From contig DYIT01000034.1 in assembly GCA_020723505.1 (NCBI GenBank), positions 1 through 39,034 on the forward strand: a stretch of 39,034 nucleotides of DNA, in the 5' to 3' direction. The notes under the pieces were generated by a model, which was not told where the DNA came from, did no database searches, and saw only the letters and a program-made list of their open reading frames with translations. The translations under genes and the position numbers were made by a program. The stretch comes from Candidatus Kuenenia stuttgartensis. Its GTDB lineage: Bacteria; Planctomycetota; JAKEIC01; DYIT01. Position 1 is the first letter of the stretch. Each line of letters starts with the position of its first letter. Below, in pieces: positions 1 through 39,034 of this stretch.

Positions 1-977
1 GCCGCCGCGGCGCGGACGAGCGGCGAAGCGTCCTCGGCCATGGCTCGGCCCAGCCCGTTGGCGAGCCTGGGCGAGTCGAGGTATGCGATCACCCTCACCA
101 TCCGCTCGCGGATTTCCGGGTCCTCCTCCTCCCTGAACCTGTCGAAGACCGCCTCCTCCCGGAAACTCCGCCTCCTTTCCGGAATGCCGCTCTCGCCCAG
201 AAGAGCCTTGATCTGCTTCACGCCCTCGACGGTGTCCCCCTCCTTCGAGGGCTTCACAGCCTTTAGAAACGGAGGCAGGACCTGTATGTGCGTTATTATC
301 GACAGCAGGTATCGTCCAGGCTCGCTCTTCTTCTCCCTTCCGAGGCTCTCCTCGAGCGCCTTGAGCTCGGCTGACGTGAAGATACCGGGCTTGGATTTCG
401 ACAGGATGTAAAGCTCCCTCAGGGCGTTGGCCCTGACCCACCTGTCGTCAGATTCGACGTTCTTGAGGATCAGGTCCTTGAACGTCGCGATACGTTCGAC
501 GTATGTGGGCAGTTTTTCAATCTCAATCAGCGCAGCGCATGCTTCGAGCTTCTTCCTGCCTTCCTCCCCGCTCAGTACCAGCACGTCGTGCGCCGTGAAC
601 CTCGACCCCGAAAGGCGCTTCAGGAACAGCACGCAGGTCCCGCCGTCCGTGAACAGGAGCGGGTCAGGGGTGAAGACCATCACGGATTTCTCGTCCGTCC
701 CGCCCCAGAAGACCTTGTCAATCCTGAAGAATCCGAGCGTCGAGCCCTTCGGCAGCTTCCATGACCCGCTCAGCGTTCCTGATGCGGCCAAATCCGTTTT
801 CGCCAGTATCTTCTTCCCCCAGTCGGAGATGAACCACCCGCAGTTCAGGTTCTGCTGTTCGTCCTTCGATGCGGGATCGTCCGAGGCGAAGGCGGGGGGC
901 GCAGCCAGCGCAGCCGCGGCAAGCCAGAGGGCGGCTTGCTGACAAAGACGCATCCGGAAATCCGTTCGACTTCCCAT
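1..977 (-). CDS. Exported HEAT-like repeat protein (3' end outside window)
   Basis: The reverse-strand frame is open from the ATG at 977 to the window edge (325 codons) and is truncated there. The N-terminus is a signal peptide: a basic start, a hydrophobic run LWLAAAALAA and a likely cleavage after AFA at residue 31. The first 150 residues have no domain I recognise. From about residue 190 the sequence becomes helical, with short paired segments (RWVRANALRELYIL, then near the edge DPEIRERMVRVIAYL and DASPLVRAAA) that look like HEAT/armadillo repeats, a protein-binding scaffold. A second ATG at 953 would give a more compact signal peptide. A TATACT at 984-989 (reverse strand) sits so close to the first ATG that the message could be leaderless or start at 953. 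The serine-rich plus-strand frames over this region are antisense shadows. Function unknown; probably periplasmic or surface. Confidence 0.75.
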   Translation of the reverse strand, partial: MGSRTDFRMRLCQQAALWLAAAALAAPPAFASDDPASKDEQQNLNCGWFISDWGKKILAKTDLAASGTLSGSWKLPKGSTLGFFRIDKVFWGGTDEKSVMVFTPDPLLFTDGGTCVLFLKRLSGSRFTAHDVLVLSGEEGRKKLEACAALIEIEKLPTYVERIATFKDLILKNVESDDRWVRANALRELYILSKSKPGIFTSAELKALEESLGREKKSEPGRYLLSIITHIQVLPPFLKAVKPSKEGDTVEGVKQIKALLGESGIPERRRSFREEAVFDRFREEEDPEIRERMVRVIAYLDSPRLANGLGRAMAEDASPLVRAAA

Positions 978-1157
978 GCAATCAGTATAGCAAAGAACAT
1001 GGCCGCGGAGTGAGACTTGGACATCGGCCCAAGGTCCAGGCAAAGAGGCATGCATGTGGGAGCCGCCGAAAAGGGGAGACGGACGAGAGGCGGCGATTGC
1101 TTGCGGCAAACCGGCCATCCTGTTCCGCGGCTGTTTCCCATCCGCCGACCGCTCAAC
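978..1157. other. Intergenic stretch before repeat copy 1
   Basis: This stretch lies between the start of the exported HEAT-like gene and the first interspersed repeat. I see no tRNA-like fold, no convincing gene and no T-tract terminator. Apart from a weak TATACT (984-989, reverse strand) for the leftward gene, nothing could be assigned. Confidence 0.4.
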
Positions 1158-1286
1158 ATAACCCGGACGAGCCGGAACCAAATAAGAATGTATAATCAGG
1201 CTGTCCGGGTTATATCACGCGCTTCGCGCGTGTCTTACCACAAATCTTTTCAATTATTACGAGAATCTTTTCATTAAGTGACTATC
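1158..1286 (+). repeat. Interspersed double-hairpin repeat, copy 1 (full length)
   Basis: Arm ATAACCCGGACGAGCC (1158-1173) pairs with GGCTGTCCGGGTTAT (1199-1213), with one base missing from the right arm. The fixed second hairpin CACGCGC-TTC-GCGCGTG follows at 1216-1232. An AT-rich tail then ends in CATTAAGTGACTATC (1272-1286), identical to the end of copy 6. From the last GTG of hairpin 2 to this end, copies 1 and 6 are both 57 nt and align without gaps. The tail contains the stop codon (reverse strand, 1282-1284) of the HAD phosphatase gene. The element lies in the gap between the 3' end of that gene and the start of the leftward exported protein gene. Terminator-like structure without a U-tract, or a mobile repeat. 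Confidence 0.85.
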
Positions 1287-1929
1287 CTTCCGCCCCGTCG
1301 CGCCCGGCTTCCTCGACCCTCACCAGGCACCCGGACGGGACAATGCTCCCGGCGTCAATACCCTCGATTATCCCGGCGAGCATCGGGAGGACCGCGATTC
1401 TGTAGTGGTACCTCGTTCTCGCCCGCGGAGGATTCCCGTTCGTAAGGAACACAGCAAAGGCTCCGGCAGCGAGCCCGGACTCGGTGTCGAACGCGAAATC
1501 GCCCACGACCAGAATTTCCTCGACCATGACACCCATTTCGCCCGCGAGCGCGATTATCTGGGCGGGTGAGGGCTTCACCGGGCCGTCATCCCTGGTCTTC
1601 ATCCAGCCGAAAGCCAGGCCGTGTTTTTGGAGGATGAGACCCGCGCTACGGCGGGAATTCCTGGTGCAGACGGCGGCCGATATCCCCCGGGACGCGAGGA
1701 ATCCCATAATCTCCCGGACGCCCTCGTTGAGTTCGGAATTTTCGACGGCCTCGCTTTCGAATTCCTCGAGCATCGCGAATTTGGAGGCCCTCTGCTCCTC
1801 CGGCAGGGCGAGAATCTGCTCGAGCACCGGGCCCGACGGCGAAAGCCCGAGACGTCTCCGGATGACTGCGAAATCGAGGAAAGGCTTCGTGAGAGTTCCG
1901 TCCAGGTCGAATATCACGGCTTTTATCAT
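1282..1929 (-). CDS. HAD-superfamily phosphatase (phosphoglycolate phosphatase-like)
   Basis: A 215-residue protein beginning MIKAVIFDLDGTLTK. It has the four HAD motifs: DLDGT with the nucleophile Asp at about residue 8, CTRNS (motif II), Lys in VKPSP (motif III) and GDFAFDTESG (motif IV). A small helical cap lies between motifs I and II, as in phosphoglycolate phosphatase and beta-phosphoglucomutase-like enzymes. It should hydrolyse a small phosphate ester; the substrate cannot be read from sequence. Its ATG overlaps the TGA of the upstream sigma-54 activator by four bases (1926-1929), so translation is coupled and the two probably work in one circuit. A longer open frame extends rightward to 3309 but is only a shadow of the activator gene. 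The stop codon comes from the tail of repeat copy 1, so the C-terminus may differ from its relatives. Confidence 0.9.
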   Translation of the reverse strand: MIKAVIFDLDGTLTKPFLDFAVIRRRLGLSPSGPVLEQILALPEEQRASKFAMLEEFESEAVENSELNEGVREIMGFLASRGISAAVCTRNSRRSAGLILQKHGLAFGWMKTRDDGPVKPSPAQIIALAGEMGVMVEEILVVGDFAFDTESGLAAGAFAVFLTNGNPPRARTRYHYRIAVLPMLAGIIEGIDAGSIVPSGCLVRVEEAGRDGAEG

Positions 1930-3785
1930 GAGTCTTTCACAATACCGTATTCCTCGATTTTCTTGTTGAGCGTGGGCCAGGAGATGTCGAGGATTCTGGC
2001 AGCTTCGCCCTTCTTGAATCCCGTGTGATTGAGCGCCGCGATGATGGCTCTCTTCTCCGCTTCTTTCATCGTCATGACTTCCATGCCGCCCTGCGGAGCG
2101 CAGGACGCCGCCTCCCCCGGGACCGGTATCAGCTCGGGTCCGATAGTCCTGCTCCTGCTCAGCACCACGGCCCGCTCGATGACGTTCTCGAGCTCCCTCA
2201 CGTTTCCGGGCCAGGAATAGAGCCCGAACCTGGACAGGGCTTCGGGGGCGAATCCGTCCGCCGGCCTGCCGGTCTTGGCCGCGCATTTCTTCAGGAAATG
2301 CTCGGCCAAGGGGACTATGTCCTCCTGCCTTTTCCTGAGGGGCGGGATTTCGATTGCGACGACGCTCAGCCTGTAGTAGAGGTCCGCCCTGAATCCGCCC
2401 GATTCGACGCAGGCCTTGAGGTCGCGGTTCGTGGCGGCTAACAGGCGGAGGTCCACGTCCACCGGAACCGTGCCTCCGACCCTGTAGAACGCCTTGTCCT
2501 GTATCGCCCTGAGCAGCTTCGCCTGCACCTCGGGAGCCATCTCGCCGATTTCGTCCAGGAACAGCGTGCCTCCGTCCGCGAGCTCGAACATGCCCGGCTT
2601 GCGCCTGTCCGCTCCGGTGAAGGCCCCCTTCTCGTGGCCGAAAAGCTCGCTCTCGAGAAGCGACCCGACCAGCGCCGCGCAGTTGACCGGGATGAAGGGT
2701 TTCGACCGCCGGAAGCTCTCGTTGTGTATCAGCCTGGCAATCAGCTCCTTGCCCGTGCCCGTCTCGCCGCAGATCAGCACCGTGGAGTCGGTCCCGGCCA
2801 CGCGCTTCGCGGTCTCGACGGCGTCCAGGAAGGAGGGGGATTTCCCGACTAGCTCCGATCCGCCGGTCAGCACCTTCTCGAGATTCCTCGCATGCTGGGA
2901 GAGCATGGAGAACTTCCGGGCGTTCCTGATTGCCTGCGCCGCCTGCTCGGTGAACGCCGCGGCCATGCGGAGGTCCCGGTCGGTGAAGGGCGCCGCTTCC
3001 CCGGTGCGGTCGAGATAGACAAGCGCGGCGACCTTGCCCGCCTCGGCGACCGGTACGCACACCGCCGTGGACACCCCCTGGTTTATTATGCTCTCCCTGC
3101 CCTGGAAGACGGGGTCCCTCGCGGAGTCGGAGATGAGGAGGGCCTTGCCGGCGGTCACGACCTCGCCGATGATGGCCCTGCTCAGGATGAAGCGGGATCC
3201 CCCGGACCTCGTCGCGCTCCTCACCGCGAGAAGCTCCACTTCCCCGCTCTTCGACGCGGCAAGCACCGCGGCCCTGTCGCCGCCAACGTGCTTGAGCAGC
3301 GCCTCGCATAGCCGGTCCATGACCTCCTCGGGGTCCAGCGACTGCGTCACCATGGACTGGATTTCGATGGCTTTCCGGAGAATCTCCGCGTCCACGGACC
3401 CGGGCTTGCCATCGGAGAGCGAGCAGTCGGAGGCTTCGACGGTGGACTTGACCTTGAGGTCGTCGCCTGAACCGACGATGACGGTCTCCTTTGATCCCGG
3501 GCTTTGCGCATGGAAGGAGAATCTGACCGACCCGACGACGATTTCATCGCCGTCGGACAGGGCGGATTTCGCCGTTTTCCTGCCGTTCACGTACGTGCCA
3601 TTGGAGGATTTGAGGTCTTCGATTCCGAATCCGCCTCCTTCGCGCCTGATTTCGGCGTGCCTGCGGGACGAAGTTTCGTCAAGAATCCGGACGGCGTTGT
3701 CCTCGCCCCTGCCGATGGTCGTCGAGTCGCCGAGGAGGTACTCCGAGCAGTTGGTCTTGCCTTCAATCACACGCAGAACGGCCAT
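1926..3785 (-). CDS. FHA-GAF sigma-54-dependent transcriptional activator
   Basis: From the chosen start (MAVLRVIEG) the protein is 619 residues. Domains in order: FHA (about 1-90) with GR at 25-26, SSRRH at 39-43 and NGT at 62-64, which binds phosphothreonine peptides; GAF (about 150-290), a small-ligand or redox sensor; AAA+ (about 310-550) with Walker A GETGTGK (340-346), the sigma-54 contact loop GAFTGA (387-392) and Walker B TLFLDEIGE (407-415); Fis-type helix-turn-helix at about 580-616. There is no receiver domain, so input should come from Ser/Thr phosphorylation through FHA and a ligand through GAF, not from a histidine kinase. The frame stays open to an ATG at 3917, but that ATG lies in the loop of a terminator-like hairpin and the extra 44 residues are unlike the family; 3785 starts right at the FHA fold. 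Neither start has a strong ribosome-binding site. It is coupled to the HAD phosphatase by an ATGA overlap. Confidence 0.93.
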   Translation of the reverse strand: MAVLRVIEGKTNCSEYLLGDSTTIGRGEDNAVRILDETSSRRHAEIRREGGGFGIEDLKSSNGTYVNGRKTAKSALSDGDEIVVGSVRFSFHAQSPGSKETVIVGSGDDLKVKSTVEASDCSLSDGKPGSVDAEILRKAIEIQSMVTQSLDPEEVMDRLCEALLKHVGGDRAAVLAASKSGEVELLAVRSATRSGGSRFILSRAIIGEVVTAGKALLISDSARDPVFQGRESIINQGVSTAVCVPVAEAGKVAALVYLDRTGEAAPFTDRDLRMAAAFTEQAAQAIRNARKFSMLSQHARNLEKVLTGGSELVGKSPSFLDAVETAKRVAGTDSTVLICGETGTGKELIARLIHNESFRRSKPFIPVNCAALVGSLLESELFGHEKGAFTGADRRKPGMFELADGGTLFLDEIGEMAPEVQAKLLRAIQDKAFYRVGGTVPVDVDLRLLAATNRDLKACVESGGFRADLYYRLSVVAIEIPPLRKRQEDIVPLAEHFLKKCAAKTGRPADGFAPEALSRFGLYSWPGNVRELENVIERAVVLSRSRTIGPELIPVPGEAASCAPQGGMEVMTMKEAEKRAIIAALNHTGFKKGEAARILDISWPTLNKKIEEYGIVKDS

Positions 3786-3900
3786 TGCATCCGCCGAAAT
3801 CAGGGAATCCGGGCGGCCTTCCCCGGCCCGCCCAATACCGGACATGAACATATCGGGCCATGGCTTCCATTGCAAGGATTTGCCCGCATGCGACAAAGCA

Positions 3901-3936
3901 AAAGCCGCAGGCTTCATGCCGGCGGCTTTCGTTTTT
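3901..3936 (+). terminator. Rho-independent-type terminator between divergent genes
   Basis: AAAGCCGCAGGC (3901-3912), loop TTCAT, GCCGGCGGCTTT (3918-3929), then CG and five T. The stem is 12 bp with one mismatch. On the plus strand it would end transcripts running antisense to the sigma-54 activator gene and so insulate the ECF sigma gene at 3984. On the minus strand the same bases would lie in the leader of the activator, followed by TTTTGCTTT, so it could also act as an attenuator there. Confidence 0.65.
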
Positions 3937-3983
3937 ATTGAAACCCATTGATTGTCCCGCTTGTAGTATCATAGCGGGCAGCA

Positions 3984-4526
3984 ATGAGCCTTCCTGAACC
4001 CAGATCGGAGGTTGTTGAAAGGGCGCGGCGGGGCGACCCGCAGGCGTTCGGCGAGATTGTGCGAATTTACGAGCGGATGGTCTACAACTTCGCCTTCAGG
4101 ATGTCATTCAACAGGGAAGACGCGATCGACATGACGCAGGAGGTGTTCCTGAGGCTGTTCCGGAACTTCGGCAAGTTCGAGCCGTCGCGCGGGTTCGGAG
4201 CGTGGTTCATGAGGCTCGCGGTGAACGTGTGCATCAACGAGCGCCGCGGCAGGACCCGGAGGTCCTCGCTGGTCCAGGCCGATTCGGCCGAGTGCGAATC
4301 CAGGCCGGCCGCGACCGCTGAAATCGGGAAGGACCGTATTCTCAGGGCGGTGGCGGACCTGAATCCGTCGTACAGGGCCGTGGTGATGCTGAGATACATC
4401 GAGGACCTGTCTTACGGCGAAGTCGGACGGATACTCGGCCTTCCCGAGGGGACGGTGAAGAACAGGCTTTTCCGCGCGAGGGAAGTGCTGAGGGCCAGGC
4501 TCGAGAAAGTCGGGGTGGACGGATGA
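3984..4526 (+). CDS. ECF (group IV) RNA polymerase sigma factor
   Basis: 180 residues with the two ECF domains. Sigma-2 (about 13-87) contains DAIDMTQEVFLRLFRNF, the core-binding and -10-melting region. Sigma-4 (about 115-172) contains LSYGEVGRILGLPEGTVKNR, the helix-turn-helix that reads the -35 element. A short linker separates them and there is no C-terminal extension. It should direct RNA polymerase to a small stress or envelope regulon. Its TGA overlaps the ATG of a zinc-finger anti-sigma factor, a classical sigma/anti-sigma pair, followed by a membrane protein. Upstream, CCCGC (3956-3960) and GCGGG (3974-3978) form a small inverted repeat around TATCAT, possibly a regulatory site, but I could not identify an autoregulatory promoter with confidence. 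Confidence 0.95.
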   Translation: MSLPEPRSEVVERARRGDPQAFGEIVRIYERMVYNFAFRMSFNREDAIDMTQEVFLRLFRNFGKFEPSRGFGAWFMRLAVNVCINERRGRTRRSSLVQADSAECESRPAATAEIGKDRILRAVADLNPSYRAVVMLRYIEDLSYGEVGRILGLPEGTVKNRLFRAREVLRARLEKVGVDG

Positions 4527-5131
4527 GAAGCGCATGCGGAAGGGGATCGGACGCGCAGGAGTACTTCGACGGCGCAATGGACGCGGAGAAGTCGCGGGAA
4601 TTCCGCCTCCACCTCGAAGGCTGCCCCGGGTGCAGGGCCAGGATCGAGGGGTACGGGGCAATCGGAGCGGCGCTCTCGGATTTGAATCCAGGCCCGGTGC
4701 CTGCGGTCCTGCACGAAAGGCTCATGGGCATCGTGCCTGTTGCGGCTCCCCGGCGCGTGAGAATCTGGGCGGCGGCAGCCCTGCTTGCGGCGTCTTCCGT
4801 GCTGTTCTGGCTCATGTTCATGCCGTTCTCCGCCGGGACCGGCATGCCGAATCCCGGGGACGGGGGCCTGCTTTCGCCGGTGCGGGAGCTGAACAGGATC
4901 GGCGGAATGGTCGGGGAGAACGTGGAATCGGTCGCGTCGAGCGTCAGGGATTTCGCCGAGGTCGACCTGGACATCGGCGCGGCAGTGCCGCTCGAAGGGG
5001 GAACGCTCGCAGCGGTCTTCGCGGCGATGGTAGCCGCGACAGCGTTCGTGAACGCGGCCGCGTACAGGAGATACAGGGCGGCAGCCAGAGGGCCTGCCGC
5101 CGGCGGAATGACTGAAAGGAGAACCACATGA
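4523..5131 (+). CDS. Membrane anti-sigma factor with HCC zinc-finger domain
   Basis: 202 residues. The N-terminus has the zinc-binding anti-sigma signature H30-x3-C34-x2-C37 (HLEGCPGC), which clamps ECF sigma factors. A transmembrane segment follows at about 80-102 (IWAAAALLAASSVLFWLMFM), then an extracytoplasmic region with amphipathic helices, then a second hydrophobic segment at about 161-181. Two membrane spans put both ends in the cytoplasm, unlike single-span RsiW-type factors. It overlaps the sigma gene upstream (ATGA, 4523-4526) and the next gene downstream (ATGA, 5128-5131), so the three are translated as a unit. It should hold the sigma factor inactive at the membrane until an envelope signal; whether release is by proteolysis or by zinc or redox change cannot be told. 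Confidence 0.88.
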   Translation: MRSACGRGSDAQEYFDGAMDAEKSREFRLHLEGCPGCRARIEGYGAIGAALSDLNPGPVPAVLHERLMGIVPVAAPRRVRIWAAAALLAASSVLFWLMFMPFSAGTGMPNPGDGGLLSPVRELNRIGGMVGENVESVASSVRDFAEVDLDIGAAVPLEGGTLAAVFAAMVAATAFVNAAAYRRYRAAARGPAAGGMTERRTT

Positions 5132-5973
5132 AAACTGCGATGATCGTTGTCGCGCTGGTCCCCGCGATGCTGGTGGCGTCCGTCTTTTTCGGCGGAATCG
5201 CGCTTGCCGACTCGCAGGCGAAGGGCGTTCCGGCAATAGGCCTCGAGTCCGGCGACTCCCCGGCAGCGGACGGGGAAAAGGCCCAGCCCGAAAAGGCGGC
5301 CGAACCTGTTCCGCCCGGGAAGAAGGACGGCGACGCGGACCGGAAGGACAAGGACCAGGCTCCGGGACTTGACCGGTCCGGCGAGGATGGCAGCGGGAAG
5401 CAGTTCATGATTCGTCACAGGAAGGAACTCGAGGGCGCGGTAGGGGCAATCGTCGGCATGGCGTTCATCCTGATGTCGGGCGTCGCGCTCTTCGCGCTCC
5501 AGTTCCTCATGCTGATTACGTTCCCCGCCGGCGTGGAGCGCATCAGGACATCCATCGAGGAGAAGAGGCTGTTCTCCTTCGTGCTCGGGCTCGTGAACTC
5601 GGTCTTCTTGCTGCTGCTCATCGGAGTGCTCGGCAAGGCGGGCGGGCCCGCGGGGGGATTCGCGGTGCTCTTCCTGTTCGCGCTCATATTCCTCGCGTTC
5701 GTCGGGCTAGTCGGACGCGCAAGGCAAATCGGAGGCAAGGCGGCGGCTGCCGCCGGATTCAATCCCAATCCCGCGCTGAGCCTGCTCATGGGATGGGGGA
5801 TTGTGTTCTTCGTGGGGATCATCCCGGTCGTCGGATGGGTCATAGCCGCATACTGGTGCGTATCCGGCGTCGGCGGCGTGGTTTTGAGCCTGTTCCCGGG
5901 CCAGGGCAAGGGTAACACCGCTGTGAAAATCGAGCCCAGGGACGATTTCGAGAGCCCGGTGGTGAAAGTGTAG
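5128..5973 (+). CDS. Multi-span membrane protein, third gene of the sigma/anti-sigma operon
   Basis: 281 residues. A signal peptide (about 1-27, cleavage near ALA) leads to a 70-residue hydrophilic linker rich in Lys, Asp, Pro and Gly. Four or five hydrophobic segments follow: about 104-131, 148-168, 176-196 and 217-256, the last long enough for two passes. A cytoplasm-like segment RIRTSIEEKR lies between the first two. The C-terminus is charged. I do not recognise a family; the hydrophobic half loosely resembles the membrane domain of some bactofilin-associated proteins, without the bactofilin part. The start has a strong ribosome-binding site (AAAGGAG) and overlaps the anti-sigma stop. Its place in the operon suggests a sensor or a target of the sigma factor. 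Confidence 0.8.
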   Translation: MKTAMIVVALVPAMLVASVFFGGIALADSQAKGVPAIGLESGDSPAADGEKAQPEKAAEPVPPGKKDGDADRKDKDQAPGLDRSGEDGSGKQFMIRHRKELEGAVGAIVGMAFILMSGVALFALQFLMLITFPAGVERIRTSIEEKRLFSFVLGLVNSVFLLLLIGVLGKAGGPAGGFAVLFLFALIFLAFVGLVGRARQIGGKAAAAAGFNPNPALSLLMGWGIVFFVGIIPVVGWVIAAYWCVSGVGGVVLSLFPGQGKGNTAVKIEPRDDFESPVVKV

Positions 5974-6296
5974 AAGCTGTTCTCAAGCGGGAGTCCAAGG
6001 CCGAAGGTCACAGGAAGTGCCGAGGGTCGGGGATTGGGGGGACCGCAGGCGTTGGCCGTGACACGGAAGCCGGGAACAGGCCGGGTTCCGCACGAAGCAC
6101 CTGGCCTCGCGCTTCTTGTGGAATAAGCAAATCCATCCCCGGACCACCCGGCCATCCTGCTCACTCTCCGCTCCGCCCCCCTGCGCGCACGACTCTTCAC
6201 CGCTGATATTTTCCCAGCCCATGGCGCTGAAAACCAAGAATGCGCTATAATTCATCCATTCATTTAATCCAGGCATCTCGAACATGGAGGGATGGA
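5974..6296. other. Intergenic region with promoter for the lipoprotein gene
   Basis: GC-rich for the first 200 bases, with small inverted repeats such as GGAAC/GTTCC around 6080 but no T-tract after them, so no clear terminator for the membrane protein. The last 60 bases are AT-rich and carry the promoter listed separately. No gene was found here. Confidence 0.4.
6246..6251 (+). promoter_or_regulatory. Putative -10 box (TATAAT) for the HEXXH lipoprotein gene
   Basis: A perfect TATAAT lies 45 bases before the ATG at 6297, in an AT-rich patch. A matching -35 is not evident at 16-18 bp spacing (GGCGCT region). The predicted start of transcription is near 6258 and would give a leader of about 40 bases. 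Confidence 0.5.
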
Positions 6297-8264
6297 ATGA
6301 ACGCTTTTTCCGCCGTACGCATTCCGTCGTTGCGCATGCCGGCCGCGGTTTCGCTGGCGTTTGCGTTCCTGGTCCTGTCCGGATGCGGCGACCAGGGATC
6401 GGCCGAGAGGTCGGGGCCGGTAAGGCTCGCGAGCGCCACGGTCGCGCCTCCATGGCAGCCCGCCCTGTCCGACTTCAGCATTTCAGCGGCACCGGCCGCA
6501 CCTGCGGCGAATGCGGCCGTGGAACGGAAAGGCGCGCCTCCCGCTTCCGGGGAGGACGGCAACGCCGCTGCCGAGAGGATCGCGAAGAAGCTGGCGGATG
6601 AAGCCGCGAAGCTCAAGGGCGAAAGCGCCGCGAAGGCACCGAAGGATCCTGCGGTCATTCCCAAGCCGGAGCCCAAGGAAGCGGGCGACGCGGGCAAGGA
6701 GCTCGCCGACCTGGGCGAGCTTGATCCGAAAATCCTGGACCTTGCGAGGGTCTTCGATTTCGCAGGGGCAGTCGACCTGGTCGGGAAATTCGGAGCGGGG
6801 GTGAAGTCCCGCATGGCCGCGAAGGAGGTGGAGCGCAGGATTCTCGACATCAAGGCCATGGAGGCCGCGTTCGACCGGCTCATCGCCAACGTGGCGGGAA
6901 GCGAGGTCGAGATTGCCGACGACGTCGTGCTCAAGGTCGAGAAAGCCGACCGGCAGGGCCTGACCGGCAAGATTGGATCCGCGACCACGAGCAGGAAATG
7001 GAGCGCCTTCCCGCGCGAGACGATACTCTCCCTGTGCGAGTGGGACGAGATGTCGGCCGCGGACGAATACGGCATCGCCATGCTCGCGTACGCCTTCGGC
7101 ATGCCCGAGGAGGCGGAAAAGCACCTGATGGAGTGCGCTGCGTCCGACCCGTCCAGGACATCCCTTCTCGGGGAAATCATCGCGAAACGCCGCGGCGCTC
7201 CGATAGGTACGGAGCTGTCCCCGTACAAGGGCATATGGGTCACGGGCGAGGAGAGGGCGCTCATAGACAAGGGGTGGGAGAGGTACAACGACAAATGGAT
7301 GAGTCCCGAAGACATAATGAAGGCCAAGGGATTCGTATTCCACAACGGAAAATGGATAACTCCGCAGCAGTACGATAAGGAGACTAAAGCCGAGAGAGTG
7401 CTCGCGGACCTGGCGAAGAAGCTCGCGCCCAAGGGGCTCATCGACAAGCCGGGGGCGGACCAGGAACAGCTCGACTGGGGCAAGCGCCGCAAGTTCGCGT
7501 TCCCCGGGGGGCACTACACGATAGAGTCCAACCTGACCCAGGACGCGGTGAAGGACATCGCGTACATAATGGAAGTCCTTCACACCAACTTCCGGAAGAT
7601 ATTCGCGGTGAAATCGACCCCGCATTTCATGGTGCTGATTGGGAAGAACCAGGGCGAATACGACAGCATCCTGGGCGGGGGAGGGCTCGGGAAATGCGGC
7701 ACGGACGGCGAGATTTCCACGTTCTACCAGCCGCCGAACACAACGCTGGTCCTGATGCATGAGGGCACGCACCAGTTCATCTTCAAGGCCGCCCCCACCT
7801 GCCCGCACTGGCTGCATGAAGCCATGGCGTCGTTCTTCGAATGCAGCAAGTTCATGTTCAATCCGAAGACGAGGGCCATGGAGCTCAAGACCGGGCTTCT
7901 GAACCACTGGAGGCTGGGCCCCATCCAGGCGGAAATCAGGAACAAGACATATACTCCGCTGCGTCAGCAGATAAACGGCAACATCGACGGGCTTCAGATG
8001 TACCACCAGGGCTGGGCGCTCATCTACTACCTCGTGAACGCGAAGAACGGCGTCTACGCCCCAAGGGTCTTCACGTACCTCGACAAGTTCGCAGGAAAGG
8101 GCGGTGTCGGCAGGAAGAAGGGCGAACGCGAGGACCGCCAGGTCATGAGGTTCATGAAGGCCATGGGGATCCGCGACATGGACGAATTCGAGGAGGACTG
8201 GAAGAAGTTCACCCTCTCGCTGGACATAAACAAGTCAGAGGATTTCAACTCCGGCCACAAGTAG
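6297..8264 (+). CDS. Exported lipoprotein with HEXXH metallopeptidase-like domain (DUF1570-like)
   Basis: 655 residues from the ATG at 6297, chosen because GGAGGG precedes it and a lipoprotein signal follows at once (hydrophobic run, then LSGC). A 19-codon extension upstream in frame has neither. After an Ala/Lys/Pro-rich linker (to about 140) and a helical middle part comes WERYNDKWMSPEDIMKAKGF with a second half-repeat HNGKWITPQQYD (about 325-360), common in planctomycete exported proteins. The C-terminal half holds HEGTH at 488-492, then HWLHEAMA with E508 as the likely third zinc ligand, the layout of gluzincin peptidase_MA/DUF1570 proteins. It is thus probably a membrane-anchored zinc peptidase or an inactive relative. 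The stop is one base before the next gene, so it is co-transcribed with manC. The substrate is unknown. Confidence 0.82.
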   Translation: MNAFSAVRIPSLRMPAAVSLAFAFLVLSGCGDQGSAERSGPVRLASATVAPPWQPALSDFSISAAPAAPAANAAVERKGAPPASGEDGNAAAERIAKKLADEAAKLKGESAAKAPKDPAVIPKPEPKEAGDAGKELADLGELDPKILDLARVFDFAGAVDLVGKFGAGVKSRMAAKEVERRILDIKAMEAAFDRLIANVAGSEVEIADDVVLKVEKADRQGLTGKIGSATTSRKWSAFPRETILSLCEWDEMSAADEYGIAMLAYAFGMPEEAEKHLMECAASDPSRTSLLGEIIAKRRGAPIGTELSPYKGIWVTGEERALIDKGWERYNDKWMSPEDIMKAKGFVFHNGKWITPQQYDKETKAERVLADLAKKLAPKGLIDKPGADQEQLDWGKRRKFAFPGGHYTIESNLTQDAVKDIAYIMEVLHTNFRKIFAVKSTPHFMVLIGKNQGEYDSILGGGGLGKCGTDGEISTFYQPPNTTLVLMHEGTHQFIFKAAPTCPHWLHEAMASFFECSKFMFNPKTRAMELKTGLLNHWRLGPIQAEIRNKTYTPLRQQINGNIDGLQMYHQGWALIYYLVNAKNGVYAPRVFTYLDKFAGKGGVGRKKGEREDRQVMRFMKAMGIRDMDEFEEDWKKFTLSLDINKSEDFNSGHK

Positions 8265-8265
8265 C

Positions 8266-9330
8266 ATGGAAGACCTTGCAGTAGTAATCCTTGCCGGAGG
8301 ATCGGGGACGAGGTTCTGGCCGGCGAGCACGGCCTCGAGGCCCAAGCAGTTCCTGAAGCTGCTCGGCCAGAGGAGCCTGTTCGAGGACTGCGTGGACAGG
8401 GCCCTTGCCCTCGCCCCCGCGGAACGAATCCTGGTGCTCACGAACGAAATCCAGAAGCCGCTCGTCCGCGACCAGGCCGGGGCGCTGCCGCCCGAGAACG
8501 TGATCTGCGAGCCTTGCAGGCGGGACACGGCCGCGGCCGTCGCCCTGGGGGCGGCGCTTTGCAGGAAGCTGTTCGGCGACCCCGTGACGGCGGTCTTCCC
8601 TTCGGACCACGCCATAAGCCCCCTCGACCTGTTCAGGAGGACCGTCCTTTCCGCGGCGGCGGCGGCCGGCGGCGGGGCGCTGTACACCCTGGGAATCAGG
8701 CCGTCGCGGCCGGAGACCGGGTACGGATACCTCGAACTGGGGGAGCAGACGCTCGACGACGGCGGAATCCGCCATTACCGCCTGCTCAGGTTCAAGGAGA
8801 AGCCGGACCTGAAGGCGGCTCGCCGGTACGTCGGGTCGGGCAGGTTCCTGTGGAACAGCGGGATGTTCGTCTGGAGGACGTCGGCTGTCCTGGCACGAAT
8901 CGAATCGTTCCTCCCGGGGCACCTCGAGGCGGTCTCCAGGGCGGTGGAATCCTTCGGAGGCCGGAAATGGCGGGCGGCGCTCAGGTCCGCGTTCGAGCCG
9001 CTCAAGCCCGTCTCCATAGACTACGGCGTGATGGAGAAGGCTCCGGACGTGAGGACCGCGGCCGCCGAGTTCTCGTGGAACGACGTGGGCGGCTGGCCTG
9101 CGCTCGAAGGGATTCTGCCTCGAGACGCGGACGGCAATTCGGCGAACTGCGTGGTGCACTCCCTGGATTCGTCGGGGAACGTCGTCTTCTGCGAAGGCGG
9201 CGGAAGGTCGGTGGCGCTGGTCGGCGTGAAGGACCTCGTTGTCGTGGATGCGGGCGGGAGAATCCTCGTCGTGCCCAAGGCCCGCGCACAGGACGTGAAG
9301 AAACTGGTGGAAGGAATCGGGAAGGATTGA
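8266..9330 (+). CDS. manC: Mannose-1-phosphate guanylyltransferase (GDP-mannose pyrophosphorylase)
   Basis: 354 residues, the single-domain length typical of bacterial GMPs that lack the isomerase domain. The nucleotidyltransferase signature LAGGSGTRFWP is at 9-19, followed by SRPKQFL, the Asp of PSDHAI for metal binding, the sugar-binding ETGYGY, FKEKPD with the second conserved Lys, and WNSGMFVW. It makes GDP-mannose from mannose-1-phosphate and GTP for cell-surface polysaccharides or glycoconjugates. It begins two bases after the stop of the exported lipoprotein, and its own stop overlaps the TTG of the thioesterase. No phosphomannomutase or glycosyltransferase lies nearby, so the genetic context does not show which glycan uses the product. 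Confidence 0.94.
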   Translation: MEDLAVVILAGGSGTRFWPASTASRPKQFLKLLGQRSLFEDCVDRALALAPAERILVLTNEIQKPLVRDQAGALPPENVICEPCRRDTAAAVALGAALCRKLFGDPVTAVFPSDHAISPLDLFRRTVLSAAAAAGGGALYTLGIRPSRPETGYGYLELGEQTLDDGGIRHYRLLRFKEKPDLKAARRYVGSGRFLWNSGMFVWRTSAVLARIESFLPGHLEAVSRAVESFGGRKWRAALRSAFEPLKPVSIDYGVMEKAPDVRTAAAEFSWNDVGGWPALEGILPRDADGNSANCVVHSLDSSGNVVFCEGGGRSVALVGVKDLVVVDAGGRILVVPKARAQDVKKLVEGIGKD

Positions 9331-9773
9331 GGACAGCGGCTTTGGCGCGGCTTCGGATTGAACTCCCGGAGAAATACCTCTTCTCGACCGAGATCGCCGT
9401 CCGCATCGGCGACATAAACTACGGGGGGCATCTGGGCAACGACTCGGTTCTCGGGCTGTTCCACGAGGCGCGGCTGCGGTTCCTGAAAAGCCGGGGGTAC
9501 TCGGAACTCGACGCCGGCGGGGCGGGGATAATCATGGTCGATTCGGCCGTGTGCTACAGGTCCCAGGCATTCCACGGCGAGACGATGAAGGTCGAGGTGG
9601 CGGTCGCCGACCCGGACAGGTACGGGTGCGATTTCCTGTACAGGATGTCCGACGTCGCGACCGGCAGGGAGGTCGCGCGCGCCAAGACATCGATTCTTTT
9701 CTTCGATTACGGCGAAAACAGGAAGACGGAAATGCCCGGACCGTTCCGGGCGGCCTTCTTCGAGGCGTCCTGA
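9327..9773 (+). CDS. Hotdog-fold acyl-CoA thioesterase (4HBT family)
   Basis: 148 residues from TTG at 9327, which overlaps the manC stop. A second TTG at 9342 has a better placed GAGGA eight bases upstream and may be the true start; both give the same enzyme. The motif RIGDINYGGHLGND (about 30-43) matches the D-x-N-x-x-G-H active-site loop of 4-hydroxybenzoyl-CoA thioesterase-type proteins. Next come the long central helix (LGLFHEARLRFLKS) and the antiparallel strands ending TSILFFDY. It should hydrolyse acyl-CoA thioesters in the cytoplasm; substrate unknown. In the manC operon it could be a simple passenger or a housekeeping acyl-CoA scavenger. Confidence 0.85.
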   Translation: MRTAALARLRIELPEKYLFSTEIAVRIGDINYGGHLGNDSVLGLFHEARLRFLKSRGYSELDAGGAGIIMVDSAVCYRSQAFHGETMKVEVAVADPDRYGCDFLYRMSDVATGREVARAKTSILFFDYGENRKTEMPGPFRAAFFEAS

Positions 9774-9786
9774 AAGGAGTCCGGTA

Positions 9787-11190
9787 ATGAAGCATCTAAA
9801 ATCGGCTGTCGCCCTCCTGGCATCCCTCCTCGTCTGCCTTGCTGCCGCTTCGGCGGAGGAAAAGACGCCGGGCGCGGCGCCGGCAGGGGCTGCGGTAAAG
9901 GCGGATCTTTCCTCCCCCAGGGCGGCGTTCGAGTCGTTCAGCAAGGGTCTGGAAGCCCTGACCGCCGAGCACCGGAAGCTGCTCTCGAGCATGCAGCGCA
10001 GGGAATCGGAGATATACGCGAAGGTCCTGACTCCGGGCCTCGTCGAGCTTCTGAAGAAGGGCGAGGCGAAGCAGGGAACGGACGACGGGTACATGAAGGA
10101 AGGCCCGCTCGTATACGTGAAGGAGGAGCCCGCAAAGGACGGCAGGGCGGCCGTTCACGCCTCGCAGAAGAACACCGTCACGGAGGCGGACTTCGTGGAC
10201 GGCAAGGTAAGGATGAAGGAGGTGCAGGTCACGGCGAACCACAGGCTCGAATTCGTCAAGGCGGACGACGGCTGGCGGGCGAATAAATGGCTCGAGGAAT
10301 GCCGCGAATGCAAGGGCACCGGGAAGTGCGCCGAATGCGGAGGCACCAGGAAGACGAAGGAGACCAGGTGCGAGGGCTGCGGCGGGACGGGCAAGGACCA
10401 GGAGGGAGAAGGCTGCCTCATGTGCGAAGGCACGGGAAGGCTTCCCGCGGGCGAGTGCATCCTCTGCGCGGACACCGGGGGGAAGTGCGGGAGCTGCGGG
10501 GGCGAAGGCTTCCTCCGGCGCGACAGGTTCGAGGATGGCGCCCTTTTCGCCGGCGAGACGGCCGGGATTGGGGAGTATTTCGACCTGAGCACGCCTGAGA
10601 ACGCGGTGAAATCATATCTGAACCTGGAGGATCGGCACGAGGCTGCCCAGCGCGGCGTGATAGCCGGGCTGTCCATGGCAATCAGGGGCATAATCGAATC
10701 CTGGTTCGGGAAGGAGGCTCTGGCGGCGATCGACGCCCAGATCAAGAAGAACACCGAGGCGCTGAAGGCGGAGATGGCGCAAACCAGGAAGGAGATCGGC
10801 GCGGCGGCGGTCGAAGGAGATACGGCGACGGTCGTCATGACCTTGAGGTCGAAGACCGAGGAGGGCGAGGAGGTCGCGCGCGCCTCGTTCAGGCTGGTCA
10901 GGGCGGATTCCCTGTGGAGGATCGACGACCGGGGGATGCAGTGCTGGAACTGCAACGGAGAGGGGGTCTGCCTGGATTGCAAGGGATCCGGGAAAACCGA
11001 GTCCGAGAAATGCCCCATATGCGACGGATCCGGGAAGGACGACTCGGACGGGAGCAAATGCCCTGGCTGCAACGGATCCGGTACGACGCCGGTGGAGCCA
11101 TGCCCGTCATGCAAGGAATGCCCCGGCAAGTGCGGCTACTGCGGAGGGGCGAAATACGCATGGGACAGGAGCAGGAAGGACGCGAGATGA
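9787..11190 (+). CDS. Exported protein with two DnaJ-type cysteine-rich clusters (12 CxxC motifs)
   Basis: 467 residues, start fixed by AAAGGAG seven bases before ATG. Signal peptide 1-23 (LLASLLVCLAAASA). The rest is two copies of one module. Each opens with DLSxP (about 40 and 263), has a helical plus beta region like NTF2/SnoaL-type domains, ends in a hydrophobic strand with a Trp (WRANKW, WRIDDR), and then has six CxxC motifs. Cluster 1 (172-245) runs CREC, CAEC, CEGC, CLMC, CILC, CGSC; cluster 2 (386-458) runs CWNC, CLDC, CPIC, CPGC, CPSC, CGYC. Several fit CxxCxGxG of DnaJ, but there is no J domain. Twelve pairs could bind six metal ions or form disulfides outside the cytoplasm. The stop overlaps the nitroreductase start (ATGA). 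I know of no function for this architecture. Confidence 0.85.
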   Translation: MKHLKSAVALLASLLVCLAAASAEEKTPGAAPAGAAVKADLSSPRAAFESFSKGLEALTAEHRKLLSSMQRRESEIYAKVLTPGLVELLKKGEAKQGTDDGYMKEGPLVYVKEEPAKDGRAAVHASQKNTVTEADFVDGKVRMKEVQVTANHRLEFVKADDGWRANKWLEECRECKGTGKCAECGGTRKTKETRCEGCGGTGKDQEGEGCLMCEGTGRLPAGECILCADTGGKCGSCGGEGFLRRDRFEDGALFAGETAGIGEYFDLSTPENAVKSYLNLEDRHEAAQRGVIAGLSMAIRGIIESWFGKEALAAIDAQIKKNTEALKAEMAQTRKEIGAAAVEGDTATVVMTLRSKTEEGEEVARASFRLVRADSLWRIDDRGMQCWNCNGEGVCLDCKGSGKTESEKCPICDGSGKDDSDGSKCPGCNGSGTTPVEPCPSCKECPGKCGYCGGAKYAWDRSRKDAR

Positions 11191-11699
11191 TTGAAATCCT
11201 CAGGTCGAGGAGAAGCACGAGGAAGTTCGCGCCTGCAGGCCTGGAACGCGAGAAGGTGGAAGAACTCAAGGAAGCCCTGCTCAGGTCGCCTTCGTCGCGC
11301 GACCTGAAGCCATGGCAATTCGTCTTCGTTTCCGACCAGGAGACGCTGCGCGGCCTGTCGTCGGCCAAGGAAAGCGGAGGCGCGTTCCTTGCCGGCGCTC
11401 CGCTTGGCATAGTCGTGCTCGGCGACGAGTCGGCGTCCGACGTCTGGATTGAGGACTGCTCGATTGCGGCAATCATCTGCCAGCTCGCGGCGCATTCCCT
11501 CGGGCTCGGGAGCTGCTGGATTCAAATCCGGAACCGGAGGAATGCGGACGGGAGCACTGCGGAAGAGCGCGTGCGCAGGATTCTGCGCATCGAAAAGCCC
11601 TTGAGGGTCGAGTGCGTCATCGCCGTGGGATACCCGGGCGAAAGGAAGGACCCTGTGAAGAGGGAGGACCTGGCATGGGGGAGGATTTCCGGGCTTTGA
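11187..11699 (+). CDS. Small nitroreductase-family flavoprotein
   Basis: 170 residues from the ATG at 11187, which overlaps the preceding TGA; the longer open frame upstream is the shadow of the cysteine-rich gene. The opening IEILRSRRSTRKF is the FMN-phosphate-binding signature of the nitroreductase fold. SPSSRDLKPWQFVFV is the usual second element, LGSCWIQIRNR the dimer-interface helix, and VIAVGYPGERK the C-terminal strand. It should use NAD(P)H and FMN to reduce an unknown substrate in the cytoplasm, possibly a quinone or nitro compound. It is shorter than classical NfsB but normal for the compact Nfn/BluB-like branch. Repeat copy 2 begins three bases after the stop and may terminate the operon. 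Confidence 0.9.
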   Translation: MIEILRSRRSTRKFAPAGLEREKVEELKEALLRSPSSRDLKPWQFVFVSDQETLRGLSSAKESGGAFLAGAPLGIVVLGDESASDVWIEDCSIAAIICQLAAHSLGLGSCWIQIRNRRNADGSTAEERVRRILRIEKPLRVECVIAVGYPGERKDPVKREDLAWGRISGL

Positions 11700-11701
11700 C
11701 C

Positions 11702-11758
11702 ATGACACGGACGAGCCGGAACCAGACAGGTTTTATTGTTCCGGCTTGTCCGTGTCAT
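11702..11758 (+). repeat. Interspersed hairpin repeat, copy 2 (long stem only)
   Basis: Two 21-base arms (11702-11722 and 11738-11758) pair over their whole length with one G-U, loop of 15 bases. The core of the arm reads ACACGGACGAGCCGGAAC. The base pair that is C:G in copies 1, 4 and 6 and G:C in copies 3 and 5 is A:T here, so pairing is kept while the sequence changes. There is no CACGCGC second hairpin after it. It sits three bases after the nitroreductase stop. Confidence 0.85.
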
Positions 11759-11787
11759 TCGCGGGAGACGGCATCAGGACGAATGGC

Positions 11788-12120
11788 ATGGGATCAAGGA
11801 CCGGCAGGGAGAAACGCACGCTGGATGCGATGATTCGGATGTTCTGCCGCGGTTCCCACGGCGGGGCGGATGTCCCGTGCGGCGAATGCAGGGAGCTCCT
11901 GGAATACGCACTGGAAAGGCTTTCCCGCTGCAGATTCGGCGAGGACAAGCCCACTTGCGCCAGATGCCCCGTGCATTGCTACAGGCCCGCGATGAGGGAT
12001 CGGATTAAGGCGGTCATGCGGCATTCCGGACCAAGGATAGTCTGGAAGCATCCGGTTCTGGCCCTCATGCACCTCATCGACGGGCGAAGGAAGGGAAAGG
12101 ATTTGCCCGGCGGGCGGTGA
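11788..12120 (+). CDS. YgbA / nitrous-oxide-stimulated-promoter (NOSP) family protein
   Basis: 110 residues. The start at 11788 (MGSRTGREK) has AGGA eight bases upstream; the in-frame GTG at 11746 lies inside the hairpin of repeat copy 2 and is unlikely. The family signature is clear: GECRELLEYALERLSRCRF, then KPTCARCPVHCY, then IKAVMRHSGPRIVWKHPVLALMHL. Five to six conserved Cys plus one His suggest an iron or zinc site. The family is named for a promoter that responds to nitrous oxide, and E. coli YgbA is linked to nitrosative stress; a biochemical role is not established. No nitrogen-oxide gene is nearby here. Preceded by the hairpin repeat, so it probably has its own promoter. Confidence 0.88.
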   Translation: MGSRTGREKRTLDAMIRMFCRGSHGGADVPCGECRELLEYALERLSRCRFGEDKPTCARCPVHCYRPAMRDRIKAVMRHSGPRIVWKHPVLALMHLIDGRRKGKDLPGGR

Positions 12121-12193
12121 TTAACCTGACACGCGTGTTTCCTGGAAGCCTGTTCTTTCCGGACGCTCCGATTTGCCTTTGACTCCGGCTGAA

Positions 12194-12214
12194 TGTCTAG
12201 TAATATACTAGACA
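12194..12214. promoter_or_regulatory. Perfect operator-like palindrome upstream of thi4
   Basis: TGTCTAGTA (12194-12202), centre ATA, TACTAGACA (12206-12214): nine-base arms without mismatch in otherwise GC-rich DNA, 165 bases before the thi4 ATG. Size and symmetry suit a dimeric repressor site. As RNA it could also be a weak hairpin, but it is AT-rich and has no T-tract. Confidence 0.55.
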
Positions 12215-12378
12215 ATTCGGCGGCAGGAGGCAGGCGCCGGGCTCCTGAGCGTGAAACCGCGCGGGAAGCCCGGGCATCGTGGCCTGGGGGCCGGATGGAT
12301 ACCGGGCGGAAATCGCTTGCGGATTCCGCAGCCTTGGGGCGCGGGAGCGCAAGACGGCATTGAAACGGAGGTGAATCG

Positions 12379-13215
12379 ATGGCAGAACGCATTTTCTCGA
12401 GGGCGAACGAGGTCGACGTCACAAGGGCGATTCTGAAGGGATTCGTCCGCGATTTCGAAAATCATCTGGTCTGCGACGCGGTCGTGATAGGGGCCGGGCC
12501 GGCGGGCCTCGTCTGCGCCCGCGAACTGGCCGCCAACGGCAAGCGCGTCCTCCTGATGGAGAGAAACAATTATCTGGGCGGCGGGTTCTGGATTGGCGGA
12601 TTCCTCATGAACACGCTCACCGTCCGCTCACCCGGCGACGGGCTGCTTCGGGAAATCAACGTGAAGCTCGAGGAAGTCTCGCCCGGTCTCTTTGCAGGGA
12701 ACGCCCCCGAGGCATGCTCGAAGCTGATTGCCTCGACCCTGGACGCAGGCGTATGGACCCTGAACATGGCGTCGCTCGAGGATCTCGTGCTCAGGAAGGG
12801 CCGCGTGGAGGGCGTTGTAATCAACTGGACGCCGGTGCAGACCCTGCCCAGGCAGATTACCTGCGTCGATCCGGTGGCGCTCGAATCCAAGGTAGTGGTC
12901 GATGCGACCGGACACGAGGCGTACGTGTGCGGCAAGCTGCATTCAAGGGGCCTGATCGAGATGGCAGGGATGGGCGCGATGAACGTGGAGGAATCGGAGG
13001 ACGCCGTGGTCGAAAAGACCTCGGAGGTGTTCCCGGGGCTGATTGCATGCGGAATGAGCGTCAGCACGGTGTTCGGGGTTCCCCGCATGGGTCCCACGTT
13101 CGGCGGCATGCTGCTTTCCGGAAAGAAGGCGGGCGGAATCGCGCTGGACATCATCGATGCGCGGATCGGGGCGGGGCACGCGAAGCCGGGAAAGCGCGAA
13201 GCCGGGAAGCGCTGA
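12379..13215 (+). CDS. thi4: Thi4-type thiazole synthase (ADP-thiazole biosynthesis)
   Basis: 278 residues, start fixed by CGGAGGTGA. The FAD/NAD-binding Rossmann motif GAGPAGLVCARELA is at 38-51, followed by MERNNYLGGGFW; the C-terminus has MGPTFGGMLLSGKKA, a Thi4 hallmark. Thi4 builds the thiazole of thiamine from NAD, glycine and sulfur. Yeast-type enzymes give up an active-site Cys; archaeal and anaerobe types use sulfide and have His instead. Here the region reads DATGHEAYVCGKLH, with H179, C184 and H188; which one aligns with the yeast Cys cannot be decided by eye. No other thi gene is nearby and I see no TPP riboswitch in the 258-base leader, which instead has a perfect palindrome at 12194-12214. 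Followed by a truncated PP-loop gene. Confidence 0.9.
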   Translation: MAERIFSRANEVDVTRAILKGFVRDFENHLVCDAVVIGAGPAGLVCARELAANGKRVLLMERNNYLGGGFWIGGFLMNTLTVRSPGDGLLREINVKLEEVSPGLFAGNAPEACSKLIASTLDAGVWTLNMASLEDLVLRKGRVEGVVINWTPVQTLPRQITCVDPVALESKVVVDATGHEAYVCGKLHSRGLIEMAGMGAMNVEESEDAVVEKTSEVFPGLIACGMSVSTVFGVPRMGPTFGGMLLSGKKAGGIALDIIDARIGAGHAKPGKREAGKR

Positions 13216-13248
13216 TTGCATGGATTTCGGCGCGGGAATAATCACGAA

Positions 13249-13485
13249 GTGACCAAGGCCATCTGTCTGTTGTCGGGCGGCCTGGACAGCGTCCTGGCCG
13301 CCCGAATCATTCTCGACCTCGGCGTGGAGGTCGAGGCATTGAATTTCGTCTCCGTCTTCTGCACCTGCACGCCGAAATCCGCGGGCTGTCCCGCCGCCAG
13401 ATCCGCCGCTTCTTCCCTGGAAAAGCTGCTTGTCAAGCCTCTCCAGCGCGGGTGGAGAAAGCACTGGAAAACCGGTCAGCTCTGA
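13249..13485 (+). pseudogene. Truncated PP-loop ATPase (ThiI/MnmA-like thiouridylase fragment)
   Basis: From GTG 13249 (TTG at 13216 also possible) the protein begins TKAICLLSGGLDSVLAARII, the SGGxDS PP-loop that adenylates tRNA uridines or similar substrates. LNFVSVFCTCTPKSAGCPAA then matches the start of long (over 300 residues) tRNA-thiolation-like enzymes. Homology ends at about residue 58; the remaining 20 residues look random and the frame stops at 13485. The catalytic cysteines and the rest of the ATPase domain are absent. It is therefore a 3'-deleted relic, with the break in or next to a patch of repeats (12-bp inverted repeat 13454-13527, small hairpin repeat, repeat copy 3). Its place after thi4 suggests a former role in sulfur transfer. 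Confidence 0.7.
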
Positions 13486-13527
13486 ACACGGCATCCATCA
13501 GAATCGACCAGGTCAAGTGCTTTCTCC
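13454..13527. repeat. 12-bp perfect inverted repeat in the broken end of the PP-loop gene
   Basis: GGAGAAAGCACT (13454-13465) and AGTGCTTTCTCC (13516-13527) are exact reverse complements 50 bases apart. The left arm lies in the non-homologous tail of the truncated PP-loop frame. It could be the ends of a small inserted element (74 bp) or a hairpin; no target duplication was evident. Confidence 0.55.
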
Positions 13528-13541
13528 GGACGTAACCGCCT

Positions 13542-13571
13542 GTCTGGATCCCGGCTTTCGCCGGAATGACG
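13542..13571. repeat. Small hairpin repeat of the 'GGATCCCGGC-tttc-GCCGGAATGAC' type
   Basis: CCGGC (13551-13555), TTTC, GCCGG (13560-13564) inside GTCTGGATCCCGGCTTTCGC. Short repeats with this general look (a CCCG..CGGG core flanked by GGAT and AATGAC, like neisserial dRS3) are scattered in many bacterial genomes. It lies just before repeat copy 3, making this a composite repeat patch. Confidence 0.5.
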
Positions 13572-13572
13572 C

Positions 13573-13624
13573 ATAACGCGGACGAGCCCTGAGTTCGTAT
13601 CCGCCATCGGCTCGTCCGCGTTAT
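13573..13624 (+). repeat. Interspersed hairpin repeat, copy 3 (stem only)
   Basis: ATAACGCGGACGAGCC (13573-13588) and GGCTCGTCCGCGTTAT (13609-13624) are perfect 16-bp complements with a 20-base loop. The ACGC/GCGT pair shows the G:C variant of the co-varying position. The second fixed hairpin is replaced by a different one (13629-13678). Confidence 0.85.
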
Positions 13625-13628
13625 ATTC

Positions 13629-13678
13629 AGCCTGAATTTTCGCGCGAAGCTTCGTTTAATTGCGCGAAAATACAGGCT
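13629..13678. terminator. 17-bp hairpin between convergent genes
   Basis: AGCCTGAATTTTCGCGC (13629-13645) pairs with GCGCGAAAATACAGGCT (13662-13678) with a single mismatch; loop 16 bases. It overlaps the stop codon (13677-13679, reverse strand) of the kelch-type lipoprotein gene and lies after the truncated PP-loop gene, so it can serve as a bidirectional terminator. No clean T-tract. Confidence 0.55.
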
Positions 13679-15140
13679 ATGGCGCCGTATTGACCCAAAC
13701 GTCGGCAGTGGCGACGCCCGTGTTGGCGTCCGCTCCCGCGATCACGAAGAAGCGGGGGCCGCCGCCGGTCGGCGAAATCGGGCTCATGGCCGATCCGCAG
13801 TTGTAGACATGCGCGCCGATGTCGTTCAGCCCGTTCCAGGAGCCGAACGTCCCGTCCGTCTGGATGTTGCATCCCCTCAATTCCGAGCTCGTCCCGCCGT
13901 AAGCCCCTTCGGCTACAATGACCTGGCCGAACGAGTTCCACACGAGGTGCTTCATCCTCTCCTTGGAGAGCGCCGTCACCGGGCTCCAGGTCCCAATCGC
14001 GCCGGAGACGAGCTGCGCCATGTAGCATTCGCCTATGGCGTTAGTGTCGCTGCTGCTGTTGGGGTCGGTGGAAGCCGCGTTCTCGCCGCCGGTCGTGTAG
14101 ATTCTCCCTCCGAAAGCGAAAGCGGCGAAGGAGCCCATGGCCTGGGGCATCGTCCTGGCCTGCAGGCTGAAGGGGGTCAGGGTCCCGTCGGAGTTCACGT
14201 CGGCGGCATAGATGGTATCCCGCGGATTGCCGGATCCCAGATACCCGCCCATCACGAAAAGCCTTCCCCTGTAGACGATTGCGCTGTGGCCGATGTGCGC
14301 GTCGGGCAGGGAACTCGTCGAAGAGGTCCAGGTCCCGAAAATCGCCCCGGTTGAGAGGTTCACGGCCGCGCTGTATACCGATGCGGTTCCGCCCGGCGTG
14401 TCGGTTGCGGTGTTCTGGCCGCCTATCACGTACAGATAGGCCGACCCGGCCGCCACCGGGCTGTTGCCGGAGTGCGCCGCGGCCATGGCGTGGAAGGCGC
14501 GGGCAGAAGGGAGATCCCCGAAACTGGACCACGACGCGGAGGACGAGAATGTCGCCCCGGACACCGTGAGCGTGAGGAAGCTCACCGTGGCCCTGTTGGT
14601 CGGCGTCCCGCCCGATGTCTGGCCTCCTGAAACGTACAAGTAGGCCTGCGTGTCGGTGTATGGGACCGTTTCGGCCCTAAGCCCCCTCAGGGCCTCGGGA
14701 TAGTCGGGCACGTCCGAGTTGCTGTTGCTCCACACGAGGTTGGAGGGGCTGAAGGGAGGTACGGAGACGATGTCGAGGTCCACGCCGTTGCTCGTGCCGT
14801 TCGCCGTTATGACGTAGACGGTCACGGTTCCGCCGGGGGTCAGGCCGGACGGCACGGTCACGATGATTGAATCCTCGGTCCAGCCTGCAGCCGACGGAAC
14901 GACGTCCGTGGGCACGGTGCTTTCAACGAACCTGACCGTGCCGGGGGACGAGAGGAAATCCGTGCCGTTGATTTCAATCGCCGTGCTCACCGGCGACTTT
15001 GGATCCGCGCATGAATTGATGTTGCTTATCGACGGCAGCGGAGGGGGAGGCGGCGGGTCGTCGTCGTCCTCGGAGCTGCAGCCGGCCATAATGGCCGCGG
15101 GAGCCAGCACGGCAAGCGCTATCAGGGCATATCTCTTCAT
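13677..15140 (-). CDS. Kelch-type beta-propeller lipoprotein with TIG domain
   Basis: 487 residues. Lipoprotein signal: MKRYALIALAVLAPAA then IMAGC (lipid-bearing Cys about 20), next an Asp4-Pro6 spacer. An IPT/TIG Ig-like domain follows (about 36-125; ISNINSCADPKSP through VTVPSGLTPGGTVTVYV). From about 130 there are six or so kelch-like repeats, each with a strand ending in V-GG (AYLYVSGGQ, AYLYVIGGQ, RLFVMGGYL, RIYTTGGEN) and a following xxWxS or xTWxP segment, which should close a beta-propeller. The start has GAGGAG upstream. It is probably displayed on the outer membrane or periplasmic face and binds a ligand or glycan; no catalytic motif is evident. It is transcribed away from the large Ig-like protein next door. 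Confidence 0.85.
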   Translation of the reverse strand: MKRYALIALAVLAPAAIMAGCSSEDDDDPPPPPPLPSISNINSCADPKSPVSTAIEINGTDFLSSPGTVRFVESTVPTDVVPSAAGWTEDSIIVTVPSGLTPGGTVTVYVITANGTSNGVDLDIVSVPPFSPSNLVWSNSNSDVPDYPEALRGLRAETVPYTDTQAYLYVSGGQTSGGTPTNRATVSFLTLTVSGATFSSSASWSSFGDLPSARAFHAMAAAHSGNSPVAAGSAYLYVIGGQNTATDTPGGTASVYSAAVNLSTGAIFGTWTSSTSSLPDAHIGHSAIVYRGRLFVMGGYLGSGNPRDTIYAADVNSDGTLTPFSLQARTMPQAMGSFAAFAFGGRIYTTGGENAASTDPNSSSDTNAIGECYMAQLVSGAIGTWSPVTALSKERMKHLVWNSFGQVIVAEGAYGGTSSELRGCNIQTDGTFGSWNGLNDIGAHVYNCGSAMSPISPTGGGPRFFVIAGADANTGVATADVWVNTAP

Positions 15141-15260
15141 CTTCTTCTCCTCAAACCAGCAGAACGCCCCGTAATCTGCCTTGAATGGGCATCGGAATAT
15201 TCAACGCAGTATCCGGGGAAACCATATATACAATATAACATACGTCATGATTGGCGGGTG

Positions 15261-17915
15261 ATGAAAATGGCAATCCGGATTGCAGGGCCGGCCGCCCTGC
15301 TGGCCTCGGGCGCCCTGGTATTCCTGGCGCTCCTCAATCTGAGCCTCATGCAGGACCCCGAAAGCAGGGAGATTCCATCTGCTGCCGCCGTGGAATCCGG
15401 CAGACCGCCGGGTGCGTCCGCACCGGCCCCGGACGTCGGGGGGGAGGACGGCGGATTCTCCGGCCTTCCTGAAAACCGGCTCATGGACGGCGGCTTTGCG
15501 CCTGCCGGTTCGTTCTCCCTGACAATCGTGGACCGCGACTCGAATCCTGTATCCGGGGCATCGGTGGGCATTCTTGACGAGAAACGGCTCTCCGGGCTGC
15601 TGGAGAAGATGCCATGGCGGGAGTGCCGGGTCATTTACGACACCGAAGCCCTGGTCGACAGGCACGGGGCGAAAGCCGTTTCCGGACCGGGCGGCGTCGT
15701 CGAACTGCCCGCGTTCGAGTGGGGAGCCCTGGTGAGCGCAAGGTCCGGGAAATCATGGGGGATGCTGCGCCTGGCCAGGATGCCGGTTTCGCTTGGGACG
15801 CTCGAAGTGATGCCCGACAGGTTCGCGGCCATCAGGGTTCTGGATTCGTCCGGCGGGCCGGTGGAAGACGCGGAGGTCATCATCGTCGGCAGGCGCGGCG
15901 GAAAGGACTTCCAGGCATGGTCCGGAAGGACTGCGGGCTCGGACGCGACAGCCGTTGCCAGGAATCTCGACCGGGAATACAGGTTCCAGAGGGATGCGTC
16001 GTATTCGGTTCATCCGGGGTTCCCCGTGGCCGGTTGCAAACCCGTGGCCATCGACCCCTTCAATTCCGGGGACAAGCCGTACACGGTCGTCCTTCCGGAG
16101 ACCGGGCGGCTTGCGGTCGAACTGGTCGACGCTGCCGGCAATCCCTGCCTCAAGTACCTCCCTGTCACGGCCGTCCTCGCCGGGGATTCCGGAGACGACA
16201 TTCCCGAGGAATACAGGTATTGCGCAGGCACGGTCGAGGCGTCTGGCGGCCGCGCGCTGTTCCGCCACGTCACGCCCGGCTCGAGGGTGGGCTTGTATGC
16301 ATATCCGATGTTCTGCCCCTTCAGGATGCATTTCGGAGAAGGTCCCAGGGCGGCGGGCCAGGAGGCGCTAATCCGGATTGAAGTCGAGGAATACGCGGTT
16401 CTGAAAGCCAGGCTTCTGGATGAAAACGGGGCCCCGGCCGGCCGGCTCGAGCTGAAATGCATGATTGAGCTCGAGAACAGTGACGGCATCGGAATCGGCA
16501 CCTTTTTCGATTATCTCTCCTCCGACGCGGACGGACGCCTGGAAAAGACCATCAAACCGGATCATTTCCTGTCGCGCGAGGACGGAGAGCCTTGCGGCGG
16601 AAGGATTAGTCTGTTCACAATGCCCGACTGCTCCGTCGCAGGAGCCATGACCGAGCTGAACGCAGTGATTGAGCTGCCTTCAGGGCTGCCGTCCGGCCCC
16701 TTCGACGCAGGGGACGTGGTCTTGGAGCGGTCGCCCCTCCTTGTCGACGGCAAGGTCGTCGACGGCGGCGGCCTTCCCGTCGCAGGCGCCTTGGTGACAA
16801 TCGCCAGCGAAGGGACAATGCAGTCCATAACCAGGAGTTTCAGGCAGCGCGAGGCGTTCGAAAGCGACCCGTGGCAGAACAAGAAGGCCGTATCCGGCCC
16901 GGACGGCGGATTCGAGATATACGCGTTCCCCGCAGACATGGGCTACGAAGAAAGGATTGGCGCGATGGCGTGGAAGCCCGGCCTCCTCGAGTCGCAGCCC
17001 GTCTTCTTCTCGCCTTCGGCAGGGGACATCGAGCTCTGCCTGGATTCGCCCGGAGGGGGCATCGAGGGCAGGCTCCTTCTCCCCGCGAATGCGCCCGGCG
17101 ATGCGGTCTGGATAAGAATCACGGGTTTGAAGACCGCTTTCGTCGAAGACGGCGGCAGCCTGCCTGTGACTCCGGGCAAGAGCGGCGCCTTCAGATTGCT
17201 CGGCCTTCCCTGCGGGAACGCGGTCGTGCAGGTAGGCGGAAGGGACGACCAGCTGCCCTCGTACGCGGCGGGCGTCGAGATAAAGGAGGGCGGGCCGGTG
17301 AGGGATCCGAGGTTCGATCCGCTCAATCTGAGGGGCATTCTGAGGCGGATCGTCGTCAGCGCCGCGGACCGGTCCGGCGCTCCGCTGGAAGGGGCGGCGG
17401 TAAGGCTCGACGGAAACCATTCCCCTGCCGGGTACACCGACAGGTTCGGGCATGCGGCGGTTGTAACTTGCAGGAGCGAGGTGGAAATCGAAGCCGGCAA
17501 GCCCGGATTCCGGAGCGTCTCGATGAAGACGACCGGCAGTGACGCGTCCTTCATCCTTGCCCCATGCATCCAGGTCAGGCTTGTGCTGGAGTGCGGCATG
17601 CCGCTCCCCGACCCTCCGCTGGAGGTGGCATGCAGTCTCAAGGGCCGGACGTATTCAGGGACGAAGGTTTTCCATCCCGGGGAATCCGGCAAGAAGGCCG
17701 AGTTCGAACTGCCCGCGCCCGGGTCATACGCTGTAGGACTTGCGGTCAGGAGGATTGTCGGGAATGATGACGGGCAGTATGCGAAGTTCGAGGACGTCGA
17801 AGGATTGTATCCGCCTGCAATCTTCGTCCGGGACTCGGATGAAGCCCAGGAGTTTCGCATCGAGGTAGCGCCCGATGTGCTGAAGAGGGTCCTGGACAGG
17901 GTCGGGGGGGACTGA
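15261..17915 (+). CDS. Large exported protein with repeated carboxypeptidase-regulatory-like (Ig-like) domains
   Basis: 884 residues from ATG 15261 (a GTG lies just before it; ATG at 15267 is also possible). A single N-terminal membrane segment (about 8-30) is not followed by a clear cleavage site, so it may stay anchored. The rest is a chain of beta-sandwich units with the carboxypeptidase D regulatory-like pattern of strand, turn and 'G.PVxGAxV': SNPVSGASVGIL (about 96), SGGPVEDAEVIIV (about 200), GGLPVAGALVTIA (about 505) and SGAPLEGAAVRLD (about 705). There are few cysteines and no enzyme motif. Such proteins are usually cell-surface scaffolds or adhesion modules. The 120-base gap to the kelch gene is AT-rich (CATATATACAATATAACAT) and should hold divergent promoters. 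Repeat copy 4 starts three bases after the stop. Confidence 0.82.
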   Translation: MKMAIRIAGPAALLASGALVFLALLNLSLMQDPESREIPSAAAVESGRPPGASAPAPDVGGEDGGFSGLPENRLMDGGFAPAGSFSLTIVDRDSNPVSGASVGILDEKRLSGLLEKMPWRECRVIYDTEALVDRHGAKAVSGPGGVVELPAFEWGALVSARSGKSWGMLRLARMPVSLGTLEVMPDRFAAIRVLDSSGGPVEDAEVIIVGRRGGKDFQAWSGRTAGSDATAVARNLDREYRFQRDASYSVHPGFPVAGCKPVAIDPFNSGDKPYTVVLPETGRLAVELVDAAGNPCLKYLPVTAVLAGDSGDDIPEEYRYCAGTVEASGGRALFRHVTPGSRVGLYAYPMFCPFRMHFGEGPRAAGQEALIRIEVEEYAVLKARLLDENGAPAGRLELKCMIELENSDGIGIGTFFDYLSSDADGRLEKTIKPDHFLSREDGEPCGGRISLFTMPDCSVAGAMTELNAVIELPSGLPSGPFDAGDVVLERSPLLVDGKVVDGGGLPVAGALVTIASEGTMQSITRSFRQREAFESDPWQNKKAVSGPDGGFEIYAFPADMGYEERIGAMAWKPGLLESQPVFFSPSAGDIELCLDSPGGGIEGRLLLPANAPGDAVWIRITGLKTAFVEDGGSLPVTPGKSGAFRLLGLPCGNAVVQVGGRDDQLPSYAAGVEIKEGGPVRDPRFDPLNLRGILRRIVVSAADRSGAPLEGAAVRLDGNHSPAGYTDRFGHAAVVTCRSEVEIEAGKPGFRSVSMKTTGSDASFILAPCIQVRLVLECGMPLPDPPLEVACSLKGRTYSGTKVFHPGESGKKAEFELPAPGSYAVGLAVRRIVGNDDGQYAKFEDVEGLYPPAIFVRDSDEAQEFRIEVAPDVLKRVLDRVGGD

Positions 17916-17917
17916 CA

Positions 17918-18040
17918 ATAACCCGGACGAGCCGGAAGCAGACGGGGATGAAGTGGGGCTCGTCCGGGTTATATCACGCGCTTCGCGCGTGCCTTTTGGC
18001 ACATAATTTCAATAGAATCAATTATAAGTTACTAGTGTCA
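17918..18040 (+). repeat. Interspersed double-hairpin repeat, copy 4
   Basis: ATAACCCGGACGAGCC (17918-17933) and GGCTCGTCCGGGTTAT (17957-17972) pair perfectly over 16 bp. The fixed second hairpin CACGCGCTTCGCGCGTG is at 17975-17991. The last GTG of that hairpin also starts a third one, GTGCC-TTTT-GGCAC (17989-18002), so the two cannot form fully at once. The tail (to about 18040, ATTATAAGTTACTAGTGTC) resembles the conserved tail of copies 1 and 6 but is diverged and a few bases shorter. Confidence 0.85.
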
Positions 18041-18115
18041 ATTCTTGACGGCCCCTGAGCGGCAATAGCGCTGATTTGGAGAAGGCGGCCGGGCGGGGAA
18101 TTCCGGAATGACCTT

Positions 18116-18613
18116 CTACAGCTTGACGCTCTTTATGCACTCCGGGCAGTAGAGCTTGCCGTCGAATTCCGCGACCGAATCCGCGGGATGGAAGCCCAGG
18201 CAGGCGGAGCAAATCCTCCTTCTTCCCGAGGCGCTCCTTCCGTCGGGCCCGGCCGCGTCGGCGGTGCCGCCGGTCAGGTCGGTTCCGCAGCTCATGCAGA
18301 ACTCGAAGCCGAAGTTAACTATTCCGCATGCCCTGCACTGCCTTATCAGCGATGCGTCTATGATCGGTTCCTGGGTATCGGCCGAGGGCTGGACGGGCAC
18401 GAACTCGCCCGTGCCGGTGATGCTCGCCCCGCATGCGGCGCAGTTTTTCTTGTCGCCCTGGAGCGCAAGCCCGCATTTCGGGCATCTCGTGATCTTCGGA
18501 GGCTGTTTCGGCTGCATCCCGCCTTTGTGCATGGGCTTGCCGCACTCCATGCAGAACGCTGAGGACTTGTCGTTGAGCTTGCCGCAGTTCTTGCAGAATA
18601 CCTTGACACCCAT
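18116..18613 (-). CDS. Protein with four zinc ribbons
   Basis: 165 residues with four CxxC...CxxC units: C7/C10 with C21/C24; CPKC with CAAC (about 44-62); CRAC with CMSC (about 92-110); and a wider CSAC ... YCPEC pair at the C-terminus that resembles a LIM-type or HNH-like zinc finger. Between units are short Gly/Pro/Lys linkers. No signal peptide or membrane segment, so cytoplasmic. Double zinc ribbons of this type appear in many bacterial regulatory and scaffold proteins, but no specific function can be assigned. A promoter (TTGGAC, 16 bases, TATAAT) lies upstream at 18643-18670. A 6-bp hairpin (18622-18639) next to the ribosome-binding site may affect translation. Confidence 0.85.
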   Translation of the reverse strand: MGVKVFCKNCGKLNDKSSAFCMECGKPMHKGGMQPKQPPKITRCPKCGLALQGDKKNCAACGASITGTGEFVPVQPSADTQEPIIDASLIRQCRACGIVNFGFEFCMSCGTDLTGGTADAAGPDGRSASGRRRICSACLGFHPADSVAEFDGKLYCPECIKSVKL

Positions 18614-18621
18614 GCGGATTC

Positions 18622-18639
18622 CCCGTCAAAGAAGACGGG
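18622..18639 (-). promoter_or_regulatory. Hairpin abutting the ribosome-binding site of the zinc-ribbon gene
   Basis: On the reverse strand CCCGTC, TTCTTT, GACGGG forms a 6-bp stem that ends in the GGGGA preceding the ATG at 18613. Folding would partly hide the ribosome-binding site. Weak evidence; chance cannot be excluded. Confidence 0.3.
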
Positions 18640-18642
18640 CAC

Positions 18643-18670
18643 ATTATAGAATTTTATTTGCGAGGTCCAA
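18643..18670 (-). promoter_or_regulatory. Sigma-70-type promoter for the zinc-ribbon gene
   Basis: Reverse strand: TTGGAC (18670-18665), 16-base spacer, TATAAT (18648-18643). The ATG is 30 bases further on at 18613. The -10 is perfect; the -35 matches the consensus in four of six positions. Confidence 0.55.
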
Positions 18671-18752
18671 AGCCCAAAGTCTGAAGTCGAAAATCGAATG
18701 CCGGGCATAGGGGCGGGCATCCGGCTGCGGTCCTCCCCGCATGGGAATTCCT

Positions 18753-18781
18753 TTGCATTTGATTATCCCCTTCCATAACAT
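18753..18781 (+). promoter_or_regulatory. Putative promoter for the exported pilin-tailed protein
   Basis: TTGCAT (18753-18758), 17-base spacer, TAACAT (18776-18781), 85 bases before the ATG at 18866. A run of seven T at 18845-18851, just ahead of the AGGAGGA ribosome-binding site, could be part of a leader structure. Confidence 0.4.
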
Positions 18782-18865
18782 TGATCCTCCATTTGAATGA
18801 CCGCATCCATCGAATCCGTTGCGACGAAGGCGGCGGTTTGACGGGTTTTTTTCAGGAGGATTCGA

Positions 18866-21439
18866 ATGCAGACGGGCAAAAAAGGCCTTTCAGGCGGCTT
18901 CAAGACCGCCATGTTCGCAATCGCCGCCGTCGCGGCGCTTATCCCGGCCGCGTCGCCGGCCTCGGCCGCCGACGGAGCGAAAACGGCGCTCGAGTTCCTC
19001 ATCCCGGACGATACCGCGGTGTTCGTGACCTTCCCCAACCTCGGGTCCGCCAGGGAGCAATGGAAGAACACCGCCCTATACAAGATATGGACCGACAAGG
19101 AGGTCGAGTTCGCGGTCGAGAAGCTGCTCGGCAACTTCGACAGCTTCAAGAAGGAGATGGAGGAGGAGTTCAGGAAGGCCACCGGGGCCGAGCTGGAGTC
19201 ATCCCTCGATATCCTGAAGGGCCAGCTGTCCTTCGCGGTCATCCGCCTCCCCGGCCAGACCGAAGAGACCCAAACCCCGCCTTCAATGGCCTTCGCGCTC
19301 GACTTCGGCAAGCAGAAGGAGACGCTCGACAAGCTGATTGAGTTCGTGAAGCAGGCCGTCGGCGGCGACAAGAAAGGCGTTATCGTCGGGAAGACCACAA
19401 TCGCCGGGACCGAAGTGTTCACTTACGGCAGGGAGAACGACCTGACGTTCCACTACGTGTTCCTCGGCGAAACCCTCTACATCACGATGGACGGCCCCAC
19501 GATGGAGGGGATTCTGAACGCGCGCGCAGGCAAGACCGACAAGGTCCTCGCCTCCAAGGACGCGTTCGTGCACGTCAGGAAGTCCACTGTGCGCGAGGGC
19601 GAAGAGGCGCTCTTCCTCTACGCGGACTTCAAGGCGGTCTCGGGCGGCATAGGCGAGGCGGCCGGAATCAACGCCGAGGAGCTCGCGAAGTCCATCTCAT
19701 CCCTCGGCGCGGACACGGTGAAGAGCATCGGGCTGTCGGTCACGTTCGCCGACGGAGGCATAAGCGACGCGCTGTACATCCACGCGCCCGGGGACAAGAA
19801 GGGCATGCTCAAGATCATATCGCTCGCAAAGACCGCGACCCCGCACCTGAACCTGGTGCCGGCCGACGCCATCTCCTACATGGGCCTCAAGCTCGACTTC
19901 GGCAGGATCTGGGACGTGACGATGGATATGATCAAGGCATTCGACGAGAAGGCCCTGGAAGAAATCAACGGCGAGCTCGCGGAATTCGCCAAGAAGACCG
20001 GGGTCAACATCCGCGAGGACCTCATCGGGTCGATTAGCGACGAAATCTCCTCCTTCAGCTCCTTCCCCAAGGGCGGCGGGCTCATTCCCGAGAGCGTCAT
20101 GGTGCTCTCCCTGTCCAATGCGGAGAGGTTCGAGGAGGCGTTCAGGAAGCTCATGGAAGCAGCGGGCATGGAGAGGAAGGAGCTCGCCTACAAGGGCCGC
20201 TCCATGAGGTATTTCACGGCCAGGATTGCCGCGCCGGGCGGGGCTCCGGGCAAGCCGGGGCCTGGCGAGGCGCCGCCCGAAGGACCCGGGGAGGAGGGAC
20301 CGGGGGGCCTTCCGGAGTCCCCCATACCGGGCATCGACATGAATTCCCTGCTGCTGCTCAACCTCACGAGCTTCCAGAACTACTTCATCGAGGGGAACTG
20401 CCTGTTCGTGTCGAACCTGACGCAGACGCTGAAGAAAGTGGTCGACAGGATTGAGGGAGGGGAAAAGTTCGTGTCCCTCGCCCGCAACCCGCACTACTCG
20501 AGGCTCGCGTCCAGGCTCCCCGGCAGCCCGGGGCTGATTATCTATTCCGACCTCAGGGGGATCTTCGACCTTGTCTACAACACTCTGCTGCCGCTCGGCC
20601 AGATGGGCGAGGTGTTCCTGCGCAAGCAGCTCAACGTGCCCTTCGAGAACGCGCTGCTGCCCAGGAGCGAGGCGATGTCGCAGCACCTGACCCCGTCGGT
20701 CTCGTGCGTGTCCACGATGCCTGAAGGCGTGATTATCTCCTCGTACTCCACGACGGGGGTGACCACAATCGGGCTCGCGGCCGCCGGGATTGCCGGCGCA
20801 GGCGCGGCGCTGTTCCTCGGCCAGCAGCGGGGCGGGAGGGGGATGGCCGAGGCGTACGAAACCGCCGCGATGGGCACGCTCAAGTCCGTCTGCACCGCAC
20901 AGGAGCAGTTCCGCATGGCGGTTTGCGTCGACCAGGACGGCAACGGCCAGGGCGAGTACGGGTTCTTCCAGGAGCTCGCGGGCACCGCGGGGCTCAGGGG
21001 CAACAAGGAGGGCAAGTCGCTCTCCGAATCCCCCTACATCCCGGCGGCCATGGGCTACTTGGACGAGAAGGGCAGGATCTACAGGAACGGGTACTATTTC
21101 AAGATTTACCTGCCCGGCGCGGAATCCGCGGCCGTCCCCGGGATTTCCCTGCCCGATCCTGACGCCAAGGCCGCCCCAAGGCAGGAGCAGGCGTGGTGCA
21201 TATACGCCTGGCCCGTCCAGTACGGCGTCACCGGCCGGAGGACGTTCTTCATGAACCAGTCGGGCCGAATCTACTATACGTACGCCTCGGTGAAGAACTA
21301 CGGCGGCGACAACGAGCCCGCGGTCGAAGCGGCGTTCGACGTTAAGGGCGTGAATCCCAGGAACATGGACGCCGTAATCGCCGACGCGACGCAGAACCTG
21401 GCCTCGGGCGACGGAGAGCTGTGGATGCCGGGGAACTGA
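18866..21439 (+). CDS. Large exported protein (DUF3352-like) with an embedded pilin-like C-terminal domain
   Basis: 857 residues, start fixed by AGGAGGA. Signal peptide 1-34 (MFAIAAVAALIPAASPASA). The next 420 residues repeat the pattern LEFLIPDDTAVFVTFPNL, LSFAVIRLP, ALFLYADFKAV, ISYMGLKLDF, typical of DUF3352-type periplasmic proteins. A Gly/Pro/Glu linker lies at about 455-490. A second beta-rich part follows. At 633-652 comes a hydrophobic run (IGLAAAGIAGAGAALFLG), then AYETAAMGTLKSVCTAQEQF and DQDGNGQGEYGFFQEL, the arrangement of type II/IV pilin-like proteins (hydrophobic stalk, long helix, globular head). The stalk is internal and lacks a prepilin cleavage site, so it is probably a membrane anchor or remnant of a fusion. 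Function unknown. Confidence 0.78.
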   Translation: MQTGKKGLSGGFKTAMFAIAAVAALIPAASPASAADGAKTALEFLIPDDTAVFVTFPNLGSAREQWKNTALYKIWTDKEVEFAVEKLLGNFDSFKKEMEEEFRKATGAELESSLDILKGQLSFAVIRLPGQTEETQTPPSMAFALDFGKQKETLDKLIEFVKQAVGGDKKGVIVGKTTIAGTEVFTYGRENDLTFHYVFLGETLYITMDGPTMEGILNARAGKTDKVLASKDAFVHVRKSTVREGEEALFLYADFKAVSGGIGEAAGINAEELAKSISSLGADTVKSIGLSVTFADGGISDALYIHAPGDKKGMLKIISLAKTATPHLNLVPADAISYMGLKLDFGRIWDVTMDMIKAFDEKALEEINGELAEFAKKTGVNIREDLIGSISDEISSFSSFPKGGGLIPESVMVLSLSNAERFEEAFRKLMEAAGMERKELAYKGRSMRYFTARIAAPGGAPGKPGPGEAPPEGPGEEGPGGLPESPIPGIDMNSLLLLNLTSFQNYFIEGNCLFVSNLTQTLKKVVDRIEGGEKFVSLARNPHYSRLASRLPGSPGLIIYSDLRGIFDLVYNTLLPLGQMGEVFLRKQLNVPFENALLPRSEAMSQHLTPSVSCVSTMPEGVIISSYSTTGVTTIGLAAAGIAGAGAALFLGQQRGGRGMAEAYETAAMGTLKSVCTAQEQFRMAVCVDQDGNGQGEYGFFQELAGTAGLRGNKEGKSLSESPYIPAAMGYLDEKGRIYRNGYYFKIYLPGAESAAVPGISLPDPDAKAAPRQEQAWCIYAWPVQYGVTGRRTFFMNQSGRIYYTYASVKNYGGDNEPAVEAAFDVKGVNPRNMDAVIADATQNLASGDGELWMPGN

Positions 21440-22614
21440 TGAAAATCAAACCGTCAAATCGGCTGGCCAATCTCGGCAAGTACGCGTTCGCAGAGGTGGA
21501 CAAGCTGGTCGCGGTCCTTCGAAGCAGCGGCGTGGAGCCGATTGACTTCGGCGTGGGTGATCCGCGAATCCCCACGCCGGAAATCGTCCGGGAAGGCTGC
21601 AAACAGGGGATTGATCGCCGCGCGTCGGCAGGCTATCCGCCCTACGACGGCCTTCCCGAGTTCAGGGAAGCGGTCGCCCGCTGGATGAAGAAGCGCTTCG
21701 GGGTCGAGTTGAATCCCTCGACCGAGATTGCCTCGACCATAGGATCGAAGGAGGGGATATTCAACTTCCCCGAGGCGTTCGTGAATCCCGGGGACTTGGT
21801 CCTAATCCCGTCTCCCGGGTATCCGCCCTATGCGAGGGGAACGAGGTTCGCAGAGGGCGTGCCGCATTTCTACCCGCTGCTCAAGTCGAACGGCTTTCTC
21901 CCCGACTTGAATGCGATTCCCAAGGAGGCGGTAAGGAAGGCCAGGATTCTCTGGATTAACTACCCGAATTCGCCCTCCGGCGTGACGGCTCCCCCAGCTT
22001 TCCTGAAGGAAGCCGCGGAGTTCGGCCGCAGGAACGGCATACTGGTCGCCTCGGACGAGGCGTATACCGAAATCTACTTCGGCTCCCCTCCCCACTCGAT
22101 TCTCGAGTTCGGCACTTCTAACGTCGTGGCGTTTCATTCCATGTCCAAGCGCAGCGCCATGACCGGGTATAGGTGCGGATGGGTCTGCGGCGACGCGGAA
22201 GCCGTGGCGGCTTTCAAGAAGCTCAAGACCAACATAGATTCGGGAACGCCGATGTTCGTCCAGGACGCCGCGATAGCCGCGCTTTCCGACGAGGCTCACG
22301 TGGCCGGGATGAGGGAGGAGTACCGCGTCAAGCGCGACATCATGACGGCCGCATTCAGCAGGCTCGGCCTTGAAAAATGCGTTCCCGATGCTACACTTTA
22401 TATCTGGCAGAAGGTCCCCATGGATTCTCCAGAATTCTGCAAGCGCCTGCTCCGCCCTGAGACGGCGGTCGTGGCCACTCCGGGGGACTGGATATCCGAC
22501 CCGACGCCTGAAGGCCTGAACCCGGGTGCAGGCTACGTGCGGTTCGCCCTGGTTGCAGACCTGGACGAAGTCCGCGAGGCCGCGAGCCGCATCGGGTCCA
22601 TGAGGCTGGATTGA
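21439..22614 (+). CDS. Class I/II PLP aminotransferase (LL-diaminopimelate aminotransferase-like)
   Basis: 391 residues from the ATG at 21439, which shares one base with the preceding stop. Fold-type I PLP enzyme: IDFGVGDPRIPTP at the N-terminus, YPPYDGLPEFREAVARW, PSPGYPPY, WINYPNSPSG (the conserved Asn), SDEAYTEIYF (Asp that pairs with the pyridine N), and FHSMSKRSAMTGYRCGW with the Schiff-base lysine at about K237. Best match by motif is the family of LL-DAP aminotransferases and succinyldiaminopimelate aminotransferases (DapC/DapL), giving a likely role in lysine and peptidoglycan precursor synthesis; aspartate or alanine specificity cannot be excluded. No other dap gene is nearby. Confidence 0.88.
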   Translation: MKIKPSNRLANLGKYAFAEVDKLVAVLRSSGVEPIDFGVGDPRIPTPEIVREGCKQGIDRRASAGYPPYDGLPEFREAVARWMKKRFGVELNPSTEIASTIGSKEGIFNFPEAFVNPGDLVLIPSPGYPPYARGTRFAEGVPHFYPLLKSNGFLPDLNAIPKEAVRKARILWINYPNSPSGVTAPPAFLKEAAEFGRRNGILVASDEAYTEIYFGSPPHSILEFGTSNVVAFHSMSKRSAMTGYRCGWVCGDAEAVAAFKKLKTNIDSGTPMFVQDAAIAALSDEAHVAGMREEYRVKRDIMTAAFSRLGLEKCVPDATLYIWQKVPMDSPEFCKRLLRPETAVVATPGDWISDPTPEGLNPGAGYVRFALVADLDEVREAASRIGSMRLD

Positions 22615-22625
22615 AAGGCTTGGCG

Positions 22626-22940
22626 ATGCCCTCCAAGAGCGACGTTGAATTCTTCAAAATCGCCGTTACAAAGGGTTTCGTGGACAATGCGCAGGGCAAG
22701 AGGCTCATCACTCTGCTGAGCCAGGCAGAAAACAACGCCGCGAGGCTTTCAATCGACAAACTCATGATCATGGAGGAGATGCTGTCGCCCGAGCAGGTGA
22801 AGGAAATCCAGGACATGCAGCAGCGCCGAATCTTCTACTGCCCCTGCGGGCAGAAGATGAACGTATTCACCTTCAAGCCCGGCGAGAAGGCAAGGTGCAA
22901 GTCCTGCAAGAGAATCATAGACATCCCTGATCTCAAATAG
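22626..22940 (+). CDS. Small protein with C-terminal zinc ribbon
   Basis: 104 residues from ATG 22626 (AAAGG eight bases upstream); a TTG at 22611 overlapping the previous stop is a poorer alternative. The first 65 residues are helical and charged (DVEFFKIAVTKGFVDNAQGK, LMIMEEMLSPEQVKEIQDMQ), with no obvious DNA-binding signature. The C-terminus has CPCGQKMNVFTFKPGEKARC and a further CxxC, a compact zinc ribbon of the kind found on many planctomycete proteins and signalling adaptors. It starts within 15 bases of the aminotransferase stop and may be co-transcribed. No function assigned. Confidence 0.8.
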   Translation: MPSKSDVEFFKIAVTKGFVDNAQGKRLITLLSQAENNAARLSIDKLMIMEEMLSPEQVKEIQDMQQRRIFYCPCGQKMNVFTFKPGEKARCKSCKRIIDIPDLK

Positions 22941-23036
22941 GATTCTCCAGGCTCCCGGCAGCGCTGCAACCCCCTTCTTCCGGTCGCGCCGCTCCCGCCG
23001 GTTCCGGAAGCGCCAGGCTCGGCCGTTTCCCCGAAC

Positions 23037-23804
23037 ATGAATCCCGTCAAACTGGTACTGTATAAGCTGTACGAACGCCGCCTCGACTGGCTCGTCAAGA
23101 CCGGCAGCCCCCCGCGCCACCTCGCCGTAATCCTGGACGGAAACCGGCGGTGGGCCAGGGAAATGCAGCTCAGCGTCGACGCGGGCCACCGACTGGGGTT
23201 CGAGAACGTGGTGAAGATGGTCCACTGGTGCCTGGACCTGAAAATCAAGGAACTGACGTTGTTCGCGTTCTCGACCGAGAACTTCAACCGCGGGGAGGAA
23301 GAGGTCGAGGGGCTCATGGACCTCCTGGTCGACGCATGCAAGCGATTTGAGACCGACCCGGACATCCACGGCAACAAGGTCAGGGTGAGGACAATAGGCA
23401 GGGTGGATTTGCTGCCGGAGCGCGTCAGGAAGGCGATTGAGAGCCTGGAGCGCGTGACCGCGGCCTACGATAACTTCCACCTCAACATCGCGGTGGCGTA
23501 CGGCGGAAGGGCGGAAATCATCGACGCGATTAAGGGCCTCTTCAGGCAGGTCCAGGAGGGCAGCCTTTCGATTGAGGACATCACCGAGGATCATATCAGG
23601 AAGCACCTCTACAAGGAGGACATGCCGGATCCCGACATGATTATCCGGACTTCGGGAGAACAGAGGCTTTCGGGCTTCCTCCTCTGGCAATCGGCGTATT
23701 CCGAGCTCTATTTCGAAGAGGCCAACTTCCCCGCGTTCAGGAAAATCGACTTCCTGCGCGCCATAAGGACGTACCAGAACAGGTCGAGGAGGTTCGGCAG
23801 ATGA
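23037..23804 (+). CDS. uppS: Undecaprenyl (polyprenyl) diphosphate synthase
   Basis: 255 residues. The cis-prenyltransferase signature HLAVILDGNRRWAR has the catalytic D34; LTLFAFSTENFNR and LNIAVAYGGRAEI follow; the C-terminus has MIIRTSGEQRLSGFLLWQSA and YSELYF. It condenses isopentenyl diphosphate onto farnesyl diphosphate to make the undecaprenyl lipid that carries cell-wall and polysaccharide precursors. It lies directly before isopentenyl diphosphate isomerase, HMG-CoA reductase and mevalonate kinase on the same strand, so supply and use of IPP are encoded together. A 96-base leader before the ATG holds no obvious ribosome-binding site. Confidence 0.96.
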   Translation: MNPVKLVLYKLYERRLDWLVKTGSPPRHLAVILDGNRRWAREMQLSVDAGHRLGFENVVKMVHWCLDLKIKELTLFAFSTENFNRGEEEVEGLMDLLVDACKRFETDPDIHGNKVRVRTIGRVDLLPERVRKAIESLERVTAAYDNFHLNIAVAYGGRAEIIDAIKGLFRQVQEGSLSIEDITEDHIRKHLYKEDMPDPDMIIRTSGEQRLSGFLLWQSAYSELYFEEANFPAFRKIDFLRAIRTYQNRSRRFGR

Positions 23805-23851
23805 CCGCGCGGGCTCAGGCCGGCGGCTGTCCATCCATTTGAAGGATTCGC

Positions 23852-24883
23852 ATGGGAACCGCGGAACGCAAGGACGACCACATCAAGATATGCCTCGGCG
23901 AGGACGTGGGTTTCAGGACGAAGACGGCCGGGTTCGAAGGCTTCGATTTCATCCACTGCGCCCTTCCGGAGCTGTCAATCGACGAAATCGACACGTCCTG
24001 CGAGCTGTTCGGCAGGAGGCTCGGGATCCCCCTAATCATCTCGGCGATGACAGGCGGTACGGAGGAGGGCGGGAGGATTAACCGCGACCTCGCATGGGCG
24101 GCGGCCGAAACCGGCGCCGGCTTCATGCTGGGAAGCCAGCGGGCGATGGTGGAGAACCCGCGCACTGCCGCGACCTTCGCCGTGGACCGCGGAGCCGGTC
24201 TGCTCGTGTTCGGCAACCTCGGCGTGATGCAGGCGGCCGAGCTCGGCTGCGACGGCGTGGACGCCCTTGCGGACGCAGCAGGAGCCTCGGCGTTCTGCCT
24301 CCACCTCAACGCGGCCATGGAGATGCTTCAGCCCGAGGGGACGAGGTCGTTCAAGGGAGCTGCCGCGGCGATTGCCCGGCTCTGCTCCGGGTGCGCGACG
24401 CCAATCGTCGTGAAGGAGACCGGCTGCGGGATTTCGAGGAGCGTAGGGATTGCGCTGCGCGAGGCGGGGGCGCTGCATGTTGACGTCGCGGGCGCGGGAG
24501 GGACCAGCTTCACGCGCATCGAGAGGATACGATCCGGCGACTTCGCGCCCGGCCCCTTCGACGAATGGGGCATTCCGACCGCCGATTCCCTCGCCATGAC
24601 CGCGGATTTGGGATTCAGGACCCTCATTGCGTCCGGCGGGCTCCGATCAGGCCTCGACGCCGCCAAGGCAATCGCCATGGGAGCCGACGCCGCCGGATTC
24701 GCGATGCCGGTGCTCAAGGCATGGGCGCAGGGCGGGAGGGAAGGCGCAGCGGCGTTCATCAGGAGGACGGCCGGCGAGCTGCGTTCGGCGATGCTTCTCA
24801 CGGGATCGCGCGACCTCGCCGCGCTGTCCGAGGCTCCCCTTAGGCGAGTTTCGCCGCACCGCAGGGGCGGCGAGGACGCGTAA
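23852..24883 (+). CDS. fni: Isopentenyl-diphosphate delta-isomerase, type 2 (FMN-dependent)
   Basis: 343 residues, start fixed by AAGGA. Opens RKDDHIKICL, as in type 2 isomerases; SAMTGGTEEGGRINRDLA is the FMN and substrate motif; GSQRAM follows; LHLNAAMEMLQPEGTRSF is the strand with the conserved Asn and Gln; VVKETGCGIS contains the FMN-binding Lys; DVAGAGGTSF and SGGLRSG complete the TIM barrel. It interconverts IPP and DMAPP using reduced FMN. Unrelated to the Nudix type 1 enzyme. Together with mvaA and mevalonate kinase it marks a mevalonate pathway, since DMAPP does not come directly from that route. Confidence 0.96.
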   Translation: MGTAERKDDHIKICLGEDVGFRTKTAGFEGFDFIHCALPELSIDEIDTSCELFGRRLGIPLIISAMTGGTEEGGRINRDLAWAAAETGAGFMLGSQRAMVENPRTAATFAVDRGAGLLVFGNLGVMQAAELGCDGVDALADAAGASAFCLHLNAAMEMLQPEGTRSFKGAAAAIARLCSGCATPIVVKETGCGISRSVGIALREAGALHVDVAGAGGTSFTRIERIRSGDFAPGPFDEWGIPTADSLAMTADLGFRTLIASGGLRSGLDAAKAIAMGADAAGFAMPVLKAWAQGGREGAAAFIRRTAGELRSAMLLTGSRDLAALSEAPLRRVSPHRRGGEDA

Positions 24884-24933
24884 GCCGGTTTTGGATTCAA
24901 TCAGCGCGACGGCTCTTTGGAGTTGACCCGGAG

Positions 24934-26226
24934 ATGCTCGAAAACGGCAAGACTTCCAGGCTTCCCAACTTCTACAAGCTCGACATCTCGGAGCGCCACG
25001 AAGTCCTCAACGAGGCGGTTGGGCTCACGCACGAGGAGCGCTGGATGCTCAAGAAGGAGCCACTGAACCCCAAGCAGGCCGAGATGATGGTAGAGAACCT
25101 CATCGGCGTGTTCGGGATGCCGCTTGGCCTCGCGGTCAATTTCCGAATCAACGAAAGGGAATACCTGATTCCCATGGGCGTGGAGGAGACGTCCGTTGTG
25201 GCTGCGGCGTCAAACGCGGCGAAAATCATCCGCGAAGGCGGTTCGCTCCATGCCGAGAGCTCCGCGCCCGAGATGATCGCGCAGATCTGTCTGACCGGAA
25301 TCAGGGACTTCGACGCCGCCATGGCAAGGCTGACCGGGGAGAAGGCCTCAATCCTCGAGACGGCCGACAGGCAGGACCCGACGCTCAAGTCTCTCGGCGG
25401 CGGCGCCAGGGACATCGAAATCCGCAGGCTCCCGCGCAAGGGCGGCGACATGCTCGTGGTGCATCTTATCGTGGACGTGCGCGACGCCATGGGCGCGAAC
25501 GTGGTCAATACCATGGCCGAGGCTGTGTCCCCGTCCCTGGCGATTCTCGCCGGCGGCGAGGTCCTGTGCAAAATCGTGTCCAACCTCGCGGACCGCAGGA
25601 CCGCGAGGGCGTCCGCCAGGGTCGCGCCCCTTCCGCTCGAGAGTCCCGGGATTCCCGGCGCGGAAGTAGCGCGGAGAATCGCGCTCGCGTCCGAGTTCGC
25701 CGAAATTGACCCCTACAGGGCGGCGACGCACAACAAAGGCATCATGAACGGCATAGACGCCCTCATGATTGCTACCGGAAACGACTGGAGGGCCGTGGAG
25801 GCGGGCGCGCACTCCTGGGCCGCGAGGAGCGGGTCCTACAAGCCGCTCGCCGTGTGGAGCGTGGCCGGGGACGGTTTCCTGGAAGGCAGAATCGAGCTGC
25901 CCATGGCCGTGGGGCTCATCGGCGGCGTCGCATCCGTGCATCCCGGCGTAGCCGTGACCCGCAGGATTCTCGGGGTATCCTCGGCTTCCGAGCTGGCGGA
26001 GGTCGCGGCCGCATTGGGGCTCGTCCAGAACCTCGCGGCGTTGAGGGCGCTCGTCACCGTGGGCATTCAGAAGGGCCACATGGAGCTTCACGCGCGGAAC
26101 GTCGCCCTGAGCGCAGGAGCCCTCGGAGAACTCGCGCTCGAGGTCGCGGACCAGATGATTCGCGAAGGGAGAATCAGGTTCGACCGCGCCAGGGAGATAA
26201 TCAGGCAGGTCATGAAGGGGAAGTAG
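24934..26226 (+). CDS. mvaA: Hydroxymethylglutaryl-CoA reductase (class II)
   Basis: 430 residues, the length of Pseudomonas mevalonii-type class II enzymes, with no membrane domain. Catalytic residues are visible in the family order: Glu84/85 in GVEETSVVAAAS, Lys268 in THNKGIMNG, Asp284 in GNDWRAVEAGAH and His382 in GHMELHARN; the cofactor region is DVRDAMGANVVNTM. In the degradative direction it oxidises mevalonate; in a cluster with mevalonate kinase and IPP isomerase the biosynthetic direction (HMG-CoA to mevalonate) is far more likely. Genes for HMG-CoA synthase, phosphomevalonate kinase and the decarboxylase are not in the window, so they must lie elsewhere. Confidence 0.95.
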   Translation: MLENGKTSRLPNFYKLDISERHEVLNEAVGLTHEERWMLKKEPLNPKQAEMMVENLIGVFGMPLGLAVNFRINEREYLIPMGVEETSVVAAASNAAKIIREGGSLHAESSAPEMIAQICLTGIRDFDAAMARLTGEKASILETADRQDPTLKSLGGGARDIEIRRLPRKGGDMLVVHLIVDVRDAMGANVVNTMAEAVSPSLAILAGGEVLCKIVSNLADRRTARASARVAPLPLESPGIPGAEVARRIALASEFAEIDPYRAATHNKGIMNGIDALMIATGNDWRAVEAGAHSWAARSGSYKPLAVWSVAGDGFLEGRIELPMAVGLIGGVASVHPGVAVTRRILGVSSASELAEVAAALGLVQNLAALRALVTVGIQKGHMELHARNVALSAGALGELALEVADQMIREGRIRFDRAREIIRQVMKGK

Positions 26227-26273
26227 CAGACGAACCCGGCGGCATGGCGGTCGCCGGGCGGCCGCACATAAAT

Positions 26274-27236
26274 ATGCGTCAGCTTGCGAAAGGTCGAAAG
26301 AGGGCGTTCGAAGCCTCCGCATGCGCGAAGGCCATCCTGGCGGGCGAGCATGCCGCGGTCTACGGAATGCCCGCCGTGTGCATACCGGTCCGCTCCCTGA
26401 GGGCGCGGGCCGGAGTCGATTCCGCGAAGTCCGGCGTGACGATTGAGGCCCCGGACCTCGGCCTGGCCGGGGAGCCGGGCGCTCCGGGATTCCCGGGAGG
26501 GCTCGAGCACCTCGCCGCGATCCTCAGGGAGACTTCAGGCGCCCTGGGAATCGGATTCGACCGCCTCAAGCTCAGGGTCGAGTCATCCATCCCTCCCGCG
26601 CGGGGCCTGGGAAGCGGCGCCGCGGTCTCGGTCGCATGCGCGAGGGCGCTTGCGGGGTTCGCAGGCCTCGACCTGCCGCCCGAAACCGCGAGCGCCATCG
26701 CGTTCGAAATCGAGAAGATTCACCACGGAAACCCCTCGGGAGTGGACAACGCGACCGTCGCATTCGAGAAGGCCGTGCATTTCCGGAAAGGCAGCCCGCC
26801 GCGGTTCGTGGATCCAGGCCGCCTGACCTTCGTGCTGGCGGATTCAGGCCCCGCCCCGCCGACTGCCTCGATGGTTTCGCTGGCCCGCGGGAAGCTCGGA
26901 GCTCCAGGGGAGTGGATTCTCTCGTCGTTCGAGGAGATCGCCGAACTGGCCGTCAAGGCGCTCGTATCGGGCGACGCCCGGGCGCTGGGCAGGCTGATGG
27001 ACCGGAACCAGATGCTCCTGTCGGCGGTTGGGGTGTCGACGCCGGCTCTGGACTCGCTCTGCGCGGTCGCGAGGGAGGCGGGGGCCCTCGGGGCGAAGCT
27101 TACGGGCGCGGGCGGCGGGGGCTACATGATTGCGTGCGTGATGGACGAGGACGCCCAGGCGGTCGCCCGGGCGCTTACCGCGTCGGGAGCGCAGGGGGTT
27201 CTCGCGACCGGACTGGGGGGGGAGAGTGTTCAATAG
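26274..27236 (+). CDS. mvk: Mevalonate kinase (GHMP family)
   Basis: About 320 residues from ATG 26274 (MRQLAKGRKR); an in-frame ATG at 26244 would add ten residues. Family signature: FEASACAKAILAGEHAAVYG at the N-terminus, then PPARGLGSGAAVSVACARAL, the GHMP ATP-binding loop; IHHGNPSGVDNAT with the conserved Asp; and KLTGAGGGGYMIA near the C-terminus. It phosphorylates mevalonate to 5-phosphomevalonate. It is the last gene of the uppS-fni-mvaA-mvk run and converges on the MEMO/AMMECR1 gene with a 38-base gap. Confidence 0.94.
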   Translation: MRQLAKGRKRAFEASACAKAILAGEHAAVYGMPAVCIPVRSLRARAGVDSAKSGVTIEAPDLGLAGEPGAPGFPGGLEHLAAILRETSGALGIGFDRLKLRVESSIPPARGLGSGAAVSVACARALAGFAGLDLPPETASAIAFEIEKIHHGNPSGVDNATVAFEKAVHFRKGSPPRFVDPGRLTFVLADSGPAPPTASMVSLARGKLGAPGEWILSSFEEIAELAVKALVSGDARALGRLMDRNQMLLSAVGVSTPALDSLCAVAREAGALGAKLTGAGGGGYMIACVMDEDAQAVARALTASGAQGVLATGLGGESVQ

Positions 27237-27249
27237 GACCGCTAGGTCC
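27236..27249. terminator. Small hairpin between convergent genes
   Basis: GGACC (27236-27240), GCTA, GGTCC (27245-27249) directly after the mvk stop. A 5-bp GC-rich stem with no T-tract; could serve both mvk and the convergent MEMO/AMMECR1 gene, but the stem is short. Confidence 0.25.
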
Positions 27250-27274
27250 CATAGAACCCGTTGACCACCCCTGC

Positions 27275-28924
27275 TCACTCGTGGAACACGTCAGCGTCGT
27301 AAATCCAGATTTCGGCGGCCGGGTCGTTCTTCCAGGCGTCCGACTGCAGGCCGGCCTTGCTCGAGCAGAGGCTGGACAGGAACTGCTCCTTGGTCCAGCC
27401 GGTTTCCAGCGCCACCTGGGGGAGGTAGGTCCCCTGGCGGAACCCTTTCTTGACGATGACGCCGTGCTTCCCGAGCACGACGTCGTCCGCGCTCTTCACC
27501 CTTCTCGGGATTGAAAGCACGGAAATCTCGATATCGATGTCCTCCAGCTCCTTGAGGTCCGGATGCTCTCCTTCGAACCTGTAGTCGTGCAGGGCAGAGG
27601 CGACCGCCATCTCCGAAACGACTTTCCATAGGGGCGTCTTCCCGCCCTCCTCCGGATACTTCCCTATGCAGCCTCGGAGTTCGCCCTGGTTCTTGAGCGT
27701 GACGAACGCTCCGCCGTGCTTCAAGAGCTCCGGTTCCTTCACGTCGAACTGCGGGACCTGCTTTCCTCCAAGCACGGCCTCGAGCGTCTTTCGGGCGATT
27801 TCGAGCAGTTTCTTCCTTGATTCCAAATCTATTCCCTCCGAAGCGACCTTGCAGATGATGCAGGCGGTGTAACCGACGACCCTCGAGGCGTCCTTCCGGG
27901 CGACGTCGAAAGAATTGCGCAGGTCGAGGATGTCGAGCTTGTTCGCGCCGAGCATCTTCGCTGCCATGACGACGGGAATGACCGCGTCAATCCCGCATGC
28001 CGCGCAGGAAAGCCCCGGTATTCTCCTCTTCAGTAGTGCGTTGTTCCTGTCCAGGATGTACTTCTCGTCCATGGTCCGGAACGCGTCGGTGATCTCCCGG
28101 TCCGCGGTCGCCGCGTCCTTGGCGGAGGGGAAATGGCTCAGGTCGGTGCTCGCGACCAGGAGCACCTTCTTCCCGGACCCGGCAACGGCGGCATGGAGAG
28201 CCCTGGCGAGGATTGAATAGTCGTCGGGATCCGCAGCGTTGATAAGCACGGGCACGATCCTGAACTTCCGGAGGACGCACTGGAGGAGAGGCACATGGTT
28301 CTGGATGCTGTGCTCCTTCGCGTGGGCTTCGGGGATTCGCCTGATTCTCCCGTCCTTGTCGGAAATCAGCGCCTTCGCGATGCCCGAGTCTATCGGTACC
28401 GTGCCAAGAGGCGTCCCGTAGCTCCCCTCGGTCTCCACGGAAATGCCGTCGAGGGGGTACTGGTGGCAGGGCCCGACGATTATGACGGTCTCGTACGGCT
28501 TCCCGGCAATCCTCCTGTATGCCTCGGCTGCCACGGGGCCGCAAAACGCGTATCCTGCATGAGGCGCGATCAGGGCGACGGGGTCGCCTGCCGTTGCCGC
28601 GGTCCTTGCGGCCGAGAGGAATCCGTTCACTTCCCTGAGAAGCCCGTCCCTGGACGAAGGGAACCATGACCCGAGGCCCGACGGCTCGCGCACCGGGTCC
28701 TCCTTGGGCAGCTGGTCCGCGAGACAGCCTTCCACGTCGAGCGGGGCGCACTCCGCCGCAGGCGCGTCGCCGGCTTCGGCCTCGGCTCTGGACTCGGCTG
28801 GAATCCGCGTGGCCTCCGGAGACGGGCCTGGCGCCGGACCGCCGTTCGAACAGCCGACCGCCGCGATCAGCACGGCAAGGAGCACTGGAAATCCGAAATG
28901 CCCGCGAGCAACGGTCCCGGCCAT
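27275..28924 (-). CDS. MEMO1-AMMECR1 fusion protein with lipoprotein signal
   Basis: 549 residues from ATG 28924, chosen because GGGGGAG precedes it by seven bases. Lipoprotein signal: MAGTVARGHFGFPVLL and LIAAVGC (Cys25). An Ala/Pro/Glu linker runs to about 85. MEMO1 domain (about 86-360): APHAGYAFCG, VGPCHQYP, EHSIQNHVPLLQ, STDLSHF and CGIDAV. The metal-binding triad of MEMO1 (two His and a Cys) is kept as H122, H154 and C310. AMMECR1 domain (about 365-549): AFVTLKNQGELRGCIGKY, then ASALHDYRF, ISVLSIP and GFRQGTYLPQV. The two families are linked to a radical-SAM gene in many bacteria (AmmeMemoRadiSam) but that partner is absent here. Export is unusual because both domains are normally cytosolic. 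Function of the system unknown. Confidence 0.9.
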   Translation of the reverse strand: MAGTVARGHFGFPVLLAVLIAAVGCSNGGPAPGPSPEATRIPAESRAEAEAGDAPAAECAPLDVEGCLADQLPKEDPVREPSGLGSWFPSSRDGLLREVNGFLSAARTAATAGDPVALIAPHAGYAFCGPVAAEAYRRIAGKPYETVIIVGPCHQYPLDGISVETEGSYGTPLGTVPIDSGIAKALISDKDGRIRRIPEAHAKEHSIQNHVPLLQCVLRKFRIVPVLINAADPDDYSILARALHAAVAGSGKKVLLVASTDLSHFPSAKDAATADREITDAFRTMDEKYILDRNNALLKRRIPGLSCAACGIDAVIPVVMAAKMLGANKLDILDLRNSFDVARKDASRVVGYTACIICKVASEGIDLESRKKLLEIARKTLEAVLGGKQVPQFDVKEPELLKHGGAFVTLKNQGELRGCIGKYPEEGGKTPLWKVVSEMAVASALHDYRFEGEHPDLKELEDIDIEISVLSIPRRVKSADDVVLGKHGVIVKKGFRQGTYLPQVALETGWTKEQFLSSLCSSKAGLQSDAWKNDPAAEIWIYDADVFHE

Positions 28925-29053
28925 GATCACTCCCCCGCCAAGCTCCGGAACGCAGAAACGAATGACCGCCTGGACAAGAATTTAACATATCCCGTTCACG
29001 ACTGCATCCGGGGATGAGGGAGAAACAGGGAAATGGCGGCTGTAGATTGCCCC

Positions 29054-30418
29054 TCACTTCCCCCTGTTCAGCGCCCTCATGGCCTCGTCGAGCATCCCGG
29101 CGGCCGCGCTGTCCGCGGAATCGAGCTCGAGGGCGGTCCTGAACAGCGAGGCGGCTTTCGCATAGTCGCCGTTGAGGAAATGCACCCGGCCCTGTCCCGA
29201 GTACGGCTTCGAATACGCGGGGTCGGTAGCGCAGGATTTGCCGTAGTATTCCATGGCCTGCTTGAGGTCGCCCGCGGCTGCGCGGCAGTCTCCCAGGCCC
29301 CGGAGCGCCCTCGACGAGACCGACGCGTCCTTGGATGCAGCGGCATCGGCGAAGTGCCCCTCGGCTTCGGCGAAGGAGCGTTCATCGAGAGCGAGGTCCC
29401 CGAGAACAACCCTGGCGTTCGCGAGTCCCGGGTCCTTTTCGAGCGCGGCCCTGAGCGAGGCGGCAGCCGCGGCGGTTTCTCCGGATTTGATGAAGAGGTT
29501 CGCCTCCCTGAGCAGGAATCCGGGGCTTCTCCCGCCGTCCCCCGCGGCGGAGGCGTACATCTTCGCCGCCTGCCTGAACAGGCCCATCTCCACGTAGAGG
29601 TCGCCAAGGAGTGCGGCCACCCCGGGATTGGGCCCGGCCGACAGCCTCAGGGCCATTTCCAGCGCCTCGGCCGCGTCCGACGCGTTCAAGGACCCCGCGA
29701 GGCTGTAGCCGAGGTGCTTCCATGCGTCGGCGTCCGCGGGCTTCGAGGCGAGTACGAAACGGAACGCTTCCGCGGCCTCGGAAAAACGCCTCATCCTGTA
29801 GAGCACCGCCCCTCTCGCCGTCCTTATGTCCACGTCGCCCGGCGCAATCTGGCTCCCCTGCTCAAGCGCGAAGAGCGCCGAGCCCAGATCGCCCATTCGT
29901 TCGAAGCACGCGGCCCTTATCCTCAGGATCGCGGCCCCGACGCCTGCGGCCTTCAATGCCTCGAGAGTGCCCTTGTAATCCTTGAGCTCGAAAAGAACCA
30001 TGCCCAGATTGCAGGCGGCTTCGGCGAAATCCGGCTTGAGCTCGATTGCCTTGCCGAAGGCCTGGACCGCTCCCTTCATGTCCCCGGTCCGGTACAGGGA
30101 GTTGCCCAGGTTGAACCTGACCTGGGGGTCTTCCCTTATTTCCAGGGCTTTGGAATACCGCAGCGCGGCGCCGGAGAAATCCCCGTCCCGGTACAGGTCG
30201 TTGGCCGTCTTGACCAGCGCGATGAACTCCTTTTCTCCGGGCGAGGCCTGCGCAACCGGCGGGCATACGGCGGCGATGCCGAGAAGCAGGAGAACGCAAT
30301 GCCCCAAACCGCGTGGCGACCGGTTTGTCCGAGCGTGATTCGCCAGACGGCTCTTCGCGCCCAACTGATCCGAATAATCGGGCTCGTCTTTTCTGGCTGC
30401 GGGAAGTCTGGATTCCAT
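29054..30418 (-). CDS. TPR-repeat protein with signal sequence, end of TonB operon
   Basis: About 454 residues from ATG 30418; ATGs at 30433 and 30454 are alternatives and none has a clear ribosome-binding site. The signal segment (HCVLLLLGIAAVCPPVAQAS) follows a long basic N-region. From about residue 60 to the end there are roughly ten tetratricopeptide repeats of 34 residues, e.g. VRFNLGNSLYRTGDMKGAVQ, then AFGKAIELKPDF; each has the W/L-G-Y-A-F-P type pattern with a final Pro (KPDF, DPGL). TPR arrays bind partner proteins. TPR proteins close TonB2-type operons in gammaproteobacteria, so it probably helps TonB or its receptors in the periplasm. A small hairpin (30475-30492) lies between tonB and this gene and may lower its expression. 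Confidence 0.85.
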   Translation of the reverse strand: MESRLPAARKDEPDYSDQLGAKSRLANHARTNRSPRGLGHCVLLLLGIAAVCPPVAQASPGEKEFIALVKTANDLYRDGDFSGAALRYSKALEIREDPQVRFNLGNSLYRTGDMKGAVQAFGKAIELKPDFAEAACNLGMVLFELKDYKGTLEALKAAGVGAAILRIRAACFERMGDLGSALFALEQGSQIAPGDVDIRTARGAVLYRMRRFSEAAEAFRFVLASKPADADAWKHLGYSLAGSLNASDAAEALEMALRLSAGPNPGVAALLGDLYVEMGLFRQAAKMYASAAGDGGRSPGFLLREANLFIKSGETAAAAASLRAALEKDPGLANARVVLGDLALDERSFAEAEGHFADAAASKDASVSSRALRGLGDCRAAAGDLKQAMEYYGKSCATDPAYSKPYSGQGRVHFLNGDYAKAASLFRTALELDSADSAAAGMLDEAMRALNRGK

Positions 30419-30474
30419 GCCAGCTGAAATCATCTCAATCAGATTGAATATCATGTGAATCAGGCTCGAAAGTC

Positions 30475-30492
30475 CTGCGCTGATTTGCGCAG
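30475..30492 (-). terminator. Hairpin between tonB and the TPR gene
   Basis: CTGCGC (30475-30480), TGATTT, GCGCAG (30487-30492): a perfect 6-bp GC stem 12 bases after the tonB stop, with only a short U run after it. It could be an attenuator or an mRNA processing or stability structure inside the operon. Confidence 0.35.
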
Positions 30493-30503
30493 AAAGACAG
30501 CGC

Positions 30504-31211
30504 TCATTTCTCGAATCTCACTGAAATCCTGCACCAGAAGGAAACCGGCTTGCCGCCCCTGGTGCCGGGCTTGAATCTCCACTGCCGGACGGCCTTGCGG
30601 GCCGCGTCCGCGAAATCCTCGTCGCCGGTCCACTTGAGGACCACGATATCCTCGGGCACGCCCTCGGCCGTGACGAGGAACTTGAGGGTCACCGATCCGG
30701 TCACTCCCCTGTCGGCTGCCCATGTCGGGTATTCGGGCTTCACCCTGACCGCAACCTCCGGCGGGTCGTCGAGTTCCTGGCTCGAGACCGGGTTCCCGGA
30801 AGGCCGGGGGACTGCGGGCTTGTCCTCGATTACCGGGGGCGCGTCGAAGACGTCGGGCCTGAAGAGCTCGGACGGGACCGGAGCGGAGATGCCGGCCATG
30901 AAAGGGGCCTCGACGGGCGTGAGGCGCGACTCGATTCGTGCGCCGGCGCGGGGAGCCGCAGCGCGTGTCTCCTGCCGCTGCGCCTTCTCCCTGGGCTCGG
31001 TCCTGCCGGCCGGCGCGGGAGCCGCGGTCTTCCTCGGGGGCGTAGGAGCCTCGCGGATCTTCCTGACGGCGAACAGCCTCGGCGCCTTGTTATCGAGGGG
31101 CCTTGCCTGCTCCCGCCCTCCAAGGTTCATGCCACCCATGAAGAGGAAGATTGCCGCGTTGACGAGGACGGCGGCGGCGAACGCCGCGGCGAACCGGAGG
31201 AACCCGCCCAT
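30504..31211 (-). CDS. tonB: TonB energy-transducing protein
   Basis: 235 residues from the ATG at 31211 (AAGGG eight bases upstream; one base after the exbD stop). N-terminal membrane anchor at about 3-25 (FLRFAAAFAAAVLVNAAIFLF), then a Pro/Arg/Ala-rich periplasmic span (about 40-150), and a TonB C-terminal domain (about 155-235): VRVKPEYPTWAADRGVTGSV, LKFLVTAEG, DFADAARKAVRQWRFKPG. It contacts TonB boxes of outer-membrane receptors and passes the proton-driven force from ExbBD. No TonB-dependent receptor gene is in the window. Confidence 0.94.
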   Translation of the reverse strand: MGGFLRFAAAFAAAVLVNAAIFLFMGGMNLGGREQARPLDNKAPRLFAVRKIREAPTPPRKTAAPAPAGRTEPREKAQRQETRAAAPRAGARIESRLTPVEAPFMAGISAPVPSELFRPDVFDAPPVIEDKPAVPRPSGNPVSSQELDDPPEVAVRVKPEYPTWAADRGVTGSVTLKFLVTAEGVPEDIVVLKWTGDEDFADAARKAVRQWRFKPGTRGGKPVSFWCRISVRFEK

Positions 31212-31212
31212 G

Positions 31213-31632
31213 TCATTTCCCTTTCTCGGCGGCTGCCGCAATCGAGACGTTCCTCGCGCCTGCTAGGCCGCACTCGTCCATGACGTCTATCAGCGTCCCT
31301 GTGTCCGACCCCTTGTCGGCGATAATCACCACGGGCCTCATGCGGTCGCTCCTGAGCTGCTCGCGCACGAGCGTTGCCATCTCCGCGAGGGCCACGCGGC
31401 GGTTGTGCATGAAGATGCGGCCGTCCCTGGTGATGGAGACGAGGATGCTGTTCGATCCGAGCTCGGAGGCCGAGACGGCTTTCGGCCTCTTGACCTCCAC
31501 GCCGGTTTCCCGCGAGAAGCTCGTCGTGACGAGGAAGAAAATCAGGAGGAGAAAGACCATGTCGATGAGGGGGGCCATGTTGATTTCGGCCCCTCCGCCC
31601 TTCTTCCCGAGTTTGGAGGAAAGGTCAATCAC
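31213..31632 (-). CDS. exbD: ExbD/TolR-type proton-channel component
   Basis: About 139 residues from GTG 31632, chosen because GGAGAG precedes it by five bases and it overlaps the upstream stop by a few bases; ATG 31671 would add 13 residues deep in the exbB gene. One membrane span has the conserved Asp: INMAPLIDMVFLLLIFFLVT. The periplasmic domain follows (VEVKRPKA, ITRDGRIFMHNRRV, VVIIADKGSDTGTLIDVMDE). It forms the stator with ExbB and powers TonB with the proton gradient. Fourth gene of the operon. Confidence 0.93.
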   Translation of the reverse strand: MIDLSSKLGKKGGGAEINMAPLIDMVFLLLIFFLVTTSFSRETGVEVKRPKAVSASELGSNSILVSITRDGRIFMHNRRVALAEMATLVREQLRSDRMRPVVIIADKGSDTGTLIDVMDECGLAGARNVSIAAAAEKGK

Positions 31633-32224
31633 GGCGGCTCTCCGGGAAGAGGATTTCGCCCGCGCTTTCAATCGAAGCGTCTATCCAGGCCGAGGCGCGT
31701 TTTGCCATCCTTTCGAGAAATGCCCGCGCCAGCATGGCGGGGATGGCGGCCATGAGACCGGCTTCGGTGGTGATTAGGGCGAGGGAGATTCCCTCTGCCA
31801 TCGCCCGGGGATTTCCGGACCCGTGCGCCGCCATGGCGTCGAACGTGCAAATCATGCCCGAGACCGTGCCCAAAAGCCCGATGAGCGGCGCGGTGGCGGC
31901 GAGCCGGCCGATAGTCTCGATTCCGAGGCGGGACGCGGCCCTTGCGGAAAGCCGCAACTCCCACGCCGCGAGCTCGAAATCGGACTTCCTCCGCGGTCTC
32001 GACGCCGCGAGCGCCCTCGCGGCCGACGATGCAGGAAGCCCCGCGGCGTCAAGCGCCGCCATGGATGAAGCGAGCCGCTCGTGCGCTTTGCGGTTGCATG
32101 CGATGGAACGCCTCAGGAAAAGCCACCTCTCGATGATGATCACCCACGCGGCGAAGGATAAAGCCGCTATCGGAGCCATGAGCAGGCCTCCCTGGGCAAT
32201 CTTCTCCCATACCATCTCAATCAT
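31625..32224 (-). CDS. exbB: ExbB/TolQ-type proton-channel component
   Basis: 199 residues. The first membrane segment is LLMAPIAALSFAAWVIIIERW; the pair of membrane helices typical of MotA/TolQ/ExbB follows: TIGRLAATAPLIGLLGTVSGM, then MAEGISLALITTEAGLMAAIP. It lacks a large N-terminal domain, unlike the next gene upstream. It is the core ExbB, partner of ExbD just downstream. The ATG overlaps the stop of the TtpC-like gene by four bases, so translation is coupled. Confidence 0.93.
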   Translation of the reverse strand: MIEMVWEKIAQGGLLMAPIAALSFAAWVIIIERWLFLRRSIACNRKAHERLASSMAALDAAGLPASSAARALAASRPRRKSDFELAAWELRLSARAASRLGIETIGRLAATAPLIGLLGTVSGMICTFDAMAAHGSGNPRAMAEGISLALITTEAGLMAAIPAMLARAFLERMAKRASAWIDASIESAGEILFPESRRD

Positions 32225-33699
32225 GCGGATTCTCCTCCCTCGCCGGGATCACGATTCCGGGAGCAGAGGGAACTGACCATGGATGCGCCGGCTATCTCGA
32301 TGCGCTGCACGAGCGAAGTCGCCCTTGTCGAGAGCCAGGAATGGACGAGCATCACGGGGATGGCGATGATCAGGCCCACCTCGGTCGTGACGAGCGCCTC
32401 GGAAATCCCGCCCGAAAGAAGCCTGGGGTCGCCGGTTCCGAAAATCGTGATGACGTCGAATGTGGAAATCATCCCGGTCACGGTCCCGAGAAGCCCGAGA
32501 AGCGGAGCGACGACGGCCATCGCGGCGATTGCCGAGAGGAACCTCTCGAGCGACGCCATTTCGGCCGATGCGGCGGCCGTGAATGCGGCCTCGATCGCCC
32601 CCTGGCCGAGGCCGCGCGCGGCCATCCCGGCCCTGAGCGGCCTTGCCAGCGGGCCCCTGATAGGCTTGAGCCCGGCTTCCGCGGCCTCGACGTTCCCGGA
32701 CTTGAGGGGGAGAAGGACAGCCTTCTCTACAAGCGACGCATGAGGCCTGTTGAGGGCCAGGAACGCGAGCCTTTCGAGGATCATGAGCAGCGCGGCCAGG
32801 CCGGAAAGCAGAAGGGGTATCATCACCGGCCCGCCGCTGATGAGGAAGGTCGCAATGTCCTTTCCGCCGCCGAGCATTTCGGGCGGAAGGTCCATCGTGA
32901 CGTCCAGGGGCAGGCCGACCCGCCGATCCGGATTCCCGCACGCGTCCACGGCCTCAGACATCGTGCCCACGAGGCCCTCCTCGCCCTCCTTCCAGCTCCA
33001 GCCGGCCTTGTCGCCCGAGGACCTGAAAAGGAGCCCGGCCTGTTTCCGGTCCGCCGTCACGTATCCGCAGAAGATGCGGCCGAGCCTGAGCACGTCCGCC
33101 TCCTTCTGCTCACCGGAGTCGAGCAGCACCGGGCTGCGGAAGACTTCCGAGGACGAGCCGAGTTCGGCTTCCTCGGCCATGAGCCTGAAATAGCCGGAAA
33201 CGAGCGAAGCGGGGCTCGACCCCGCCCTGGCATCCGCATCGAGCCGGGACAGGAACGCAATCCTTGCGTCCCTTTCCGAATGGGGGACCGAGATTTCGAG
33301 GACGGTCTTCATCGACTCAATCCCCTGCGCCGCGAACGCTGCGAGCGCGTCGAGCTTCCTCCCCGATTCCTCCTCGACGCGGGCGATTTCCTCGCAGGAA
33401 GCGGCGAGTTCCGCGGCCTTCCGCTCCTGCGCTTCAATGGTCCCCGCGAGGGCCAGAATATCCCTCTCCAGCGCCTCGATTTCGGACCCCAGCGCAGCCT
33501 TGGCCGATTCGAACTCGGCTTCGGCCTTCTTCCAGTCCGCCCTCTCAGCGTCAAGCTCCGCGGCGGCTTCCGCGATTGCCCTGTCGATGGAGGCGTCCTC
33601 CGGCGTCTCCTCCGACGCCGCAGGCTGCGCGAGGCATGCAAAGACCAGCGCGGCCGAAGCCGCGACAATCAGGACCGTCCAGGGGGAAAACGCCTTCAT
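32221..33699 (-). CDS. TtpC-like protein: coiled-coil domain fused to an ExbB-type channel domain
   Basis: 492 residues. Signal sequence (VLIVAASAALVFACLAQPAA) followed by a long coiled coil (about 35-115, Ala/Glu/Lys-rich, EIEALERDILALAGTIEAQE) and a periplasmic DUF3450-like region (to about 285). A membrane segment comes at about 290-312 (IPLLLSGLAALLMILERLAF), then the ExbB pair (about 385-475): MAVVAPLLGLLGTVTGM and ISEALVTTEVGLIIAIPVML. This is the architecture of TtpC, the extra ExbB-like subunit of Vibrio TonB2 systems. It overlaps the DUF3450 gene upstream and exbB downstream (ATGA each). Confidence 0.9.
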   Translation of the reverse strand: MKAFSPWTVLIVAASAALVFACLAQPAASEETPEDASIDRAIAEAAAELDAERADWKKAEAEFESAKAALGSEIEALERDILALAGTIEAQERKAAELAASCEEIARVEEESGRKLDALAAFAAQGIESMKTVLEISVPHSERDARIAFLSRLDADARAGSSPASLVSGYFRLMAEEAELGSSSEVFRSPVLLDSGEQKEADVLRLGRIFCGYVTADRKQAGLLFRSSGDKAGWSWKEGEEGLVGTMSEAVDACGNPDRRVGLPLDVTMDLPPEMLGGGKDIATFLISGGPVMIPLLLSGLAALLMILERLAFLALNRPHASLVEKAVLLPLKSGNVEAAEAGLKPIRGPLARPLRAGMAARGLGQGAIEAAFTAAASAEMASLERFLSAIAAMAVVAPLLGLLGTVTGMISTFDVITIFGTGDPRLLSGGISEALVTTEVGLIIAIPVMLVHSWLSTRATSLVQRIEIAGASMVSSLCSRNRDPGEGGESA

Positions 33700-34646
33700 C
33701 TGTTCCCCCCCCTCCCGTCAGGCTTCCCGCCGGGGGGATTCGGATCCCCGGCGGTCGCCGGGGTCCTGACTATGCCGAGGTTTACCGGGAGCGTCAGAAT
33801 CGCCGGAGGGCGGCGCTTCTCGGCCATCTCGACCGCGTTCCGCAGCTTGAGCCTCGTGAGGTAGTCGAACCCTGATCTCCAGACGAAGCCGGGCCCGCCC
33901 TTGAGCCCGCCCTGGGCGTATTCGAGAATCCCCGCCTCGTCCCCGGTTTCGGTGACGAAAGCCATGTAGGCGAGGCCGATTCTCATGTACCTGGTCTTGG
34001 GCCGCTCGGAATCGATGGATATTCGTCCCTGGAAGGCGGAACTCGTCGCTCCCAGGGAAATCTCGTAGTCGAAAGCCCTCTGAAGCGAATTCGCGGACGC
34101 TAGCGGATCGGCAGCGGCGGCGCCGTCGCCGAACTCGGCGATGGGCTTAGCGCGCTCCTCGACTTCGAACGGAAATCCGTTCAGGACGAATCTCCTGATT
34201 CGGTCCGCCGCGGACTTCATCTCCGAAACGCAGGCCGCAATCCCGGCGTTCCTGAGATCGAGCGACTTCTTGAGGCCGGCTGCGTTCTCCTCGAGGCGTT
34301 TTTCCTTCTCCCTGTTCTCCTCGGCTGTCCTCCTTAGGGCGGCCAGCCTGAGTTCGAGTTCCCCCTTCCTCGCCTTGATTTCCGACAGCTTCCTCTGCCT
34401 CCCCTGAAGGTCGGACTGGTATCTGAGCCTGCCTTCCCTGAGCTCCCTGACCAGGGAAAGGAGCCTTGCCGTCTTGTCGGCGGCTTTCAGGACGCCGGGA
34501 GGCTTCTCTTCAGCAGCCCCCGGGGAGGGCGGGGCTTCCTCGGCATGCGTCGTTCCGGAGAGGAGGAATGCAAACAGGAGCAGCGCCGCGAACGCCTGCC
34601 GGGCGGCTCCAGATTCCATCCGCAATGAAAACGCCTGGAACTCCAA
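33696..34646 (-). CDS. DUF3450-family periplasmic coiled-coil protein, first gene of the TonB2-type operon
   Basis: About 316 residues from TTG 34646, chosen for the near-perfect GGAGGA seven bases upstream; ATG 34619 also gives a signal peptide, and ATG 34676 is far from any ribosome-binding site. Signal peptide (FAALLLFAFLLSGTTHA). Coiled coil at about 60-135 (LRYQSDLQGRQRKLSEIKA, LRRTAEENREKEKRLEENA). The second half is globular, with PFEVEERA, RMESG-free beta segments and RYMRIGLAYMAFVTETGDEA, as in DUF3450. In gammaproteobacteria this family lies directly before TtpC-ExbB2-ExbD2-TonB2. The first six genes of this operon keep that order, with ATGA overlaps at the two junctions after it. 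Confidence 0.88.
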   Translation of the reverse strand: MEFQAFSLRMESGAARQAFAALLLFAFLLSGTTHAEEAPPSPGAAEEKPPGVLKAADKTARLLSLVRELREGRLRYQSDLQGRQRKLSEIKARKGELELRLAALRRTAEENREKEKRLEENAAGLKKSLDLRNAGIAACVSEMKSAADRIRRFVLNGFPFEVEERAKPIAEFGDGAAAADPLASANSLQRAFDYEISLGATSSAFQGRISIDSERPKTRYMRIGLAYMAFVTETGDEAGILEYAQGGLKGGPGFVWRSGFDYLTRLKLRNAVEMAEKRRPPAILTLPVNLGIVRTPATAGDPNPPGGKPDGRGGNR

Positions 34647-34721
34647 GGATTTCCTCCAATCTTCAAAGCCTGTCATCCGACCATTCTATGTTACATTTTT
34701 CTTGCCGGTTTCCATAATCGG

Positions 34722-34749
34722 GCCAATCCTTATTTTGGCGGTTTTTTTT
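34722..34749 (+). terminator. Plus-strand terminator behind the TonB operon
   Basis: GCCAA (34722-34726), loop of eight, TTGGC (34735-34739), GG, then eight T (34742-34749). A short stem with a strong T-tract, 76 bases upstream of the DUF3450 start. On the plus strand it would stop transcripts antisense to the TonB operon before they reach the dodecin gene. Confidence 0.45.
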
Positions 34750-35072
34750 CCTTACCCCCGATTCCCGCGGAATCCAACAGGAAGGAGTCATGCCTCCTAA
34801 GCGCCAAGTCAACATTCAATATACGACCCCAAGACCCGACCCCAAGACCCGACGACCCCGCGACCCTGAAAAGTCGGGATGGAAACGCTCTCTGTGGGAG
34901 CCGCCGGAGTATTCCTGACACGGCAAGGCGGCGATGGAAAGACCTTTCTCTGCCGATTATTACGAGTTGTCGACCTGCCTACCATGCCTGTGCCGAGCAG
35001 GAGCACCTGGCGTCGCGGCGCAGACAGGCGCTACGCGTATGGCTCTTCATCGCTGCCGGCAGGGCAAACCTC

Positions 35073-35102
35073 TTGCCACCGCGGACCTGGTCGGGTTAGA
35101 AT
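35073..35102 (+). promoter_or_regulatory. Putative promoter for the dodecin gene
   Basis: TTGCCA (35073-35078), 18-base spacer, TAGAAT (35097-35102), 46 bases before the GTG start. The context CGGGTTAGAATCC is close to CGGGTAGAATTCC before the phosphofructokinase gene (37288-37300), so the -10 sequence may be the lineage's usual form. Confidence 0.45.
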
Positions 35103-35147
35103 CCCCGAGGACTTTTTTCTTTTACGCGTGCTGCGCAGGAGGTTCAT

Positions 35148-35360
35148 GTGAGCAACAGCGTGTACAAAATCATCGAGATCATCGGGACGAGCAAGGATTC
35201 CTGGGAAAAAGCCGCCGCTGCCGCGGTCGCCATGGCAGCGAAGAGCGTAAGGGACATGAGAATCGCCGAAGTCACCGAGTTCGACATGCAGATTGAAGAC
35301 GGGAAGGTGGTCAACTACAGGACGAAGCTCAAGGTCTCCTTCAAATACGAGGACAAATAA
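35148..35360 (+). CDS. Dodecin (flavin-storage protein)
   Basis: 70 residues from GTG 35148, with AGGAGG five bases upstream. VYKIIEIIGTSKDSWEKAAA is the dodecin N-terminus: a strand, then the SxxSWExA helix; IAEVTEFDMQIEDGKVVNYR is the second strand pair. Dodecamers of this fold bind flavins (riboflavin, FMN or FAD) or CoA and protect them from light or free-radical chemistry; which ligand is used here is not visible. Stand-alone gene with its own promoter; its TAA stop is part of the first arm of repeat copy 5. Confidence 0.93.
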   Translation: MSNSVYKIIEIIGTSKDSWEKAAAAAVAMAAKSVRDMRIAEVTEFDMQIEDGKVVNYRTKLKVSFKYEDK

Positions 35361-35430
35361 CGCGGACAAGCCGGAATGCGTGGTCTGAGATACGAGGCTT
35401 GTCCGCGTCATATCACGCGCTTCGCGCGTG
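35357..35430 (+). repeat. Interspersed double-hairpin repeat, copy 5
   Basis: ATAACGCGGACAAGCC (35357-35372) pairs with GGCTTGTCCGCGTCAT (35396-35411), one A-C mismatch. The fixed second hairpin CACGCGCTTCGCGCGTG is at 35414-35430. Two positions co-vary against copy 4 (ACGC/GCGT instead of ACCC/GGGT, and AAGCC/GGCTT instead of GAGCC/GGCTC). The dodecin stop codon TAA (35358-35360) is formed by the left arm. The conserved tail of copies 1 and 6 is absent. Confidence 0.88.
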
Positions 35431-35571
35431 CGAAGGGGACGATTCGGGTTCCCAACGACGTTTCTTATCCTCGCGGACAAGCCGGAGGATTCAGCGTTCT
35501 CAGCGGCGAAAAGGGATCCATCGATTTCCTGGATTGACGCTGAAGTGCGCGTGCCAGGATGCATCGTCAAG

Positions 35572-36141
35572 ATGAGTTTTCCAGCGGCGTTTTCACTGAA
35601 GCTTCCGGGCTGGGTTCGCAGGGCGTCGGAGGAATGCGGTGCAAGGGTCTCGGACGAGGAAATGGCGGCCTTCGCCGTCGAGCTCGCCATGCTCAACGTC
35701 GTGAAACGGGGGGGCGGCCCGTTCGGAGCGGCTGTTTTCGAGGCAGGCAGCGGCCGTCTGGTGTCCGCCGGAGTCAACATGGTCGTCGCAGGCGGATTCT
35801 CGGCGGCCCACGCGGAGATTCTCGCGATTTGTCTCGCCCAATCCGCCCTGGGGACCCACAGGCTCGATCTTAATCCGCCGCGCAGCCACGTGCTCGCCGC
35901 GTCGGCACAGCCATGCTCGATGTGCTTCGGCGCCCTGGCGTGGTCCGGGATAAGCAGGCTCGTGTGCGCGGCCAGGAGAAGCGACGTGGAGCGGATTGCC
36001 GGGTTCGACGAGGGCCCGATGCCCCGCAGATGGATCCGCGAGCTCGGAAAGCGCGGGATATCGGTGGGGACGGACGTCCTCAGGAAGCAGGCCTGCGAGG
36101 CGCTCAAGGCTTTCGCCGACTCCGGGGGGAAAGTGTACTAG
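35572..36141 (+). CDS. Nucleoside/guanine deaminase-like protein (CDA fold)
   Basis: 189 residues from ATG 35572; the frame is open upstream to a GTG in the repeat copy, but that region has no family homology. Zinc motifs: HAEIL (H80, E82) and PCSMC (C115, C118), with RGGGPFGAAVFEAG before them; this is the layout of guanine, cytosine and tRNA-adenosine deaminases. PRSHVLAASAQPCSMCFGAL and ALAWSGISRLVCA are typical. The order fits the guanine-deaminase/tRNA-deaminase branch; specificity is open. No clear ribosome-binding site at this ATG (AGGA lies 12 bases away). Monocistronic by spacing. Confidence 0.85.
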   Translation: MSFPAAFSLKLPGWVRRASEECGARVSDEEMAAFAVELAMLNVVKRGGGPFGAAVFEAGSGRLVSAGVNMVVAGGFSAAHAEILAICLAQSALGTHRLDLNPPRSHVLAASAQPCSMCFGALAWSGISRLVCAARRSDVERIAGFDEGPMPRRWIRELGKRGISVGTDVLRKQACEALKAFADSGGKVY

Positions 36142-36240
36142 TCGCTTGGTTGAGATTTCGAATTGGGGCCCTCTGGGGATTAATCTTGCCAGGCGCTGCG
36201 ATCCGGCATTCAATAGGGCCGGGTTCCGGGCTTTTTTCGG

Positions 36241-36744
36241 ATGCATGGAATGGAAGAAATCGACATCAGGTACGGGAAACCTCAGGACGCGGAGATCCTC
36301 GCTGGATTCAACATCTCTCTTGCGGACGAGACCGAACGGCTGAAGCTCGACCGCTCGATCGTTCTTTCCGGAGTGCGCGACCTGATGGCGTCCCCGGAGC
36401 ACGGCTTCTATCTCGTGGCCGAATCGGGGCAGGAAATCTCGGGTATGCTCATGGTCACGAGCGAATGGAGCGACTGGCGGGATGGAATCTACTGGTGGAT
36501 CCAGAGCCTTTACGTGAAGCCCAAGTTCCGCCGCAAGGGGGTATTCAGGGCGCTCTACGACCGCGTGAAGGACATGGCGTCTTCGAGGGGCGGAATCTGC
36601 GGGCTCAGGGTGTACGTCGACAAGAGGAACGCCAAGGCGCGCGAGACGTACGAGAGGCTCGGAATGAACAAGACCGGCTACGAGGTCTATGAGCATCTGT
36701 TCGCCTACAATGATTCCCCGGGCGGACACAGGAAAGGGTCGTGA
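36241..36744 (+). CDS. GNAT-family N-acetyltransferase
   Basis: 167 residues; ATG 36241 or, three codons later, ATG 36250 (MEEIDIRYG). IRYGKPQDAEILAGFN is the first strand and helix; IQSLYVKPKFRRKGVFRALY is the acetyl-CoA pyrophosphate-binding motif (V-x-P-x-x-R-x-x-G); LRVYVDKRNAKARETYERLG is the usual N-x-x-A-x-x-x-Y-x-x-x-G tail. It acetylates an amine or amino group of unknown substrate. The C-terminus is followed after 34 bases by the YkvA-like gene, possibly in one transcript. Confidence 0.9.
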   Translation: MHGMEEIDIRYGKPQDAEILAGFNISLADETERLKLDRSIVLSGVRDLMASPEHGFYLVAESGQEISGMLMVTSEWSDWRDGIYWWIQSLYVKPKFRRKGVFRALYDRVKDMASSRGGICGLRVYVDKRNAKARETYERLGMNKTGYEVYEHLFAYNDSPGGHRKGS

Positions 36745-36778
36745 TCCCCATGCCGGAGACGGGTCTTGGCCTTGAGGA

Positions 36779-37099
36779 ATGCGTTCCGCCGCCATGGATG
36801 CGAAATCGTTGATGAGTAGGCTTTCCGGGCTTGCGGATTCCGCAAGGACCGAGGTCGGCGCCCTCCGCCTTGCGTTGCGCCATCCCCGGACGCCCGTCTC
36901 GGCCAAGGTGTTCCTCGTCCTTGCCGTGATTTATGCGTTCCTGCCATTCGACCTCATTCCGGACTTCATCCCCGTTCTCGGGCAGCTCGACGACATCATC
37001 ATAATCCCGCTCCTTGCAGGCATTGGCCTTTGGCTCATACCTCGCGGGGTGATGGAGGAGTGCAGATTCAGAGCCGGCCTTACGCGGCGAAGGCTCTGA
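36779..37099 (+). CDS. YkvA/DUF1232 small membrane protein
   Basis: 106 residues from ATG 36779; ATG 36794 is an alternative. The DUF1232 signature is clear: HPRTPVSAKVFLVLAVIYAF then LPFDLIPDFIPVLGQLDD, an amphipathic pair with the conserved P-D-L-I-P-D-F-I-P and D-D. A second hydrophobic helix follows (IIIIPLLAGIGLWLIP). YkvA-like proteins are common small membrane-associated proteins with no proven function. Repeat copy 6 begins nine bases after the stop. Confidence 0.88.
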   Translation: MRSAAMDAKSLMSRLSGLADSARTEVGALRLALRHPRTPVSAKVFLVLAVIYAFLPFDLIPDFIPVLGQLDDIIIIPLLAGIGLWLIPRGVMEECRFRAGLTRRRL

Positions 37100-37107
37100 A
37101 TCAATCC

Positions 37108-37237
37108 ATAACCCGGACAAGCCGGAACCAAACAGCATTTGATGTTCCGGCATGTCCGGGTTATGTCACGCGCTTCGCGCGTGCCTGTCAGCAACTCCTT
37201 TCAACTTCTGCTGCAATCTCACCATTAAGTGACTATC
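37108..37237 (+). repeat. Interspersed double-hairpin repeat, copy 6 (full length)
   Basis: Two 21-base arms (37108-37128 and 37144-37164), one mismatch; the outer part is ATAACCCGGACAAGCC. The fixed second hairpin CACGCGCTTCGCGCGTG is at 37167-37183. The tail ends CATTAAGTGACTATC (37223-37237), identical to copy 1, and the 57 bases from the last GTG of hairpin 2 to this end align with copy 1 without gaps. It follows the YkvA-like gene. Confidence 0.88.
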
Positions 37238-37291
37238 AGCTCTTCACGGCTGGGTTGACTTGCCGGATATGGACTTTGCCGTGATTGCGGG

Positions 37292-37297
37292 TAGAAT
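37292..37297 (+). promoter_or_regulatory. Putative -10 box (TAGAAT) for phosphofructokinase
   Basis: TAGAAT in context CGGGTAGAATTCC, about 107 bases before the ATG at 37404. The -35 is weak (TATGGA at 18 bp). The match to the dodecin -10 context is the main support. The 166 bases between the repeat and the gene hold nothing else assignable. Confidence 0.35.
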
Positions 37298-37403
37298 TCC
37301 ATCATTGCTAGCGGATTCCTTTTTCCCGGATCCCCGCTGAGCGGAAAATGGATTTGCACGCCTCGCGGAGATATTCCGCGGGCAAATCCTGAGGATTCAT
37401 CGA

Positions 37404-38708
37404 ATGGACCTGACTATATCGAGACTTGGGAATGCGAGAATCGTCTCCCCGCTCAAGAAGGCTTCGGACCTGGCCGGACGGCCGTACAGGTTCACGCCGG
37501 ACGACATGCGCGTGGTGTACGACGCCTCGGTGCGGCCCGGCGAGAAGAAGGGACCGGAGTCCGAGATGTCGTTCGAGAAGGCCGGCGCGCGGGAGCTGAT
37601 TTATTTCGACCCGAGCAAGCTGAAAGCCGGCATCGTGACGTGTGGAGGCCTGTGTCCGGGCATCAACAACGTGATTCGCTCGCTCGTGATGGTCCTGCAC
37701 TACAACTATGGCGTGAAGAACATATTCGGATTCAGGTACGGCTACGAGGGGCTCGTGGCCGAGGCGGGGCATCCGGCGGTCGACCTCTCGCCCGAGGTGG
37801 TCGACGGCATCCATCATGACGGAGGTTCGTTTCTCGGCTCTTCGCGCGGCGAGCAGGACCCGGCGGTGATAGTGGACACGCTCGAGAGGATGGGCATAAG
37901 CCTCTTCTTCACGATTGGCGGGGACGGCACGTTGAGGGGGGCGCAGAGGATCTACGACGAGATTATGAATCGCGGGCTTAAAATCGCCGTGATTTGCGTC
38001 CCCAAAACCATTGACAACGACATCCTGCTCGTCGAGAGGACTTTCGGATTCGAGACCGCGTTCTCAATCGCGCAGCAGGTCATACGCGCTGCCCATACCG
38101 AGGCAGTGGGGTATCCGAACGGCATAGGGCTCGTGAGGCTCATGGGCCGCAATTCCGGTTACATCGCCGCGACGGCCGCGGTGGCAGAGGCCGACGTGAA
38201 CTGCGTGCTGATTCCCGAGGTCCCTTTCAGTATGGACGGAGAGAGGGGGCTCATCTCCTGGCTTCTGAAGAGGCTCCAGAGGCGGAGCCACGCGGTAATC
38301 GTCGTGGCCGAAGGCGCCGGGCAGGAGGTCCTCGGGGGCGGCGACCGGGGGAAGGACGCGTCCGGCAACGTCAAGCTCGGGGACATCGGCCTGTTCCTCA
38401 AGAAAGCAATCGCCGAGGGCCTTGACAAGGCAGGCGTGAAGCACAATCTGAAGTACATCGACCCGAGCTACATAATCCGAAGCGCTCCGGCGAATCCGAA
38501 CGATTCGATGTTCTGCTCCAACCTCGCGCAGAACGCGATACATGCGGGCGTGAGCGGCCGGACGGGGATGGTCGTGGGGCTGTGGCACAACATGTTCACG
38601 CACGTCCCGATTCGCGAAGCCGTGTCGAAGACCAAGGTCATAGATCCTGACGGAGACCTCTGGCGCACCGTGCTCCAGTCAACCGGCCAGCCGTCCAGGA
38701 TGGCGTGA
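37404..38708 (+). CDS. 6-phosphofructokinase (ATP-dependent, long clade-X type)
   Basis: 434 residues, longer than the 320-residue E. coli enzyme because of an N-terminal extension of about 70 residues. AGIVTCGGLCPGINNVIRSL is the nucleotide loop; GGDGTLRGA (172-180) has Gly at the position that decides ATP against PPi (PPi enzymes have Asp), and PKTIDNDI (200-207) has the catalytic Asp with a Lys two positions before it, a pairing known from plant, trypanosome and spirochaete 'clade X' ATP enzymes. Later motifs: LMGRNSGYIA and VPFSMDGERG. It phosphorylates fructose-6-phosphate in glycolysis. Phosphoryl donor should be checked, since the Gly/Lys combination is diagnostic only within an alignment. 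Confidence 0.92.
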   Translation: MDLTISRLGNARIVSPLKKASDLAGRPYRFTPDDMRVVYDASVRPGEKKGPESEMSFEKAGARELIYFDPSKLKAGIVTCGGLCPGINNVIRSLVMVLHYNYGVKNIFGFRYGYEGLVAEAGHPAVDLSPEVVDGIHHDGGSFLGSSRGEQDPAVIVDTLERMGISLFFTIGGDGTLRGAQRIYDEIMNRGLKIAVICVPKTIDNDILLVERTFGFETAFSIAQQVIRAAHTEAVGYPNGIGLVRLMGRNSGYIAATAAVAEADVNCVLIPEVPFSMDGERGLISWLLKRLQRRSHAVIVVAEGAGQEVLGGGDRGKDASGNVKLGDIGLFLKKAIAEGLDKAGVKHNLKYIDPSYIIRSAPANPNDSMFCSNLAQNAIHAGVSGRTGMVVGLWHNMFTHVPIREAVSKTKVIDPDGDLWRTVLQSTGQPSRMA

Positions 38709-39034
38709 TTTTCGCGCAGTGGTAACGTCGTGACCGCAATGTATCCCATGCGGAATGGGTCCGGGCGGCGTGCGGCGGCCTTTCCGCAACATCCTGCCTC
38801 CATTGAATTTCCACAAGCGTGCGGCGCCATGTCATGCGCGCGCCGGGCACCGGATTTGCATGCTTGTAGTCGCTTCGTCCTTTTTTCATTGTAGAAACTG
38901 AAAGGATTTCTTGCGTACATGAGTGTATCTCATGGATAGGCTGTCAGTTTAGGCTATTTTTCTTAGTTCCGACTTCCCGCGCGCGGAGCCCTGAAGGACA
39001 CGCGAAGCGCGTTCCTTCGGGGCGGAGCGCGTGA
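38709..39034. other. Intergenic region after phosphofructokinase
   Basis: 326 bases with no supported gene. They contain small inverted repeats CCGCA/TGCGG (about 38733-38752) and CATGAG/CTCATG (38918-38934), and an AT-rich part after 38880 that could be promoter DNA for a gene beyond the edge. The final 50 bases form a strong hairpin, listed separately. Confidence 0.4.
38988..39023. repeat. Long hairpin at the window edge, related to the second fixed hairpin
   Basis: GCCCTGAAGGA (38988-38998) plus ACGCG pairs with CGCGT plus TCCTTCGGGGC (to 39023), with one bulged base and one G-U, loop AAG. The inner ACGCG-AAG-CGCGT is close to the reverse complement of the CACGCGC-TTC-GCGCGTG hairpin of the repeat family. 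It may be a reverse-orientation relative or the end of a copy cut by the window edge. Confidence 0.45.

Follow-up and report, generated by a model that had tools for sequence, protein, structure and literature searches.

A Lineage-Specific Interspersed Palindromic Repeat, Probably Spread by Copying, in a Planctomycete-Like Genome

Introduction

Six similar hairpins lie within a single stretch of 39,034 nucleotides (the window) assigned to Candidatus Kuenenia stuttgartensis, which raises the question of whether they are structured RNAs, protein-binding sites, transcription terminators or copies of a mobile repeat. The window is the entire contig C143 of a draft genome of 4.95 Mb in 207 contigs that is 89% complete. 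Its gene content (DUF1570, for example) suggests the phylum Planctomycetota, as does a Candidatus Brocadiia MAG that ranked among the better matches of one protein, at 49%. The original prediction, made from the letters of the window, held that the arms of the six hairpins co-vary, that this reflects selection on the folded form rather than on a DNA motif, that all six lie at or just after gene 3' ends, and that the family was not a recognised one.

Many families of bacterial stem-loop repeats have been described, some of them with two adjacent stem-loops, such as Efa-1 and Pae-1 (PMC2267715), and the bcr repeats are lineage-specific, interspersed sequences of conserved secondary structure located in UTRs and intergenic DNA (PMC3446304). 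The hairpin of a REP sequence is bordered on one side by a tag, GTAG or CGTC, that stays unpaired (PMC3733652, PMC8266576), and complementary mutations in their stems have already been reported (PMC2817692); the criteria for REP membership applied below are taken from these three sources. Further untagged palindromic families are considered likely to exist (PMC3733652).

Results

All six hairpins were re-found, at 1158, 11702, 13573, 17918, 35357 and 37108, and all are on the plus strand. The full unit is ~126 bp long and consists of hairpin 1, 2 nt, hairpin 2 and a tail of ~50 nt (CCTTACCGCAAATCTTTTCAATT...TTCATTAAGTGACTA) that ends AAGTGACTA. Hairpin 1 is ~56 nt in most copies, with a 16-bp stem laid out as ATAACCCGGACGAGCC, loop, GGCTCGTCCGGGTTAT, the loop usually being 23-26 nt (range 14-26). 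Hairpin 2 has a short form of 17 nt, CACGCGC-TTC/TCC-GCGCGTG, and a long form of ~55 nt (CACGCGCTCCGCCCTGAAGGAACGCGCTTCGCGTGTCCTTCAGGGCTCCGCGCGTG); deletion of the stretch that separates the two GCTCCGC repeats of the long form yields the TCC-loop short form, which is thus probably a slippage derivative. Many copies consist of hairpin 1 alone, and in others only its outer arm is left. The ends are defined, with C usually preceding ATAAC (position -1 is C in 41 of 51 copies) and AAGTGACTA at the other end; on the -1 side no conserved tetranucleotide was found ahead of ATAAC in the 51 copies checked. The folds are very stable (z from -3.5 to -10.7).

Three of the window copies are full length. 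Copy 1 (1158..1284) comprises hairpin 1 at 1158-1213, whose 3' arm carries a one-base deletion that corrects the earlier description, hairpin 2 at 1216-1232, and a tail that reaches ~1284, ends AAGTGACTA and abuts the stop codon of a minus-strand gene at 1282-1929. Copy 4 (17918..18041) has two perfect hairpins (17918-17972 and 17975-17991) and a heavily diverged tail, and copy 6 (37107..37235) has a hairpin 1 with extended stem at 37108-37164, hairpin 2 at 37167-37183, and a tail to 37235. Copy 5 (35357..35430) is made up of hairpin 1 with two compensated pairs (35357-35411) and hairpin 2 (35414-35430), its tail not being recognisable; the stop codon of the upstream gene is the TAA within its ATAAC, and a lone 5'-arm fragment, CGCGGACAAGCCGG, lies shortly 3' of it on the same strand (35470..35487). 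The remaining two copies are hairpin 1 only: copy 2 (11702..11758) is an ATGACAC...GTGTCAT variant with its stem extended to 21 bp, starting 2 nt past a stop codon, and copy 3 (13573..13624) is an ATAACGC...GCGTTAT variant in the gap of convergent genes. An unrelated hairpin follows copy 3 at ~13632-13675.

A seventh copy, overlooked in the original prediction, lies on the minus strand at 38869..39034, where it is cut by the contig end; it consists of a long-form hairpin 2 (~38979-39033), an inserted spacer and a diverged tail (38869-38909). Contig C37 opens with 55 bases identical to the end of this copy and runs on into hairpin 1, so that the two contigs probably join there. Several contig ends fall within copies, and the repeat therefore probably broke the assembly at those points as well.

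The sequence CACGCGC-TTC-GCGCGTG had been described as invariant, and it does occur 2 nt after hairpin 1 in the copies at 1158, 17918, 35357 and 37108. The invariance is, however, confined to the window, as hairpin 2 elsewhere has TCC, ACC or GCC loops, a compensatory CATGCGC/GCGCATG form, or the 55-nt long form.

Copies are abundant in the rest of the genome. The half-site ATAACNCGGACNAGCC, with up to 2 mismatches, has 236+238 matches (474 half-sites) against 15+17 (32) for the reversed pattern, and 35 full hairpins are perfect. A covariance model trained on 34 copies matched 149 of the 150 candidates scored, which makes 149 a lower bound given that only 150 were scored. In 1.16 Mb, most of it contiguous, a profile search returned 69 matches including fragments, 55 of them with both arms; scaling from this search, we estimate roughly 200-300 copies in the genome. 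They are ~17 kb apart on average and mostly single.

Outside this genome, searches of 391 further genomes of the phylum, 84,980 GTDB species genomes, viral contigs and phages gave no copy of the element, and the plasmid search yielded a single match, of 28 nt, on a Polaromonas plasmid. The covariance search that had been proposed for this and related genomes found many copies in this genome, but none in 12 genomes of the phylum; among these was the sole genome of the same order, the nearest that turned up, the family having yielded no second genome. Rfam, searched at gathering and permissive thresholds, gave chance miRNA-like matches, none above the gathering score; the family is accordingly without an Rfam name, although interspersed bacterial palindromic repeats, the kind to which it belongs, are well known.

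Placement was assessed with genes from a simple codon-usage caller (773 genes, 83% coding), the calls being approximate. Intergenic positions account for 51 of 53 copies, where random 56-nt placements would give 16%, and with at least 149 copies by the covariance model the expectation of further copies lying mostly outside genes was borne out. Tandem, divergent and convergent gaps contain 31, 13 and 9 copies, respectively, where gap length alone predicts 30.8, 12.5 and 9.8 (P = 0.96), and both orientations are occupied. Position at gene 3' ends therefore holds in the window but is a local rule, the gap classes genome-wide being filled as intergenic length predicts. The ATAAC end falls on a stop codon or just 5' of a Shine-Dalgarno-like sequence, and in full copies it is nearer to a gene than is the tail end (median 17 vs 123 nt, Wilcoxon P = 0.02), a pattern that we regard as tentative.

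The covariation on which the original prediction rested was confirmed in the six window copies, where pairing is kept in 97.9% of stem cells and both partners have changed in 6 (2.3 in shuffles); as claimed, C:G, G:C and A:T all occur at pair 6, and G:C, A:T and G-U at pair 12. Among the 55 two-armed copies, 28 stem cells are altered on both sides and still pair, vs 5 in shuffles (maximum 13), and 76 are altered on one side only, while the 34-copy alignment gives 9 two-sided pairs vs 1.6 in shuffles, with lower values in slid controls; the shuffles ignore relatedness among copies. Many two-sided changes recur, with C:G at pair 2 in five copies, G:C at pair 3 in five, G:C at pair 6 in three, A:T at pair 12 in four and G:C at pair 13 in three, and such recurrence indicates that they mark subfamilies, together with private decay, as much as selection at each locus. 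A REP-like mini-hairpin in each arm (CCGG-ACGAG-CCGG) was also considered, and was rejected on inspection, since changes at pair 6 are compensated within the long stem but not within the mini-hairpin.

The stems are conserved in primary sequence as well. Divergence is ~2-4% in the two stems vs 21-36% in loop and tail; in full-length copies, measured from consensus, it is 3-4% in the stems, 23% in the loop, 23-36% in the tail and ~60% in the flanks, and the ratio of stem to non-stem pairwise divergence is 0.20 in close pairs and 0.08-0.14 in distant pairs, so that the stems evolve 5-12 times slower than the loop and tail. A search with the tail alone, in which the stems play no part, found few copies lacking hairpin 1, indicating that the stems are conserved in both sequence and pairing even in old copies such as that at 17918. 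The claim of selection on the folded form rather than on a DNA motif consequently did not stand, given this strong sequence conservation and the sharing of changes by subfamilies.

Discussion

We think it probable that the element is a lineage-specific, non-autonomous interspersed palindromic repeat of the REP/ERIC/bcr kind that has spread by copying, and it looks like a small, formerly mobile element and not like a novel kind of RNA switch. Mean pairwise identity is 0.92-0.93 in the stems vs ~0.25-0.28 in the flanks, and the homology that runs through loop and tail, between copies whose flanks are unrelated, shows copying. In the proposed mechanism a ~126-bp unit of two hairpins and a tail, often cut to hairpin 1, would have been copied repeatedly into intergenic DNA, spread in trans by an enzyme that recognises the stems once single-stranded DNA has folded into a hairpin. 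The most plausible candidate would be a RAYT-type transposase (Y1/HUH) whose gene lies at another place in the genome, an identification that we put forward tentatively. No target duplication was found (shared flank of 1.17 vs 0.96 +/- 0.35 shuffled, with only 12 usable copies), and the ends, ATAACCCGG and AAGTGACTA, are not inverted repeats; these two features, together with the hairpins, would fit a single-strand HUH mechanism.

The genome contains nine PF01797 (Y1_Tnp) matches, five of them RAYT-like (NF047646, E of 9e-15 to 4e-20, under the curated cut-off). Eight of the nine loci were scanned over about 1.5 kb on either side, as far as the contig reached, and no element or related hairpin flanks a RAYT-like gene within 1.5 kb; the sole Y1 gene with a nearby copy, a single one, is a truncated IS200-like fragment. 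None of the eight is flanked in the manner of a REPtron, although with the genome 89% complete a REPtron may be missing from the draft. The tail-only search of the 1.16 Mb likewise gave no parent transposon, every clear tail sitting with other parts of the element, and near-identical recent copies were absent, the best pair of full copies being 94% identical and the median pair 77%.

Were the hairpins structured elements of transcripts, such as 3'-UTR stabilisers, attenuators or leaders whose RNA fold is functional, the compensatory stem changes, the very stable folds and the frequent position of hairpin 1 right beside a stop codon or a start's Shine-Dalgarno region would all be accounted for. 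Yet copies occupy both orientations, their number between divergent genes is at chance level, and conservation is as strong in the primary sequence as in the pairing. Moreover, G-T mismatches are in no excess over A-C (16 vs 20 overall, and likewise by transcription direction), and this near equality means that neither RNA strand is favoured. We therefore judge a functional RNA to be quite improbable, and the original reading of gene 3' ends and RNA gave way on the same two points, gene context that follows intergenic length and the lack of a G-U excess. Intrinsic terminators that resemble one another by chance are far less credible still: the hairpins are GC-rich and the six in the window all lie near gene 3' ends, but neither hairpin is followed by a T-tract, a scan gave 19 terminator-like sites vs 15.2, no clear excess, placement across the genome has no 3'-end bias, and similarity of loop and tail speaks for copying and not convergence. 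We reject terminators on these grounds, and also integron attC sites (RYYYAAC...GTTRRRY), the ends being a misfit, the copies dispersed, and no IntI match exceeding the TIGR02249 cut-off.

A site acting at the level of DNA is a further rival. A chromosomal protein (nucleoid, topoisomerase or repair) might recognise the stems as duplex or cruciform, with copies kept for that reason, and placement independent of orientation, symmetric mismatches and stem sequence constrained copy by copy, including old copies with decayed tails, agree with this. Many copies, however, have broken or half stems, and absence from all other genomes searched means that the element cannot be a conserved housekeeping site; we consider this explanation unlikely. 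The constraint also counts against the copied repeat favoured above, in that inert transposon relics are not expected to show slow stem evolution in each copy. It may owe something to each of three causes, namely selection on the copies now in place, a need for recognition that acted in the source lineage, and repair of one arm from the other, and the intact stems of old copies probably reflect either a DNA- or hairpin-binding protein that still uses them or templated repair between the arms.

The copied repeat that we favour has close relatives in kind. Like REP and REPIN sequences, which are moved by RAYT/TnpA-REP, it is high-copy, intergenic, palindromic, species-specific and free of target duplication, and has complementary stem changes between copies and subfamilies; unlike REP, it has no unpaired GTAG or CGTC tag, a 56-nt hairpin with a 16-bp stem and ~24-nt loop instead of 20-50 nt, and no bias away from divergent gaps. 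Nor does it form the closely spaced inverted pairs of REPINs and BIMEs, and at the eight loci scanned no RAYT gene is flanked by two inverted copies. With ERIC and the families of PMC2267715 it shares an intergenic repeat of ~126-165 bp, a long palindrome, two adjacent stem-loops and restriction to one lineage, but it differs in combining a long hairpin, a short hairpin and an unpaired tail, the sequence comparison being with Rfam only. It resembles the MITE-like bcr1-bcr3 of Bacillus cereus as a lineage-specific, interspersed, structured repeat, although it lacks terminal inverted repeats and no target duplication was found. Non-autonomous elements derived from IS200/IS605 likewise have hairpins near their ends, no target duplication and a host that encodes Y1 transposases, but here no full-length parent with the element's ends was found. 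The features of the broad class of interspersed bacterial palindromic repeats (high copy number, intergenic position, stem-loops, lineage specificity and homology beyond the stem) are all present. The kind is thus already known, and the stem constraint in old copies is the feature worth following up.

The finding adds a very abundant, previously undescribed palindromic repeat family to what seems to be an uncultured lineage of planctomycete type, and it illustrates that dispersed copies may covary through the subfamilies that a copying element forms, so that covariation need not imply a functional RNA. That stems change so slowly within individual old copies can be measured, and it hints that repeats of this sort may not be inert. 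There is a small chance that resident copies are individually constrained in sequence and pairing as DNA-level sites for a hairpin-binding protein of this lineage that has yet to be described, a RAYT-like enzyme turned chromosomal factor; if so, a mobile repeat would have given rise to some 200 binding sites spread over the genome.

Variant forms of the palindromic element

Hairpin 2 of the element takes a long form of about 55 nt in about ten copies (loci L150, L151, L152 and L154-L160), two of which, L150 and L151, carry an additional spacer of about 60 nt ahead of the tail. The short hairpin 2 with a TCC loop looks like the long form after a deletion between its GCTCCGC repeats.

There is also a subfamily of the element with stems CAACCCGG...CCGGGTTG, whose members lie at L079:688-743, L076:15345-15400, L057:14144-14198, L081:3958-4014 and L096:3698-3754. 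After most of them comes GAGCAGTTGAGCAGTTGAACAGG, possibly a composite repeat in its own right.

Placement of copies and contig ends

Within this genome, copies tend to adjoin gene edges (a stop codon or Shine-Dalgarno sequence) with their ATAAC end; the tail end shows no such tendency. A further copy with a long hairpin 2 spans the right end of the window (38869-39034), and because contig C37 begins with 55 bases identical to bases in that copy, the window's contig (C143) and C37 probably adjoin in the genome. Several other contig ends, in C132, C170, C174, C14 and C115, also fall within copies.

Transposase and other repeats

The RAYT-like Y1 transposase at L033:904-1896 (minus strand), one of the candidate movers of the element, matches in its C-terminal part the C-terminal end of the DnaA model NF001154 (E 9e-6).

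Immediately after copy 3, which consists of hairpin 1 only, the window holds an unrelated GC-rich hairpin, TTTTCGCGCGAAGC...GCGCGAAAA (13627-13680; 12-bp stem), near the stop codon of gene 13677-15140 on the minus strand. In 1.16 Mb sampled from the same genome we observed further interspersed repeats, namely GGATTCCGGCTTTCGCCGGAATGACG, CTGTGGGAGCCGCCG, ATTCCACACGAAGC...GCTTCGTGTGGAAT and CCCGGATAATTCACG. The genome contains several palindromic repeat families.

Follow-up and report, generated by a model that had tools for sequence, protein, structure and literature searches.

Computation showed that the gene at 9787–11190 of the window (the whole stretch of DNA analyzed, 39,034 nucleotides) encodes a protein of two homologous modules with NTF2-like topology and symmetrically spaced CxxC motifs, and that the modeled finger has a DnaJ-type fold (Table 1). 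We consider the chances about even that this protein acts as an exported, zinc-stabilized, non-enzymatic protein-binding scaffold or holdase.

Table 1. Features of the tandem NTF2-like/CxxC gene, in window coordinates
Feature	Position	Strand	Basis
Ribosome-binding site AAGGAG	9774..9779	+	sequence; 7 nt 5' of ATG
Gene, 467-aa exported tandem NTF2/CxxC protein	9787..11190	+	ORF list, codon GC, homologues
Putative signal peptide MKHLKSAVALLASLLVCLAAASA	9787..9855	+	hydrophobic N-terminal segment common to 11/11 family members
NTF2-like domain 1 (about residues 40–170), helix-helix-four strands	9904..10296	+	AF2, Foldseek, hhalign to domain 2
CxxC cluster 1 (residues 172–237), predicted DnaJ-type zinc ladder of three rungs, spaced 9-14-15-14-10	10300..10497	+	spacings, AF2 pLDDT 89.3, Foldseek
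NTF2-like domain 2 (about residues 264–383)	10576..10935	+	AF2, Foldseek; weak SnoaL_4/SnoaL_3 and Rv0361_Cterm matches
CxxC cluster 2 (residues 386–452), spacings 9-14-16-14-10, predicted three-rung zinc ladder	10942..11142	+	spacings, alignment with cluster 1

The open reading frame is a real gene. GC content at codon positions 1, 2 and 3 is 59, 51 and 83%, and the downstream gene starts at 11187 with an ATGA overlap. Together with the AAGGAG site, these features ruled out as genes the long antisense ORFs of this GC-rich stretch. No consensus promoter was found in 5800–12000 of the window. The N-terminus, MKHLKSAVALLASLLVCLAAASA-EE, resembles a typical signal peptide, and judged by eye, signal peptidase I would probably cleave after residue 23. 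The earlier note had proposed a signal peptide and made its conservation in homologues the test; a hydrophobic N-terminal segment fitting export was present in all 11 two-module proteins found, with start codons in some other genomes chosen as those nearest that segment. In the mature protein, all 25 cysteines lie within CxxC motifs.

When the cysteine clusters were removed and profiles of the two halves were aligned with hhalign, the match covered 121 columns with a probability of 96.6 and an E-value of 5e-10 for this single comparison, which supports a common ancestry of the two cysteine-free halves and bears out the internal duplication that had been proposed. In a tree of 21 halves, first and second halves grouped better than in most shuffles, without resolving a single duplication event. 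AF2 modeling of the whole protein, run with three sequences, built either half from two helices, the first of them long, followed by four strands, in the same order in both, with confidences of 41 to 86 over ten-residue blocks; mean pLDDT was 49, and the cysteine regions were mostly below 40. Searched against the PDB with Foldseek, this model matched almost exclusively NTF2-like structures, with TcpC (3ub1, a tandem NTF2 protein), VirB8-like OrfG, Tim44, ketosteroid-isomerase-like proteins and PBP2a on top. Sequence identities were 6–19%, and TM-scores were low because the whole-protein model was poor overall. Scores against NTF2-type Pfam models (SnoaL, DUF4440) were 14.7, 13.8 and 12.4 bits, under the cut-offs, and the weak sequence matches to DUF4440, SnoaL and Rv0361_Cterm agree with the fold. 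The earlier assignment of an NTF2-like region is thus upheld, as helices on a curved antiparallel sheet, with moderate model confidence. The Trp-containing strand described for both halves was likewise found (W163, W377). A DLSxP start does occur in both (D40, D266), but that of the first half is not family-wide, being absent from the proteins of genome G006.

Within the NTF2-like domains, none of the polar residues was invariant in the 11 family members; conservation was highest for T82 (10/11), D266 (9/11), and K90 and D380 (8/11 each). A catalytic pocket in these domains is therefore unlikely. Tandem NTF2-like domains as in TcpC, and NTF2-like domains in general, are shared with the non-catalytic envelope proteins VirB8-like OrfG, the N-terminal domain of PBP2a and the Rv0361 family, all of which, TcpC included, lack the cysteine clusters of the window protein.

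Each module was reported to carry six CxxC motifs, and the count is correct: they lie at residues 172, 181, 195, 210, 224 and 234 in cluster 1 and at 386, 395, 409, 425, 439 and 449 in cluster 2, the latter with an overlapping seventh (C442/C445). Because whole-protein AF2 left the cysteine regions unresolved, the finger of cluster 1 was folded alone, as one segment (residues 162–248) with seven aligned rows, giving a mean pLDDT of 89.3. The best Foldseek match of this model in the PDB was BSD2 (6ekb, E 9e-4), the second E. coli DnaJ (1exk); human DNAJA3 (2ctt), BSD2 on RbcL (6ekc) and anti-TRAP (1.0 Å over 28 columns) also matched. A sequence profile search of the PDB with the finger placed 1exk first (E 2e-4). 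Against Pfam DnaJ_CXXCXGXG (PF00684), the window protein scored only 11.7 bits, under the cut-off of 32.7, and two homologues scored 35.7 (L039:4722-5948, which passes) and 32.6 bits. The Foldseek and profile matches thus show the DnaJ-type assignment to be right in spite of the low Pfam score. No J domain with an HPD motif was found in the window protein by Pfam scan or in its sequence. The earlier description as a J-less DnaJ-type finger therefore held for the fold, but this is not the plain four-motif finger; it is an enlarged form with six motifs and three predicted rungs.

Across the family, CxxC spacings are nearly mirror-symmetric: 9-14-15-14-10 in the window protein, 9-14-10 in short clusters, and 9-15-9, 9-9-14-9-9 or a single 15 elsewhere. 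Most of the length variation is in the central interval, which spans 13 to 36 in six-motif clusters; within a cluster, the two flanking arms are equally long (14/14, 13/13, 9/9). Clusters carry 2, 4 or 6 motifs, an even number in all but one, cluster 1 of G036b, where CPHR stands in place of the fourth CxxC. When spacings were shuffled within clusters, 0 of 20,000 trials reached the symmetry of the family, a result that overstates the symmetry because homologous clusters are not independent; cluster 1 of G064 is an exception. In a rule-based set of other clusters, the symmetry P values were 0.0034, 0/5000, 0.0004 and 0.12 at gap limits of 20, 25, 30 and 40. Mirror symmetry with length change at the center is expected of a ladder of nested hairpins in which motifs pair 1+6, 2+5 and 3+4. 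In the finger model, DSSP assigned strand or bridge residues at 8–10/81–83, 19/72, 28/62, 32–33/57–58 and 42/48, with sums of 90–91; from these we infer the rung pairing, since the DSSP output names no partners. The Zn1 ligands of Salmonella DnaJ, C147/C150 and C200/C203, are its first and last CxxC (PMC8262869). The simplest reading is that each finger forms such a nested hairpin, with three predicted zinc sites.

Similar spacing was seen in proteins of other kinds. A protein on an IMG/VR viral contig (L050:1524-2492) has ten CxxC spaced 11-11-11-11-15-11-11-11-11, a perfect mirror, as if it were a five-rung zinc ladder, and planctomycete membrane or coiled-coil proteins at L033, L034 and L036 have six-CxxC clusters of 11-9-18-9-11, 11-9-15-9-11 and 11-11-15-11-11. 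The viral proteins of L050 and L051 were rejected as family members, the resemblance being through CxxCxGxG motifs only.

The central cysteine-rich domain of DnaJ (1exk) is like the window finger in its CxxCxGxG motifs and nested pairing, but it has two rungs instead of three predicted ones, and the DnaJ of locus L024 is spaced 17-22-14; the window protein also lacks the J domain, G/F region and C-terminal substrate domains of DnaJ. The DnaJE1 group (BSD2, LQY1, PSA2 and ZnJ6) shares a J-less cysteine-rich finger of DnaJ type. These proteins have four CxxC (two zinc) and are found in chloroplasts, whereas the window protein has two fingers of six CxxC each, NTF2-like domains and bacterial export. 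Anti-TRAP (RtpA) has a superposable CxxCxGxG hairpin, a one-rung form of the same ladder, but it is 53 residues long with only two CxxC, no NTF2-like domain and no export signal.

With 24 ligand cysteines, the window protein could bind six zinc ions, and three paralogues occur in its genome. These observations would suit a metal store or buffer, holding up to six ions of zinc or another soft metal per protein outside the cytoplasm. We regard this as unlikely, however: the spacing of the ligands and the positions of Gly are strongly conserved and symmetric, whereas the number of motifs in a cluster varies between 2 and 6, a pattern more in keeping with a fold than with a storage capacity, and no conserved metal transporter or regulator was seen beside the genes.

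Of the 392 Planctomycetota genomes sampled, six contained the 11 two-module proteins: three came from the window's own genome, two each from G006 (Planctomycetota bacterium J132, locus L039, of the same phylum as the window genome; in tandem), G036 and G304 (in tandem), and one each from G160 and G064; the window's own class was represented by two genomes only. Other matches in this set were DnaJ or other CxxC proteins, and a plasmid search gave no match. The two paralogues in the 4.9-Mb draft genome of the window are 40 and 36% identical to the window protein. One of them, G000b (L004), has a lipobox, LTGC, and membrane anchoring is therefore likely for it. Exported J-less CxxCxGxG proteins occur elsewhere in the phylum, lipoprotein-like in L015, L020, L026 and L031, and also as the type found in L025. 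Extracytoplasmic DnaJ-type fingers, which had been called unusual, are indeed rarely described, but they recur across Planctomycetota. The L025 type (L025, L052, L053, L055 and L063) combines a 'DGxxLEGxI' domain with CxxCxGxG fingers, and L025 passes the Pfam BSD2_CRD cut-off. An NTF2-like tail suspected in L025 was unsupported by hhalign; a YchJ_M-like match to it had an E-value of 0.043.

Export and the lipobox of the paralogue would also be consistent with a structural or adhesive envelope component, in which rigid rods would help to assemble the cell surface or mediate cell contact, and in anti-TRAP the small DnaJ-type fingers, each with a single zinc, do join oligomer contacts (PMC2896485). 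Against this, long repeats, a sorting signal and a beta-barrel partner are all missing, both from the protein and from what is conserved next to it, and we think such a role improbable. Of the functions offered by the earlier note, a binding or chaperone scaffold fits best, whereas nothing found speaks for adhesion.

The neighbors of the gene in the window encode a DUF1570 protein, mannose-1-phosphate guanylyltransferase, a thioesterase and a nitroreductase. No neighborhood was conserved among the window locus, the paralogues and the loci of other genomes, so the genomic context does not point to a client. An ECF sigma factor and a zf-HC2 anti-sigma-like factor, which overlap by 4 nt (3984–5131), are encoded on the strand of the gene, about 4.7 kb upstream of it. 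A short ORF at 13216–13485 matches only positions 5–38 of the 197-position ThiI model and looks truncated or frameshifted, and a zinc-ribbon protein on the minus strand (18116–18613) has DZR over the Pfam cut-off. Near paralogue G000b, L042:2486-5587 and 10858-16544 include eight-CxxC proteins, possible multihaem cytochromes, together with subunits of FAD/iron-sulfur type, a set in keeping with anaerobic respiration.

CxxC is also the thioredoxin-type motif, and thiol chemistry has been described in DnaJ (PMC4428491) and in the J-less ZnJ6 (PMC7865324), so the motif pairs might instead shuttle between zinc-bound or reduced and disulfide states, oxidizing or isomerizing envelope proteins. The window protein gave no match to a thioredoxin fold in Pfam, NCBIfam or fold searches. 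The arrangement of Gly residues and the symmetric pairing match structural Zn(Cys)4 sites, no conserved redox partner adjoins the gene, and DsbA, DsbB, DsbD and VKOR, like the haem-copper oxidase COX1, were not found in the window's own genome, although several control genomes were positive for each; as the draft is 89% complete, the absence of Dsb proteins is not proof. These absences suggest an anaerobic, reducing envelope, which would allow zinc-thiolate sites and make a Dsb-type role less likely. Given the missing partners and the lack of an invariant polar NTF2 residue, a zinc-stabilized scaffold or holdase is the likelier role, and we consider redox catalysis quite improbable.

A scaffold or holdase might work as follows. 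The signal peptide would direct secretion, and each NTF2-like domain would form a cupped sheet from whose last strand a rigid antiparallel cysteine ladder would rise directly, the conserved Trp lying nine residues before the first Cys. Each of the CxxC pairs 1+6, 2+5 and 3+4 would hold one Zn2+. Neither a J domain nor Hsp70 would then be needed for the tandem cup-plus-rod units to keep hold of a partner protein or unfolded client within the envelope, much as the J-less DnaJ-type finger BSD2 acts on Rubisco. The zinc domain of DnaJ has holding activity on unfolded substrates (PMC8262869), and ZnJ6 stops the aggregation of reduced insulin and has oxidizing activity (PMC7865324).

We found neither the tandem of NTF2-like domains and fingers nor a three-rung finger described in the open-access papers searched; J-less DnaJ-type fingers and NTF2-like envelope domains were already known. 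Symmetric insertion, taking the DnaJ-type finger from two zinc rungs to a predicted three, offers a simple prediction of how the fold grows. More tentatively, and in our view rather doubtfully, there may be a general extracytoplasmic zinc-ladder module in which DnaJ-type fingers gain or lose entire mirror-image rungs (one to three zinc, with five predicted in L050) and, set on NTF2-like cups, make up a class of planctomycete envelope chaperones or scaffolds that work without ATP. If exported as its N-terminus suggests, the window protein would place J-less DnaJ-type fingers outside the bacterial cytoplasm, on NTF2-like domains, where ATP and Hsp70 are absent. If it does bind clients, Planctomycetota would have an envelope chaperone or scaffold of a kind not described before.
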